Assembly: GCA_032622095.1 (NCBI GenBank)
Contig: CP136064.1
Location: forward strand, 252,776,484 to 252,840,483
Direction of reading: 5' to 3'
Length of the DNA stretch: 64,000 nt
DNA from: Siphonodentalium dalli
Lineage: Eukaryota; Mollusca; Scaphopoda; Gadilida; Siphonodentaliidae
Shown here: positions 1 to 64,000 of the stretch, in pieces
Position numbering within the stretch: the stretch's first letter is position 1
Layout of the letters: every line of letters starts with the position of its first letter
Made by a program: the position numbers and the translations under genes
The notes under the pieces: generated by a model
Told to the model about the DNA's origin: nothing
The model's database searches: none
Seen by the model: the letters and a program-made list of their open reading frames with translations, nothing else

Positions 1-74
1 GGGATTCGAACCCACGCCGGGAAGACCCGACTGCGACCTGAACGCAGCGCATTAGACCACTCGGCCATCCTGAC
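1..74 (-). tRNA. tRNA-Leu(CAG), cut by window edge
   Basis: The ten 3'-terminal bases lie outside the window. The D-stem carries the GGC to TGC change (GCATTAG on the + strand) also seen in the Leu genes of units 3, 18, 21, 24 and 26. Anticodon CAG is intact. Confidence 0.9.
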
Positions 75-343
75 TACAGAAAGACTGCAACAGTATCCTG
101 CTCAAAGTGAGACAATGGTATTGTGGATATATTTTAGTTCCCTTCTGGCTGTCGTTGCATTCTTAACGCACACATCCGATTGCTGATTTTTTGGTGGGTA
201 TATGATAAATGTACGTGATTCTATATAGTTATATTATGGCTATTAAGTTTTCATAAACAGGCCTTCTTGGACATAAAACATAATTTTATATTTTGTTTTC
301 AAATCAGCGAAAATGCGTTATGAAGAGCACTGTTTTCATTACT

Positions 344-416
344 GTCCCAGTAGCTCAGCGGATAGAGCGCTGGACTTCTAATCCAGAGGCCGTGGGTTCG
401 ATCCCCACCTGGGATG
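344..416 (+). tRNA. tRNA-Arg(TCT), unit 1 (reference copy)
   Basis: A 73-nt gene that decodes AGA. It folds as a 7-bp acceptor stem (G1:U72 wobble), a 4-bp D-stem with an 8-nt loop containing A20, the anticodon stem CTGGA/TCCAG around CTTCTAA, a 5-nt variable loop and the T-arm GTGGG/CCCAC with TTCGATC. The discriminator is G. A20 and C35 are the arginine identity bases known in most eukaryotes. The A box (TAGCTCAGCGG) and B box (GGTTCGATCC) fit the Pol III consensus. There is no intron, unlike many animal Arg(TCT) genes. TTTTT follows nine bases after the gene. CCA is not encoded. Confidence 0.97.
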
Positions 417-424
417 CACCGATA

Positions 425-429
425 TTTTT
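425..429 (+). terminator. Pol III T-run after tRNA-Arg
   Basis: TTTTT nine bases past the Arg discriminator; this spacer is repeated in the other units. Confidence 0.8.
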
Positions 430-516
430 AAATCTTGGAATCAAAATTCGGTCGTCGTGCCTTGCTGACCTGCAAAGCGATTGTTGACAAACTGTTGAAT
501 AACGAATATAATGTCT

Positions 517-523
517 TATAAAA
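517..523 (+). promoter_or_regulatory. TATA-like element upstream of tRNA-Gly(CCC)
   Basis: TATAAAA lies 18-24 bases before the Gly(CCC) gene. Upstream TATA-like motifs help position TFIIIB at some Pol III genes. The other four genes have no equally placed match. Its role is inferred. Confidence 0.4.
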
Positions 524-540
524 TGGTGTATTTATCGTAA

Positions 541-611
541 GCGCCGCTGGTGTAGTGGTATCATGCAAGATTCCCATTCTTGCGACCCGGGTTCGATTCC
601 CGGGCGGCGCA
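541..611 (+). tRNA. tRNA-Gly(CCC), unit 1 (reference copy)
   Basis: A 71-nt gene that decodes GGG. The acceptor is GCGCCGC/GCGGCGC with discriminator A. The anticodon arm is CAAGA-TTCCCAT-TCTTG and the T-arm CCGGG-TTCGATT-CCCGG. The sequence is close to identical to vertebrate Gly(CCC), which shows how conserved it is. The A box is TGGTGTAGTGG and the B box GGTTCGATTC. TTTTT follows at 621-625. The next four bases alternate between TATA-containing long and short forms among units. Confidence 0.97.
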
Positions 612-620
612 TATATCTAC

Positions 621-625
621 TTTTT
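621..625 (+). terminator. Pol III T-run after tRNA-Gly(CCC)
   Basis: TTTTT nine bases past the gene end, seven in units with the short TA form. Confidence 0.8.
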
Positions 626-654
626 CAGTTAAATATGACAGGCCATAATTTAGC

Positions 655-695
655 TGACATTTCTAATGGATTCAATTTTTAACAGAGGAATGTCA
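655..695 (+). other. Spacer inverted repeat between Gly(CCC) and iMet
   Basis: TGACATTTCT at 655-664 can pair with AGAGGAATGTCA ending at 695, giving a stem of about 10 bp with one G:U and a 21-nt loop. It recurs in the other units. No known RNA family is recognised. Confidence 0.4.
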
Positions 696-723
696 TTTTA
701 GAAAACCACCATTATTACCATGG

Positions 724-795
724 AGCAGAGTGGCGCAGTGGTAGCGTGCTGGGCCCATAACCCAGAGGTCCGAGGATCGAAACCTCGCTCTGCTA
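724..795 (+). tRNA. Initiator tRNA-Met(CAT), unit 1 (reference copy)
   Basis: A 72-nt gene. Initiator features are plain: A1:U72 at the top of the acceptor (AGCAGAG/CTCTGCT), three G:C pairs closing the anticodon loop (CTGGG-CCCATAA-CCCAG) and the T-loop ATCGAAA in place of TTCGAAT. Discriminator A. The T-stem is CGAGG/CCTCG. The A box is TGGCGCAGTGG and the B box GGATCGAAAC, as in other eukaryotic initiator genes. TTTT follows at 799-802. This is the reference for the shortened variants found in other units. Confidence 0.97.
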
Positions 796-798
796 ATA

Positions 799-802
799 TT
801 TT
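799..802 (+). terminator. Pol III T-run after tRNA-iMet
   Basis: TTTT four bases past the discriminator, the minimal Pol III stop. Confidence 0.75.
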
Positions 803-952
803 CGTCAAGGGGAGAGGAAGGAAGAATTATCACTTTGTTTGAAACTAAATACAGTAAGAATGTGCGTGTGTGTTTTAATGTTTATATTAAAATATGGTTT
901 TATTTATTATTGCTAGCAAATTAAAAAAAACGCTTCTTAAATGAATCGTGCA

Positions 953-983
953 CATGCATTTCAAGGGAGACTCGAAATGCATG
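953..983 (+). other. Perfect spacer inverted repeat upstream of Gly(GCC)
   Basis: CATGCATTTC (953-962) and GAAATGCATG (974-983) form a perfect 10-bp stem with an 11-nt loop. The pair recurs in the other units. In units 34, 36, 43 and 45 the left arm carries an extra CATG. In unit 4 the right arm has one change. Function unknown. Confidence 0.5.
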
Positions 984-1083
984 ACTTGTCCAGTCTATCG
1001 TTATAAAGTTCAAAGTCGCGTTGACTTCTCGACAACAAATGTGCTAGCTGCTCAAGAAGCTAAATTTGCGTTCATATCTCGCC

Positions 1084-1154
1084 GCATCGGTGGTTCAGTG
1101 GTAGAATGCTCGCCTGCCACGCGGGCGACCCGGGTTCGATTCCCGGCCGATGCA
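1084..1154 (+). tRNA. tRNA-Gly(GCC), unit 1 (reference copy)
   Basis: A 71-nt gene that decodes GGC and GGT. The acceptor is GCATCGG/CCGATGC with discriminator A. The anticodon arm is CTCGC-CTGCCAC-GCGGG and the T-arm CCGGG-TTCGATT-CCCGG. It differs from vertebrate Gly(GCC) by only a few bases. The A box is TGGTTCAGTGG and the B box GGTTCGATTC. Seven T residues at 1162-1168 end the transcript. It converges on the Leu gene across a 161-bp gap. Confidence 0.97.
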
Positions 1155-1161
1155 AAATAAG

Positions 1162-1168
1162 TTTTTTT
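1162..1168 (+). terminator. Pol III T-run after tRNA-Gly(GCC)
   Basis: Seven T residues, the longest terminator in the unit. Units 17, 19, 20, 22-26 and 37 have TTTTGTT instead, which keeps a four-T stop. Confidence 0.8.
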
Positions 1169-1304
1169 CACTGATTTTGTTTGTGGATATCCACCTCATT
1201 TTGGACTATGCAGTTTAATTGGGAACTTGAGAAAAACAAATTTCATTGGCACATAAATTTGTTTAAAGAAAACGGACGGACTTGCGATTCGCATTTCATC
1301 GAGC

Positions 1305-1308
1305 AAAA
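1305..1308 (-). terminator. Pol III T-run after tRNA-Leu
   Basis: AAAA on the + strand is TTTT in the Leu transcript, about seven bases past its 3' end. Confidence 0.7.
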
Positions 1309-1315
1309 TTACTGT

Positions 1316-1399
1316 TGTCCGAAGTGGGATTCGAAACCACGCCGGGAAGACCCGACTGCGACCTGAACGCAGCGCCTTAGACCACTCGGCCATCCTGAC
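1316..1399 (-). tRNA. tRNA-Leu(CAG), unit 1
   Basis: An 84-nt class II gene that decodes CTG and is the only gene on the minus strand. The consensus fold is acceptor GTCAGGA/TTCTGAC, discriminator A, 3-bp D-stem, anticodon arm CTGCG-TTCAGGT-CGCAG, a long variable arm CGGG-TCTT-CCCG and T-arm GTGGG-TTCGAAT-CCCAC. Copies fully matching this include 26459, 29107 and 30430. This unit-1 copy has two changes: TTCGGAC in the acceptor (A4:G69 mismatch) and GTGGT in the T-stem. It could still be transcribed, but its function is less certain. Confidence 0.9.
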
Positions 1400-1668
1400 T
1401 ACAGAAAGACTGCAACAGTATCCTGCTCAAAGTGAGACAATGGTATTGTGGATATATTTTAGTTCCCTTCTGGCTGTCGTTGCATTCTTAACGCACACAT
1501 CCGATTGCTGATTTTTTGGTGGGTATATGATAAATGTACGTGATTCTATATAGTTATATTATGGCTATTAAGTTTTCATAAACAGGCCTTCTTGGACATA
1601 AAACATAATTTTATATTTTGTTTTCAAATCAGCGAAAATGCGTTATGAAGAGCACTGTTTTCATTACT

Positions 1669-1741
1669 GTCCCAGTAGCTCAGCGGATAGAGCGCTGGAC
1701 TTCTAATCCAGAGGCCGTGGGTTCGATCCCCACCTGGGATG
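1669..1741 (+). tRNA. tRNA-Arg(TCT)
   Basis: Unit 2; as the reference copy at 344. Confidence 0.95.
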
Positions 1742-1865
1742 CACAGATATTTTTAAATCTTGGAATCAAAATTCGGTCGTCGTGCCTTGCTGACCTGCAA
1801 AGCGATTGTTGACAAACTGTTGAATAACGAATATAATGTCTTATAAAATGGTGTATTTATCGTAA

Positions 1866-1936
1866 GCGCCGCTGGTGTAGTGGTATCATGCAAGATTCCC
1901 ATTCTTGCGACCCGGGTTCGATTCCCGGGCGGCGCA
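1866..1936 (+). tRNA. tRNA-Gly(CCC)
   Basis: Unit 2; as the reference copy at 541. Confidence 0.95.
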
Positions 1937-2048
1937 TATATCTACTTTTTCAGTTAAATATGACAGGCCATAATTTAGCTGACATTTCTAATGGATTCAA
2001 TTTTTAACAGAGGAATGTCATTTTAGAAAACCACCATTATTACCATGG

Positions 2049-2118
2049 AGCAGAGTGGCGCAGTGGTAGCGTGCAGGGCCCATAACCCGAGTCCGAGGAT
2101 CGAAACCTCGCTCTGCTA
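2049..2118 (+). tRNA. tRNA-iMet(CAT), 70-nt short variant
   Basis: Unit 2; first of ten copies of a short class. The anticodon stem reads CAGGG/CCCGA, so only the three G:C pairs remain, and the variable loop has lost two bases. Anticodon, acceptor and T-arm are intact. Possibly a pseudogene. Confidence 0.75.
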
Positions 2119-2406
2119 ATATTTTCGTCAAGGGGAGAGGAAGGAAGAATTATCACTTTGTTTGAAAGTAAATACAGTAAGAATGTGCGTGTGTGTTTTA
2201 ATGTTTATATTAAAATATGGTTTTATTTATTATTGCTAGCAAATTAAAATAAACGCTTCTTAAATGAATCGTGCACATGCATTTCAAGGGAGACTCGAAA
2301 TGCATGACTTGTCCAGTCTATCGTTATAAAGTTCAAAGTCGCGTTGACTTCTCGACAACAAATGTGCTAGCTGCTCAAGAAGCTAAATTTGCGTTCATAT
2401 CTCGCC

Positions 2407-2477
2407 GCATCGGTGGTTCAGTGGTAGAATGCTCGCCTGCCACGCGGGCGACCCGGGTTCGATTCCCGGCCGATGCA
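2407..2477 (+). tRNA. tRNA-Gly(GCC)
   Basis: Unit 2; as the reference copy at 1084. Confidence 0.95.
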
Positions 2478-2638
2478 AAATAAGTTTTTTTCACTGATTT
2501 TGTTTGTGGATATCCACCTCATTTTGGACTATGCAGTTTAATTGGGAACTTGAGAAAAACAAATTTTATTGGCACATAAATTTGTTTAAAGAAAACGGAC
2601 GGACTTGCGATTCGCATTTCATCGAGCAAAATTACTGT

Positions 2639-2722
2639 TGTCCGAAGTGGGATTCGAACCCACGCCGGGAAGACCCGACTGCGACCTGAACGCAGCCCCT
2701 TAGACCACTCGGCCATCCTGAC
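2639..2722 (-). tRNA. tRNA-Leu(CAG), D-stem variant
   Basis: Unit 2; acceptor A4:G69 mismatch, and D-stem GGC changed to GGG, so the first D-stem pair is lost. Confidence 0.85.
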
Positions 2723-2991
2723 TACAGAAAGACTGCAACAGTATCCTGCTCAAAGTGAGACAATGGTATTGTGGATATATTTTAGTTCCCTTCTGGCTGT
2801 CGTTGCATTCTTAACGCACACATCCGATTGCTGATTTTTTGGTGGGTATATGATAAATGTACGTGATTCTATATAGTTATATTATGGCTATTAAGTTTTC
2901 ATAAACAGGCCTTCTTGGACATAAAACATAATTTTATATTTTGTTTTCAAATCAGCGAAAATGCGTTATGAAGAGCACTGTTTTCATTACT

Positions 2992-3064
2992 GTCCCAGTA
3001 GCTCAGCGGATAGAGCGCTGGACTTCTAATCCAGAGGCCGTGGGTTCGATCCCCACCTGGGATG
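2992..3064 (+). tRNA. tRNA-Arg(TCT)
   Basis: Unit 3; as the reference copy at 344. Confidence 0.95.
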
Positions 3065-3188
3065 CACAGATATTTTTAAATCTTGGAATCAAAATTCGGT
3101 CGTCGTGCCTTGCTGACCTGCAAAGCGATTGTTGACAAACTGTTGAATAACGAATATAATGTCTTATAAAATGGTGTATTTATCGTAA

Positions 3189-3259
3189 GCGCCGCTGGTG
3201 TAGTGGTATCATGCAAGATTCCCATTCTTGCGACCCGGGTTCGATTCCCGGGCGGCGCA
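3189..3259 (+). tRNA. tRNA-Gly(CCC)
   Basis: Unit 3; as the reference copy, with the short TA form downstream. Confidence 0.95.
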
Positions 3260-3369
3260 TATCTACTTTTTCAGTTAAATATGACAGGCCATAATTTAGC
3301 TGACATTTCTAATGGATTCAATTTTTAACAGAGGAATGTCATTTTAGAAAACCACCATTATTACCATGG

Positions 3370-3433
3370 AGCAGAGTGGCGCAGTGGTAGCGTGCTGGGC
3401 CCATAACCCGAGGATCGAAACCTCGCTCTGCTA
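3370..3433 (+). pseudogene. tRNA-iMet(CAT) pseudogene, 8-nt deletion
   Basis: Unit 3; only 64 nt. Eight bases (AGAGGTCC) between the CCC of the anticodon stem and the T-stem are gone, so the end of the anticodon stem, the variable loop and the start of the T-stem cannot form together. The B box and terminator remain, so it may be transcribed but should not fold. Confidence 0.85.
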
Positions 3434-3721
3434 ATATTTTCGTCAAGGGGAGAGGAAGGAAGAATTATCACTTTGTTTGAAACTAAATACAGTAAGAATG
3501 TGCGTGTGTGTTTTAATGTTTATATTAAAATATGGTTTTATTTATTATTGCTAGCAAATTAAAAAAAACGCTTCTTAAATGAATCGTGCACATGCATTTC
3601 AAGGGAGACTCGAAATGCATGACTTGTCCAGTCTATCGTTATAAAGTTCAAAGTCGCGTTGACTTCTCGACAACAAATGTGCTAGCTGCTCAAGAAGCTA
3701 AATTTGCGTTCATATCTCGCC

Positions 3722-3792
3722 GCATCGGTGGTTCAGTGGTAGAATGCTCGCCTGCCACGCGGGCGACCCGGGTTCGATTCCCGGCCGATGCA
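3722..3792 (+). tRNA. tRNA-Gly(GCC)
   Basis: Unit 3; as the reference copy. Confidence 0.95.
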
Positions 3793-3953
3793 AAATAAGT
3801 TTTTTTCACTGATTTTGTTTGTGGATATCCACCTCATTTTGGACTATGCAGTTTAATTGGGAACTTGAGAAAAACAAATTTCATTGGCACATAAATTTGT
3901 TTAAAGAAAACGGACGGACTTGCGATTCGCATTTCATCGAGCAAAATTACTGT

Positions 3954-4037
3954 TGTCAGAAGTGGGATTCGAACCCACGCCGGGAAGACCCGACTGCGAC
4001 CTGAACGCAGCGCATTAGACCACTCGGCCATCCTGAC
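3954..4037 (-). tRNA. tRNA-Leu(CAG), D-stem variant
   Basis: Unit 3; normal acceptor and variable arm, D-stem GGC changed to TGC, which loses one pair. Confidence 0.87.
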
Positions 4038-4306
4038 TACAGAAAGACTGCAACAGTATCCTGCTCAAAGTGAGACAATGGTATTGTGGATATATTTTAG
4101 TTCCCTTCTGGCTGTCGTTGCATTCTTAACGCACACATCCGATTGCTGATTTTTTGGTGGGTATATGATAAATGTACGTGATTCTATATAGTTATATTAT
4201 GGCTATTAAGTTTTCATAAACAGGCCTTCTTGGACATAAAACATAATTTTATATTTTGTTTTCAAATCAGCGAAAATGCGTTATGAAGAGCACTGTTTTC
4301 ATTACT

Positions 4307-4379
4307 GTCCCAGTAGCTCAGCGGATAGAGCGCTGGACTTCTAATCCAGAGGCCGTGGGTTCGATCCCCACCTGGGATG
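4307..4379 (+). tRNA. tRNA-Arg(TCT)
   Basis: Unit 4; as the reference copy. Confidence 0.95.
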
Positions 4380-4503
4380 CACCGATATTTTTAAATCTTG
4401 GAATCAAAATTCGGTCGTCGTGCCTTGCTGACCTGCAAAGCGATTGTTGACAAACTGTTGAATAACGAATATAATGTCTTATAAAATGGTGTATTTATCG
4501 TAA

Positions 4504-4574
4504 GCGCCGCTGGTGTAGTGGTATCATGCAAGATTCCCATTCTTGCGACCCGGGTTCGATTCCCGGGCGGCGCA
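4504..4574 (+). tRNA. tRNA-Gly(CCC)
   Basis: Unit 4; as the reference copy. Confidence 0.95.
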
Positions 4575-4686
4575 TATATCTACTTTTTCAGTTAAATATG
4601 ACAGGCCATAATTTAGCTGACATTTCTAATGGATTCAATTTTTAACAGAGGAATGTCATTTTAGAAAACCACCATTATTACCATGG

Positions 4687-4758
4687 AGCAGAGTGGCGCA
4701 GTGGTAGCGTGCTGGGCCCATAACCCAGAGGTCCGAGGATCGAAACCTCGCTCTGCTA
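4687..4758 (+). tRNA. tRNA-iMet(CAT)
   Basis: Unit 4; full-length 72-nt form. Confidence 0.95.
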
Positions 4759-5046
4759 ATATTTTCGTCAAGGGGAGAGGAAGGAAGAATTATCACTTTG
4801 TTTGAAACTAAATACAGTAAGAATGTGCGTGTGTGTTTTAATGTTTATATTAAAATATGGTTTTATTTATTATTGCTAGCAAATTAAAAAAAACGCTTCT
4901 TAAATGAATCGTGCACATGCATTTCAAGGGAGACTCGAATTGCATGACTTGTCCAGTCTATCGTTATAAAGTTCAAAGTCGCGTTGACTTCTCGACAACA
5001 AATGTGCTAGCTGCTCAAGAAGCTAAATTTGCGTTCATATCTCGCC

Positions 5047-5117
5047 GCATCGGTGGTTCAGTGGTAGAATGCTCGCCTGCCACGCGGGCGACCCGGGTTC
5101 GATTCCCGGCCGATGCA
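5047..5117 (+). tRNA. tRNA-Gly(GCC)
   Basis: Unit 4; as the reference copy. The upstream spacer hairpin has one mismatch here. Confidence 0.95.
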
Positions 5118-5278
5118 AAATAAGTTTTTTTCACTGATTTTGTTTGTGGATATCCACCTCATTTTGGACTATGCAGTTTAATTGGGAACTTGAGAAAAAC
5201 AAATTTCATTGGCACATAAATTTGTTTAAAGAAAACGGACGGACTTGCGATTCGCATTTCATCGAGCAAAATTACTGT

Positions 5279-5362
5279 TGTCCGAAGTGGGATTCGAAAC
5301 CACGCCGGGAAGACCCGACTGCGACCTGAACGCAGCGCCTTAGACCACTCGGCCATCCTGAC
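5279..5362 (-). tRNA. tRNA-Leu(CAG), acceptor and T-stem variant
   Basis: Unit 4; same two changes as the unit 1 copy (A4:G69, T-stem GTGGT). Confidence 0.83.
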
Positions 5363-5631
5363 TACAGAAAGACTGCAACAGTATCCTGCTCAAAGTGAGA
5401 CAATGGTATTGTGGATATATTTTAGTTCCCTTCTGGCTGTCGTTGCATTCTTAACGCACACATCCGATTGCTGATTTTTTGGTGGGTATATGATAAATGT
5501 ACGTGATTCTATATAGTTATATTATGGCTATTAAGTTTTCATAAACAGGCCTTCTTGGACATAAAACATAATTTTATATTTTGTTTTCAAATCAGCGAAA
5601 ATGCGTTATGAAGAGCACTGTTTTCATTACT

Positions 5632-5704
5632 GTCCCAGTAGCTCAGCGGATAGAGCGCTGGACTTCTAATCCAGAGGCCGTGGGTTCGATCCCCACCTGG
5701 GATG
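5632..5704 (+). tRNA. tRNA-Arg(TCT)
   Basis: Unit 5; as the reference copy. Confidence 0.95.
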
Positions 5705-5828
5705 CACAGATATTTTTAAATCTTGGAATCAAAATTCGGTCGTCGTGCCTTGCTGACCTGCAAAGCGATTGTTGACAAACTGTTGAATAACGAATATAAT
5801 GTCTTATAAAATGGTGTATTTATCGTAA

Positions 5829-5899
5829 GCGCCGCTGGTGTAGTGGTATCATGCAAGATTCCCATTCTTGCGACCCGGGTTCGATTCCCGGGCGGCGCA
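5829..5899 (+). tRNA. tRNA-Gly(CCC)
   Basis: Unit 5; as the reference copy. Confidence 0.95.
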
Positions 5900-6011
5900 T
5901 ATATCTACTTTTTCAGTTAAATATGACAGGCCATAATTTAGCTGACATTTCTAATGGATTCAATTTTTAACAGAGGAATGTCATTTTAGAAAACCACCAT
6001 TATTACCATGG

Positions 6012-6081
6012 AGCAGAGTGGCGCAGTGGTAGCGTGCAGGGCCCATAACCCGAGTCCGAGGATCGAAACCTCGCTCTGCTA
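6012..6081 (+). tRNA. tRNA-iMet(CAT), 70-nt short variant
   Basis: Unit 5; short class as at 2049. Confidence 0.75.
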
Positions 6082-6369
6082 ATATTTTCGTCAAGGGGAG
6101 AGGAAGGAAGAATTATCACTTTGTTTGAAAGTAAATACAGTAAGAATGTGCGTGTGTGTTTTAATGTTTATATTAAAATATGGTTTTATTTATTATTGCT
6201 AGCAAATTAAAATAAACGCTTCTTAAATGAATCGTGCACATGCATTTCAAGGGAGACTCGAAATGCATGACTTGTCCAGTCTATCGTTATAAAGTTCAAA
6301 GTCGCGTTGACTTCTCGACAACAAATGTGCTAGCTGCTCAAGAAGCTAAATTTGCGTTCATATCTCGCC

Positions 6370-6440
6370 GCATCGGTGGTTCAGTGGTAGAATGCTCGCC
6401 TGCCACGCGGGCGACCCGGGTTCGATTCCCGGCCGATGCA
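6370..6440 (+). tRNA. tRNA-Gly(GCC)
   Basis: Unit 5; as the reference copy. Confidence 0.95.
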
Positions 6441-6601
6441 AAATAAGTTTTTTTCACTGATTTTGTTTGTGGATATCCACCTCATTTTGGACTATGCAGT
6501 TTAATTGGGAACTTGAGAAAAACAAATTTCATTGGCACATAAATTTGTTTAAAGAAAACGGACGGACTTGCGATTCGCATTTCATCGAGCAAAATTACTG
6601 T

Positions 6602-6685
6602 TGTCCGAAGTGGGATTCGAACCCACGCCGGGAAGACCCGACTGCGACCTGAACGCAGCCCCTTAGACCACTCGGCCATCCTGAC
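6602..6685 (-). tRNA. tRNA-Leu(CAG), D-stem variant
   Basis: Unit 5; same pair of changes as the unit 2 copy. Confidence 0.85.
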
Positions 6686-6954
6686 TACAGAAAGACTGCA
6701 ACAGTATCCTGCTCAAAGTGAGACAATGGTATTGTGGATATATTTTAGTTCCCTTCTGGCTGTCGTTGCATTCTTAACGCACACATCCGATTGCTGATTT
6801 TTTGGTGGGTATATGATAAATGTACGTGATTCTATATAGTTATATTATGGCTATTAAGTTTTCATAAACAGGCCTTCTTGGACATAAAACATAATTTTAT
6901 ATTTTGTTTTCAAATCAGCGAAAATGCGTTATGAAGAGCACTGTTTTCATTACT

Positions 6955-7027
6955 GTCCCAGTAGCTCAGCGGATAGAGCGCTGGACTTCTAATCCAGAGG
7001 CCGTGGGTTCGATCCCCACCTGGGATG
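6955..7027 (+). tRNA. tRNA-Arg(TCT)
   Basis: Unit 6; as the reference copy. Confidence 0.95.
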
Positions 7028-7151
7028 CACCGATATTTTTAAATCTTGGAATCAAAATTCGGTCGTCGTGCCTTGCTGACCTGCAAAGCGATTGTTGACA
7101 AACTGTTGAATAACGAATATAATGTCTTATAAAATGGTGTATTTATCGTAA

Positions 7152-7222
7152 GCGCCGCTGGTGTAGTGGTATCATGCAAGATTCCCATTCTTGCGACCCG
7201 GGTTCGATTCCCGGGCGGCGCA
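7152..7222 (+). tRNA. tRNA-Gly(CCC)
   Basis: Unit 6; as the reference copy. Confidence 0.95.
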
Positions 7223-7334
7223 TATATCTACTTTTTCAGTTAAATATGACAGGCCATAATTTAGCTGACATTTCTAATGGATTCAATTTTTAACAGAGGA
7301 ATGTCATTTTAGAAAACCACCATTATTACCATGG

Positions 7335-7404
7335 AGCAGAGTGGCGCAGTGGTAGAGTGCAGGGCCCATAACCCGAGTCCGAGGATCGAAACCTCGCTCT
7401 GCTA
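7335..7404 (+). tRNA. tRNA-iMet(CAT), 70-nt short variant
   Basis: Unit 6; short class, with an added C to A change in the 3' D-stem (GTAGAGTG). Confidence 0.7.
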
Positions 7405-7692
7405 ATATTTTCGTCAAGGGGGGAGGAAGGAAGAATTATCACTTTGTTTGAAAGTAAATACAGTAAGAATGTGCGTGTGTGTTTTAATGTTTATATTAAA
7501 ATATGGTTTTATTTATTATTGCTAGCAAATTAAAATAAACGCTTCTTAAATGAATCGTGCACATGCATTTCAAGGGAGACTCGAAATGCATGACTTGTCC
7601 AGTCTATCGTTATAAAGTTCAAAGTCGCGTTGACTTCTCGACAACAAATGTGCTAGCTGCTCAAGAAGCTAAATTTGCGTTCATATGTCGCC

Positions 7693-7763
7693 GCATCGGT
7701 GGTTCAGTGGTAGAATGCTCGCCTGCCACGCGGGCGACCCGGGTTCGATTCCCGGCCGATGCA
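7693..7763 (+). tRNA. tRNA-Gly(GCC)
   Basis: Unit 6; gene as reference. The flank base CATATGTCG is shared with units 11, 14 and 16. Confidence 0.95.
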
Positions 7764-7924
7764 AAATAAGTTTTTTTCACTGATTTTGTTTGTGGATATC
7801 CACCTCATTTTGGACTATGCAGTTTAATTGGGAACTTGAGAAAAACAAATTTCATTGGCACATAAATTTGTTTAAAGAAAACGGACGGACTTGCGATTCG
7901 CATTTCATCGAGCAAAATTACTGT

Positions 7925-8008
7925 TGTCAGAAGTGGGATTCGAACCCACGCCTGGAAGACCCGACTGCGACCTGAACGCAGCGCCTTAGACCACTCGGCC
8001 ATCCTGAC
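7925..8008 (-). tRNA. tRNA-Leu(CAG), variable-arm variant
   Basis: Unit 6; acceptor normal, variable arm ends CCAG instead of CCCG, leaving a G:A mismatch. Confidence 0.87.
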
Positions 8009-8277
8009 TACAGAAAGACTGCAACAGTATCCTGCTCAAAGTGAGACAATGGTATTGTGGATATATTTTAGTTCCCTTCTGGCTGTCGTTGCATTCTTAA
8101 CGCACACATCCGATTGCTGATTTTTTGGTGGGTATATGATAAATGTACGTGATTCTATATAGTTATATTATGGCTATTAAGTTTTCATAAACAGGCCTTC
8201 TTGGACATAAAACATAATTTTATATTTTGTTTTCAAATCAGCGAAAATGCGTTATGAAGAGCACTGTTTTCATTACT

Positions 8278-8350
8278 GTCCCAGTAGCTCAGCGGATAGA
8301 GCGCTGGACTTCTAATCCAGAGGCCGTGGGTTCGATCCCCACCTGGGATG
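8278..8350 (+). tRNA. tRNA-Arg(TCT)
   Basis: Unit 7; as the reference copy. Confidence 0.95.
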
Positions 8351-8474
8351 CACAGATATTTTTAAATCTTGGAATCAAAATTCGGTCGTCGTGCCTTGCT
8401 GACCTGCAAAGCGATTGTTGACAAACTGTTGAATAACGAATATAATGTCTTATAAAATGGTGTATTTATCGTAA

Positions 8475-8545
8475 GCGCCGCTGGTGTAGTGGTATCATGC
8501 AAGATTCCCATTCTTGCGACCCGGGTTCGATTCCCGCGCGGCGCA
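8475..8545 (+). tRNA. tRNA-Gly(CCC), T-stem variant
   Basis: Unit 7; last T-stem base changed to C (CCCGC), so the outermost T-stem pair becomes C:C. Confidence 0.88.
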
Positions 8546-8655
8546 TATCTACTTTTTCAGTTAAATATGACAGGCCATAATTTAGCTGACATTTCTAATG
8601 GATTCAATTTTTAACAGAGGAATGTCATTTTAGAAAACCACCATTATTACCATGG

Positions 8656-8727
8656 AGCAGAGTGGCGCAGTGGTAGCGTGCTGGGCCCATAACCCAGAGG
8701 TCCGAGGATCGAAACCTCGCTCTGCTA
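8656..8727 (+). tRNA. tRNA-iMet(CAT)
   Basis: Unit 7; full-length form. Confidence 0.95.
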
Positions 8728-9015
8728 ATATTTTCGTCAAGGGGAGAGGAAGGAAGAATTATCACTTTGTTTGAAACTAAATACAGTAAGAATGTGCGTG
8801 TGTGTTTTAATGTTTATATTAAAATATGGTTTTATTTATTATTGCTAGCAAATTAAAAAAAACGCTTCTTAAATGAATCGTGCACATGCATTTTAAGGGA
8901 GACTCGAAATGCATGACTTGTCCAGTCTATCGTTATAAAGTTCAAAGTCGCGTTGACTTCTCGACAACAAATGTGCTAGCTGCTCAAGAAGCTAAATTTG
9001 CGTTCATATCTCGCC

Positions 9016-9086
9016 GCATCGGTGGTTCAGTGGTAGAATGCTCGCCTGCCACGCGGGCGACCCGGGTTCGATTCCCGGCCGATGCA
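9016..9086 (+). tRNA. tRNA-Gly(GCC)
   Basis: Unit 7; as the reference copy. Confidence 0.95.
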
Positions 9087-9247
9087 AAATAAGTTTTTTT
9101 CACTGATTTTGTTTGTGGATATCCCCCTCATTTTGGACTATGCAGTTTAATTGGGAACTTGAGAAAAACAAATTTCATTGGCACATAAATTTGTTTAAAG
9201 AAAACGGACGGACTTGCGATTCGCATTTCATCGAGCAAAATTACTGT

Positions 9248-9331
9248 TGTCCGAAGTGGGATTCGAACCCACGCCGGGAAGACCCGACTGCGACCTGAAC
9301 GCAGCGCCTTAGACCACTCGGCCATCCTGAC
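9248..9331 (-). tRNA. tRNA-Leu(CAG), acceptor variant
   Basis: Unit 7; A4:G69 mismatch only. Confidence 0.88.
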
Positions 9332-9600
9332 TACAGAAAGACTGCAACAGTATCCTGCTCAAAGTGAGACAATGGTATTGTGGATATATTTTAGTTCCCT
9401 TCTGGCTGTCGTTGCATTCTTAACGCACACATCCGATTGCTGATTTTTTGGTGGGTATATGATAAATGTACGTGATTCTATATAGTTATATTATGGCTAT
9501 TAAGTTTTCATAAACAGGCCTTCTTGGACATAAAACATAATTTTATATTTTGTTTTCAAATCAGCGAAAATGCGTTATGAAGAGCACTGTTTTCATTACT

Positions 9601-9673
9601 GTCCCAGTAGCTCAGCGGATAGAGCGCTGGACTTCTAATCCAGAGGCCGTGGGTTCGATCCCCACCTGGGATG
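9601..9673 (+). tRNA. tRNA-Arg(TCT)
   Basis: Unit 8; as the reference copy. Confidence 0.95.
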
Positions 9674-9797
9674 CACAGATATTTTTAAATCTTGGAATCA
9701 AAATTCGGTCGTCGTGCCTTGCTGACCTGCAAAGCGATTGTTGACAAACTGTTGAATAACGAATATAATGTCTTATAAAATGGTGTATTTATCGTAA

Positions 9798-9868
9798 GCG
9801 CCGCTGGTGTAGTGGTATCATGCAAGATTCCCATTCTTGCGACCCGGGTTCGATTCCCGGGCGGCGCA
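9798..9868 (+). tRNA. tRNA-Gly(CCC)
   Basis: Unit 8; as the reference copy. Confidence 0.95.
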
Positions 9869-9980
9869 TATATCTACTTTTTCAGTTAAATATGACAGGC
9901 CATAATTTAGCTGACATTTCTAATGGATTCAATTTTTAACAGAGGAATGTCATTTTAGAAAACCACCATTATTACCATGG

Positions 9981-10052
9981 AGCAGAGTGGCGCAGTGGTA
10001 GCGTGCTGGGCCCATAACCCAGAGGTCCGAGGATCGAAACCTCGCTCTGCTA
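9981..10052 (+). tRNA. tRNA-iMet(CAT)
   Basis: Unit 8; full-length form. Confidence 0.95.
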
Positions 10053-10340
10053 ATATTTTCGTCAAGGGGAGAGGAAGGAAGAATTATCACTTTGTTTGAA
10101 ACTAAATACAGTAAGAATGTGCGTGTGTGTTTTAATGTTTATATTAAAATATGGTTTTATTTATTATTGCTAGCAAATTAAAAAAAACGCTTCTTAAATG
10201 AATCGTGCACATGCATTTCAAGGGAGACTCGAAATGCATGACTTGTCCAGTCTATCGTTATAAAGTTCAAAGTCGCGTTGACTTCTCGACAACAAATGTG
10301 CTAGCTGCTCAAGAAGCTAAATTTGCGTTCATATCTCGCC

Positions 10341-10411
10341 GCATCGGTGGTTCAGTGGTAGAATGCTCGCCTGCCACGCGGGCGACCCGGGTTCGATTCC
10401 CGGCCGATGCA
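10341..10411 (+). tRNA. tRNA-Gly(GCC)
   Basis: Unit 8; as the reference copy. Confidence 0.95.
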
Positions 10412-10572
10412 AAATAAGTTTTTTTCACTGATTTTGTTTGTGGATATCCACCTCATTTTGGACTATGCAGTTTAATTGGGAACTTGAGAAAAACAAATTT
10501 CATTGGCACATAAATTTGTTTAAAGAAAACGGACGGACTTGCGATTCGCATTTCATCGAGCAAAATTACTGT

Positions 10573-10656
10573 TGTCCGAAGTGGGATTCGAAACCACGCC
10601 GGGAAGACCCGACTGCGACCTGAACGCAGCGCCTTAGACCACTCGGCCATCCTGAC
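10573..10656 (-). tRNA. tRNA-Leu(CAG), acceptor and T-stem variant
   Basis: Unit 8; same two changes as the unit 1 copy. Confidence 0.83.
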
Positions 10657-10925
10657 TACAGAAAGACTGCAACAGTATCCTGCTCAAAGTGAGACAATGG
10701 TATTGTGGATATATTTTAGTTCCCTTCTGGCTGTCGTTGCATTCTTAACGCACACATCCGATTGCTGATTTTTTGGTGGGTATATGATAAATGTACGTGA
10801 TTCTATATAGTTATATTATGGCTATTAAGTTTTCATAAACAGGCCTTCTTGGACATAAAACATAATTTTATATTTTGTTTTCAAATCAGCGAAAATGCGT
10901 TATGAAGAGCACTGTTTTCATTACT

Positions 10926-10998
10926 GTCCCAGTAGCTCAGCGGATAGAGCGCTGGACTTCTAATCCAGAGGCCGTGGGTTCGATCTCCACCTGGGATG
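10926..10998 (+). tRNA. tRNA-Arg(TCT), T-stem wobble
   Basis: Unit 9; first base of the 3' T-stem is T, turning a G:C pair into G:U. Confidence 0.93.
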
Positions 10999-11122
10999 CA
11001 CAGATATTTTTAAATCTTGGAATCAAAATTCGGTCGTCGTGCCTTGCTGACCTGCAAAGCGATTGTTGACAAACTGTTGAATAACGAATATAATGTCTTA
11101 TAAAATGGTGTATTTATCGTAA

Positions 11123-11193
11123 GCGCCGCTGGTGTAGTGGTATCATGCAAGATTCCCATTCTTGCGACCCGGGTTCGATTCCCGGGCGGCGCA
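11123..11193 (+). tRNA. tRNA-Gly(CCC)
   Basis: Unit 9; as the reference copy. Confidence 0.95.
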
Positions 11194-11305
11194 TATATCT
11201 ACTTTTTCAGTTAAATATGACAGGCCATAATTTAGCTGACATTTCTAATGGATTCAATTTTTAACAGAGGAATGTCATTTTAGAAAACCACCATTATTAC
11301 CATGG

Positions 11306-11375
11306 AGCAGAGTGGCGCAGTGGTAGCGTGCAGGGCCCATAACCCGAGTCCGAGGATCGAAACCTCGCTCTGCTA
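11306..11375 (+). tRNA. tRNA-iMet(CAT), 70-nt short variant
   Basis: Unit 9; short class as at 2049. Confidence 0.75.
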
Positions 11376-11663
11376 ATATTTTCGTCAAGGGGAGAGGAAG
11401 GAAGAATTATCACTTTGTTTGAAAGTAAATACAGTAAGAATGTGCGTGTGTGTTTTAATGTTTATATTAAAATATGGTTTTATTTATTATTGCTAGCAAA
11501 TTAAAATAAACGCTTCTTAAATGAATCGTGCACATGCATTTCAAGGGAGACTCGAAATGCATGACTTGTCCAGTCTATCGTTATAAAGTTCAAAGTCGCG
11601 TTGACTTCTCGACAACAAATGTGCTAGCTGCTCAAGAAGCTAAATTTGCGTTCATATCTCGCC

Positions 11664-11734
11664 GCATCGGTGGTTCAGTGGTAGAATGCTCGCCTGCCAC
11701 GCGGGCGACCCGGGTTCGATTCCCGGCCGATGCA
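11664..11734 (+). tRNA. tRNA-Gly(GCC)
   Basis: Unit 9; as the reference copy. Confidence 0.95.
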
Positions 11735-11895
11735 AAATAAGTTTTTTTCACTGATTTTGTTTGTGGATATCCACCTCATTTTGGACTATGCAGTTTAATT
11801 GGGAACTTGAGAAAAACAAATTTCATTGGCACATAAATTTGTTTAAAGAAAACGGACGGACTTGCGATTCGCATTTCATCGAGCAAAATTACTGT

Positions 11896-11979
11896 TGTCC
11901 GAAGTGGGATTCGAACCCACGCCGGGAAGACCCGACTGCGACCTGAACGCAGCCCCTTAGACCACTCGGCCATCCTGAC
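11896..11979 (-). tRNA. tRNA-Leu(CAG), D-stem variant
   Basis: Unit 9; same pair of changes as the unit 2 copy. Confidence 0.85.
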
Positions 11980-12248
11980 TACAGAAAGACTGCAACAGTA
12001 TCCTGCTCAAAGTGAGACAATGGTATTGTGGATATATTTTAGTTCCCTTCTGGCTGTCGTTGCATTCTTAACGCACACATCCGATTGCTGATTTTTTGGT
12101 GGGTATATGATAAATGTACGTGATTCTATATAGTTATATTATGGCTATTAAGTTTTCATAAACAGGCCTTCTTGGACATAAAACATAATTTTATATTTTG
12201 TTTTCAAATCAGCGAAAATGCGTTATGAAGAGCACTGTTTTCATTACT

Positions 12249-12321
12249 GTCCCAGTAGCTCAGCGGATAGAGCGCTGGACTTCTAATCCAGAGGCCGTGG
12301 GTTCGATCCCCACCTGGGATG
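12249..12321 (+). tRNA. tRNA-Arg(TCT)
   Basis: Unit 10; as the reference copy. Confidence 0.95.
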
Positions 12322-12445
12322 CACCGATATTTTTAAATCTTGGAATCAAAATTCGGTCGTCGTGCCTTGCTGACCTGCAAAGCGATTGTTGACAAACTGT
12401 TGAATAACGAATATAATGTCTTATAAAATGGTGTATTTATCGTAA

Positions 12446-12516
12446 GCGCCGCTGGTGTAGTGGTATCATGCAAGATTCCCATTCTTGCGACCCGGGTTCG
12501 ATTCCCGGGCGGCGCA
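12446..12516 (+). tRNA. tRNA-Gly(CCC)
   Basis: Unit 10; as the reference copy. Confidence 0.95.
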
Positions 12517-12628
12517 TATATCTACTTTTTCAGTTAAATATGACAGGCCATAATTTAGCTGACATTTCTAATGGATTCAATTTTTAACAGAGGAATGTCA
12601 TTTTAGAAAACCACCATTATTACCATGG

Positions 12629-12700
12629 AGCAGAGTGGCGCAGTGGTAGCGTGCTGGGCCCATAACCCAGAGGTCCGAGGATCGAAACCTCGCTCTGCTA
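12629..12700 (+). tRNA. tRNA-iMet(CAT)
   Basis: Unit 10; full-length form. Confidence 0.95.
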
Positions 12701-12988
12701 ATATTTTCGTCAAGGGGAGAGGAAGGAAGAATTATCACTTTGTTTGAAACTAAATACAGTAAGAATGTGCGTGTGTGTTTTAATGTTTATATTAAAATAT
12801 GGTTTTATTTATTATTGCTAGCAAATTAAAAAAAACGCTTCTTAAATGAATCGTGCACATGCATTTCAAGGGAGACTCGAAATGCATGACTTGTCCAGTC
12901 TATCGTTATAAAGTTCAAAGTCGCGTTGACTTCTCGACAACAAATGTGCTAGCTGCTCAAGAAGCTAAATTTGCGTTCATATCTCGCC

Positions 12989-13059
12989 GCATCGGTGGTT
13001 CAGTGGTAGAATGCTCGCCTGCCACGCGGGCGACCCGGGTTCGATTCCCGGCCGATGCA
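12989..13059 (+). tRNA. tRNA-Gly(GCC)
   Basis: Unit 10; as the reference copy. Confidence 0.95.
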
Positions 13060-13220
13060 AAATAAGTTTTTTTCACTGATTTTGTTTGTGGATATCCACC
13101 TCATTTTGGACTATGCAGTTTAATTGGGAACTTGAGAAAAACAAATTTCATTGGCACATAAATTTGTTTAAAGAAAACGGACGGACTTGCGATTCGCATT
13201 TCATCGAGCAAAATTACTGT

Positions 13221-13304
13221 TGTCCGAAGTGGGATTCGAACCCACGCCGGGAAGACCCGACTGCGACCTGAACGCAGCGCCTTAGACCACTCGGCCATCC
13301 TGAC
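13221..13304 (-). tRNA. tRNA-Leu(CAG), acceptor variant
   Basis: Unit 10; A4:G69 mismatch. The upstream flank has TATCCAGCTC, shared only with unit 13. Confidence 0.88.
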
Positions 13305-13573
13305 TACAGAAAGACTGCAACAGTATCCAGCTCAAAGTGAGACAATGGTATTGTGGATATATTTTAGTTCCCTTCTGGCTGTCGTTGCATTCTTAACGCA
13401 CACATCCGATTGCTGATTTTTTGGTGGGTATATGATAAATGTACGTGATTCTATATAGTTATATTATGGCTATTAAGTTTTCATAAACAGGCCTTCTTGG
13501 ACATAAAACATAATTTTATATTTTGTTTTCAAATCAGCGAAAATGCGTTATGAAGAGCACTGTTTTCATTACT

Positions 13574-13646
13574 GTCCCAGTAGCTCAGCGGATAGAGCGC
13601 TGGACTTCTAATCCAGAGGCCGTGGGTTCGATCCCCACCTGGGATG
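13574..13646 (+). tRNA. tRNA-Arg(TCT)
   Basis: Unit 11; as the reference copy. Confidence 0.95.
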
Positions 13647-13770
13647 CACAGATATTTTTAAATCTTGGAATCAAAATTCGGTCGTCGTGCCTTGCTGACC
13701 TGCAAAGCGATTGTTGACAAACTGTTGAATAACGAATATAATGTCTTATAAAATGGTGTATTTATCGTAA

Positions 13771-13841
13771 GCGCCGCTGGTGTAGTGGTATCATGCAAGA
13801 TTCCCATTCTTGCGACCCGGGTTCGATTCCCGGGCGGCGTA
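13771..13841 (+). tRNA. tRNA-Gly(CCC), acceptor wobble
   Basis: Unit 11; C72 is T, making a G1:U72 wobble. Shared with unit 14. Confidence 0.92.
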
Positions 13842-13953
13842 TATATCTACTTTTTCAGTTAAATATGACAGGCCATAATTTAGCTGACATTTCTAATGGA
13901 TTCAATTTTTAACAGAGGAATGTCATTTTAGAAAACCACCATTATTACCATGG

Positions 13954-14023
13954 AGCAGAGTGGCGCAGTGGTAGCGTGCAGGGCCCATAACCCGAGTCCG
14001 AGGATCGAAACCTCGCTCTGCTA
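13954..14023 (+). tRNA. tRNA-iMet(CAT), 70-nt short variant
   Basis: Unit 11; short class as at 2049. Confidence 0.75.
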
Positions 14024-14311
14024 ATATTTTCGTCAAGGGGAGAGGAAGGAAGAATTATCACTTTGTTTGAAAGTAAATACAGTAAGAATGTGCGTGTGTG
14101 TTTTAATGTTTATATTAAAATATGGTTTTATTTATTATTGCTAGCAAATTAAAATAAACGCTTCTTAAATGAATCGTGCACATGCATTTCAAGGGAGACT
14201 CGAAATGCATGACTTGTCCAGTCTATCGTTATAAAGTTCAAAGTCGCGTTGACTTCTCGACAACAAATGTGCTAGCTGCTCAAGAAGCTAAATTTGCGTT
14301 CATATGTCGCC

Positions 14312-14382
14312 GCATCGGTGGTTCAGTGGTAGAATGCTCGCCTGCCACGCGGGCGACCCGGGTTCGATTCCCGGCCGATGCA
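14312..14382 (+). tRNA. tRNA-Gly(GCC)
   Basis: Unit 11; gene as reference, CATATGTCG flank. Confidence 0.95.
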
Positions 14383-14543
14383 AAATAAGTTTTTTTCACT
14401 GATTTTGTTTGTGGATATCCACCTCATTTTGGACTATGCAGTTTAATTGGGAACTTGAGAAAAACAAATTTCATTGGCACATAAATTTGTTTAAAGAAAA
14501 CGGACGGACTTGCGATTCGCATTTCATCGAGCAAAATTACTGT

Positions 14544-14627
14544 TGTCAGAAGTGGGATTCGAACCCACGCCTGGAAGACCCGACTGCGACCTGAACGCAG
14601 CGCCTTAGACCACTCGGCCATCCTGAC
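14544..14627 (-). tRNA. tRNA-Leu(CAG), variable-arm variant
   Basis: Unit 11; CCAG variable arm. Confidence 0.87.
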
Positions 14628-14896
14628 TACAGAAAGACTGCAACAGTATCCTGCTCAAAGTGAGACAATGGTATTGTGGATATATTTTAGTTCCCTTCTG
14701 GCTGTCGTTGCATTCTTAACGCACACATCCGATTGCTGATTTTTTGGTGGGTATATGATAAATGTACGTGATTCTATATAGTTATATTATGGCTATTAAG
14801 TTTTCATAAACAGGCCTTCTTGGACATAAAACATAATTTTATATTTTGTTTTCAAATCAGCGAAAATGCGTTATGAAGAGCACTGTTTTCATTACT

Positions 14897-14969
14897 GTCC
14901 CAGTAGCTCAGCGGATAGAGCGCTGGACTTCTAATCCAGAGGCCGTGGGTTCGATCCCCACCTGGGATG
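14897..14969 (+). tRNA. tRNA-Arg(TCT)
   Basis: Unit 12; as the reference copy. Confidence 0.95.
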
Positions 14970-15093
14970 CACAGATATTTTTAAATCTTGGAATCAAAAT
15001 TCGGTCGTCGTGCCTTGCTGACCTGCAAAGCGATTGTTGACAAACTGTTGAATAACGAATATAATGTCTTATAAAATGGTGTATTTATCGTAA

Positions 15094-15164
15094 GCGCCGC
15101 TGGTGTAGTGGTATCATGCAAGATTCCCATTCTTGCGACCCGGGTTCGATTCCCGCGCGGCGCA
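15094..15164 (+). tRNA. tRNA-Gly(CCC), T-stem variant
   Basis: Unit 12; CCCGC T-stem as in unit 7. Confidence 0.88.
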
Positions 15165-15274
15165 TATCTACTTTTTCAGTTAAATATGACAGGCCATAAT
15201 TTAGCTGACATTTCTAATGGATTCAATTTTTAACAGAGGAATGTCATTTTAGAAAACCACCATTATTACCATGG

Positions 15275-15346
15275 AGCAGAGTGGCGCAGTGGTAGCGTGC
15301 TGGGCCCATAACCCAGAGGTCCGAGGATCGAAACCTCGCTCTGCTA
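15275..15346 (+). tRNA. tRNA-iMet(CAT)
   Basis: Unit 12; full-length form. Confidence 0.95.
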
Positions 15347-15634
15347 ATATTTTCGTCAAGGGGAGAGGAAGGAAGAATTATCACTTTGTTTGAAACTAAA
15401 TACAGTAAGAATGTGCGTGTGTGTTTTAATGTTTATATTAAAATATGGTTTTATTTATTATTGCTAGCAAATTAAAAAAAACGCTTCTTAAATGAATCGT
15501 GCACATGCATTTCAAGGGAGACTCGAAATGCATGACTTGTCCAGTCTATCGTTATAAAGTTCAAAGTCGCGTTGACTTCTCGACAACAAATGTGCTAGCT
15601 GCTCAAGAAGCTAAATTTGCGTTCATATCTCGCC

Positions 15635-15705
15635 GCATCGGTGGTTCAGTGGTAGAATGCTCGCCTGCCACGCGGGCGACCCGGGTTCGATTCCCGGCCG
15701 ATGCA
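15635..15705 (+). tRNA. tRNA-Gly(GCC)
   Basis: Unit 12; as the reference copy. Confidence 0.95.
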
Positions 15706-15866
15706 AAATAAGTTTTTTTCACTGATTTTGTTTGTGGATATCCACCTCATTTTGGACTATGCAGTTTAATTGGGAACTTGAGAAAAACAAATTTCATTGG
15801 CACATAAATTTGTTTAAAGAAAACGGACGGACTTGCGATTCGCATTTCATCGAGCAAAATTACTGT

Positions 15867-15950
15867 TGTCCGAAGTGGGATTCGAACCCACGCCGGGAAG
15901 ACCCGACTGCGACCTGAACGCAGCGCCTTAGACCACTCGGCCATCCTGAC
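15867..15950 (-). tRNA. tRNA-Leu(CAG), acceptor variant
   Basis: Unit 12; A4:G69 mismatch only. Confidence 0.88.
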
Positions 15951-16219
15951 TACAGAAAGACTGCAACAGTATCCTGCTCAAAGTGAGACAATGGTATTGT
16001 GGATATATTTTAGTTCCCTTCTGGCTGTCGTTGCATTCTTAACGCACACATCCGATTGCTGATTTTTTGGTGGGTATATGATAAATGTACGTGATTCTAT
16101 ATAGTTATATTATGGCTATTAAGTTTTCATAAACAGGCCTTCTTGGACATAAAACATAATTTTATATTTTGTTTTCAAATCAGCGAAAATGCGTTATGAA
16201 GAGCACTGTTTTCATTACT

Positions 16220-16292
16220 GTCCCAGTAGCTCAGCGGATAGAGCGCTGGACTTCTAATCCAGAGGCCGTGGGTTCGATCCCCACCTGGGATG
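16220..16292 (+). tRNA. tRNA-Arg(TCT)
   Basis: Unit 13; as the reference copy. Confidence 0.95.
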
Positions 16293-16416
16293 CACCGATA
16301 TTTTTAAATCTTGGAATCAAAATTCGGTCGTCGTGCCTTGCTGACCTGCAAAGCGATTGTTGACAAACTGTTGAATAACGAATATAATGTCTTATAAAAT
16401 GGTGTATTTATCGTAA

Positions 16417-16487
16417 GCGCCGCTGGTGTAGTGGTATCATGCAAGATTCCCATTCTTGCGACCCGGGTTCGATTCCCGGGCGGCGCA
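16417..16487 (+). tRNA. tRNA-Gly(CCC)
   Basis: Unit 13; as the reference copy. Confidence 0.95.
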
Positions 16488-16599
16488 TATATCTACTTTT
16501 TCAGTTAAATATGACAGGCCATAATTTAGCTGACATTTCTAATGGATTCAATTTTTAACAGAGGAATGTCATTTTAGAAAACCACCATTATTACCATGG

Positions 16600-16671
16600 A
16601 GCAGAGTGGAGCAGTGGTAGCGTGCTGGGCCCATAACCCAGAGGTCCGAGGATCGAAACCTCGCTCTGCTA
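16600..16671 (+). tRNA. tRNA-iMet(CAT), D-stem variant
   Basis: Unit 13; D-stem GCGC changed to GAGC, which also alters the A box. Confidence 0.88.
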
Positions 16672-16959
16672 ATATTTTCGTCAAGGGGAGAGGAAGGAAG
16701 AATTATCACTTTGTTTGAAACTAAATACAGTAAGAATGTGCGTGTGTGTTTTAATGTTTATATTAAAATATGGTTTTATTTATTATTGCTAGCAAATTAA
16801 AAAAAACGCTTCTTAAATGAATCGTGCACATGCATTTCAAGGGAGACTCGAAATGCATGACTTGTCCAGTCTATCGTTATAAAGTTCAAAGTCGCGTTGA
16901 CTTCTCGACAACAAATGTGCTAGCTGCTCAAGAAGCTAAATTTGCGTTCATATCTCGCC

Positions 16960-17030
16960 GCATCGGTGGTTCAGTGGTAGAATGCTCGCCTGCCACGCGG
17001 GCGACCCGGGTTCGATTCCCGGCCGATGCA
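16960..17030 (+). tRNA. tRNA-Gly(GCC)
   Basis: Unit 13; as the reference copy. Confidence 0.95.
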
Positions 17031-17191
17031 AAATAAGTTTTTTTCACTGATTTTGTTTGTGGATATCCACCTCATTTTGGACTATGCAGTTTAATTGGGA
17101 ACTTGAGAAAAACAAATTTCATTGGCACATAAATTTGTTTAAAGAAAACGGACGGACTTGCGATTCGCATTTCATCGAGCAAAATTACTGT

Positions 17192-17275
17192 TGTCCGAAG
17201 TGGGATTCGAACCCACGCCGGGAAGACCCGACTGCGACCTGAACGCAGCGCCTTAGACCACTCGGCCATCCTGAC
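17192..17275 (-). tRNA. tRNA-Leu(CAG), acceptor variant
   Basis: Unit 13; A4:G69 mismatch, TATCCAGCTC flank as in unit 10. Confidence 0.88.
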
Positions 17276-17544
17276 TACAGAAAGACTGCAACAGTATCCA
17301 GCTCAAAGTGAGACAATGGTATTGTGGATATATTTTAGTTCCCTTCTGGCTGTCGTTGCATTCTTAACGCACACATCCGATTGCTGATTTTTTGGTGGGT
17401 ATATGATAAATGTACGTGATTCTATATAGTTATATTATGGCTATTAAGTTTTCATAAACAGGCCTTCTTGGACATAAAACATAATTTTATATTTTGTTTT
17501 CAAATCAGCGAAAATGCGTTATGAAGAGCACTGTTTTCATTACT

Positions 17545-17617
17545 GTCCCAGTAGCTCAGCGGATAGAGCGCTGGACTTCTAATCCAGAGGCCGTGGGTTC
17601 GATCCCCACCTGGGATG
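17545..17617 (+). tRNA. tRNA-Arg(TCT)
   Basis: Unit 14; as the reference copy. Confidence 0.95.
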
Positions 17618-17741
17618 CACAGATATTTTTAAATCTTGGAATCAAAATTCGGTCGTCGTGCCTTGCTGACCTGCAAAGCGATTGTTGACAAACTGTTGAA
17701 TAACGAATATAATGTCTTATAAAATGGTGTATTTATCGTAA

Positions 17742-17812
17742 GCGCCGCTGGTGTAGTGGTATCATGCAAGATTCCCATTCTTGCGACCCGGGTTCGATTC
17801 CCGGGCGGCGTA
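17742..17812 (+). tRNA. tRNA-Gly(CCC), acceptor wobble
   Basis: Unit 14; C72 to T as in unit 11. Confidence 0.92.
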
Positions 17813-17924
17813 TATATCTACTTTTTCAGTTAAATATGACAGGCCATAATTTAGCTGACATTTCTAATGGATTCAATTTTTAACAGAGGAATGTCATTTT
17901 AGAAAACCACCATTATTACCATGG

Positions 17925-17994
17925 AGCAGAGTGGCGCAGTGGTAGCGTGCAGGGCCCATAACCCGAGTCCGAGGATCGAAACCTCGCTCTGCTA
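17925..17994 (+). tRNA. tRNA-iMet(CAT), 70-nt short variant
   Basis: Unit 14; short class as at 2049. Confidence 0.75.
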
Positions 17995-18282
17995 ATATTT
18001 TCGTCAAGGGGAGAGGAAGGAAGAATTATCACTTTGTTTGAAAGTAAATACAGTAAGAATGTGCGTGTGTGTTTTAATGTTTATATTAAAATATGGTTTT
18101 ATTTATTATTGCTAGCAAATTAAAATAAACGCTTCTTAAATGAATCGTGCACATGCATTTCAAGGGAGACTCGAAATGCATGACTTGTCCAGTCTATCGT
18201 TATAAAGTTCAAAGTCGCGTTGACTTCTCGACAACAAATGTGCTAGCTGCTCAAGAAGCTAAATTTGCGTTCATATGTCGCC

Positions 18283-18353
18283 GCATCGGTGGTTCAGTGG
18301 TAGAATGCTCGCCTGCCACGCGGGCGACCCGGGTTCGATTCCCGGCCGATGCA
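18283..18353 (+). tRNA. tRNA-Gly(GCC)
   Basis: Unit 14; gene as reference, CATATGTCG flank. Confidence 0.95.
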
Positions 18354-18514
18354 AAATAAGTTTTTTTCACTGATTTTGTTTGTGGATATCCACCTCATTT
18401 TGGACTATGCAGTTTAATTGGGAACTTGAGAAAAACAAATTTCATTGGCACATAAATTTGTTTAAAGAAAACGGACGGACTTGCGATTCGCATTTCATCG
18501 AGCAAAATTACTGT

Positions 18515-18598
18515 TGTCAGAAGTGGGATTCGAACCCACGCCTGGAAGACCCGACTGCGACCTGAACGCAGCGCCTTAGACCACTCGGCCATCCTGAC
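18515..18598 (-). tRNA. tRNA-Leu(CAG), variable-arm variant
   Basis: Unit 14; CCAG variable arm. Confidence 0.87.
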
Positions 18599-18867
18599 TA
18601 CAGAAAGACTGCAACAGTATCCTGCTCAAAGTGAGACAATGGTATTGTGGATATATTTTAGTTCCCTTCTGGCTGTCGTTGCATTCTTAACGCACACATC
18701 CGATTGCTGATTTTTTGGTGGGTATATGATAAATGTACGTGATTCTATATAGTTATATTATGGCTATTAAGTTTTCATAAACAGGCCTTCTTGGACATAA
18801 AACATAATTTTATATTTTGTTTTCAAATCAGCGAAAATGCGTTATGAAGAGCACTGTTTTCATTACT

Positions 18868-18940
18868 GTCCCCGTAGCTCAGCGGATAGAGCGCTGGACT
18901 TCTAATCCAGAGGCCGTGGGTTCGATCCCCACCTGGGATG
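18868..18940 (+). tRNA. tRNA-Arg(TCT), acceptor mismatch
   Basis: Unit 15; A6 is C, a mismatch opposite U67. Confidence 0.88.
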
Positions 18941-19064
18941 CACAGATATTTTTAAATCTTGGAATCAAAATTCGGTCGTCGTGCCTTGCTGACCTGCAAA
19001 GCGATTGTTGACAAACTGTTGAATAACGAATATAATGTCTTATAAAATGGTGTATTTATCGTAA

Positions 19065-19135
19065 GCGCCGCTGGTGTAGTGGTATCATGCAAGATTCCCA
19101 TTCTTGCGACCCGTGTTCGATTCCCGCGCGGCGCA
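19065..19135 (+). tRNA. tRNA-Gly(CCC), two T-stem changes
   Basis: Unit 15; CCCGC T-stem as in units 7 and 12, plus CCGTG for CCGGG. Two mismatches in one 5-bp stem. Confidence 0.8.
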
Positions 19136-19245
19136 TATCTACTTTTTCAGTTAAATATGACAGGCCATAATTTAGCTGACATTTCTAATGGATTCAATTT
19201 TTAACAGAGGAATGTCATTTTAGAAAACCACCATTATTACCATGG

Positions 19246-19317
19246 AGCAGAGTGGCGCAGTGGTAGCGTGCTGGGCCCATAACCCAGAGGTCCGAGGATC
19301 GAAACCTCGCTCTGCTA
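19246..19317 (+). tRNA. tRNA-iMet(CAT)
   Basis: Unit 15; full-length form. Confidence 0.95.
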
Positions 19318-19605
19318 ATATTTTCGTCAAGGGGAGAGGAAGGAAGAATTATCACTTTGTTTGAAACTAAATACAGTAAGAATGTGCGTGTGTGTTTTAA
19401 TGTTTATATTAAAATATGGTTTTATTTATTATTGCTAGCAAATTAAAAAAAACGCTTCTTAAATGAATCGTGCACATGCATTTCAAGGGAGACTCGAAAT
19501 GCATGACTTGTCCAGTCTATCGTTATAAAGTTCAAAGTCGCGTTGACTTCTCGACAACAAATGTGCTAGCTGCTCAAGAAGCTAAATTTGCGTTCATATC
19601 TCGCC

Positions 19606-19676
19606 GCATCGGTGGTTCAGTGGTAGAATGCTCGCCTGCCACGCGGGCGACCCGGGTTCGATTCCCGGCCGATGCA
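19606..19676 (+). tRNA. tRNA-Gly(GCC)
   Basis: Unit 15; as the reference copy. Confidence 0.95.
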
Positions 19677-19837
19677 AAATAAGTTTTTTTCACTGATTTT
19701 GTTTGTGGATATCCACCTCATTTTGGACTATGCAGTTTAATTGGGAACTTGAGAAAAACAAATTTCATTGGCACATAAATTTGTTTAAAGAAAACGGACG
19801 GACTTGCGATTCGCATTTCATCGAGCAAAATTACTGT

Positions 19838-19921
19838 TGTCCGAAGTGGGATTCGAACCCACGCCGGGAAGACCCGACTGCGACCTGAACGCAGCGCCTT
19901 AGACCACTCGGCCATCCTGAC
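19838..19921 (-). tRNA. tRNA-Leu(CAG), acceptor variant
   Basis: Unit 15; A4:G69 mismatch only. Confidence 0.88.
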
Positions 19922-20190
19922 TACAGAAAGACTTCAACAGTATCCTGCTCAAAGTGAGACAATGGTATTGTGGATATATTTTAGTTCCCTTCTGGCTGTC
20001 GTTGCATTCTTAACGCACACATCCGATTGCTGATTTTTTGGTGGGTATATGATAAATGTACGTGATTCTATATAGTTATATTATGGCTATTAAGTTTTCA
20101 TAAACAGGCCTTCTTGGACATAAAACATAATTTTATATTTTGTTTTCAAATCAGCGAAAATGCGTTATGAAGAGCACTGTTTTCATTACT

Positions 20191-20263
20191 GTCCCAGTAG
20201 CTCAGCGGATAGAGCGCTGGACTTCTAATCCAGAGGCCGTGGGTTCGATCCCCACCTGGGATG
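20191..20263 (+). tRNA. tRNA-Arg(TCT)
   Basis: Unit 16; as the reference copy. Confidence 0.95.
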
Positions 20264-20387
20264 CACAGATATTTTTAAATCTTGGAATCAAAATTCGGTC
20301 GTCGTGCCTTGCTGACCTGCAAAGCGATTGTTGACAAACTGTTGAATAACGAATATAATGTCTTATAAAATGGTGTATTTATCGTAA

Positions 20388-20458
20388 GCGCCGCTGGTGT
20401 AGTGGTATCATGCAAGATTCCCATTCTTGCGACCCGGGTTCGATTCCCGGGCGGCGCA
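20388..20458 (+). tRNA. tRNA-Gly(CCC)
   Basis: Unit 16; as the reference copy. Confidence 0.95.
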
Positions 20459-20570
20459 TATATCTACTTTTTCAGTTAAATATGACAGGCCATAATTTAG
20501 CTGACATTTCTAATGGATTCAATTTTTAACAGAGGAATGTCATTTTAGAAAACCACCATTATTACCATGG

Positions 20571-20640
20571 AGCAGAGTGGCGCAGTGGTAGCGTGCAGGG
20601 CCCATAACCCGAGTCCGAGGATCGAAACCTCGCTCTGCTA
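20571..20640 (+). tRNA. tRNA-iMet(CAT), 70-nt short variant
   Basis: Unit 16; short class as at 2049. Confidence 0.75.
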
Positions 20641-20928
20641 ATATTTTCGTCAAGGGGAGAGGAAGGAAGAATTATCACTTTGTTTGAAAGTAAATACAGT
20701 AAGAATGTGCGTGTGTGTTTTAATGTTTATATTAAAATATGGTTTTATTTATTATTGCTAGCAAATTAAAATAAACGCTTCTTAAATGAATCGTGCACAT
20801 GCATTTCAAGGGAGACTCGAAATGCATGACTTGTCCAGTCTATCGTTATAAAGTTCAAAGTCGCGTTGACTTCTCGACAACAAATGTGCTAGCTGCTCAA
20901 GAAGCTAAATTTGCGTTCATATGTCGCC

Positions 20929-20999
20929 GCATCGGTGGTTCAGTGGTAGAATGCTCGCCTGCCACGCGGGCGACCCGGGTTCGATTCCCGGCCGATGCA
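20929..20999 (+). tRNA. tRNA-Gly(GCC)
   Basis: Unit 16; gene as reference, CATATGTCG flank. Confidence 0.95.
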
Positions 21000-21160
21000 A
21001 AATAAGTTTTTTTCACTGATTTTGTTTGTGGATATCCACCTCATTTTGGACTATGCAGTTTAATTGGGAACTTGAGAAAAACAAATTTCATTGGCACATA
21101 AATTTGTTTAAAGAAAACGGACGGACTTGCGATTCGCATTTCATCGAGCAAAATTACTGT

Positions 21161-21244
21161 TGTCAGAAGTGGGATTCGAACCCACGCCTGGAAGACCCGA
21201 CTGCGACCTGAACGCAGCGCCTTAGACCACTCGGCCATCCTGAC
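21161..21244 (-). tRNA. tRNA-Leu(CAG), variable-arm variant
   Basis: Unit 16; CCAG variable arm. Confidence 0.87.
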
Positions 21245-21513
21245 TACAGAAAGACTGCAACAGTATCCTGCTCAAAGTGAGACAATGGTATTGTGGATAT
21301 ATTTTAGTTCCCTTCTGGCTGTCGTTGCATTCTTAACGCACACATCCGATTGCTGATTTTTTGGTGGGTATATGATAAATGTACGTGATTCTATATAGTT
21401 ATATTATGGCTATTAAGTTTTCATAAACAGGCCTTCTTGGACATAAAACATAATTTTATATTTTGTTTTCAAATCAGCGAAAATGCGTTATGAAGAGCAC
21501 TGTTTTCATTACT

Positions 21514-21586
21514 GTCCCAGTAGCTCAGCGGATAGAGCGCTGGACTTCTAATCCAGAGGCCGTGGGTTCGATCCCCACCTGGGATG
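21514..21586 (+). tRNA. tRNA-Arg(TCT)
   Basis: Unit 17; as the reference copy. Confidence 0.95.
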
Positions 21587-21710
21587 CACAGATATTTTTA
21601 AATCTTGGAATCAAAATTCGGTCGTCGTGCCTTGCTGACCTGCAAAGCGATTGTTGACAAACTGTTGAATAACGAATATAATGTCTTATAAAATGGTGTA
21701 TTTATCGTAA

Positions 21711-21781
21711 GCGCCGCTGGTGTAGTGGTATCATGCAAGATTCCCATTCTTGCGACCCGGGTTCGATTCCCGGGCGGCGCA
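21711..21781 (+). tRNA. tRNA-Gly(CCC)
   Basis: Unit 17; as the reference copy. Confidence 0.95.
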
Positions 21782-21893
21782 TATATCTACTTTTTCAGTT
21801 AAATATGACAGGCCATAATTTAGCTGACATTTCTAATGGATTCAATTTTTAACAGAGGAATGTCATTTTAGAAAACCACCATTATTACCATGG

Positions 21894-21965
21894 AGCAGAG
21901 TGGCGCAGTGGTAGCGTGCTGGGCCCATAACCCAGAGGTCCGAGGATCGAAACCTCGCTCTGCTA
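21894..21965 (+). tRNA. tRNA-iMet(CAT)
   Basis: Unit 17; full-length form. Confidence 0.95.
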
Positions 21966-22253
21966 ATATTTTCGTCAAGGGGAGAGGAAGGAAGAATTAT
22001 CACTTTGTTTGAAACTAAATACAGTAAGAATGTGCGTGTGTGTTTTAATGTTTATATTAAAATATGGTTTTATTTATTATTGCTAGCAAATTAAAAAAAA
22101 CGCTTCTTAAATGAATCGTGCACATGCATTTCAAGGGAGACTCGAAATGCATGACTTGTCCAGTCTATCGTTATAAAGTTCAAAGTCGCGTTGACTTCTC
22201 GACAACAAATGTGCTAGCTGCTCAAGAAGCTAAATTTGCGTTCATATCTCGCC

Positions 22254-22324
22254 GCATCGGTGGTTCAGTGGTAGAATGCTCGCCTGCCACGCGGGCGACC
22301 CGGGTTCGATTCCCGGCCGATGCA
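22254..22324 (+). tRNA. tRNA-Gly(GCC)
   Basis: Unit 17; gene as reference, terminator TTTTGTT. Confidence 0.95.
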
Positions 22325-22485
22325 AAATAAGTTTTGTTCACTGATTTTGTTTGTGGATATCCACCTCATTTTGGACTATGCAGTTTAATTGGGAACTTGA
22401 GAAAAACAAATTTCATTGGCACATAAATTTGTTTAAAGAAAACGGACGGACTTGCGATTCGCATTTCATCGAGCAAAATTACTGT

Positions 22486-22569
22486 TGTCAGAAGTGGGAT
22501 TCGAACCCACGCCTGGAAGACCCGACTGCGACCTGAACGCAGCGCCTTAGACCACTCGGCCATCCTGAC
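22486..22569 (-). tRNA. tRNA-Leu(CAG), variable-arm variant
   Basis: Unit 17; CCAG variable arm. Confidence 0.87.
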
Positions 22570-22838
22570 TACAGAAAGACTGCAACAGTATCCTGCTCAA
22601 AGTGAGACAATGGTATTGTGGATATATTTTAGTTCCCTTCTGGCTGTCGTTGCATTCTTAACGCACACATCCGATTGCTGATTTTTTGGTGGGTATATGA
22701 TAAATGTACGTGATTCTATATAGTTATATTATGGCTATTAAGTTTTCATAAACAGGCCTTCTTGGACATAAAACATAATTTTATATTTTGTTTTCAAATC
22801 AGCGAAAATGCGTTATGAAGAGCACTGTTTTCATTACT

Positions 22839-22911
22839 GTCCCAGTAGCTCAGCGGATAGAGCCCTGGACTTCTAATCCAGAGGCCGTGGGTTCGATCCC
22901 CACCTGGGATG
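22839..22911 (+). tRNA. tRNA-Arg(TCT), G26 to C
   Basis: Unit 18; the single base between D-arm and anticodon stem is C instead of G. Confidence 0.9.
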
Positions 22912-23035
22912 CACAGATATTTTTAAATCTTGGAATCAAAATTCGGTCGTCGTGCCTTGCTGACCTGCAAAGCGATTGTTGACAAACTGTTGAATAACGA
23001 ATATAATGTCTTATAAAATGGTGTATTTATCGTAA

Positions 23036-23106
23036 GCGCCGCTGGTGTAGTGGTATCATGCAAGATTCCCATTCTTGCGACCCGGGTTCGATTCCCGGGC
23101 GGCGCA
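23036..23106 (+). tRNA. tRNA-Gly(CCC)
   Basis: Unit 18; as the reference copy. Confidence 0.95.
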
Positions 23107-23218
23107 TATATCTACTTTTTCAGTTAAATATGACAGGCCATAATTTAGCTGACATTTCTAATGGATTCAATTTTTAACAGAGGAATGTCATTTTAGAAAA
23201 TCACCATTATTACCATGG

Positions 23219-23290
23219 AGCAGAGTGGCGCATTTGTAGCGTGCTGGGCCCATAACCCAGAGGTCCGAGGATCGAAACCTCGCTCTGCTA
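23219..23290 (+). tRNA. tRNA-iMet(CAT), D-loop/A-box variant
   Basis: Unit 18; D-loop AGTGG reads ATTTG, losing the conserved GG and damaging the A box. Shared with unit 21. Confidence 0.78.
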
Positions 23291-23578
23291 ATATTTTCGT
23301 CAAGGGGAGAGGAAGGAAGAATTATCACTTTGTTTGAAACTAAATACAGTAAGAATGTGCGTGTGTGTTTTAATGTTTATATTAAAATATGGTTTTATTT
23401 ATTATTGCTAGCAAATTAAAAAAAACGCTTCTTAAATGAATCGTGCACATGCATTTCAAGGGAGACTCGAAATGCATGACTTGTCCAGTCTATCGTTATA
23501 AAGTTCAAAGTCGCGTTGACTTCTCGACAACAAATGTGCTAGCTGCTCAAGAAGCTAAATTTGCGTTCATATCTCGCC

Positions 23579-23649
23579 GCATCGGTGGTTCAGTGGTAGA
23601 ATGCTCGCCTGCCACGCGGGCGACCCGGGTTCGATTCCCGGCCGATGCA
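23579..23649 (+). tRNA. tRNA-Gly(GCC)
   Basis: Unit 18; as the reference copy. Confidence 0.95.
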
Positions 23650-23810
23650 AAATAAGTTTTTTTCACTGATTTTGTTTGTGGATATCCACCTCATTTTGGA
23701 CTATGCAGTTTAATTGGGAACTTGAGAAAAACAAATTTCATTGGCACATAAATTTGTTTAAAGAAAACGGACGGACTTGCGATTCGCATTTCATCGAGCA
23801 AAATTACTGT

Positions 23811-23894
23811 TGTCAGAAGTGGGATTCGAACCCACGCCGGGAAGACCCGACTGCGACCTGAACGCAGCGCATTAGACCACTCGGCCATCCTGAC
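23811..23894 (-). tRNA. tRNA-Leu(CAG), D-stem variant
   Basis: Unit 18; D-stem TGC as in unit 3. Confidence 0.87.
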
Positions 23895-24163
23895 TACAGA
23901 AAGACTGCAACAGTATCCTGCTCAAAGTGAGACAATGGTATTGTGGATATATTTTAGTTCCCTTCTGGCTGTCGTTGCATTCTTAACGCACACATCCGAT
24001 TGCTGATTTTTTGGTGGGTATATGATAAATGTACGTGATTCTATATAGTTATATTATGGCTATTAAGTTTTCATAAACAGGCCTTCTTGGACATAAAACA
24101 TAATTTTATATTTTGTTTTCAAATCAGCGAAAATGCGTTATGAAGAGCACTGTTTTCATTACT

Positions 24164-24236
24164 GTCCCAGTAGCTCAGCGGATAGAGCGCTGGACTTCTA
24201 ATCCAGAGGCCGTGGGTTCGATCCCCACCTGGGATG
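24164..24236 (+). tRNA. tRNA-Arg(TCT)
   Basis: Unit 19; as the reference copy. Confidence 0.95.
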
Positions 24237-24360
24237 CACCGATATTTTTAAATCTTGGAATCAAAATTCGGTCGTCGTGCCTTGCTGACCTGCAAAGCGA
24301 TTGTTGACAAACTGTTGAATAACGAATATAATGTCTTATAAAATGGTGTATTTATCGTAA

Positions 24361-24431
24361 GCGCCGCTGGTGTAGTGGTATCATGCAAGATTCCCATTCT
24401 TGCGACCCGGTTTCGATTCCCGGGCGGCGCA
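24361..24431 (+). tRNA. tRNA-Gly(CCC), G53 to T
   Basis: Unit 19; T-stem CCGGT loses the pair next to the T-loop and alters the B box. Shared with unit 25, 7942 bp away. Confidence 0.85.
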
Positions 24432-24543
24432 TATATCTACTTTTTCAGTTAAATATGACAGGCCATAATTTAGCTGACATTTCTAATGGATTCAATTTTT
24501 AACAGAGGAATGTCATTTTAGAAAACCACCATTATTACCATGG

Positions 24544-24615
24544 AGCAGAGTGGCGCAGTGGTAGCGTGCTGGGCCCATAACCCAGAGGTCCGAGGATCGA
24601 AACCTCGCTCTGCTA
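24544..24615 (+). tRNA. tRNA-iMet(CAT)
   Basis: Unit 19; full-length form. Confidence 0.95.
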
Positions 24616-24903
24616 ATATTTTCGTCAAGGGGAGAGGAAGGAAGAATTATCACTTTGTTTGAAACTAAATACAGTAAGAATGTGCGTGTGTGTTTTAATG
24701 TTTATATTAAAATATGGTTTTATTTATTATTGCTAGCAAATTAAAAAAAACGCTTCTTAAATGAATCGTGCACATGCATTTCAAGGGAGACTCGAAATGC
24801 ATGACTTGTCCAGTCTATCGTTATAAAGTTCAAAGTCGCGTTGACTTCTCGACAACAAATGTGCTAGCTGCTCAAGAAGCTAAATTTGCGTTCATATCTC
24901 GCC

Positions 24904-24974
24904 GCATCGGTGGTTCAGTGGTAGAATGCTCGCCTGCCACGCGGGCGACCCGGGTTCGATTCCCGGCCGATGCA
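24904..24974 (+). tRNA. tRNA-Gly(GCC)
   Basis: Unit 19; gene as reference, terminator TTTTGTT. Confidence 0.95.
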
Positions 24975-25135
24975 AAATAAGTTTTGTTCACTGATTTTGT
25001 TTGTGGATATCCACCTCATTTTGGACTATGCAGTTTAATTGGGAACTTGAGAAAAACAAATTTCATTGGCACATAAATTTGTTTAAAGAAAACGGACGGA
25101 CTTGCGATTCGCATTTCATCGAGCAAAATTACTGT

Positions 25136-25219
25136 TGTCAGAAGTGGGATTCGAACCCACGCCGGGAAGACCCGACTGCGACCTGAACGCAGCGCCTTAT
25201 ACCACTCGGCCATCCTGAC
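25136..25219 (-). tRNA. tRNA-Leu(CAG), D-loop variant
   Basis: Unit 19; one D-loop base changed (GGTATAAGG). Stems intact. Confidence 0.92.
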
Positions 25220-25488
25220 TACAGAAAGACTGCAACAGTATCCTGCTCAAAGTGAGACAATGGTATTGTGGATATATTTTAGTTCCCTTCTGGCTGTCGT
25301 TGCATTCTTAACGCACACATCCGATTGCTGATTTTTTGGTGGGTATATGATAAATGTACGTGATTCTATATAGTTATATTATGGCTATTAAGTTTTCATA
25401 AACAGGCCTTCTTGGACATAAAACATAATTTTATATTTTGTTTTCAAATCAGCGAAAATGCGTTATGAAGAGCACTGTTTTCATTACT

Positions 25489-25561
25489 GTCCCAGTAGCT
25501 CAGCGGATAGAGCGCTGGACTTCTAATCCAGAGGCCGTGGGTTCGATCCCCACCTGGGATG
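25489..25561 (+). tRNA. tRNA-Arg(TCT)
   Basis: Unit 20; as the reference copy. Confidence 0.95.
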
Positions 25562-25685
25562 CACAGATATTTTTAAATCTTGGAATCAAAATTCGGTCGT
25601 CGTGCCTTGCTGACCTGCAAAGCGATTGTTGACAAACTGTTGAATAACGAATATAATGTCTTATAAAATGGTGTATTTATCGTAA

Positions 25686-25756
25686 GCGCCGCTGGTGTAG
25701 TGGTATCATGCAAGATTCCCATTCTTGCGACCCGGGTTCGATTCCCGGGCGGCGCA
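25686..25756 (+). tRNA. tRNA-Gly(CCC)
   Basis: Unit 20; as the reference copy. Confidence 0.95.
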
Positions 25757-25866
25757 TATCTACTTTTTCAGTTAAATATGACAGGCCATAATTTAGCTGA
25801 CATTTCTAATGGATTCAATTTTTAACAGAGGAATGTCATTTTAGAAAACCACCATTATTACCATGG

Positions 25867-25938
25867 AGCAGAGTGGCGCAGTGGTAGCGTGCTGGGCCCA
25901 TAACCCAGAGGTCCGAGGATCGAAACCTCGCTCTGCTA
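25867..25938 (+). tRNA. tRNA-iMet(CAT)
   Basis: Unit 20; full-length form. Confidence 0.95.
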
Positions 25939-26226
25939 ATATTTTCGTCAAGGGGAGAGGAAGGAAGAATTATCACTTTGTTTGAAACTAAATACAGTAA
26001 GAATGTGCGTGTGTGTTTTAATGTTTATATTAAAATATGGTTTTATTTATTATTGCTAGCAAATTAAAAAAAACGCTTCTTAAATGAATCGTGCACATGC
26101 ATTTCAAGGGAGACTCGAAATGCATGACTTGTCCAGTCTATCGTTATAAAGTTCAAAGTCGCGTTGACTTCTCGACAACAAATGTGCTAGCTGCTCAAGA
26201 AGCTAAATTTGCGTTCATATCTCGCC

Positions 26227-26297
26227 GCATCGGTGGTTCAGTGGTAGAATGCTCGCCTGCCACGCGGGCGACCCGGGTTCGATTCCCGGCCGATGCA
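26227..26297 (+). tRNA. tRNA-Gly(GCC)
   Basis: Unit 20; gene as reference, terminator TTTTGTT. Confidence 0.95.
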
Positions 26298-26458
26298 AAA
26301 TAAGTTTTGTTCACTGATTTTGTTTGTGGATATCCACCTCATTTTGGACTATGCAGTTTAATTGGGAACTTGAGAAAAACAAATTTCATTGGCACATAAA
26401 TTTGTTTAAAGAAAACGGACGGACTTGCGATTCGCATTTCATCGAGCAAAATTACTGT

Positions 26459-26542
26459 TGTCAGAAGTGGGATTCGAACCCACGCCGGGAAGACCCGACT
26501 GCGACCTGAACGCAGCGCCTTAGACCACTCGGCCATCCTGAC
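26459..26542 (-). tRNA. tRNA-Leu(CAG), consensus form
   Basis: Unit 20; first copy with every stem fully paired, so it serves as the Leu reference. Confidence 0.96.
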
Positions 26543-26811
26543 TACAGAAAGACTGCAACAGTATCCTGCTCAAAGTGAGACAATGGTATTGTGGATATAT
26601 TTTAGTTCCCTTCTGGCTGTCGTTGCATTCTTAACGCACACATCCGATTGCTGATTTTTTGGTGGGTATATGATAAATGTACGTGATTCTATATAGTTAT
26701 ATTATGGCTATTAAGTTTTCATAAACAGGCCTTCTTGGACATAAAACATAATTTTATATTTTGTTTTCAAATCAGCGAAAATGCGTTATGAAGAGCACTG
26801 TTTTCATTACT

Positions 26812-26884
26812 GTCCCAGTAGCTCAGCGGATAGAGCGCTGGACTTCTAATCCAGAGGCCGTGGGTTCGATCCCCACCTGGGATG
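26812..26884 (+). tRNA. tRNA-Arg(TCT)
   Basis: Unit 21; as the reference copy. Confidence 0.95.
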
Positions 26885-27008
26885 CACAGATATTTTTAAA
26901 TCTTGGAATCAAAATTCGGTCGTCGTGCCTTGCTGACCTGCAAAGCGATTGTTGACAAACTGTTGAATAACGAATATAATGTCTTATAAAATGGTGTATT
27001 TATCGTAA

Positions 27009-27079
27009 GCGCCGCTGGTGTAGTGGTATCATGCAAGATTCCCATTCTTGCGACCCGGGTTCGATTCCCGGGCGGCGCA
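27009..27079 (+). tRNA. tRNA-Gly(CCC)
   Basis: Unit 21; as the reference copy. Confidence 0.95.
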
Positions 27080-27189
27080 TATCTACTTTTTCAGTTAAAT
27101 ATGACAGGCCATAATTTAGCTGACATTTCTAATGGATTCAATTTTTAACAGAGGAATGTCATTTTAGAAAACCACCATTATTACCATGG

Positions 27190-27261
27190 AGCAGAGTGGC
27201 GCATTTGTAGCGTGCTGGGCCCATAACCCAGAGGTCCGAGGATCGAAACCTCGCTCTGCTA
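27190..27261 (+). tRNA. tRNA-iMet(CAT), D-loop/A-box variant
   Basis: Unit 21; ATTTG D-loop as in unit 18. Confidence 0.78.
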
Positions 27262-27551
27262 ATATTTTCGTCAAGGGGAGAGGAAGGAAGAATTATCACT
27301 TTGTTTGAAAGTAAATACAGTAAGAATGTGCGTGTGTGTTTTAATGTTTATATTAAAATATGGTTTTATTTATTATTGCTAGCAAATTAAAAAAAACGCT
27401 TCTTAAATGAATCGTGCACATGCATTTCAAGGGAGACTCGAAATGCATGACTTGTCCAGTCTATCGTTATAAAGTTCAAAGTCGCGTTGACTTCTCGACA
27501 ACAAATGTGCTATAGCTGCTCAAGAAGCTAAATTTGCGTTCATATCTCGCC

Positions 27552-27622
27552 GCATCGGTGGTTCAGTGGTAGAATGCTCGCCTGCCACGCGGGCGACCCG
27601 GGTTCGATTCCCGGCCGATGCA
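27552..27622 (+). tRNA. tRNA-Gly(GCC)
   Basis: Unit 21; gene as reference. The spacer just upstream has a 2-bp TA insertion (GTGCTATAGC). Confidence 0.95.
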
Positions 27623-27783
27623 AAATAAGTTTTTTTCACTGATTTTGTTTGTGGATATCCACCTCATTTTGGACTATGCAGTTTAATTGGGAACTTGAGA
27701 AAAACAAATTTCATTGGCACATAAATTTGTTTAAAGAAAACGGACGGACTTGCGATTCGCATTTCATCGAGCAAAATTACTGT

Positions 27784-27867
27784 TGTCAGAAGTGGGATTC
27801 GAACCCACGCCGGGAAGACCCGACTGCGACCTGAACGCAGCGCATTAGACCACTCGGCCATCCTGAC
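27784..27867 (-). tRNA. tRNA-Leu(CAG), D-stem variant
   Basis: Unit 21; D-stem TGC. Confidence 0.87.
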
Positions 27868-28136
27868 TACAGAAAGACTGCAACAGTATCCTGCTCAAAG
27901 TGAGACAATGGTATTGTGGATATATTTTAGTTCCCTTCTGGCTGTCGTTGCATTCTTAACGCACACATCCGATTGCTGATTTTTTGGTGGGTATATGATA
28001 AATGTACGTGATTCTATATAGTTATATTATGGCTATTAAGTTTTCATAAACAGGCCTTCTTGGACATAAAACATAATTTTATATTTTGTTTTCAAATCAG
28101 CGAAAATGCGTTATGAAGAGCACTGTTTTCATTACT

Positions 28137-28209
28137 GTCCCAGTAGCTCAGCGGATAGAGCGCTGGACTTCTAATCCAGAGGCCGTGGGTTCGATCCCCA
28201 CCTGGGATG
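28137..28209 (+). tRNA. tRNA-Arg(TCT)
   Basis: Unit 22; as the reference copy. Confidence 0.95.
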
Positions 28210-28333
28210 CACCGATATTTTTAAATCTTGGAATCAAAATTCGGTCGTCGTGCCTTGCTGACCTGCAAAGCGATTGTTGACAAACTGTTGAATAACGAAT
28301 ATAATGTCTTATAAAATGGTGTATTTATCGTAA

Positions 28334-28404
28334 GCGCCGCTGGTGTAGTGGTATCATGCAAGATTCCCATTCTTGCGACCCGGGTTCGATTCCCGGGCGG
28401 CGCA
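28334..28404 (+). tRNA. tRNA-Gly(CCC)
   Basis: Unit 22; as the reference copy. Confidence 0.95.
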
Positions 28405-28514
28405 TATCTACTTTTTCAGTTAAATATGACAGGCCATAATTTAGCTGACATTTCTAATGGATTCAATTTTTAACAGAGGAATGTCATTTTAGAAAACCAC
28501 CATTATTACCATGG

Positions 28515-28586
28515 AGCAGAGTGGCGCAGTGGTAGCGTGCTGGGCCCATAACCCAGAGGTCCGAGGATCGAAACCTCGCTCTGCTA
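28515..28586 (+). tRNA. tRNA-iMet(CAT)
   Basis: Unit 22; full-length form. Confidence 0.95.
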
Positions 28587-28874
28587 ATATTTTCGTCAAG
28601 GGGAGAGGAAGGAAGAATTATCACTTTGTTTGAAACTAAATACAGTAAGAATGTGCGTGTGTGTTTTAATGTTTATATTAAAATATGGTTTTATTTATTA
28701 TTGCTAGCAAATTAAAAAAAACGCTTCTTAAATGAATCGTGCACATGCATTTCAAGGGAGACTCGAAATGCATGACTTGTCCAGTCTATCGTTATAAAGT
28801 TCAAAGTCGCGTTGACTTCTCGACAACAAATGTGCTAGCTGCTCAAGAAGCTAAATTTGCGTTCATATCTCGCC

Positions 28875-28945
28875 GCATCGGTGGTTCAGTGGTAGAATGC
28901 TCGCCTGCCACGCGGGCGACCCGGGTTCGATTCCCGGCCGATGCA
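28875..28945 (+). tRNA. tRNA-Gly(GCC)
   Basis: Unit 22; gene as reference, terminator TTTTGTT. Confidence 0.95.
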
Positions 28946-29106
28946 AAATAAGTTTTGTTCACTGATTTTGTTTGTGGATATCCACCTCATTTTGGACTAT
29001 GCAGTTTAATTGGGAACTTGAGAAAAACAAATTTCATTGGCACATAAATTTGTTTAAAGAAAACGGACGGACTTGCGATTCGCATTTCATCGAGCAAAAT
29101 TACTGT

Positions 29107-29190
29107 TGTCAGAAGTGGGATTCGAACCCACGCCGGGAAGACCCGACTGCGACCTGAACGCAGCGCCTTAGACCACTCGGCCATCCTGAC
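29107..29190 (-). tRNA. tRNA-Leu(CAG), consensus form
   Basis: Unit 22; all stems paired. Confidence 0.96.
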
Positions 29191-29459
29191 TACAGAAAGA
29201 CTGCAACAGTATCCTGCTCAAAGTGAGACAATGGTATTGTGGATATATTTTAGTTCCCTTCTGGCTGTCGTTGCATTCTTAACGCACACATCCGATTGCT
29301 GATTTTTTGGTGGGTATATGATAAATGTACGTGATTCTATATAGTTATATTATGGCTATTAAGTTTTCATAAACAGGCCTTCTTGGACATAAAACATAAT
29401 TTTATATTTTGTTTTCAAATCAGCGAAAATGCGTTATGAAGAGCACTGTTTTCATTACT

Positions 29460-29532
29460 GTCCCAGTAGCTCAGCGGATAGAGCGCTGGACTTCTAATCC
29501 AGAGGCCGTGGGTTCGATCCCCACCTGGGATG
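29460..29532 (+). tRNA. tRNA-Arg(TCT)
   Basis: Unit 23; as the reference copy. Confidence 0.95.
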
Positions 29533-29656
29533 CACCGATATTTTTAAATCTTGGAATCAAAATTCGGTCGTCGTGCCTTGCTGACCTGCAAAGCGATTGT
29601 TGACAAACTGTTGAATAACGAATATAATGTCTTATAAAATGGTGTATTTATCGTAA

Positions 29657-29727
29657 GCGCCGCTGGTGTAGTGGTATCATGCAAGATTCCCATTCTTGCG
29701 ACCCGGGTTCGATTCCCGGGCGGCGCA
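29657..29727 (+). tRNA. tRNA-Gly(CCC)
   Basis: Unit 23; as the reference copy. Confidence 0.95.
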
Positions 29728-29837
29728 TATCTACTTTTTCAGTTAAATATGACAGGCCATAATTTAGCTGACATTTCTAATGGATTCAATTTTTAACAGA
29801 GGAATGTCATTTTAGAAAACCACCATTATTACCATGG

Positions 29838-29909
29838 AGCAGAGTGGCGCAGTGGTAGCGTGCTGGGCCCATAACCCAGAGGTCCGAGGATCGAAACCTC
29901 GCTCTGCTA
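29838..29909 (+). tRNA. tRNA-iMet(CAT)
   Basis: Unit 23; full-length form. Confidence 0.95.
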
Positions 29910-30197
29910 ATATTTTCGTCAAGGGGAGAGGAAGGAAGAATTATCACTTTGTTTGAAACTAAATACAGTAAGAATGTGCGTGTGTGTTTTAATGTTTATA
30001 TTAAAATATGGTTTTATTTATTATTGCTAGCAAATTAAAAAAAACGCTTCTTAAATGAATCGTGCACATGCATTTCAAGGGAGACTCGAAATGCATGACT
30101 TGTCCAGTCTATCGTTATAAAGTTCAAAGTCGCGTTGACTTCTCGACAACAAATGTGCTAGCTGCTCAAGAAGCTAAATTTGCGTTCATATCTCGCC

Positions 30198-30268
30198 GCA
30201 TCGGTGGTTCAGTGGTAGAATGCTCGCCTGCCACGCGGGCGACCCGGGTTCGATTCCCGGCCGATGCA
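30198..30268 (+). tRNA. tRNA-Gly(GCC)
   Basis: Unit 23; gene as reference, terminator TTTTGTT. Confidence 0.95.
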
Positions 30269-30429
30269 AAATAAGTTTTGTTCACTGATTTTGTTTGTGG
30301 ATATCCACCTCATTTTGGACTATGCAGTTTAATTGGGAACTTGAGAAAAACAAATTTCATTGGCACATAAATTTGTTTAAAGAAAACGGACGGACTTGCG
30401 ATTCGCATTTCATCGAGCAAAATTACTGT

Positions 30430-30513
30430 TGTCAGAAGTGGGATTCGAACCCACGCCGGGAAGACCCGACTGCGACCTGAACGCAGCGCCTTAGACCACT
30501 CGGCCATCCTGAC
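30430..30513 (-). tRNA. tRNA-Leu(CAG), consensus form
   Basis: Unit 23; all stems paired. Confidence 0.96.
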
Positions 30514-30782
30514 TACAGAAAGACTGCAACAGTATCCTGCTCAAAGTGAGACAATGGTATTGTGGATATATTTTAGTTCCCTTCTGGCTGTCGTTGCATT
30601 CTTAACGCACACATCCGATTGCTGATTTTTTGGTGGGTATATGATAAATGTACGTGATTCTATATAGTTATATTATGGCTATTAAGTTTTCATAAACAGG
30701 CCTTCTTGGACATAAAACATAATTTTATATTTTGTTTTCAAATCAGCGAAAATGCGTTATGAAGAGCACTGTTTTCATTACT

Positions 30783-30855
30783 GTCCCAGTAGCTCAGCGG
30801 ATAGAGCGCTGGACTTCTAATCCAGAGGCCGTGGGTTCGATCCCCACCTGGGATG
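30783..30855 (+). tRNA. tRNA-Arg(TCT)
   Basis: Unit 24; as the reference copy. Confidence 0.95.
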
Positions 30856-30979
30856 CACAGATATTTTTAAATCTTGGAATCAAAATTCGGTCGTCGTGCC
30901 TTGCTGACCTGCAAAGCGATTGTTGACAAACTGTTGAATAACGAATATAATGTCTTATAAAATGGTGTATTTATCGTAA

Positions 30980-31050
30980 GCGCCGCTGGTGTAGTGGTAT
31001 CATGCAAGATTCCCATTCTTGCGACCCGGGTTCGATTCCCGGGCGGCGCA
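30980..31050 (+). tRNA. tRNA-Gly(CCC)
   Basis: Unit 24; as the reference copy. Confidence 0.95.
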
Positions 31051-31160
31051 TATCTACTTTTTCAGTTAAATATGACAGGCCATAATTTAGCTGACATTTC
31101 TAATGGATTCAATTTTTAACAGAGGAATGTCATTTTAGAAAACCACCATTATTACCATGG

Positions 31161-31232
31161 AGCAGAGTGGCGCAGTGGTAGCGTGCTGGGCCCATAACCC
31201 AGAGGTCCGAGGATCGAAACCTCGCTCTGCTA
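31161..31232 (+). tRNA. tRNA-iMet(CAT)
   Basis: Unit 24; full-length form. Confidence 0.95.
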
Positions 31233-31520
31233 ATATTTTCGTCAAGGGGAGAGGAAGGAAGAATTATCACTTTGTTTGAAACTAAATACAGTAAGAATGT
31301 GCGTGTGTGTTTTAATGTTTATATTAAAATATGGTTTTATTTATTATTGCTAGCAAATTAAAAAAAACGCTTCTTAAATGAATCGTGCACATGCATTTCA
31401 AGGGAGACTCGAAATGCATGACTTGTCCAGTCTATCGTTATAAAGTTCAAAGTCGCGTTGACTTCTCGACAACAAATGTGCTAGCTGCTCAAGAAGCTAA
31501 ATTTGCGTTCATATCTCGCC

Positions 31521-31591
31521 GCATCGGTGGTTCAGTGGTAGAATGCTCGCCTGCCACGCGGGCGACCCGGGTTCGATTCCCGGCCGATGCA
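31521..31591 (+). tRNA. tRNA-Gly(GCC)
   Basis: Unit 24; gene as reference, terminator TTTTGTT. Confidence 0.95.
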
Positions 31592-31752
31592 AAATAAGTT
31601 TTGTTCACTGATTTTGTTTGTGGATATCCACCTCATTTTGGACTATGCAGTTTAATTGGGAACTTGAGAAAAACAAATTTCATTGGCACATAAATTTGTT
31701 TAAAGAAAACGGACGGACTTGCGATTCGCATTTCATCGAGCAAAATTACTGT

Positions 31753-31836
31753 TGTCAGAAGTGGGATTCGAACCCACGCCGGGAAGACCCGACTGCGACC
31801 TGAACGCAGCGCATTAGACCACTCGGCCATCCTGAC
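31753..31836 (-). tRNA. tRNA-Leu(CAG), D-stem variant
   Basis: Unit 24; D-stem TGC. Confidence 0.87.
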
Positions 31837-32105
31837 TACAGAAAGACTGCAACAGTATCCTGCTCAAAGTGAGACAATGGTATTGTGGATATATTTTAGT
31901 TCCCTTCTGGCTGTCGTTGCATTCTTAACGCACACATCCGATTGCTGATTTTTTGGTGGGTATATGATAAATGTACGTGATTCTATATAGTTATATTATG
32001 GCTATTAAGTTTTCATAAACAGGCCTTCTTGGACATAAAACATAATTTTATATTTTGTTTTCAAATCAGCGAAAATGCGTTATGAAGAGCACTGTTTTCA
32101 TTACT

Positions 32106-32178
32106 GTCCCAGTAGCTCAGCGGATAGAGCGCTGGACTTCTAATCCAGAGGCCGTGGGTTCGATCCCCACCTGGGATG
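32106..32178 (+). tRNA. tRNA-Arg(TCT)
   Basis: Unit 25; as the reference copy. Confidence 0.95.
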
Positions 32179-32302
32179 CACCGATATTTTTAAATCTTGG
32201 AATCAAAATTCGGTCGTCGTGCCTTGCTGACCTGCAAAGCGATTGTTGACAAACTGTTGAATAACGAATATAATGTCTTATAAAATGGTGTATTTATCGT
32301 AA

Positions 32303-32373
32303 GCGCCGCTGGTGTAGTGGTATCATGCAAGATTCCCATTCTTGCGACCCGGTTTCGATTCCCGGGCGGCGCA
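32303..32373 (+). tRNA. tRNA-Gly(CCC), G53 to T
   Basis: Unit 25; same T-stem/B-box change as unit 19. Confidence 0.85.
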
Positions 32374-32485
32374 TATATCTACTTTTTCAGTTAAATATGA
32401 CAGGCCATAATTTAGCTGACATTTCTAATGGATTCAATTTTTAACAGAGGAATGTCATTTTAGAAAACCACCATTATTACCATGG

Positions 32486-32557
32486 AGCAGAGTGGCGCAG
32501 TGGTAGCGTGCTGGGCCCATAACCCAGAGGTCCGAGGATCGAAACCTCGCTCTGCTA
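32486..32557 (+). tRNA. tRNA-iMet(CAT)
   Basis: Unit 25; full-length form. Confidence 0.95.
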
Positions 32558-32845
32558 ATATTTTCGTCAAGGGGAGAGGAAGGAAGAATTATCACTTTGT
32601 TTGAAACTAAATACAGTAAGAATGTGCGTGTGTGTTTTAATGTTTATATTAAAATATGGTTTTATTTATTATTGCTAGCAAATTAAAAAAAACGCTTCTT
32701 AAATGAATCGTGCACATGCATTTCAAGGGAGACTCGAAATGCATGACTTGTCCAGTCTATCGTTATAAAGTTCAAAGTCGCGTTGACTTCTCGACAACAA
32801 ATGTGCTAGCTGCTCAAGAAGCTAAATTTGCGTTCATATCTCGCC

Positions 32846-32916
32846 GCATCGGTGGTTCAGTGGTAGAATGCTCGCCTGCCACGCGGGCGACCCGGGTTCG
32901 ATTCCCGGCCGATGCA
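32846..32916 (+). tRNA. tRNA-Gly(GCC)
   Basis: Unit 25; gene as reference, terminator TTTTGTT. Confidence 0.95.
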
Positions 32917-33077
32917 AAATAAGTTTTGTTCACTGATTTTGTTTGTGGATATCCACCTCATTTTGGACTATGCAGTTTAATTGGGAACTTGAGAAAAACA
33001 AATTTCATTGGCACATAAATTTGTTTAAAGAAAACGGACGGACTTGCGATTCGCATTTCATCGAGCAAAATTACTGT

Positions 33078-33161
33078 TGTCAGAAGTGGGATTCGAACCC
33101 ACGCCGGGAAGACCCGACTGCGACCTGAACGCAGCGCCTTAGACCACTCGGCCATCCTGAC
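33078..33161 (-). tRNA. tRNA-Leu(CAG), consensus form
   Basis: Unit 25; all stems paired. Confidence 0.96.
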
Positions 33162-33430
33162 TACAGAAAGACTGCAACAGTATCCTGCTCAAAGTGAGAC
33201 AATGGTATTGTGGATATATTTTAGTTCCCTTCTGGCTGTCGTTGCATTCTTAACGCACACATCCGATTGCTGATTTTTTGGTGGGTATATGATAAATGTA
33301 CGTGATTCTATATAGTTATATTATGGCTATTAAGTTTTCATAAACAGGCCTTCTTGGACATAAAACATAATTTTATATTTTGTTTTCAAATCAGCGAAAA
33401 TGCGTTATGAAGAGCACTGTTTTCATTACT

Positions 33431-33503
33431 GTCCCAGTAGCTCAGCGGATAGAGCGCTGGACTTCTAATCCAGAGGCCGTGGGTTCGATCCCCACCTGGG
33501 ATG
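33431..33503 (+). tRNA. tRNA-Arg(TCT)
   Basis: Unit 26; as the reference copy. Confidence 0.95.
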
Positions 33504-33627
33504 CACAGATATTTTTAAATCTTGGAATCAAAATTCGGTCGTCGTGCCTTGCTGACCTGCAAAGCGATTGTTGACAAACTGTTGAATAACGAATATAATG
33601 TCTTATAAAATGGTGTATTTATCGTAA

Positions 33628-33698
33628 GCGCCGCTGGTGTAGTGGTATCATGCAAGATTCCCATTCTTGCGACCCGGGTTCGATTCCCGGGCGGCGCA
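33628..33698 (+). tRNA. tRNA-Gly(CCC)
   Basis: Unit 26; as the reference copy. Confidence 0.95.
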
Positions 33699-33808
33699 TA
33701 TCTACTTTTTCAGTTAAATATGACAGGCCATAATTTAGCTGACATTTCTAATGGATTCAATTTTTAACAGAGGAATGTCATTTTAGAAAACCACCATTAT
33801 TACCATGG

Positions 33809-33880
33809 AGCAGAGTGGCGCAGTGGTAGCGTGCTGGGCCCATAACCCAGAGGTCCGAGGATCGAAACCTCGCTCTGCTA
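33809..33880 (+). tRNA. tRNA-iMet(CAT)
   Basis: Unit 26; full-length form. Confidence 0.95.
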
Positions 33881-34168
33881 ATATTTTCGTCAAGGGGAGA
33901 GGAAGGAAGAATTATCACTTTGTTTGAAACTAAATACAGTAAGAATGTGCGTGTGTGTTTTAATGTTTATATTAAAATATGGTTTTATTTATTATTGCTA
34001 GCAAATTAAAAAAAACGCTTCTTAAATGAATCGTGCACATGCATTTCAAGGGAGACTCGAAATGCATGACTTGTCCAGTCTATCGTTATAAAGTTCAAAG
34101 TCGCGTTGACTTCTCGACAACAAATGTGCTAGCTGCTCAAGAAGCTAAATTTGCGTTCATATCTCGCC

Positions 34169-34239
34169 GCATCGGTGGTTCAGTGGTAGAATGCTCGCCT
34201 GCCACGCGGGCGACCCGGGTTCGATTCCCGGCCGATGCA
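34169..34239 (+). tRNA. tRNA-Gly(GCC)
   Basis: Unit 26; gene as reference, terminator TTTTGTT. Confidence 0.95.
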
Positions 34240-34400
34240 AAATAAGTTTTGTTCACTGATTTTGTTTGTGGATATCCACCTCATTTTGGACTATGCAGTT
34301 TAATTGGGAACTTGAGAAAAACAAATTTCATTGGCACATAAATTTGTTTAAAGAAAACGGACGGACTTGCGATTCGCATTTCATCGAGCAAAATTACTGT

Positions 34401-34484
34401 TGTCAGAAGTGGGATTCGAACCCACGCCGGGAAGACCCGACTGCGACCTGAACGCAGCGCATTAGACCACTCGGCCATCCTGAC
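34401..34484 (-). tRNA. tRNA-Leu(CAG), D-stem variant
   Basis: Unit 26; D-stem TGC. Confidence 0.87.
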
Positions 34485-34753
34485 TACAGAAAGACTGCAA
34501 CAGTATCCTGCTCAAAGTGAGACAATGGTATTGTGGATATATTTTAGTTCCCTTCTGGCTGTCGTTGCATTCTTAACGCACACATCCGATTGCTGATTTT
34601 TTGGTGGGTATATGATAAATGTACGTGATTCTATATAGTTATATTATGGCTATTAAGTTTTCATAAACAGGCCTTCTTGGACATAAAACATAATTTTATA
34701 TTTTGTTTTCAAATCAGCGAAAATGCGTTATGAAGAGCACTGTTTTCATTACT

Positions 34754-34826
34754 GTCCCAGTAGCTCAGCGGATAGAGCGCTGGACTTCTAATCCAGAGGC
34801 CGTGGGTTCGATCCCCACCTGGGATG
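34754..34826 (+). tRNA. tRNA-Arg(TCT)
   Basis: Unit 27; as the reference copy. Confidence 0.95.
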
Positions 34827-34950
34827 CACCGATATTTTTAAATCTTGGAATCAAAATTCGGTCGTCGTGCCTTGCTGACCTGCAAAGCGATTGTTGACAA
34901 ACTGTTGAATAACGAATATAATGTCTTATAAAATGGTGTATTTATCGTAA

Positions 34951-35021
34951 GCGCCGCTGGTGTAGTGGTATCATGCAAGATTCCCATTCTTGCGACCCGG
35001 GTTCGATTCCCGGGCGGCGCA
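34951..35021 (+). tRNA. tRNA-Gly(CCC)
   Basis: Unit 27; as the reference copy. Confidence 0.95.
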
Positions 35022-35131
35022 TATCTACTTTTTCAGTTAAATATGACAGGCCATAATTTAGCTGACATTTCTAATGGATTCAATTTTTAACAGAGGAATG
35101 TCATTTTAGAAAACCACCATTATTACCATGG

Positions 35132-35201
35132 AGCAGAGTGGCGCAGTGGTAGCGTGCAGGGCCCATAACCCGAGTCCGAGGATCGAAACCTCGCTCTGCT
35201 A
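35132..35201 (+). tRNA. tRNA-iMet(CAT), 70-nt short variant
   Basis: Unit 27; short class, reappearing after ten units without it. Confidence 0.75.
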
Positions 35202-35489
35202 ATATTTTCGTCAAGGGGAGAGGAAGGAAGAATTATCACTTTGTTTGAAAGTAAATACAGTAAGAATGTGCGTGTGTGTTTTAATGTTTATATTAAAATA
35301 TGGTTTTATTTATTATTGCTAGCAAATTAAAATAAACGCTTCTTAAATGAATCGTGCACATGCATTTCAAGGGAGACTCGAAATGCATGACTTGTCCAGT
35401 CTATCGTTATAAAGTTCAAAGTCGCGTTGACTTCTCGACAACAAATGTGCTAGCTGCTCAAGAAGCTAAATTTGCGTTCATATCTCGCC

Positions 35490-35560
35490 GCATCGGTGGT
35501 TCAGTGGTAGAATGCTCGCCTGCCACGCGGGCGACCCGGGTTCGATTCCCGGCCGATGCA
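35490..35560 (+). tRNA. tRNA-Gly(GCC)
   Basis: Unit 27; as the reference copy. Confidence 0.95.
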
Positions 35561-35721
35561 AAATAAGTTTTTTTCACTGATTTTGTTTGTGGATATCCAC
35601 CTCATTTTGGACTATGCAGTTTAATTGGGAACTTGAGAAAAACAAATTTCATTGGCACATAAATTTGTTTAAAGAAAACGGACGGACTTGCGATTCGCAT
35701 TTCATCGAGCAAAATTACTGT

Positions 35722-35805
35722 TGTCCGAAGTGGGATTCGAACCCACGCCGGGAAGACCCGACTGCGACCTGAACGCAGCGCCTTAGACCACTCGGCCATC
35801 CTGAC
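35722..35805 (-). tRNA. tRNA-Leu(CAG), acceptor variant
   Basis: Unit 27; A4:G69 mismatch. Last copy of this class toward the right. Confidence 0.88.
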
Positions 35806-36074
35806 TACAGAAAGACTGCAACAGTATCCTGCTCAAAGTGAGACAATGGTATTGTGGATATATTTTAGTTCCCTTCTGGCTGTCGTTGCATTCTTAACGC
35901 ACACATCCGATTGCTGATTTTTTGGTGGGTATATGATAAATGTACGTGATTCTATATAGTTATATTATGGCTATTAAGTTTTCATAAACAGGCCTTCTTG
36001 GACATAAAACATAATTTTATATTTTGTTTTCAAATCAGCGAAAATGCGTTATGAAGAGCACTGTTTTCATTACT

Positions 36075-36147
36075 GTCCCAGTAGCTCAGCGGATAGAGCG
36101 CTGGACTTCTAATCCAGAGGCCGTGGGTTCGATCCCCACCTGGGATG
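36075..36147 (+). tRNA. tRNA-Arg(TCT)
   Basis: Unit 28; as the reference copy. Confidence 0.95.
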
Positions 36148-36271
36148 CACAGATATTTTTAAATCTTGGAATCAAAATTCGGTCGTCGTGCCTTGCTGAC
36201 CTGCAAAGCGATTGTTGACAAACTGTTGAATAACGAATATAATGTCTTATAAAATGGTGTATTTATCGTAA

Positions 36272-36342
36272 GCGCCGCTGGTGTAGTGGTATCATGCAAG
36301 ATTCCCATTCTTGCGACCCGGGTTCGATTCCCGGGCGGCGCA
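36272..36342 (+). tRNA. tRNA-Gly(CCC)
   Basis: Unit 28; as the reference copy. Confidence 0.95.
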
Positions 36343-36454
36343 TATATCTACTTTTTCAGTTAAATATGACAGGCCATAATTTAGCTGACATTTCTAATGG
36401 ATTCAATTTTTAACAGAGGAATGTCATTTTAGAAAACCACCATTATTACCATGG

Positions 36455-36524
36455 AGCAGAGTGGCGCAGTGGTAGCGTGCAGGGCCCATAACCCGAGTCC
36501 GAGGATCGAAACCTCGCTCTGCTA
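36455..36524 (+). tRNA. tRNA-iMet(CAT), 70-nt short variant
   Basis: Unit 28; short class as at 2049. Confidence 0.75.
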
Positions 36525-36812
36525 ATATTTTCGTCAAGGGGAGAGGAAGGAAGAATTATCACTTTGTTTGAAAGTAAATACAGTAAGAATGTGCGTGTGT
36601 GTTTTAATGTTTATATTAAAATATGGTTTTATTTATTATTGCTAGCAAATTAAAATAAACGCTTCTTAAATGAATCGTGCACATGCATTTCAAGGGAGAC
36701 TCGAAATGCATGACTTGTCCAGTCTATCGTTATAAAGTTCAAAGTCGCGTTGACTTCTCGACAACAAATGTGCTAGCTGCTCAAGAAGCTAAATTTGCGT
36801 TCATATCTCGCC

Positions 36813-36883
36813 GCATCGGTGGTTCAGTGGTAGAATGCACGCCTGCCACGCGGGCGACCCGGGTTCGATTCCCGGCCGATGCA
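36813..36883 (+). tRNA. tRNA-Gly(GCC), anticodon-stem mismatch
   Basis: Unit 28; T28 is A (CACGC for CTCGC), an A:G mismatch in place of a U:G pair. Confidence 0.88.
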
Positions 36884-37044
36884 AAATAAGTTTTTTTCAC
36901 TGATTTTGTTTGTGGATATCCACCTCATTTTGGACTATGCAGTTTAATTGGGAACTTGAGAAAAACAAATTTCATTGGCACATAAATTTGTTTAAAGAAA
37001 ACGGACGGACTTGCGATTCGCATTTCATCGAGCAATATTACTGT

Positions 37045-37128
37045 TGTCAGAAGTGGGATTCGAACCCACGCCTGGAAGACCCGACTGCGACCTGAACGCA
37101 GCGCCTTAGACCACTCGGCCATCCTGAC
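37045..37128 (-). tRNA. tRNA-Leu(CAG), variable-arm variant, terminator lost
   Basis: Unit 28; CCAG variable arm. The TTTT stop just past the 3' end is TATT here (+ strand 37034-37037). Confidence 0.85.
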
Positions 37129-37397
37129 TACAGAAAGACTGCAACAGTATCCTGCTCAAAGTGAGACAATGGTATTGTGGATATATTTTAGTTCCCTTCT
37201 GGCTGTCGTTGCATTCTTAACGCACACATCCGATTGCTGATTTTTTGGTGGGTATATGATAAATGTACGTGATTCTATATAGTTATATTATGGCTATTAA
37301 GTTTTCATAAACAGGCCTTCTTGGACATAAAACATAATTTTATATTTTGTTTTCAAATCAGCGAAAATGCGTTATGAAGAGCACTGTTTTCATTACT

Positions 37398-37470
37398 GTC
37401 CCAGTAGCTCAGCGGATAGAGCGCTGGACTTCTAATCCAGAGGCCGTGGGTTCGATCCCCACCTGGGATG
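37398..37470 (+). tRNA. tRNA-Arg(TCT)
   Basis: Unit 29; as the reference copy. Confidence 0.95.
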
Positions 37471-37594
37471 CACAGATATTTTTAAATCTTGGAATCAAAA
37501 TTCGGTCGTCGTGCCTTGCTGACATGCAAAGCGATTGTTGACAAACTGTTGAATAACGAATATAATGTCTTATAAAATGGTGTATTTATCGTAA

Positions 37595-37665
37595 GCGCCG
37601 CTGGTGTAGTGGTATCATGCAAGATTCCCATTCTTGCGACCCGGGTTCGATTCCCGGGCGGCGCA
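37595..37665 (+). tRNA. tRNA-Gly(CCC)
   Basis: Unit 29; as the reference copy. Confidence 0.95.
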
Positions 37666-37775
37666 TATCTACTTTTTCAGTTAAATATGACAGGCCATAA
37701 TTTAGCTGACATTTCTAATGGATTCAATTTTTAACAGAGGAATGTCATTTTAGAAAACCACCATTATTACCATGG

Positions 37776-37847
37776 AGCAGAGTGGCGCAGTGGTAGCGTG
37801 CTGGGCCCATAACCCAGAGGTCAGAGGATCGAAACCTCGCTCTGCTG
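37776..37847 (+). tRNA. tRNA-iMet(CAT), T-stem and discriminator variant
   Basis: Unit 29; first T-stem base is A (AGAGG), and discriminator A73 is G. Confidence 0.83.
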
Positions 37848-38135
37848 ATATTTTCGTCAAGGGGAGAGGAAGGAAGAATTATCACTTTGTTTGAAAGTAA
37901 ATACAGTAAGAATGTGCGTGTGTGTTTTAATGTTTATATTAAAATATGGTTTTATTTATTATTGCTAGCAAATTAAATAAAACGCTTCTTAAATGAATCG
38001 TGCACATGCATTTCAAGGGAGACTCGAAATGCATGACTTGTCCAGTCTATCGTTATAAAGTTCAAAGTCGCGTTGACTTCTCGACAACAAATGTGCTAGC
38101 TGCTCAAGAAGCTAAATTTGCGTTCATATCTCGCC

Positions 38136-38206
38136 GCATCGGTGGTTCAGTGGTAGAATGCTCGCCTGCCACGCGGGCGACCCGGGTTCGAATCCCGGCC
38201 GATGCA
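38136..38206 (+). tRNA. tRNA-Gly(GCC), T-loop variant
   Basis: Unit 29; T-loop TTCGAAT for TTCGATT, a tolerated form. B box kept. Confidence 0.94.
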
Positions 38207-38366
38207 AAATATGTTTTTTTCACTGATTTTGTTTGTTATATCCACCTCATTTTGGACTATGCAGTTTAATTGGGAACTTGAGAAAAACAAATTTCATTGG
38301 CACATAAATTTGTTTAAAGAAAACGGACGGACTTGCGATTCGCATTTCATCGAGCAAAATTACTGT

Positions 38367-38450
38367 TGTCAGAAGTGGGATTCGAACCCACGCCTGGAAG
38401 ACCCGACTGCGACCTGAACGCAGCGCCTTAGACCACTCGGCCATCCTGAC
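38367..38450 (-). tRNA. tRNA-Leu(CAG), variable-arm variant
   Basis: Unit 29; CCAG variable arm. Confidence 0.87.
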
Positions 38451-38719
38451 TACAGAAAGACTGCAACAGTATCCTGCTCAAAGTGAGACAATGGTATTGT
38501 GGATATATTTTAGTTCCCTTCTGGCTGTCGTTGCATTCTTAACGCACACATCCGATTGCTGATTTTTTGGTGGGTATATGATAAATGTACGTGATTCTAT
38601 ATAGTTATATTATGGCTATTAAGTTTTCATAAACAGGCCTTCTTGGACATAAAACATAATTTTATATTTTGTTTTCAAATCAGCGAAAATGCGTTATGAA
38701 GAGCACTGTTTTCATTACT

Positions 38720-38792
38720 GTCCCAGTAGCTCAGCGGATAGAGCGCTGGACTTCTAATCCAGAGGCCGTGGGTTCGATCCCCACCTGGGATG
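38720..38792 (+). tRNA. tRNA-Arg(TCT)
   Basis: Unit 30; as the reference copy. Confidence 0.95.
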
Positions 38793-38916
38793 CACAGATA
38801 TTTTTAAATCTTGGAATCAAAATTCGGTCGTCGTGCCTTGCTGACCTGCAAAGCGATTGTTGACAAACTGTTGAATAACGAATATAATGTCTTATAAAAT
38901 GGTGTATTTATCGTAA

Positions 38917-38987
38917 GCGCCGCTGGTGTAGTGGTATCATGCAAGATCCCCATTCTTGCGACCCGGGTTCGATTCCCGGGCGGCGCA
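38917..38987 (+). tRNA. tRNA-Gly(CCC), T33 to C
   Basis: Unit 30; the anticodon loop reads TCCCCAT, so the near-universal U33 is C. The U-turn would be weakened. Confidence 0.85.
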
Positions 38988-39097
38988 TATCTACTTTTTC
39001 AGTTAAATATGACAGGCCATAATTTAGCTGACATTTCTAATGGATTCAATTTTTAACAGAGGAATGTCATTTTAGAAAACCACCATTATTACCATGG

Positions 39098-39169
39098 AGC
39101 AGAGTGGCGCAGTGGTAGCGTGCTGGGCCCATAACCCAGAGGTCAGAGGATCGAAACCTCGCTCTGCTG
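39098..39169 (+). tRNA. tRNA-iMet(CAT), T-stem and discriminator variant
   Basis: Unit 30; same two changes as unit 29. Confidence 0.83.
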
Positions 39170-39457
39170 ATATTTTCGTCAAGGGGAGAGGAAGGAAGAA
39201 TTATCACTTTGTTTGAAAGTAAATACAGTAAGAATGTGCGTGTGTGTTTTAATGTTTATATTAAAATATGGTTTTATTTATTATTGCTAGCAAATTAAAA
39301 AAAACGCTTCTTAAATGAATCGTGCACATGCATTTCAAGGGAGACTCGAAATGCATGACTTGTCCAGTCTATCGTTATAAAGTTCAAAGTCGCGTTGACT
39401 TCTCGACAACAAATGTGCTAGCTGCTCAAGAAGCTAAATTTGCGTTCATATCTCGCC

Positions 39458-39528
39458 GCATCGGTGGTTCAGTGGTAGAATGCTCGCCTGCCACGCGGGC
39501 GACCCGGGTTCGAATCCCGGCCGATGCA
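39458..39528 (+). tRNA. tRNA-Gly(GCC), T-loop variant
   Basis: Unit 30; TTCGAAT T-loop as in unit 29. Confidence 0.94.
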
Positions 39529-39688
39529 AAATATGTTTTTTTCACTGATTTTGTTTGTTATATCCACCTCATTTTGGACTATGCAGTTTAATTGGGAACT
39601 TGAGAAAAACAAATTTCATTGGCACATAAATTTGTTTAAAGAAAACGGACGGACTTGCGATTCGCATTTCATCGAGCAAAATTACTGT

Positions 39689-39772
39689 TGTCAGAAGTGG
39701 GATTCGAACCCACGCCTGGAAGACCCGACTGCGACCTGAACGCAGCGCCTTAGACCACTCGGCCATCCTGAC
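39689..39772 (-). tRNA. tRNA-Leu(CAG), variable-arm variant
   Basis: Unit 30; CCAG variable arm. Confidence 0.87.
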
Positions 39773-40041
39773 TACAGAAAGACTGCAACAGTATCCTGCT
39801 CAAAGTGAGACAATGGTATTGTGGATATATTTTAGTTCCCTTCTGGCTGTCGTTGCATTCTTAACGCACACATCCGATTGCTGATTTTTTGGTGGGTATA
39901 TGATAAATGTACGTGATTCTATATAGTTATATTATGGCTATTAAGTTTTCATAAACAGGCCTTCTTGGACATAAAACATAATTTTATATTTTGTTTTCAA
40001 ATCAGCGAAAATGCGTTATGAAGAGCACTGTTTTCATTACT

Positions 40042-40114
40042 GTCCCAGTAGCTCAGCGGATAGAGCGCTGGACTTCTAATCCAGAGGCCGTGGGTTCGAT
40101 CCTCACCTGGGATG
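40042..40114 (+). tRNA. tRNA-Arg(TCT), T-stem wobble
   Basis: Unit 31; 3' T-stem CTCAC for CCCAC, a G:U wobble. Confidence 0.93.
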
Positions 40115-40238
40115 CACAGATATTTTTAAATCTTGGAATCAAAATTCGGTCGTCGTGCCTTGCTGACCTGCAAAGCGATTGTTGACAAACTGTTGAATAA
40201 CGAATATAATGTCTTATAAAATGGTGTATTTATCGTAA

Positions 40239-40309
40239 GCGCCGCTGGTGTAGTGGTATCATGCAAGATTCCCATTCTTGCGACCCGGGTTCGATTCCCG
40301 GGCGGCGCA
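40239..40309 (+). tRNA. tRNA-Gly(CCC)
   Basis: Unit 31; as the reference copy. Confidence 0.95.
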
Positions 40310-40419
40310 TATCTACTTTTTCAGTTAAATATGACAGGCCATAATTTAGCTGACATTTCTAATGGATTCAATTTTTAACAGAGGAATGTCATTTTAGAAA
40401 ACCACCATTATTACCATGG

Positions 40420-40489
40420 AGCAGAGTGGCACAGTGGTAGCGTGCAGGGCCCATAACCCGAGTCCGAGGATCGAAACCTCGCTCTGCTA
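40420..40489 (+). tRNA. tRNA-iMet(CAT), 70-nt short variant
   Basis: Unit 31; last short-class copy, with GCAC for GCGC in the D-stem. Confidence 0.7.
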
Positions 40490-40777
40490 ATATTTTCGTC
40501 AAGGGGAGAGGAAGGAAGAATTATCACTTTGTTTGAAAGTAAATACAGTAAGAATGTGCGTGTGTGTTTTAATGTTTATATTAAAATATGGTTTTATTTA
40601 TTATTGCTAGCAAATTAAAATAAACGCTTCTTAAATGAATCGTGCACATGCATTTCAAGGGAGACTCGAAATGCATGACTTGTCCAGTCTATCGTTATAA
40701 AGTTCAAAGTCGCGTTGACTTCTCGACAACAAATGTGCTAGCTGCTCAAGAAGCTAAATTTGCGTTCATATCTCGCC

Positions 40778-40848
40778 GCATCGGTGGTTCAGTGGTAGAA
40801 TGCTCGCCTGCCACGCGGGCGACCCGGGTTCGATTCCCGGCCGATGCA
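40778..40848 (+). tRNA. tRNA-Gly(GCC)
   Basis: Unit 31; gene as reference. The downstream T-run is broken to TATTTTT, which is still a stop. Confidence 0.95.
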
Positions 40849-41009
40849 AAATAAGTATTTTTCACTGATTTTGTTTGTGGATATCCACCTCATTTTGGAC
40901 TATGCAGTTTAATTGGGAACTTGAGAAAAACAAATTTCATTGGCACATAAATTTGTTTAAAGAAAACGGACGGACTTGCGATTCGCATTTCATCGAGCAA
41001 AATTACTGT

Positions 41010-41093
41010 TGTCAGAAGTGGGATTCGAACCCACGCCTGGAAGACCCGACTGCGACCTGAACGCAGCGCCTTAGACCACTCGGCCATCCTGAC
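41010..41093 (-). tRNA. tRNA-Leu(CAG), variable-arm variant
   Basis: Unit 31; CCAG variable arm. Confidence 0.87.
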
Positions 41094-41362
41094 TACAGAA
41101 AGACTGCAACAGTATCCTGCTCAAAGTGAGACAATGGTATTGTGGATATATTTTAGTTCCCTTCTGGCTGTCGTTGCATTCTTAACGCACACATCCGATT
41201 GCTGATTTTTTGGTGGGTATATGATAAATGTACGTGATTCTATATAGTTATATTATGGCTATTAAGTTTTCATAAACAGGCCTTCATGGACATAAAACAT
41301 AATTTTATATTTTGTTTTCAAATCAGCGAAAATGCGTTATGAAGAGCACTGTTTTCATTACT

Positions 41363-41435
41363 GTCCCAGTAGCTCAGCGGATAGAGCGCTGGACTTCTAA
41401 TCCAGAGGCCGTGGGTTCGATCCCCACCTGGGATG
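41363..41435 (+). tRNA. tRNA-Arg(TCT)
   Basis: Unit 32; as the reference copy. Confidence 0.95.
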
Positions 41436-41559
41436 CACAGATATTTTTAAATCTTGGAATCAAAATTCGGTCGTCGTGCCTTGCTGACCTGCAAAGCGAT
41501 TGTTGACAAACTGTTGAATAACGAATATAATGTCTTATAAAATGGTGTATTTATCGTAA

Positions 41560-41630
41560 GCGCCGCTGGTGTAGTGGTATCATGTAAGATTCCCATTCTT
41601 GCGACCCGGGTTCGATTCCCGGGCGGCGCA
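41560..41630 (+). tRNA. tRNA-Gly(CCC), anticodon-stem wobble
   Basis: Unit 32; C27 is T (TAAGA), giving U:G at the stem base. Shared with unit 33. Confidence 0.92.
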
Positions 41631-41740
41631 TATCTACTTTTTCAGTTAAATATGACAGGCCATAATTTAGCTGACATTTCTAATGGATTCAATTTTTAAC
41701 AGAGGAATGTCATTTTAGAAAACCACCATTATTACCATGG

Positions 41741-41812
41741 AGCAGAGTGGCGCAGTGGTAGCGTGCTGGGCCCATAACCCAGAGGTCCGAGGATCGAAAC
41801 CTCGCTCTGCTA
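41741..41812 (+). tRNA. tRNA-iMet(CAT)
   Basis: Unit 32; full-length form. Confidence 0.95.
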
Positions 41813-42100
41813 ATATTTTCGTCAAGGGGAGAGGAAGGAAGAATTATCACTTTGTTTGAAAGTAAATACAGTAAGAATGTGCGTGTGTGTTTTAATGTTT
41901 ATATTAAAATATGGTTTTATTTATTATTGCTAGCAAATTAAAAAAAACGCTTCTTAAATAAATCGTGCACATGCATTTCAAGGGAGACTCGAAATGCATG
42001 ACTTGTCCAGTCTATCGTTATAAAGTTCAAAGTCGCGTTGACTTCTCGACAACAAATGTGCTAGCTGCTCAAGAAGCTAAATTTGCGTTCATATCTCGCC

Positions 42101-42171
42101 GCATCGGTGGTTCAGTGGTAGAATGCTCGCCTGCCACGCGGGCGACCCGGGTTCGATTCCCGGCCGATGCA
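42101..42171 (+). tRNA. tRNA-Gly(GCC)
   Basis: Unit 32; as the reference copy. Confidence 0.95.
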
Positions 42172-42332
42172 AAATAAGTTTTTTTCACTGATTTTGTTTG
42201 TGGATATCCACCTCATTTTGGACTATGCAGTTTAATTGGGAACTTGAGAAAAACAAATTTCATTGGCACATAAATTTGTTTAAAGAAAACGGACGGACTT
42301 GCGATTCGCATTTCATCGAGCAAAATTACTGT

Positions 42333-42416
42333 TGTCAGAAGTGGGATTCGAACCCACGCCTGGAAGACCCGACTGCGACCTGAACGCAGCGCCTTAGACC
42401 ACTCGGCCATCCTGAC
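42333..42416 (-). tRNA. tRNA-Leu(CAG), variable-arm variant
   Basis: Unit 32; CCAG variable arm. Confidence 0.87.
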
Positions 42417-42685
42417 TACAGAAAGACTGCAACAGTATCCTGCTCAAAGTGAGACAATGGTATTGTGGATATATTTTAGTTCCCTTCTGGCTGTCGTTGC
42501 ATTCTTAACGCACACATCCGATTGCTGATTTTTTGGTGGGTATATGATAAATGTACGTGATTCTATATAGTTATATTATGGCTATTAAGTTTTCATAAAC
42601 AGGCCTTCATGGACATAAAACATAATTTTATATTTTGTTTTCAAATCAGCGAAAATGCGTTATGAAGAGCACTGTTTTCATTACT

Positions 42686-42758
42686 GTCCCAGTAGCTCAG
42701 CGGATAGAGCGCTGGACTTCTAATCCAGAGGCCGTGGGTTCGATCCCCACCTGGGATG
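42686..42758 (+). tRNA. tRNA-Arg(TCT)
   Basis: Unit 33; as the reference copy. Confidence 0.95.
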
Positions 42759-42882
42759 CACAGATATTTTTAAATCTTGGAATCAAAATTCGGTCGTCGT
42801 GCCTTGCTGACCTGCAAAGCGATTGTTGACAAACTGTTGAATAACGAATATAATGTCTTATAAAATGGTGTATTTATCGTAA

Positions 42883-42953
42883 GCGCCGCTGGTGTAGTGG
42901 TATCATGTAAGATTCCCATTCTTGCGACCCGGGTTCGATTCCCGGGCGGCGCA
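42883..42953 (+). tRNA. tRNA-Gly(CCC), anticodon-stem wobble
   Basis: Unit 33; C27 to T as in unit 32. Confidence 0.92.
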
Positions 42954-43063
42954 TATCTACTTTTTCAGTTAAATATGACAGGCCATAATTTAGCTGACAT
43001 TTCTAATGGATTCAATTTTTAACAGAGGAATGTCATTTTAGAAAACCACCATTATTACCATGG

Positions 43064-43135
43064 AGCAGAGTGGCGCAGTGGTAGCGTGCTGGGCCCATAA
43101 CCCAGAGGTCCGAGGATCGAAACCTCGCTCTGCTA
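43064..43135 (+). tRNA. tRNA-iMet(CAT)
   Basis: Unit 33; full-length form. Confidence 0.95.
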
Positions 43136-43423
43136 ATATTTTCGTCAAGGGGAGAGGAAGGAAGAATTATCACTTTGTTTGAAAGTAAATACAGTAAGAA
43201 TGTGCGTGTGTGTTTTAATGTTTATATTAAAATATGGTTTTATTTATTATTGCTAGCAAATTAAAAAAAACGCTTCTTAAATAAATCGTGCACATGCATT
43301 TCAAGGGAGACTCGAAATGCATGACTTGTCCAGTCTATCGTTATAAAGTTCAAAGTCGCGTTGACTTCTCGACAACAAATGTGCTAGCTGCTCAAGAAGC
43401 TAAATTTGCGTTCATATCTCGCC

Positions 43424-43494
43424 GCATCGGTGGTTCAGTGGTAGAATGCTCGCCTGCCACGCGGGCGACCCGGGTTCGATTCCCGGCCGATGCA
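43424..43494 (+). tRNA. tRNA-Gly(GCC)
   Basis: Unit 33; as the reference copy. Confidence 0.95.
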
Positions 43495-43655
43495 AAATAA
43501 GTTTTTTTCACTGATTTTGTTTGTGGATATCCACCTCATTTTGGACTATGCAGTTTAATTGGGAACTTGAGAAAAACAAATTTCATTGGCACATAAATTT
43601 GTTTAAAGAAAACGGACGGACTTGCGATTCGCATTTCATCGAGCAAAATTACTGT

Positions 43656-43739
43656 TGTCAGAAGTGGGATTCGAACCCACGCCGGGAAGACCCGACTGCG
43701 ACCTGAACGCAGCGCCTTAGACCACTCGGCCATCCTGAC
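43656..43739 (-). tRNA. tRNA-Leu(CAG), consensus form
   Basis: Unit 33; all stems paired. Confidence 0.96.
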
Positions 43740-44008
43740 TACAGAAAGACTGCAACAGTATCCTGCTCAAAGTGAGACAATGGTATTGTGGATATATTTT
43801 AGTTCCCTTCTGGCTGTCGTTGCATTCTTAACGCACACATCCGATTGCTGATTTTTTGGTGGGTATATGATAAATGTACGTGATTCTATATAGTTATATT
43901 ATGGCTATTAAGTTTTCATAAACAGGCCTTCTTGGACATAAAACATAATTTTATATTTTGTTTTCAAATCAGCGAAAATGCGTTATGAAGAGCACTGTTT
44001 TCATTACT

Positions 44009-44080
44009 GTCCCAGTAGCTCAGCGATAGAGCGCTGGACTTCTAATCCAGAGGCCGTGGGTTCGATCCCCACCTGGGATG
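44009..44080 (+). tRNA. tRNA-Arg(TCT), D-loop deletion
   Basis: Unit 34; 72 nt because one G of the D-loop GG is missing (AGCGATA). The stems remain. Confidence 0.85.
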
Positions 44081-44204
44081 CACCGATATTTTTAAATCTT
44101 GGAATCAAAATTCGGTCGTCGTGCCTTGCTGACCTGCAAAGCGATTGTTGACAAACTGTTGAATAACGAATATAATGTCTTATAAAATGGTGTATTTATC
44201 GTAA

Positions 44205-44275
44205 GCGCCGCTGGTGTAGTGGTATCATGCAAGATTCCCATTCTTGCGACCCGGGTTCGATTCCCGGGCGGCGCA
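44205..44275 (+). tRNA. tRNA-Gly(CCC)
   Basis: Unit 34; as the reference copy. Confidence 0.95.
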
Positions 44276-44385
44276 TATCTACTTTTTCAGTTAAATATGA
44301 CAGGCCATAATTTAGCTGACATTTCTAATGGATTCAATTTTTAACAGAGGAATGTCATTTTAGAAAACCACCATTATTACCATGG

Positions 44386-44457
44386 AGCAGAGTGGCGCAG
44401 TGGTAGCGTGCTGGGCCCATAACCCAGAGGTCCGAGGATCGAAACCTCGCTCTGCTA
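44386..44457 (+). tRNA. tRNA-iMet(CAT)
   Basis: Unit 34; full-length form. Confidence 0.95.
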
Positions 44458-44749
44458 ATATTTTCGTCAAGGGGAGAGGAAGGAAGAATTATCACTTTGT
44501 TTGAAAGTAAATACAGTAAGAATGTGCGTGTGTGTTTTAATGTTTATATTAAAATATGGTTTTATTTATTATTGCTAGCAAATTAAAAAAAACGCTTCTT
44601 AAATGAATCGTGCACATGCATGCATTTCAAGGGAGACTCGAAATGCATGACTTGTCCAGTCTATCGTTATAAAGTTCAAAGTCGCGTTGACTTCTCGACA
44701 ACAAATGTGCTAGCTGCTCAAGAAGCTAAATTTGCGTTCATATCTCGCC

Positions 44750-44811
44750 GCATCGGTGGTTCAGTGGTAGAATGCACGCGGGCGACCCGGGTTCGATTCC
44801 CGGCCGATGCA
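44750..44811 (+). pseudogene. tRNA-Gly(GCC) pseudogene lacking its anticodon
   Basis: Unit 34; 62 nt. Nine bases (TCGCCTGCC) covering the 5' anticodon stem and the anticodon itself are deleted. The flanking GC-rich sequence may have promoted slippage. D-arm, T-arm, acceptor and terminator are intact, so a transcript without an anticodon could still be made. Confidence 0.92.
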
Positions 44812-44972
44812 AAATAAGTTTTTTTCACTGATTTTGTTTGTGGATATCCACCTCATTTTGGACTATGCAGTTTAATTGGGAACTTGAGAAAAACTAATTT
44901 CATTGGCACATAAATTTGTTTAAAGAAAACGGACGGACTTGCGATTCGCATTTCATCGAGCAAAATTACTGT

Positions 44973-45056
44973 TGTCAGAAGTGGGATTCGAACCCACGCC
45001 TGGAAGACCCGACTGCGACCTGAACGCAGCGCCTTAGACCACTCGGCCATCCTGAC
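44973..45056 (-). tRNA. tRNA-Leu(CAG), variable-arm variant
   Basis: Unit 34; CCAG variable arm. Confidence 0.87.
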
Positions 45057-45325
45057 TACAGAAAGACTGCAACAGTATCCTGCTCAAAGTGAGACAATGG
45101 TATTGTGGATATATTTTAGTTCCCTTCTGGCTGTCGTTGCATTCTTAACGCACACATCCGATTGCTGATTTTTTGGTGGGTATATGATAAATGTACGTGA
45201 TTCTATATAGTTATATTATGGCTATTAAGTTTTCATAAACAGGCCTTCTTGGACATAAAACATAATTTTATATTTTGTTTTCAAATCAGCGAAAATGCGC
45301 TATGAAGAGCACTGTTTTCATTACT

Positions 45326-45398
45326 TTCCCAGTAGCTCAGCGGATAGAGCGCTGCACTTCTAATCCAGAGGCCGTGGGTTCGATCCCCACCTTGGATG
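45326..45398 (+). tRNA. tRNA-Arg(TCT), degenerate
   Basis: Unit 35; G1 is T, a G in the 5' anticodon stem is C (CTGCA), and the 3' acceptor has CTTGGAT for CTGGGAT. Two stems carry mismatches, so it is probably a pseudogene. Confidence 0.7.
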
Positions 45399-45522
45399 CA
45401 CAGATATTTTTAAATCTTGGAATCAAAATTCGGTCGTCGTGCCTTGCTGACCTGCAAAGCGATTGTTGACAAACTGTTGAATAACGAATATAATGTCTTA
45501 TAAAATGGTGTATTTATCGTAA

Positions 45523-45593
45523 GCGCCGCTGGTGTAGTGGTATCATGCAAGATTTCCATTCTTGCGACCCGGGTTCGATTCCCGGGCGGCGCA
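45523..45593 (+). tRNA. tRNA-Gly(TCC), anticodon-shifted copy
   Basis: Unit 35; the Gly(CCC) gene with C34 changed to T. The loop reads TTTCCAT, so the anticodon is TCC, which decodes GGA. Amino-acid identity should be unchanged. Confidence 0.9.
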
Positions 45594-45703
45594 TATCTAC
45601 TTTTTCAGTTAAATATGACAAGCCATAATTTAGCTGACATTTCTAATGGATTCAATTTTTAACAGAGGAATGTCATTTTAGAAAACCACCATTATTACCA
45701 TGG

Positions 45704-45775
45704 AGCAGAGTGGCGCAGTGGTAGCGTGCTGGGCCCATAACCCAGAGGTCCGAGGATCGAAACCTCGCTCTGCTA
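45704..45775 (+). tRNA. tRNA-iMet(CAT)
   Basis: Unit 35; full-length form. Confidence 0.95.
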
Positions 45776-46063
45776 ATATTTTCGTCAAGGGGAGAGGAAG
45801 GAAGAATTATCACTTTGTTTGAAAGTAAATACAGTAAGAATGTGCGTGTGTGTTTTAATGTTTATATTAAAATATGGTTTTATTTATTATTGCTAGCAAA
45901 TTAAAAAAAACGCTTCTTAAATGAATCGTGCACATGCATTTCAAGGGAGACTCGAAATGCATGACTTGTCCAGTCTATCGTTATAAAGTTCAAAGTCGCG
46001 TTGACTTCTCGACAACAAATGTGCTAGCTGCTCAAGAAGCTAAATTTGCGTTCATATCTCGCC

Positions 46064-46134
46064 GCATCGGTGGTTCGGTGGTAGAATGCTCGCCTGCCAC
46101 GCGGGCGACCCGGGTTCGATTCCCGGCCGATGCA
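46064..46134 (+). tRNA. tRNA-Gly(GCC), A14 to G
   Basis: Unit 35; D-loop begins GGTGG, replacing the conserved A14 that pairs with U8. Shared with units 40 and 42. Confidence 0.87.
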
Positions 46135-46295
46135 AAATAAGTTTTTTTCACTGATTTTGTTTGTGGATATCCACCTCATTTTGGACTATGCAGTTTAATT
46201 GGGAACTTGAGAAAAACAAATTTCATTGGCACATAAATTTGTTTAAAGAAAACGGACGGACTTGCGATTCGCATTTCATCGAGCAAAATTACTGT

Positions 46296-46379
46296 TGTCA
46301 GAAGTGGGATTCGAACCCACGCCGGGAAGACCCGACTGCGACCTGAACGCAGCGCCTTAGACCACTCGGCCATCCTGAC
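46296..46379 (-). tRNA. tRNA-Leu(CAG), consensus form
   Basis: Unit 35; all stems paired. Confidence 0.96.
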
Positions 46380-46648
46380 TACAGAAAGACTGCGACAGTA
46401 TCCTGCTCAAAGTGAGACAATGGTATTGTGGATATATTTTAGTTCCCTTCTGGCTGTCGTTGCATTCTTAACGCACACATCCGATTGCTGATTTTTTGGT
46501 GGGTATATGATAAATGTACGTGATTCTATATAGTTATATTATGGCTATTAAGTTTTCATAAACAGGCCTTCTTGGACATAAAACATAATTTTATATTTTG
46601 TTTTCAAATCAGCGAAAATGCGTTATGAAGAGCACTGTTTTAATTACT

Positions 46649-46722
46649 GTCCCAGTAGCTCAGCGGATAGAGCGCTGGACTTCTAACTCCAGAGGCCGTG
46701 GGTTCGATCCCCACCTGGGATG
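46649..46722 (+). tRNA. tRNA-Arg(TCT), anticodon-loop insertion
   Basis: Unit 36; 74 nt. An extra C gives CTTCTAAC, an 8-nt anticodon loop. Decoding is doubtful. Extra bases 3' of the anticodon are typical of +1 frameshift suppressor tRNAs, but decay is more likely. Confidence 0.8.
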
Positions 46723-46846
46723 CACAGATATTTTTAAATCTTGGAATCAAAATTCGGTCGTCGTGCCTTGCTGACCTGCAAAGCGATTGTTGACAAACTG
46801 TTGAATAACGAATATAATGTCTTATAAAATGGTGTATTTATCGTAA

Positions 46847-46917
46847 GCGCCGCTGGTGTAGTGGTATCATGCAAGATTCCCATTCTTGCGACCCGGGTTC
46901 GATTCCCGGGCGGCGCA
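46847..46917 (+). tRNA. tRNA-Gly(CCC)
   Basis: Unit 36; as the reference copy. Confidence 0.95.
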
Positions 46918-47027
46918 TATCTACTTTTTCAGTTAAATATGACAAGCCATAATTTAGCTGACATTTCTAATGGATTCAATTTTTAACAGAGGAATGTCAT
47001 TTTAGAAAACCACCATTATTACCATGG

Positions 47028-47099
47028 AGCAGAGTGGCGCAGTGGTAGCGTGCTGGGCCCATAACCCAGAGGTCCGAGGATCGAAACCTCGCTCTGCTA
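47028..47099 (+). tRNA. tRNA-iMet(CAT)
   Basis: Unit 36; full-length form. Confidence 0.95.
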
Positions 47100-47391
47100 A
47101 TATTTTCGTCAAGGGGAGAGGAAGGAAGAATTATCACTTTGTTTGAAAGTAAATACAGTAAGAATGTGCGTGTGTGTTTTAATGTTTATATTAAAATATG
47201 GTTTTATTTATTATTGCTAGCAAATTAAAAAAAACGCTTCTTAAATGAATCGTGCACATGCATGCATTTCAAGGGAGACTCGAAATGCATGACTTGTCCA
47301 GTCTATCGTTATAAAGTTCAAAGTCGCGTCGACTTCTCGACAACAAATGTGCTAGCTGCTCAAGAAGCTAAATTTGCGTTCATATCTCGCC

Positions 47392-47462
47392 GCATCGGTG
47401 GTTCAGTGGTAGAATGCTCGCCTGCCACGCGGGCGACCCGGGTTCGATTCCCGGCCGATGCA
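47392..47462 (+). tRNA. tRNA-Gly(GCC)
   Basis: Unit 36; as the reference copy. Confidence 0.95.
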
Positions 47463-47617
47463 AAATAAGTTTTTTTCACTGATTTTGTTTGTGGATATCC
47501 ACCTCATTTTGGACTATGCAGTTTAATTGGGAACTTGAGAAAAACAAATTTCATTGGCACATAAATTTGTTTAAAGAAAACGGACGGACTTCGCATTTCA
47601 TCGAGCAAAATTACTGT

Positions 47618-47701
47618 TGTCAGAAGTGGGATTCGAACCCACGCCGGGAAGACCCGACTGCGACCTGAACGCAGCGCCTTAGACCACTCGGCCATCCTGA
47701 C
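47618..47701 (-). tRNA. tRNA-Leu(CAG), consensus form
   Basis: Unit 36; all stems paired. Six bases (GCGATT) are missing in the spacer downstream, as in unit 43. Confidence 0.96.
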
Positions 47702-47970
47702 TACAGAAAGACTGCAACAGTATCCTGCTCAAAGTGAGACAATGGTATTGTGGATATATTTTAGTTCCCTTCTGGCTGTCGTTGCATTCTTAACGCACAC
47801 ATCCGATTGCTGATTTTTTGGTGGGTATATGATAAATGTACGTGATTCTATATAGTTATATTATGGCTATTAAGTTTTCATAAACAGGCCTTCTTGGACA
47901 TAAAACATAATTTTATATTTTGTTTTCAAATCAGCGAAAATGCGTTATGAAGATCACTGTTTTCATCACT

Positions 47971-48043
47971 GTCCCAGTAGCTCAGCGGATAGAGCGCTGG
48001 ACTTCTAATCCAGAGGCCGTGGGTTCGATCCCCACCTGGGATG
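47971..48043 (+). tRNA. tRNA-Arg(TCT)
   Basis: Unit 37; as the reference copy. Confidence 0.95.
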
Positions 48044-48167
48044 CACAGATATTTTTAAATCTTGGAATCAAAATTCGGTCGTCGTGCCTTGCTGACCTGC
48101 AAAGCGATTGTTGACAAACTGTTGAATAACGAATATAATGTCTTATAAAATGGTGTATTTATCGTAA

Positions 48168-48238
48168 GCGCCGCTGGTGTAGTGGTATCATGCAAGATTC
48201 CCATTCTTGCGACCCGGGTTCGATTCCCGGGCGGCGCA
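48168..48238 (+). tRNA. tRNA-Gly(CCC)
   Basis: Unit 37; as the reference copy. Confidence 0.95.
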
Positions 48239-48348
48239 TATCTACTTTTTCAGTTAAATATGACAGGCCATAATTTAGCTGACATTTCTAATGGATTCAA
48301 TTTTTAACAGAGGAATGTCATTTTAGAAAACCACCATTATTACCATGG

Positions 48349-48420
48349 AGCAGAGTGGCGCAGTGGTAGCGTGCTGGGCCCATAACCCAGAGGTCCGAGG
48401 ATCGAAACCTCGCTCTGCTA
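48349..48420 (+). tRNA. tRNA-iMet(CAT)
   Basis: Unit 37; full-length form. Confidence 0.95.
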
Positions 48421-48708
48421 ATATTTTCGTCAAGGGGAGAGGAAGGAAGAATTATCACTTTGTTTGAAAGTAAATACAGTAAGAATGTGCGTGTGTGTTT
48501 TAATGTTTATATTAAAATATGGTTTTATTTATTATTGCTAGCAAATTAAAAAAAACGATTCTTAAATGAATCGTGCACATGCATTTCAAGGGAGACTCGA
48601 AATGCATGACTTGTCCAGTCTATCGTTATAAAGTTCAAAGTCGCGTTGACTTCTCGACAACAAATGTGCTAGCTGCTCAAGAAGCTAAATTTGCGTTCAT
48701 ATCTCGCC

Positions 48709-48779
48709 GCATCGGTGGTTCAGTGGTAGAATGCTCGCCTGCCACGCGGGCGACCCGGGTTCGATTCCCGGCCGATGCA
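48709..48779 (+). tRNA. tRNA-Gly(GCC)
   Basis: Unit 37; gene as reference, terminator TTTTGTT. Confidence 0.95.
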
Positions 48780-48940
48780 AAATAAGTTTTGTTCACTGAT
48801 TTTGTTTGTGGATATCCACCTCATTTTGGACTATGCAGTTTAATTGGGAACTTGAGAAAAACAAATTTCATTGGCACATAAATTTGTTTAAAGAAAACGG
48901 ACGGACTTGCGATTCGCATTTCATCGAGCAAAATTACTGT

Positions 48941-49024
48941 TGTCATAAGTGGGATTCGAACCCACGCCGGGAAGACCCGACTGCGACATGAACGCAGCGC
49001 CTTAGACCACTCGGCCATCCTGAC
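48941..49024 (-). tRNA. tRNA-Leu body with CAT (Met) anticodon
   Basis: Unit 37; the anticodon arm reads CTGCG-TTCATGT-CGCAG, so G36 is T and CAG has become CAT. The long variable arm (CGGG/CCCG), D-arm, T-arm and discriminator A73 of tRNA-Leu are intact. The acceptor has TTATGAC for TTCTGAC, giving a G5:A68 mismatch. The base next to the anticodon stays G37. If charged by LeuRS it would read ATG as leucine. The acceptor mismatch also allows plain decay. The 5' flank has an extra TA. Confidence 0.88.
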
Positions 49025-49295
49025 TATACAGAAAGACTGCAACAGTATCCTGCTCAAAGTGAGACAATGGTATTGTGGATATATTTTAGTTCCCTTCTGG
49101 CTGTCGTTGCATTCTTAACGCACACATCCGATTGCTGATTTTTTGGTGGGTATATGATAAATGTACGTGATTCTATATAGTTATATTATGGCTATTAAGT
49201 TTTCATAAACAGGCCTTCTTGGACATAAAACATAATTTTATATTTTGTTTTCAAATCAGCGAAAATGCGTTATGAAGAGCACTGTTTTCATTACT

Positions 49296-49368
49296 GTCCC
49301 GGTAGCTCAGCGGATAGAGCGCTGGACTTCTAATCCAGAGGCCGTGGGTTCGATCCCCACCTGGGATG
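49296..49368 (+). tRNA. tRNA-Arg(TCT), acceptor wobble
   Basis: Unit 38; A6 is G, giving G:U with U67. Confidence 0.93.
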
Positions 49369-49492
49369 CACAGATATTTTTAAATCTTGGAATCAAAATT
49401 CGGTCGTCGTGCCTTGCTGACCTGCAAAGCGATTGTTGACAAACTGTTGAATAACGAATATAATGTCTTATAAAATGGTGTATTTATCGTAA

Positions 49493-49563
49493 GCGCCGCT
49501 GGTGTAGTGGTATCATGCAAGATTCCCATTCTTGCGACCCGGGTTCGATTCCCGGGCGGCGCA
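49493..49563 (+). tRNA. tRNA-Gly(CCC)
   Basis: Unit 38; last intact gene before the deletion that removed iMet and Gly(GCC) from this unit. Confidence 0.95.
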
Positions 49564-49712
49564 TATCTACTTTTTCAGTTAAATATGACAGGCCATAATT
49601 TAGCTGACATTTCTAATGGATTCAATTTTTAACAGAGGAATGTCATTTTAGAAATTTGTTTAAAGAAAACGGACGGACTTGCGATTCGCATTTCATCGAG
49701 CAAAATTACTGT

Positions 49713-49796
49713 TGTCAGAAGTGGGATTCGAACCCACGCCTGGAAGACCCGACTGCGACCTGATCGCAGCGCCTTAGACCACTCGGCCATCCTGAC
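49713..49796 (-). tRNA. tRNA-Leu(CAG), T32 to A
   Basis: Unit 38; CCAG variable arm, and loop ATCAGGT for TTCAGGT. A32 could pair with U38 and tighten the anticodon loop. Confidence 0.85.
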
Positions 49797-50040
49797 TACA
49801 GAAAGACTGCAACAGTATCCTGCTCAAAGTGAGACAATGGTATTGTGGATATATTTTAGTTCCCTTCTGGCTGTCGTTGCATTCTTAACGCACACGTCCG
49901 ATTGCTGATTTTTTGACAGGCCATAATTTAGCTGACATTTCTAATGGATTCAATTTTTAACAGAGGAATGTCATTTTAGAAATTTGTTTAAAGAAAACGG
50001 ACGGACTTGCGATTCGCATTTCATCGAGCAAAATTACTGT

Positions 50041-50124
50041 TGTCAGAAGTGGGATTCGAACCCACGCCTGGAAGACCCGACTGCGACCTGATCGCAGCGC
50101 CTTAGACCACTCGGCCATCCTGAC
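50041..50124 (-). tRNA. tRNA-Leu(CAG), duplicate of 49713 copy
   Basis: Mini-unit 38b; identical changes to the copy 328 bp upstream, so it was duplicated after those mutations arose. Confidence 0.85.
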
Positions 50125-50393
50125 TACAGAAAGACTGCAACAGTATCCTGCTCAAAGTGAGACAATGGTATTGTGGATATATTTTAGTTCCCTTCTGGCT
50201 GTCGTTGCATTCTTAACGCACACATCCGATTGCTGATTTTTTGGTGGGTATATGATAAATGTACGTGATTCTATATAGTTATATTATGGCTATTAAGTTT
50301 TCATAAACAGGCCTTCTTGGACATAAAACATAATTTTATATTTTGTTTTCAAATCAGCGAAAATGCGTTATGAAGAGCACTGTTTTCATTACT

Positions 50394-50466
50394 GTCCCAG
50401 TAGCTCAGCGGATAGAGCGCTGGACTTCTAATCCAGAGGCCGTGGGTTCGATCCCCACCTGGGATG
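50394..50466 (+). tRNA. tRNA-Arg(TCT)
   Basis: Unit 39; gene as reference. GGCCGTCG in the downstream spacer is shared only with unit 41. Confidence 0.95.
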
Positions 50467-50590
50467 CACAGATATTTTTAAATCTTGGAATCAAAATTCG
50501 GCCGTCGTGCCTTGCTGACCTGCAAAGCGATTGTTGACAAACTGTTGAATAACGAATATAATGTCTTATAAAATGGTGTATTTATCGTAA

Positions 50591-50661
50591 GCGCCGCTGG
50601 TGTAGTGGTATCATGCAAGATTCCCATTCTTGCGACCCGGGTTCGATTCCCGGGCGGCGCA
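50591..50661 (+). tRNA. tRNA-Gly(CCC)
   Basis: Unit 39; as the reference copy. Confidence 0.95.
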
Positions 50662-50771
50662 TATCTACTTTTTCAGTTAAATATGACAGGCCATAATTTA
50701 GCTGACATTTCTAATGGATTCAATTTTTAACAGAGGAATGTCATTTTAGAAAACCACCATTATTACCATGG

Positions 50772-50843
50772 AGCAGAGTGGCGCAGTGGTAGCGTGCTGG
50801 GCCCATAACCCAGAGGTCAGAGGATCGAAACCTCGCTCTGCTA
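50772..50843 (+). tRNA. tRNA-iMet(CAT), T-stem variant
   Basis: Unit 39; first T-stem base A (AGAGG) as in units 29, 30 and 41, but discriminator A retained. Confidence 0.87.
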
Positions 50844-51131
50844 ATATTTTCGTCAAGGGGAGAGGAAGGAAGAATTATCACTTTGTTTGAAAGTAAATAC
50901 AGTAAGAATGTGCGTGTGTGTTTTAATGTTTATATTAAAATATGGTTTTATTTATTATTGCTAGCAAATTAAAAAAAACGCTTCTTAAATGAATCGTGCA
51001 CATGCATTTCAAGGGAGACTCGAAATGCATGACTTGTCCAGTCTATCGTTATAAAGTTCAAAGTCGCGTTGACTTCTCGACAACAAATGTGCTAGCTGCT
51101 CAAGAAGCTAAATTTGCGTTCATATCTCGCC

Positions 51132-51202
51132 GCATCGGTGGTTCAGTGGTAGAATGCTCGCCTGCCACGCGGGCGACCCGGGTTCGATTCCCGGCCGATG
51201 CA
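51132..51202 (+). tRNA. tRNA-Gly(GCC)
   Basis: Unit 39; as the reference copy. Confidence 0.95.
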
Positions 51203-51362
51203 AAATAAGTTTTTTTCACTGATTTTGTTTGTTATATCCACCTCATTTTGGACTATGCAGTTTAATTGGGAACTTGAGAAAAACAAATTTCATTGGCACA
51301 TAAATTTGTTTAAAGAAAACGGACGGACTTGCGATTCGCATTTCATCGAGCAAAATTACTGT

Positions 51363-51446
51363 TGTCAGAAGTGGGATTCGAACCCACGCCTGGAAGACCC
51401 GACTGCGACCTGAACGCAGCGCCTTAGACCACTCGGCCATCCTGAC
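51363..51446 (-). tRNA. tRNA-Leu(CAG), variable-arm variant
   Basis: Unit 39; CCAG variable arm. Confidence 0.87.
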
Positions 51447-51715
51447 TACAGAAAGACTGCAACAGTATCCTGCTCAAAGTGAGACAATGGTATTGTGGAT
51501 ATATTTTAGTTCCCTTCTGGCTGTCGTTGCATTCTTAACGCACACATCCGATTGCTGATTTTTTGGTGGGTATATGATAAATGTACGTGATTCTATATAG
51601 TTATATTATGGCTATTAAGTTTTCATAAACAGGCCTTCTTGGACATAAAACATAATTTTATATTTTGTTTTCAAATCAGCGAAAATGCGTTATGAAGAGC
51701 ACTGTTTTCATTACT

Positions 51716-51788
51716 GTCCCAGTAGCTCAGCGGATAGAGCGCTGGACTTCTAATCCAGAGGCCGTGGGTTCGATCCCCACCTGGGATG
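51716..51788 (+). tRNA. tRNA-Arg(TCT)
   Basis: Unit 40; as the reference copy. Confidence 0.95.
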
Positions 51789-51912
51789 CACAGATATTTT
51801 TAAATCTTGGAATCAAAATTCGGTCGTCGTGCCTTGCTGACCTGCAAAGCGATTGTTGACAAACTGTTGAATAACGAATATAATGTCTTATAAAATGGTG
51901 TATTTATCGTAA

Positions 51913-51983
51913 GCGCCGCTGGTGTAGTGGTATCATGCAAGATTCCCATTCTTGCGACCCGGGTTCGATTCCCGGGCGGCGCA
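51913..51983 (+). tRNA. tRNA-Gly(CCC)
   Basis: Unit 40; as the reference copy. Confidence 0.95.
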
Positions 51984-52093
51984 TATCTACTTTTTCAGTT
52001 AAATATGACAAGCCATAATTTAGCTGACATTTCTAATGGATTCAATTTTTAACAGAGGAATGTCATTTTAGAAAACCACCATTATTACCATGG

Positions 52094-52165
52094 AGCAGAG
52101 TGGCGCAGTGGTAGCGTGCTGGGCCCATAACCCAGAGGTCCGAGGATCGAAACCTCGCTCTGCTA
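52094..52165 (+). tRNA. tRNA-iMet(CAT)
   Basis: Unit 40; full-length form. Confidence 0.95.
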
Positions 52166-52453
52166 ATATTTTCGTCAAGGGGAGAGGAAGGAAGAATTAT
52201 CACTTTGTTTGAAAGTAAATACAGTAAGAATGTGCGTGTGTGTTTTAATGTTTATATTAAAATATGGTTTTATTTATTATTGCTAGCAAATTAAAAAAAA
52301 CGCTTCTTAAATGAATCGTGCACATGCATTTCAAGGGAGACTCGAAATGCATGACTTGTCCAGTCTATCGTTATAAAGTTCAAAGTCGCGTTGACTTCTC
52401 GACAACAAATGTGCTAGCTGCTCAAGAAGCTAAATTTGCGTTCATATCTCGCC

Positions 52454-52524
52454 GCATCGGTGGTTCGGTGGTAGAATGCTCGCCTGCCACGCGGGCGACC
52501 CGGGTTCGATTCCCGGCCGATGCA
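52454..52524 (+). tRNA. tRNA-Gly(GCC), A14 to G
   Basis: Unit 40; GGTGG D-loop as in unit 35. Confidence 0.87.
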
Positions 52525-52685
52525 AAATAAGTTTTTTTCACTGATTTTGTTTGTGGATATCCACCTCATTTTGGACTATGCAGTTTAATTGGGAACTTGA
52601 GAAAAACAAATTTCATTGGCACATAAATTTGTTTAAAGAAAACGGACGGACTTGCGATTCGCATTTCATCGAGCAAAATTACTGT

Positions 52686-52769
52686 TGTCAGAAGTGGGTT
52701 TCGAACCCACTCCGGGAAGACCCGACTGCGACCTGAACGCAGCGCCTTAGACCACTCGGCCATCCTGAC
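52686..52769 (-). tRNA. tRNA-Leu(CAG), T-loop variant
   Basis: Unit 40; T-loop TTCGAAA for TTCGAAT, and the last variable-arm base is A. Stems intact. Shared with unit 42. Confidence 0.9.
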
Positions 52770-53038
52770 TACAGAAAGACTGCAACAGTATCCTGCTCAA
52801 AGTGAGACAATGGTATTGTGGATATATTTTAGTTCCCTTCTGGCTGTCGTTGCATTCTTAACGCACACATCCGATTGCTGATTTTTTGGTGGGTATATGA
52901 TAAATGTACGTGATTCTATATAGTTATATTATGGCTATTAAGTTTTCATAAACAGGCCTTCTTGGACATAAAACATAATTTTATATTTTGTTTTCAAATC
53001 AGCGAAAATGCGTTATGAAGAGCACTGTTTTAATTACT

Positions 53039-53111
53039 GTCCCAGTAGCTCAGCGGATAGAGCGCTGGACTTCTAATCCAGAGGCCGTGGGTTCGATCCC
53101 CACCTGGGATG
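53039..53111 (+). tRNA. tRNA-Arg(TCT)
   Basis: Unit 41; gene as reference, GGCCGTCG spacer. Confidence 0.95.
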
Positions 53112-53235
53112 CACAGATATTTTTAAATCTTGGAATCAAAATTCGGCCGTCGTGCCTTGCTGACCTGCAAAGCGATTGTTGACAAACTGTTGAATAACGA
53201 ATATAATGTCTTATAAAATGGTGTATTTATCGTAA

Positions 53236-53306
53236 GCGCCGCTGGTGTAGTGGTATCATGCAAGATTCCCATTCTTGCGACCCGGGTTCGATTCCCGGGC
53301 GGCGCA
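53236..53306 (+). tRNA. tRNA-Gly(CCC)
   Basis: Unit 41; as the reference copy. Confidence 0.95.
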
Positions 53307-53416
53307 TATCTACTTTTTCAGTTAAATATGACAGGCCATAATTTAGCTGACATTTCTAATGGATTCAATTTTTAACAGAGGAATGTCATTTTAGAAAACC
53401 ACCATTATTACCATGG

Positions 53417-53488
53417 AGCAGAGTGGCGCAGTGGTAGCGTGCTGGGCCCATAACCCAGAGGTCAGAGGATCGAAACCTCGCTCTGCTA
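53417..53488 (+). tRNA. tRNA-iMet(CAT), T-stem variant
   Basis: Unit 41; AGAGG T-stem as in unit 39. Confidence 0.87.
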
Positions 53489-53776
53489 ATATTTTCGTCA
53501 AGGGGAGAGGAAGGAAGAATTATCACTTTGTTTGAAAGTAAATACAGTAAGAATGTGCGTGTGTGTTTTAATGTTTATATTAAAATATGGTTTTATTTAT
53601 TATTGCTAGCAAATTAAAAAAAACGCTTCTTAAATGAATCGTGCACATGCATTTCAAGGGAGACTCGAAATGCATGACTTGTCCAGTCTATCGTTATAAA
53701 GTTCAAAGTCGCGTTGACTTCTCGACAACAAATGTGCTAGCTGCTCAAGAAGCTAAATTTGCGTTCATATCTCGCC

Positions 53777-53847
53777 GCATCGGTGGTTCAGTGGTAGAAT
53801 GCTCGCCTGCCACGCGGGCGACCCGGGTTCGATTCCCGGCCGATGCA
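53777..53847 (+). tRNA. tRNA-Gly(GCC)
   Basis: Unit 41; as the reference copy. Confidence 0.95.
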
Positions 53848-54007
53848 AAATAAGTTTTTTTCACTGATTTTGTTTGTTATATCCACCTCATTTTGGACTA
53901 TGCAGTTTAATTGGGAACTTGAGAAAAACAAATTTCATTGGCACATAAATTTGTTTAAAGAAAACGGACGGACTTGCGATTCGCATTTCATCGAGCAAAA
54001 TTACTGT

Positions 54008-54091
54008 TGTCAGAAGTGGGATTCGAACCCACGCCTGGAAGACCCGACTGCGACCTGAACGCAGCGCCTTAGACCACTCGGCCATCCTGAC
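54008..54091 (-). tRNA. tRNA-Leu(CAG), variable-arm variant
   Basis: Unit 41; CCAG variable arm. Confidence 0.87.
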
Positions 54092-54360
54092 TACAGAAAG
54101 ACTGCAACAGTATCCTGCTCAAAGTGAGACAATGGTATTGTGGATATATTTTAGTTCCCTTCTGGCTGTCGTTGCATTCTTAACGCACACATCCGATTGC
54201 TGATTTTTTGGTGGGTATATGATAAATGTACGTGATTCTATATAGTTATATTATGGCTATTAAGTTTTCATAAACAGGCCTTCTTGGACATAAAACATAA
54301 TTTTATATTTTGTTTTCAAATCAGCGAAAATGCGTTATGAAGAGCACTGTTTTCATTACT

Positions 54361-54433
54361 GTCCCAGTAGCTCAGCGGATAGAGCGCTGGACTTCTAATC
54401 CAGAGGCCGTGGGTTCGATCCCCACCTGGGATG
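54361..54433 (+). tRNA. tRNA-Arg(TCT)
   Basis: Unit 42; as the reference copy. Confidence 0.95.
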
Positions 54434-54557
54434 CACAGATATTTTTAAATCTTGGAATCAAAATTCGGTCGTCGTGCCTTGCTGACCTGCAAAGCGATTG
54501 TTGACAAACTGTTGAATAACGAATATAATGTCTTATAAAATGGTGTATTTATCGTAA

Positions 54558-54628
54558 GCGCCGCTGGTGTAGTGGTATCATGCAAGATTCCCATTCTTGC
54601 GACCCGGGTTCGATTCCCGGGCGGCGCA
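54558..54628 (+). tRNA. tRNA-Gly(CCC)
   Basis: Unit 42; as the reference copy. Confidence 0.95.
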
Positions 54629-54738
54629 TATCTACTTTTTCAGTTAAATATGACAAGCCATAATTTAGCTGACATTTCTAATGGATTCAATTTTTAACAG
54701 AGGAATGTCATTTTAGAAAACCACCATTATTACCATGG

Positions 54739-54810
54739 AGCAGAGTGGCGCAGTGGTAGCGTGCTGGGCCCATAACCCAGAGGTCCGAGGATCGAAACCT
54801 CGCTCTGCTA
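54739..54810 (+). tRNA. tRNA-iMet(CAT)
   Basis: Unit 42; full-length form. Confidence 0.95.
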
Positions 54811-55098
54811 ATATTTTCGTCAAGGGGAGAGGAAGGAAGAATTATCACTTTGTTTGAAAGTAAATACAGTAAGAATGTGCGTGTGTGTTTTAATGTTTAT
54901 ATTAAAATATGGTTTTATTTATTATTGCTAGCAAATTAAAAAAAACGCTTCTTAAATGAATCGTGCACATGCATTTCAAGGGAGACTCGAAATGCATGAC
55001 TTGTCCAGTCTATCGTTATAAAGTTCAAAGTCGCGTTGACTTCTCGACAACAAATGTGCTAGCTGCTCAAGAAGCTAAATTTGCGTTCATATCTCGCC

Positions 55099-55169
55099 GC
55101 ATCGGTGGTTCGGTGGTAGAATGCTCGCCTGCCACGCGGGCGACCCGGGTTCGATTCCCGGCCGATGCA
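55099..55169 (+). tRNA. tRNA-Gly(GCC), A14 to G
   Basis: Unit 42; GGTGG D-loop as in unit 40. Confidence 0.87.
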
Positions 55170-55330
55170 AAATAAGTTTTTTTCACTGATTTTGTTTGTG
55201 GATATCCACCTCATTTTGGACTATGCAGTTTAATTGGGAACTTGAGAAAAACAAATTTCATTGGCACATAAATTTGTTTAAAGAAAACGGACGGACTTGC
55301 GATTCGCATTTCATCGAGCAAAATTACTGT

Positions 55331-55414
55331 TGTCAGAAGTGGGTTTCGAACCCACTCCGGGAAGACCCGACTGCGACCTGAACGCAGCGCCTTAGACCAC
55401 TCGGCCATCCTGAC
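55331..55414 (-). tRNA. tRNA-Leu(CAG), T-loop variant
   Basis: Unit 42; same two changes as unit 40. Confidence 0.9.
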
Positions 55415-55683
55415 TACAGAAAGACTGCAACAGTATCCTGCTCAAAGTGAGACAATGGTATTGTGGATATATTTTAGTTCCCTTCTGGCTGTCGTTGCAT
55501 TCTTAACGCACACATCCGATTGCTGATTTTTTGGTGGGTATATGATAAATGTACGTGATTCTATATAGTTATATTATGGCTATTAAGTTTTCATAAACAG
55601 GCCTTCTTGGACATAAAACATAATTTTATATTTTGTTTTCAAATCAGCGAAAATGCGTTATGAAGAGCACTGTTTTAATTACT

Positions 55684-55756
55684 GTCCCAGTAGCTCAGCG
55701 GATAGAGCGCTGGACTTCTAATCCAGAGGCCGTGGGTTCGATCCCCACCTGGGATG
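55684..55756 (+). tRNA. tRNA-Arg(TCT)
   Basis: Unit 43; as the reference copy. Confidence 0.95.
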
Positions 55757-55880
55757 CACAGATATTTTTAAATCTTGGAATCAAAATTCGGTCGTCGTGC
55801 CTTGCTGACCTGCAAAGCGATTGTTGACAAACTGTTGAATAACGAATATAATGTCTTATAAAATGGTGTATTTATCGTAA

Positions 55881-55951
55881 GCGCCGCTGGTGTAGTGGTA
55901 TCATGCAAGATTCCCATTCTTGCGACCCGGGTTCGATTCCCGGGCGGCGCA
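55881..55951 (+). tRNA. tRNA-Gly(CCC)
   Basis: Unit 43; as the reference copy. Confidence 0.95.
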
Positions 55952-56061
55952 TATCTACTTTTTCAGTTAAATATGACAAGCCATAATTTAGCTGACATTT
56001 CTAATGGATTCAATTTTTAACAGAGGAATGTCATTTTAGAAAACCACCATTATTACCATGG

Positions 56062-56133
56062 AGCAGAGTGGCGCAGTGGTAGCGTGCTGGGCCCATAACC
56101 CAGAGGTCCGAGGATCGAAACCTCGCTCTGCTA
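56062..56133 (+). tRNA. tRNA-iMet(CAT)
   Basis: Unit 43; full-length form. Confidence 0.95.
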
Positions 56134-56425
56134 ATATTTTCGTCAAGGGGAGAGGAAGGAAGAATTATCACTTTGTTTGAAAGTAAATACAGTAAGAATG
56201 TGCGTGTGTGTTTTAATGTTTATATTAAAATAAGGTTTTATTTATTATTGCTAGCAAATTAAAAAAAACGCTTCTTAAATGAATCGTGCACATGCATGCA
56301 TTTCAAGGGAGACTCGAAATGCATGACTTGTCCAGTCTATCGTTATAAAGTTCAAAGTCGCGTTGACTTCTCGACAACAAATGTGCTAGCTGCTCAAGAA
56401 GCTAAATTTGCGTTCATATCTCGCC

Positions 56426-56496
56426 GCATCGGTGGTTCAGTGGTAGAATGCTCGCCTGCCACGCGGGCGACCCGGGTTCCATTCCCGGCCGATGCA
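56426..56496 (+). tRNA. tRNA-Gly(GCC), B-box broken
   Basis: Unit 43; T-loop TTCCATT for TTCGATT. G57 is C, which hits the invariant core of the B box (GGTTCGATTC), so transcription should be reduced. Shared with unit 44. Confidence 0.8.
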
Positions 56497-56650
56497 AAAT
56501 AAATTTTTTCACTGATTTTGTTTGTGGATATCCACCTCATTTTGGACTATGCAGTTTAATTGGGAACTTGAGAAAAACAAATTTCATTGGCACATAAATT
56601 TGTTTAAAGAAAACGGACGGACTTCGCATTTCATCGAGCAAAATTACTGT

Positions 56651-56734
56651 TGTCAGAAGTGGGATTCGAACCCACGCCGGGAAGACCCGACTGCGACCTG
56701 AACGCAGCGCCTTAGACCACTCGGCCATCCTGAC
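56651..56734 (-). tRNA. tRNA-Leu(CAG), consensus form
   Basis: Unit 43; all stems paired. The same 6-bp spacer loss as unit 36 lies downstream. Confidence 0.96.
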
Positions 56735-57007
56735 TACAGAAAGACTGCAACAGTATCTTGCTCAAAGTGAGACAATGGTATTGTGGATATATTTTAGTTC
56801 CCTTCTGGCTGTCGTTGCATTCTTAACGCACACATCCGATTGCTGATTTTTTGGTGGGTATATATATGATAAATGTACGTGATTCTATATAGTTATATTA
56901 TGGCTATTAAGTTTTCATAAACAGGCCTTCTTGGACATAAAACATAATTTTATATTTTGTTTTCAAATCAGCGAAAATGCGTTATGAAGAGCACTGTTTT
57001 CATTACT

Positions 57008-57080
57008 GTCCCGGTAGCTCAGAGGATAGAGCGCTGGACTTCTAATCCAGAGGCCGTGGGTTCGATCCCCACCTGGGATA
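57008..57080 (+). tRNA. tRNA-Arg(TCT), three changes
   Basis: Unit 44; A6 is G (wobble), a D-loop C is A (AGAGG), and discriminator G73 is A. Confidence 0.85.
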
Positions 57081-57204
57081 CACAGATATTTTTAAATCTT
57101 GGAATCAAAATTCGGTCGTCGTGCCTTGCTGACCTGCAAAGCGATTGTTGACAAACTGTTGAATAACGAATATAATGTCTTATAAAATGGTGTATTTATC
57201 GTAA

Positions 57205-57275
57205 GCGCCGCTGGTGTAGTGGTATCATGCAAGATTCCCATTCTTGCGACCCGGGTTCGATTCCCGGGCGGCGCA
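57205..57275 (+). tRNA. tRNA-Gly(CCC)
   Basis: Unit 44; as the reference copy. Confidence 0.95.
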
Positions 57276-57385
57276 TATCTACTTTTTCAGTTAAATATGA
57301 CAGGCCATAATTTTGCTGACATTTCTAATGGATTCAATTTTTAACAGAGGAATGTCATTTTAGAAAACCACCATTATTACCATGG

Positions 57386-57457
57386 AGCAGAGTGGCGCAG
57401 TGGTAGCGTGCTGGGCCCATAACCCAGAGGTCCGAGGATCGAAACCTCGCTCTGCTA
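57386..57457 (+). tRNA. tRNA-iMet(CAT)
   Basis: Unit 44; full-length form. Confidence 0.95.
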
Positions 57458-57744
57458 ATATTTTCGTCAAGGGGAGAGGAAGGAAGAATTATCACTTTGT
57501 TTGAAAGTAAATACAGTAAGAATGTGCGTGTGTGTTTTAATGTTTATATTAAGATATGGTTTTATTTATTATTGCTAGCAAATTAAAAAAACGCTTCTTA
57601 AATGAATCGTGCACATGCATTTCAAGGGAGACTCGAAATGCATGACTTGTCCAGTCTATCGTTATAAAGTTCAAAGTCGCGTTGACTTCTCGACAACAAA
57701 TGTGCTAGCTGCTCAAGAAGCTAAATTTGCGTTCATATCTCGCC

Positions 57745-57815
57745 GCATCGGTGGTTCAGTGATAGAATGCTCGCCTGCCACGCGGGCGACCCGGGTTCCA
57801 TTCCCGGCCGATGCA
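57745..57815 (+). tRNA. tRNA-Gly(GCC), A and B boxes altered
   Basis: Unit 44; G57 to C as in unit 43, and D-loop AGTGATA for AGTGGTA. Both promoter boxes are hit. Possibly silent. Confidence 0.75.
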
Positions 57816-57976
57816 AAATAAGTTTTTTTCACTGATTTTGTTTGTGGATATCCACCTCATTTTGGACTATGCAGTTTAATTGGGAACTTGAGAAAAACAA
57901 ATTTCATTGGCACATAAATTTGTTTAAATAAAACGGACGGACTTGCGATTCGCATTTCATCGAGCAAAATTACTGT

Positions 57977-58060
57977 TGTCAGAAGTGGGATTCGAACCCA
58001 CGCCGGGAAGACCCGACTGCGACCTGAACGCAGCGCCTTAGACCACTCGGCCATCCTGAC
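57977..58060 (-). tRNA. tRNA-Leu(CAG), consensus form
   Basis: Unit 44; all stems paired. Confidence 0.96.
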
Positions 58061-58329
58061 TACAGAAAGACTGCAACAGTATCCTGCTCAAAGTGAGACA
58101 ATGGTATTGTGGATATATTTTAGTTCCCTTCTGGCTGTCGTTGCATTCTTAACGCACACATCCGATTGCTGATTTTTTGGTGGGTATATGATAAATGTAC
58201 GTGATTCTATATAGTTATATTATGGCTATTAAGTTTTCATAAACAGGCCTTCTTGGACATAACACATAATTTTATATTTTGTTTTCAAATCAGCGAAAAT
58301 GCGTTATGAAGAGCACTGTTTTCATTACT

Positions 58330-58402
58330 GTCCCAGTAGCTCAGCGGATAGAGCGCTGGACTTCTAATCCAGAGGCCGTGGGTTCGATCCCCACCTGGGA
58401 TG
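58330..58402 (+). tRNA. tRNA-Arg(TCT)
   Basis: Unit 45; as the reference copy, though other genes of this edge unit are decayed. Confidence 0.95.
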
Positions 58403-58526
58403 CACAGATATTTTTAAATCTTGGAATCAAAATTCGGTCGTCGTGCCTTGCTGACCTGCAAAGCGATTGTTGACAAACTGTTGAATAACGAATATAATGT
58501 CTTATAAAATGGTGTATTTCTCGTAA

Positions 58527-58597
58527 GCGCCGCTGGTGTAGTGGTATCATGCAAGATTCCCATTCTTGCGACCCGGGTTCGATTCCCGGGCGGCGCA
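58527..58597 (+). tRNA. tRNA-Gly(CCC)
   Basis: Unit 45; as the reference copy. Confidence 0.95.
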
Positions 58598-58707
58598 TAT
58601 CTACTTTTTCAGTTAAATATGACAGGCCATAATTTAGCTGACATTTCTAATGGATTCAATTTTTAACAAAGGAATGTCATTTTAGAAAACCACCATTATT
58701 ACCATGG

Positions 58708-58779
58708 AGCAGAGTGGCGCAGTGGTAGCGTGCTTGGCCCATAACCCAGAGGTCCGAGGATCGAAACCTCGCTCTGCTA
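58708..58779 (+). tRNA. tRNA-iMet(CAT), anticodon-stem mismatch
   Basis: Unit 45; stem CTTGG for CTGGG, one of the three initiator G:C pairs lost. Confidence 0.82.
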
Positions 58780-59071
58780 ATATTTTCGTCAAGGGGAGAG
58801 GAAGGAAGAATTATCACTTTGTTTGAAAGTAAATACAGTAAGAATGTGCGTGTGTGTTTTAATGTTTATATTAAAATATGGTTTTATTTATTATTGCTAG
58901 CAAATTAAAAAAAACGCTTCTTAAATGAATCGTGCACATGCATGCATTTCAAGGGAGACTCGAAATGCATGACTTGTCCAGTCAATCGTTATAAAGTTCA
59001 AAGTCGCGTTGACTTCTCGACAACAAATGTGCTAGCTGCTCAAGAAGCTTAATTTGCGTTCATATCTCGCC

Positions 59072-59142
59072 GCATCGGTGGTTCAGTGGTAGAATGCCAG
59101 CCTGCCACGCGGGCGACCCGGGTTCGATTCCCGGCCGATTCA
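59072..59142 (+). tRNA. tRNA-Gly(GCC), degenerate
   Basis: Unit 45; CAGC replaces TCGC in the anticodon arm 5' side (GCCAGCCTGCC), and the 3' acceptor has CCGATTC for CCGATGC. Probable pseudogene. The anticodon GCC is still legible. Confidence 0.7.
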
Positions 59143-59303
59143 AATTAAGTTTTTTTCACTGATTTTGTTTGTGGATATCCACCTCATTTTGGACTATGCA
59201 GTTTAATTGGGAACTTGAGAAAGAAAAATTTCATTGGCAGATAAATTTGTTTAAAGAAAACGGACGGACTTGCGATTCGCATTTCATCGAGCAAAATTAC
59301 TGT

Positions 59304-59388
59304 TGTCAGAAGTGGGATTCGAACCCACGCCGGGAAGACCCGACTGCGACCTGAACGAAGACCCGAGCGACCACTCGGCCATCCTGAC
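59304..59388 (-). pseudogene. tRNA-Leu(CAG) pseudogene at array end
   Basis: Unit 45; 85 nt. The acceptor, T-arm and anticodon match the consensus. The stretch covering the 3' anticodon-stem partner and the D-arm reads GAAGACCCGAGCGACC (+ strand 59357-59372) and no longer pairs. It is the last gene of the array. Confidence 0.85.
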
Positions 59389-59439
59389 TACAGAAAGACT
59401 GCAACAGTATCCTGCTCAAAGTGAGACAATGGTATTGTG

Positions 59440-60389
59440 AGATTACAACTGATGAAATAGAACTTGCAGTTAGAAACCTAAAAAATGGGAAGGCCAGTGG
59501 AGTAGACTCTATTCGAAATGAGTATATCTAATCGACATTCCACAAAATGAAATTTATATATTTAAAACATTTTAACATTATTCTCAATTGTGGTATTATC
59601 CCCGACGAGTGGGGTATAGGCCTAATACAACCGATTTACAAAGCTAAGGATTCTTTGCTGCCAGAAAATCTTAAAGTTAAAAAGTTCGACACCGACCCTT
59701 GTGTATATGGAGAGTTGGGCCTTCTACCGATTGTGTTTAAAATTAAACATAGAATTTTAAATTACTGGGCGAGGCTTGTTAGTGGACCTAAATCGAAATT
59801 ATCATTCGTCTTGTATCATACAATATATAACGATTTTAACAGCCCTGGAAATGAATACACCCATCCTTGGTTAAGTCTCGTCAAAAATACTCTATATGAA
59901 ATGGGCCTTATGCATGTCTGGCTTTATCATAATATAGTAAGCCTCAACTGGTTTCGAGAAACGACAAAAACAGGACTCAAAGATATGTATATAAACCACT
60001 GGCGAAGAACGATGGCATCGTCCAATAAATATCTATTTTACAGAGAAATTAAAGAAGTGTTTGAAACTGAGAATTACATTTTCAAGCTTACGACAGCAGA
60101 GGCACAAACTATAATGCGCTTCAGAACGCGTAATCATTACTTGGCGATCGAAACTAAATCATGGAGTAACACCGAAATTCCAATTAGAGACCGACTATGT
60201 ACACTTTGTAACGAACAAGTGGGCGATGAAATCCATACATTACTAGTTTGTCCTGTTCTTCAACATGTACGCGAAAAATTCATAGCCAACTTTTACTATA
60301 CACGGCCGAGTGCACATAAGGCGTCTTTACTGTTAACAAATAAGAAACATCAAGTGTTACATAACGTATATAAATTTATCGTTCAATAG
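59440..60389 (+). pseudogene. LINE reverse transcriptase, internally deleted
   Basis: The reading frame from 59442 encodes an RT N-terminal stretch (ITTDEIELAVRNLKNGKASG...), then meets an in-frame TAA at 59529-59531. It reopens as a 280-codon ORF from the ATG at 59547. Residues 1-43 continue the RT finger region (FNIILNCGIIPDEWGIGLIQP). After residue 44 the sequence jumps to a C-terminal region, so the palm with the catalytic aspartates is missing. Residues 218-235 form C-x2-C-x8-H-x4-C (CTLCNEQVGDEIHTLLVC), the zinc-binding motif found after LINE RT domains. The element cannot make an active enzyme. The family (CR1- or RTE-like) is uncertain. Confidence 0.8.
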
Positions 60390-61100
60390 GACATAGCTAT
60401 CCAGCAACAGACCACTTAACAGTGGACCCCCCCCCCCCCCGTCAGACAATGGTGTATATGGTGTCCCTTTAACTAAACTTACTATATATGGTGATACCCC
60501 CCCTCATCGATAAATTAAGTCAATTGCATGCAATGCCCCTTTTCGATCAGAAACATACCGTATATACACCAGTGTGAGTGACCCCTACCAAATTCCTTTT
60601 TCACCCGGGGTAAATATTTCATTGTGAAATCTGAATTATAGAAATTTTACGTGTGTGATTATATATTGATGAATTTACTCTAAAAATGTGGTCTCTCTCT
60701 CCTTGTTCTTTATAAAGCAGCATATATGTAGTATAAAACGATGGAGTCGAAAAAACAAATAAGTTATCTGAAGTTTTCCCATTATACCAGAAATTGTACT
60801 GATAGTATGATTATACCAGCAAAATGTGTTGACCATATCCAATAATAAAGTGGACCAATATGCGTGTTATTGAAATTATCAATAATAACTCTGTCGTGAT
60901 GAAATGAAAATTGGTCATCTCCAAATTGTTTTGTTAATTACTTGTCAGTCGAAGTTATATACTAATACTTAAAGGAGAGAGAATCCACTTTCGTTTTGTA
61001 ACCTCGTAACAATTATGTATATATTATCTATGTCAATGTATACCCCGCCTGTTATATTATGTATTATATTCTCAAACACTGTTTTTACAGTTTAATGGGA
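60390..61100. other. AT-rich non-coding stretch, LINE 3' UTR
   Basis: No ORF worth reporting. It contains the C14 run, a second C-rich patch (60496-60504) and a short CT run near 60693. I read it as the 3' UTR of the LINE because it lies between the ORF stop and the AATAAA/ATTGA tail. Confidence 0.55.
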
Positions 61101-61160
61101 AATAAACATATTGAATATTGAATTGATTCACAAAGCGCCAAATGCGAAATATTCAATTTT

Positions 61161-61490
61161 TTGCATCATTGTCACAATACGAGCGGTATAGACGCATTTT
61201 TAATGCAAAGGTGGACTGGTGTGAGAAATTGGTTGGTCCCTCCTCCTCGTCTGGTTCCCAGAGTGCTTACTGAAATGGAAGAGGAGAAGGCATTTGGAAC
61301 TTTGGTTATACCAAAATGGCCTTTAGCGGTTTTTTGGCCGTTAATTGTCAATCGTGACGGAAAATTCAAACAATTTGTTAAGCAAGCAATATTTTTGCAA
61401 GATGTTTTATCCGAAGTGCCTGTTGCGGGTTTATTTCGCATGAGACCTGAGACTATTTTCGTCGCGTTGAACATTGATTTTCGTTTGTGA
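61161..61490 (+). pseudogene. C-terminal piece of YR-retroelement RT/RNase H protein
   Basis: The frame opens without a convincing start (TTG at 61161; the first ATG is at 61203) and is 109 codons long. The diagnostic stretch is GIDAF...W.G..NWLVPPPRLVPRVLTEMEEEKAFGTLVIPKWPLA.FWPL at residues 9-62, a pattern I know from DIRS/Ngaro pol proteins just before the recombinase. The stop lies 16 bases inside the recombinase frame. Upstream RT motifs are absent. Whether it was fused or spliced to the recombinase is open: TTTTCTTTGCAG before 61520 looks like a splice acceptor. Confidence 0.6.
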
Positions 61491-62259
61491 TTATCATGTC
61501 GAGAATGTTTTCTTTGCAGATGACGACATAGTTCGGTGCATTATGGGGGACTTGCAAAAGGAAGTACTGTGTTCTAGTGAATTCTTCAGTTTGGCTGGGA
61601 GAATGAAGGATATTTTGTTTGCCTCAAGAAGTCAAAATACTGTGAAAAAATACTATTATGCATTCAATCGTTGGAAGGCTTTCGTGGAGTCGCATGGTGG
61701 GAGTGCGTTACCAGACTCACCAGTACATGTAGCCTTATACCTCACACATCTTTTGGACATAGGTATGACTTACAGTTCAGTTGAATCGGCCGTATGTGGA
61801 ATAAAATGGATGCACGGTTTATGTAATAAGCTTGATACTACTTCTAATTCATATGTTACAAATATAGTAGCTTCAGCAAAAAGGCACAATAAGCCGGCGG
61901 TGGTAAGAAAAGATCCCGTTTCGTCTGAAATGTTAATTACGCTTTGTGATCAGTTCAAGTTTAGAGTCAATTTGCATGTAGTTAGGGATTTAACAATGTG
62001 TGTTTTGGCTTTTGCTGGATTTTTGAGATTTGACGAATTCATTCATCTAAAAATGTCAAATATAGAGTTTGAAGAAGATTTCATCAAACTTCGTATTGGA
62101 AAAAGTAAAACTGATCAGTTTAGAAATGGAGATGAAGCTTTGATTGCTAAAGGCAACACTAGTGCATGCCCTTACAATATGTTGTTGAGATATGTTAAAT
62201 TAGCAGGTGTGTTTTTGCCATGTGAATATATTTTCAGGCCTCCAGTTAATGTACCATAG
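61474..62259 (+). pseudogene. Tyrosine recombinase, truncated before HxxR and Tyr
   Basis: A 261-codon frame whose likely first methionine is at 61543 (MGDLQKEV). Residues 52-140 match the SAM-like core-binding domain of phage-integrase-type recombinases (SQNTVKKYYYAFNRWKAFVE). The catalytic domain follows with Arg185 in FAGFLRFDEF and the beta-strand lysine near 210-212 (GKSKTDQFR). It stops at residue 261, after FRPPVNVP. The C-terminal HxxR box and nucleophilic tyrosine of this family are missing, so it should be inactive. Such enzymes integrate circular cDNA in DIRS-like elements. Confidence 0.75.
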
Positions 62260-62260
62260 T

Positions 62261-62840
62261 CGAATGGTGGGGGTTAATATTTGCCTGGAAGTCTGTGTAG
62301 AGTAGGTTAATAGAACCAATTACCAACTGATCAATAAGTGTGTGGGGCACTGCTTTACTGGTTCAGAAGTATAGCGAATCATATGTTTGGAAACAGATCA
62401 ATGTCACATGGAAGAAGTCCTACTGGCCTGGGAGTATATCGTATCAGAGACCAGTCATGGGACTTGGGGGAGAAAGTTGGAATAAAATACTAGGGTTGTT
62501 TTAGATCGTGGCTTTTCGATTGTAATTGTCTAAGTGACCGATTGGCCCCACGACAGACTTCAGGCGAATTCTCAAACTGTTAGCTTTGTGAAAGTTGTTG
62601 TGGTAAATATATATCCATGCATTCTTGATGTTACAATAAAAGATTGTGTATCTACAAAACTGTGTCTGGACCTGTGTTCCCAACGTGGAGAGACGATCTA
62701 CGGCCGATTATAGGACACATGTTTTTTGGTTGCCGTGTTCAGGATTCCTAATACAGCTGTTGGTGAATTAGGAAAAATGAAGTTTTAAAGGACAGTGATA
62801 AGGACAATACAAGAAATACACTTTTGCCGGAAATTCAGTG
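62261..62840. other. Non-coding stretch with a polyadenylation-like signal
   Basis: No gene is supported. AATAAA sits at 62635-62640. It may be the end of a retroelement LTR or UTR, but no LTR boundary or primer-binding site could be confirmed. A 60-codon minus-strand ORF at 62501-62683 has no recognisable family. Confidence 0.4.
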
Positions 62841-63130
62841 ACATTCCGTTGAAAAGAAAATCCAGGAAGAAGATATATAAACATTCTGTTGAAAATAAAA
62901 GCCAGGAAGAAGATATATAAACATTCCGTTGAAAATAAAATCCAGGAAGATGATATATAAACATTCAGTTCAGAAGAAAATCCAAGAAGATAATTCACGA
63001 ATATAAACACTCAGTTCAGAAGAAAAACCAAGAAGAAAATTTCAGAACATTATGTGAACAATTCAGTTCAGAAGAAAATCAAGGAAGAAACATTCTGTGA
63101 ACAAATTCAGTTCAGAACAAAATCCAAGAA
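62841..63130. repeat. Imperfect 40-bp tandem repeat
   Basis: Three neat 40-bp copies (62841, 62881, 62921) read ACATTC-GTTGAAAA-AAAA-CCAGGAAGA-GATATATAA. A fourth and further copies to about 63130 are diverged and vary in length, built on TTCAGTTCAGAAGAAAA and CAAGAAGA. The 80-codon minus-strand ORF across it is only a translation of the repeat. It may belong to the leader of the neighbouring Ty3/gypsy element. Confidence 0.85.
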
Positions 63131-63400
63131 CAGTGTATACATCTGACATTTCGAGGTGTGGTGCCCAGCTGACATTTCAATGTACTGACAATTCCAGTTG
63201 TTTGAACAGAAGTTTCCGTGGTGTTGAGATAGGGTGAGTACCTTTTTCATAGACTGAATGCATTCTTAAACAACATACCAAATGTAAATTCAATTCATGG
63301 CAGATTACTCTGCAGGTATGCCCTTAAATTATATCAACAGAAAAATTTAATTCGCCACCTCGAATACCAGTGAAACAGATGGTGCGTTGTACCCAACTAA
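63131..63400. other. Non-coding stretch before the Ty3/gypsy fragment
   Basis: No gene seen. GGGTGAGTACC at 63228-63238 looks like a splice donor, but no exon could be assigned. Confidence 0.35.
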
Positions 63401-64000
63401 CCATTTAAATTTTTAGATTATTGTACATTTTGTAAAGAACGCATAAGCACAATATCGCCGAGAGTATTTAAACGAGTTGTGCAAATTAAATTAGAGGTAC
63501 ATTGTAATAGAATAAGGGTTTTGCAAGAAATACAAATTTTTAATAAATTTGATAATTGTGTTTTTGACAGAGAAAAGACGACATTTACTTGTTTTTATGG
63601 TAACTGTTTTTTTAATCGCATTGCATATGGGTTAAAGAACGCATCGAGCGCGTACAATGAGTTGATGGAAATTGTTTTAAAATGGTTAACTAATGTGGTA
63701 AACTATACAGATAAAATACTGATTTTTAGTGATTGTACTGGTGATCACGTGACCCATGTAAATCAGGTATTTCAAAGACTAAGGGAACATAATATCAAAC
63801 TGAAATTAAAGAAGTGTTCATTCTTTAAATCAGAGACAAAATATTTGGGTTTTATAGTAAATGAGTCAGGTATAGCACCAGATCCTAACAAGATTAAGGC
63901 ATTGAAAAACATGATAGCACCAACGACGATCAGGGGCGTCAGGGGCTTTATTGGGGCGATGTCGTACTATCGACGTTTTCTCCCAAATTTTAGTGAAATA
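63401..64000 (+). pseudogene. Ty3/gypsy reverse transcriptase fragment, decayed, runs off window
   Basis: The frame stays open for 200 codons to the window edge after a TAA at 63398-63400. Residues 47-200 align by eye to the Ty3/gypsy RT palm and thumb: KTTFTCFYGNCFFNRIAYGLKNASSAYNELM, then KLKLKKCSFF, then KYLGFIVNESGIAPDPNKIKALK and GAMSYYRRFLPNF. The catalytic YxDD box reads YTDK (residues 102-105), so the second aspartate is lost. The usual PFGL box reads AYGL. The first 45 residues do not look like RT, and the GYHQ region is absent. An inactive relic. Confidence 0.8.
63401..64000 (+). mobile_element. Ty3/gypsy LTR retrotransposon, partial
   Basis: Only part of pol is inside the window. 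RNase H and integrase would lie to the right if present. No LTR is identified. Confidence 0.65.

What the first reader, a model, noticed from the sequence alone, without database searches (positions are those of the whole stretch)
1..59439. Giant tandem array: 225 tRNA loci in under 60 kb
At least 45 head-to-tail copies of a five-gene tRNA unit give about 3.8 tRNA genes per kb. Tandem multi-tRNA units are known, for example the 3.18-kb unit of Xenopus laevis and arrays in Entamoeba, but I do not recognise this gene set and order. The array runs off the left edge, so the true copy number is higher.
Basis: partly seen in the sequence, partly recalled or inferred. Interest (0 to 1): 0.85.

Follow-up and report, generated by a model that had tools for sequence, protein, structure and literature searches.

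The report
Giant five-gene tRNA tandem array
An animal chromosome carries a half-megabase block of near-identical repeats of five transfer-RNA genes, and other chromosomes of the same genome carry similar blocks with other transfer RNAs; such arrays are known from a few organisms, but this one is large enough to record how the genes mutate copy by copy.

Summary
The window holds 45 units of about 1,323 bp with Arg-TCT, Gly-CCC, initiator Met-CAT, Gly-GCC and, reversed, Leu-CAG: 225 tRNA loci, 11 of them damaged initiator genes. The window lies in a 2.23-Gb genome in 9 contigs. The array runs on leftwards to about 252.312 Mb of contig C4, about 524 kb in all, broken by insertions. Other tandem tRNA arrays lie on C2, C3, C5 and C8. 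Initiator Met matches 731 genome places and Arg-TCT 502. Best reading: Pol III tRNA gene arrays, most genes intact with terminators, homogenised by unequal exchange like rDNA. Unexpectedly, tRNA genes and their 20-bp flanks vary about twice as much between copies as the spacers. This fits transcription-associated mutation with weak selection on single copies; a small sample of the C2 array did not show it. Comparable arrays are published for Entamoeba, Phytophthora, Hydractinia and human 1q23.3. So: a new member of a known kind, with an unusual mutation record. Transcription, true copy number and species could not be tested.

The parts
1..59439 (+). right end of a tandem array of a 1,323-bp five-tRNA unit (45 Arg-anchored units plus a partial one at the left edge)
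344..417 (+). tRNA-Arg-TCT of the first complete unit
   Evidence: ARAGORN
541..611 (+). tRNA-Gly-CCC of the first complete unit
   Evidence: ARAGORN
724..795 (+). tRNA-Met-CAT of the first complete unit (called initiator from its sequence, by eye and recall)
   Evidence: ARAGORN; sequence
1084..1154 (+). tRNA-Gly-GCC of the first complete unit
   Evidence: ARAGORN
1316..1399 (-). tRNA-Leu-CAG of the first complete unit
   Evidence: ARAGORN
2049..2118 (+). one of 10 copies of a shared damaged initiator-Met allele (2-nt deletion and linked changes; units 2,5,6,9,11,14,16,27,28,31)
3370..3433 (+). initiator Met with an 8-nt deletion (unit 3)
44750..44811 (+). shortened Gly-GCC (unit 34)
45523..45593 (+). 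Gly tRNA with anticodon changed CCC to TCC
46649..46723 (+). Arg tRNA with one extra base in the anticodon loop
48941..49024 (-). Leu-type tRNA whose anticodon reads CAT
49296..50393 (+). rearranged unit (38): no iMet or Gly-GCC, Leu gene duplicated in a 328-bp direct repeat (49,586-50,243)
59440..60389 (+). remnant that ends the array; looks like a non-LTR reverse transcriptase by eye (zf-RVT match E 0.05, below cut-off); parts occur at many other genome places
61471..62256 (+). tyrosine-recombinase-like ORF (PF00589, E 1e-4, below cut-off), part of a repeat present on other contigs
63401..64000 (+). reverse-transcriptase ORF (PF00078, E 5e-16), runs off the window

Best explanation
This is the right-hand tenth of a roughly 524-kb array of Pol III tRNA genes in an animal genome that keeps many of its tRNA genes in giant tandem arrays. 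SHOWN: five different tRNA genes per 1.3-kb unit; near-identical units; a T-run after nearly every gene; tandem tRNA arrays on four other contigs, two of which (C2, C8) were read and have other gene sets. INFERRED: each gene is transcribed on its own from internal A and B boxes and supplies bulk tRNA, including initiator Met. INFERRED from variant sharing, edge decay and shortened units: unequal exchange and local conversion expand, contract and homogenise the units, as in rDNA. INFERRED: with hundreds of copies a single copy is nearly free of selection, so germline transcription leaves more mutations in genes and their flanks than in spacers, broken alleles spread to neighbours, and selection acts only on the pool.
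For: Units: 43 of 45 differ from the consensus at 2-9 sites (the two others are the rearranged unit 38 and edge unit 45). Pairwise identity, gaps counted, is 97.5-100% among 43 units, U38 and U45 left out. Terminators: 211 of 212 ARAGORN genes have TTTT within 30 nt downstream, against 33% of spacer 30-mers. Neighbours share variants: mean differences at lag 3 are 5.61 against 7.31 in shuffles (lowest of 500: 6.20), and gone by lag 10. The edges decay: the right-most unit has 18 mismatches and the left-most Met gene found is degenerate. Broken alleles spread: one damaged Met allele in 10 of 45 units; an 8-nt duplication in Arg, read in one copy, at the position that ARAGORN calls Leu-TAG ten times in the left part. 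Genes are kept across arrays while spacers are not: C4 against C2 aligns over Met and Gly-GCC (92-96 bp, 94-96%) and C4 against C8 over Arg (73-76 bp, 97-99%); the other hits join different tRNA genes. Variation over 264 kb, four genes tested: genes 89 distinct substitutions against 43.7 expected at the distal-spacer rate, flanks 39 against 19.0, Monte Carlo p below 1e-4 for genes; window alone 42 against 14.0; left part alone 54 against 32.7, p 0.005. Non-CpG sites: C/G p 0.036, A/T p 0.003.
Against: No expression data. Three C2 units showed 3 of 253 gene sites and 22 of 773 spacer sites variable, so no gene excess there; three C8 units showed 0 of 363 and 1 of 1,153; a second C2 sample (L039) gave 75 of 253 and 165 of 779 but its last piece is partial and badly aligned, so I do not use it. 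Within the array the genes are not visibly protected, which by itself would also fit a decaying satellite; only the identity between arrays and the kept terminators argue for function. Tests with the near spacer counted as spacer are weaker in the left part alone (C/G 1.56-fold p 0.034, A/T 1.27-fold p 0.45). One of the five genes could not be tested fully outside the window. Demand is unproven: codon use was not measured.
Confidence: 0.72

Rival explanations
1. Selectively neutral tRNA satellite: unequal exchange blew up an ordinary tRNA cluster; most copies are silent (as the Arabidopsis Ser/Tyr cluster is in most tissues, PMC12308677, abstract and passages) and dosage is irrelevant.
For: Damaged alleles spread freely; genes vary more than spacers; large insertions are tolerated; the gene set includes isotypes not obviously in high demand (no codon test made).
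Against: 138 of 225 loci equal the consensus; a T-run is kept after 211 of 212 ARAGORN genes; genes are near-identical between arrays with unrelated spacers; the flanks share the gene excess, as expected of transcribed rather than silent genes.
Confidence: 0.2
2. Chromatin boundary or architectural element, like the human 1q23.3 tDNA tandem repeat with CTCF.
For: tRNA genes act as barriers elsewhere (PMC4041453, passages).
Against: No boundary motif was searched and no chromatin data are held; arrays with different spacers share only tRNA genes. A side role is not excluded.
Confidence: 0.06
3. Assembly artefact.
For: Near-identical repeats are hard to assemble, and an N run, either an assembly gap or a withheld stretch, stands beside the C8 array.
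Against: Units carry distinct private variants in ordered neighbour groups, two insertions have clean target junctions, and both array edges were seen. Exact copy number may still be wrong.
Confidence: 0.02

Closest known systems
Hydractinia tRNA tandem arrays (PMC11067881, passages)
   Same: An animal; [quoted passage not shown]
   Different: Unit gene sets were not seen (supplements not read); the genome here is 2.23 Gb, larger (Hydractinia size recalled); five different genes per unit here.
Entamoeba tRNA gene arrays (PMC2652664, abstract and passages)
   Same: Several distinct array units with up to 5 tRNA genes each; almost all tRNA genes arrayed; concerted evolution proposed.
   Different: Protist; arrays exceed 10% of the E. 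histolytica genome; short tandem repeats between genes in E. histolytica and E. dispar. Here TRF (periods to 500, score 50) found within the array only the 328-bp duplication.
Human 1q23.3 tDNA variable tandem repeat (PMC4041453, abstract and passages)
   Same: Five tRNA genes per unit, tandem, near-identical; genes kept between species while spacers are not.
   Different: 7.3-kb GC-rich unit, 9-43 units, CTCF site; here 1.3 kb, 41% GC, at least 198 Arg places on C4 (94 plus 104, in stretches that do not overlap).
Phytophthora infestans tRNA arrays (PMC9584435, passages)
   Same: Thousands of tRNA genes, about two-thirds of the families on a single chromosome, mono- to trimeric units, variants often grouped near one edge of an array.
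   Different: Oomycete; units of one to three genes.
Xenopus laevis 3.18-kb tRNA unit
   Same: Multi-isotype tandem unit in an animal.
   Different: Other gene set and unit length (recalled).

Membership tests
multi-isotype tandem tRNA gene array | head-to-tail near-identical units | tested here: met
multi-isotype tandem tRNA gene array | several different intact tRNA genes per unit | tested here: met
multi-isotype tandem tRNA gene array | more than one array type in the genome | tested here: met
   C2, read: Met, Gly-GCC and an intron-bearing tRNA taken by eye as Ile-TAT; C8, read: Trp, Asp, Arg, Lys, Val; C3 and C5 known only from evenly spaced Asn and Phe matches
multi-isotype tandem tRNA gene array | most or all tRNA genes of the genome arrayed | tested here: inconclusive
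multi-isotype tandem tRNA gene array | transcription of the units | not testable with these tools
   no RNA data; indirect only
human-type tDNA repeat with insulator role | CTCF site in the unit | not tested
   no motif scan made
Dada transposons (for the two inserts in the Met gene) | 6-7 bp target duplication and no terminal inverted repeats (PMC3706591, abstract and passages) | tested here: not met
   both inserts have terminal inverted repeats and, by eye, 2-bp duplications

The most novel reading that the evidence does not exclude
The array is a natural mutation-accumulation record of Pol III genes: because single copies are nearly free of selection, mutation tied to germline transcription is visible inside the tRNA genes themselves (genes and flanks both about 2-fold over spacers, G-to-T the most frequent change on the coding strand), whereas in humans gene bodies are depleted of variation and only the flanks are raised (PMC8113476, one passage).
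Probability: 0.45. Interest if true: 0.68.

Novelty: new member of a known kind. Interest (0 to 1): 0.5.

Why it matters
Animal tRNA genes are usually pictured as dispersed or loosely clustered. Here an animal genome keeps tRNA genes for at least eleven amino acids in tandem arrays on at least five contigs, some of them rDNA-like in size, with over 700 initiator-Met matches. That makes dosage, concerted evolution and the cost of broken copies measurable in one place. It also gives hundreds of paired gene and spacer stretches in which the mutation rate of transcribed tRNA genes can be read with little interference from selection.

Tried and rejected
Target-specific transposons: two TIR elements (35.7 and 14.7 kb) sit at the same point of the initiator-Met anticodon loop. 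The end of the 14.7-kb element matches 1,031 places in the genome; the 100 listed are 97 scattered along C1 and 3 on C2, so tRNA specificity is rejected for it; the 35.7-kb one was not tested. Dada membership rejected. ARAGORN's ten Leu-TAG calls: the copy read is an Arg with an 8-nt duplication, not a new isotype; the others were judged by position. Base composition and CpG as the whole cause of the gene excess: rejected by base-matched and non-CpG tests. Species name: not found; a chiton was considered from memory because of genome size and chromosome number and is not claimed. Rfam genome-wide count: 112,462 first-look candidates of which 63 were scored, not usable as a tRNA number. U2 snRNA array test: not completed.
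Full report
Observation. The window is G000:C4:252,776,484-252,840,483 of a 2.227-Gb genome in 9 contigs. From 1 to 59,439 it consists of a tandem array. Arg-TCT anchors give 45 units, and the unit consensus is 1,323 bp. Gene starts in the unit are Arg-TCT at 1, Gly-CCC at 198, initiator Met at 379, Gly-GCC at 739 and Leu-CAG, reversed, at 971. Projection of the five genes gives 225 loci, of which ARAGORN finds 212. Chance is not in question: Rfam gives 62 tRNA matches in the last 21 kb alone, 60 of them at 50-72 bits.

The array beyond the window. I read 190 kb to the left and 10 kb to the right. The joined 264 kb hold 104 Arg places and 553 ARAGORN genes. Some short stretches there are withheld and read N, so these are lower counts. 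The left part is less regular than the window. It has regular units, shortened units of 770, 1,098 and 1,291 bp, a 1,651-bp form, runs of a 999-bp unit without the Arg gene, and insertions of 35.7, 7.4, 14.7 and 14.7 kb besides smaller ones. A pattern search puts Arg-TCT at 502 places genome-wide (415 forward, 87 reverse). Of the 100 places listed, 94 lie on C4 between 252,312,951 and 252,551,141 and 6 on C8. The left-most unit found begins with a degenerate initiator Met at about C4:252,312,015, with no unit sequence in the 2 kb before it. The array is thus about 524 kb. The stretch from 252.315 to 252.586 Mb was seen only through the listed Arg places and samples (L041, L044).

Other arrays. 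On C2 (217.64-217.81 Mb and from 221.65 Mb) a unit of about 1,028 bp holds initiator Met, Gly-GCC and an intron-bearing tRNA that Rfam scores at 56 bits and I read by eye as Ile-TAT. On C8 from about 185.995 Mb a unit of 1,505-1,516 bp holds Trp, Asp, Arg-TCT and, reversed, Lys-CTT and Val-TAC. A Trp pattern finds 213 places; the 100 listed are all on C8 in clusters near 186.0-186.2, 188.2 and 189.0 Mb. A Phe core finds 34 places, all on C5 within 15 kb, mostly 321-322 bp apart. An Asn core finds 620 places; of the 100 listed, 98 lie on C3 at 135.40-135.65 Mb and one each on C6 and C7. Initiator Met matches 731 places; the 100 listed are on C2, and others are in the window.

How it evolves. 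Units differ little (43 of 45 units 2-9 mismatches from consensus). Units that share variants lie near each other: mean differences are 6.30, 6.07 and 5.61 at lags 1-3 against about 7.3 in 500 shuffles, and the effect is gone by lag 10. Broken alleles have been copied to neighbours, such as the damaged Met allele in 10 of 45 units, and edge units are more divergent. This is what unequal exchange and local conversion give; the mechanism itself is inferred. Between C4 and C2, and between C4 and C8, only tRNA genes align (with a few bases around them), at 94-99% for the same isotype, while the spacers have no similarity at E 1e-3.

Which part mutates. In the window alignment, leaving out unit 38, 57 variant events fall in 372 gene positions and 53 in 951 spacer positions (p 2e-7). 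Over 264 kb, leaving out the one gene that is partly withheld, genes show 89 distinct substitutions where the distal-spacer rate predicts 43.7, and the 20-bp flanks 39 where it predicts 19.0. The excess holds for singletons (54 against 24.4) and shared variants (35 against 19.3), and without the right-edge units (77 against 40.3). It holds at non-CpG sites. On the coding strand G-to-T is the commonest change (20 of 89). In the window the gene excess is 3.0-fold, in the left part alone 1.65-fold, and with near spacer counted as spacer the left-part test is weaker. Three C2 units show the opposite tendency, 3 of 253 against 22 of 773 sites, and three C8 units are uninformative. In humans, gene bodies are depleted of variation and flanks raised by transcription-associated mutagenesis (PMC8113476, one passage, citing Thornlow 2018, which is not held). 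The simplest reading of body and flank both raised is germline transcription plus very weak selection on a single copy. Gene conversion among related tRNA genes is a further possible source that I did not test.

Function. Nearly every gene keeps a T-run (211 of 212 ARAGORN genes), and 138 of 225 loci equal the consensus, so most copies look usable. Expression was not testable.

Known relatives. Entamoeba (PMC2652664), Hydractinia (PMC11067881), human 1q23.3 (PMC4041453) and Phytophthora (PMC9584435) have arrays of the same kind; abstracts or passages were seen, not whole texts. A 2010 survey reported over 17,000 tDNAs in Nematostella and about 20,000 in zebrafish, with 65% clustered in zebrafish (PMC2888827, passages). 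Six paper searches aimed at tRNA arrays listed no report that I recognised as this gene set and order; the library holds open-licence papers only and most hits were seen as listings. Four further searches served other questions. Novelty: new member of a known kind; the five-gene unit, the size and the mutation pattern are the new parts.

Noticed in passing
C4:252,593,877-252,629,532 (L036-L032) and C4:252,744,540-252,759,276 (L021-L019): Two elements with different terminal inverted repeats (35.7 and 14.7 kb) sit at the same point in the anticodon loop of an initiator-Met gene, each with a 2-bp duplication. The 14.7-kb element's end has 1,031 matches in the genome; the 35.7-kb one has an open 813-aa ORF with zinc fingers.
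   Followed up: partly
C4:190.26-190.40 Mb: Four high-scoring tRNA matches about 45 kb apart, which suggests a very long repeat unit.
   Followed up: no
window 48941-49024 and 45523-45593: Anticodon-shift copies: a Leu-type tRNA reading CAT and a Gly reading TCC.
   Followed up: no
window 62841-63130: Short tandem repeats of 40 and 46 bp in the right flank.
   Followed up: no
L042 (C8), left of the array: A satellite-like repeat of about 45 bp (by eye) and an N run, an assembly gap or a withheld stretch, border the C8 array, so that array may be incomplete.
   Followed up: no
L043 around 2016-2060: The left-most initiator Met of the C4 array is degenerate, as expected at an array edge.
   Followed up: partly
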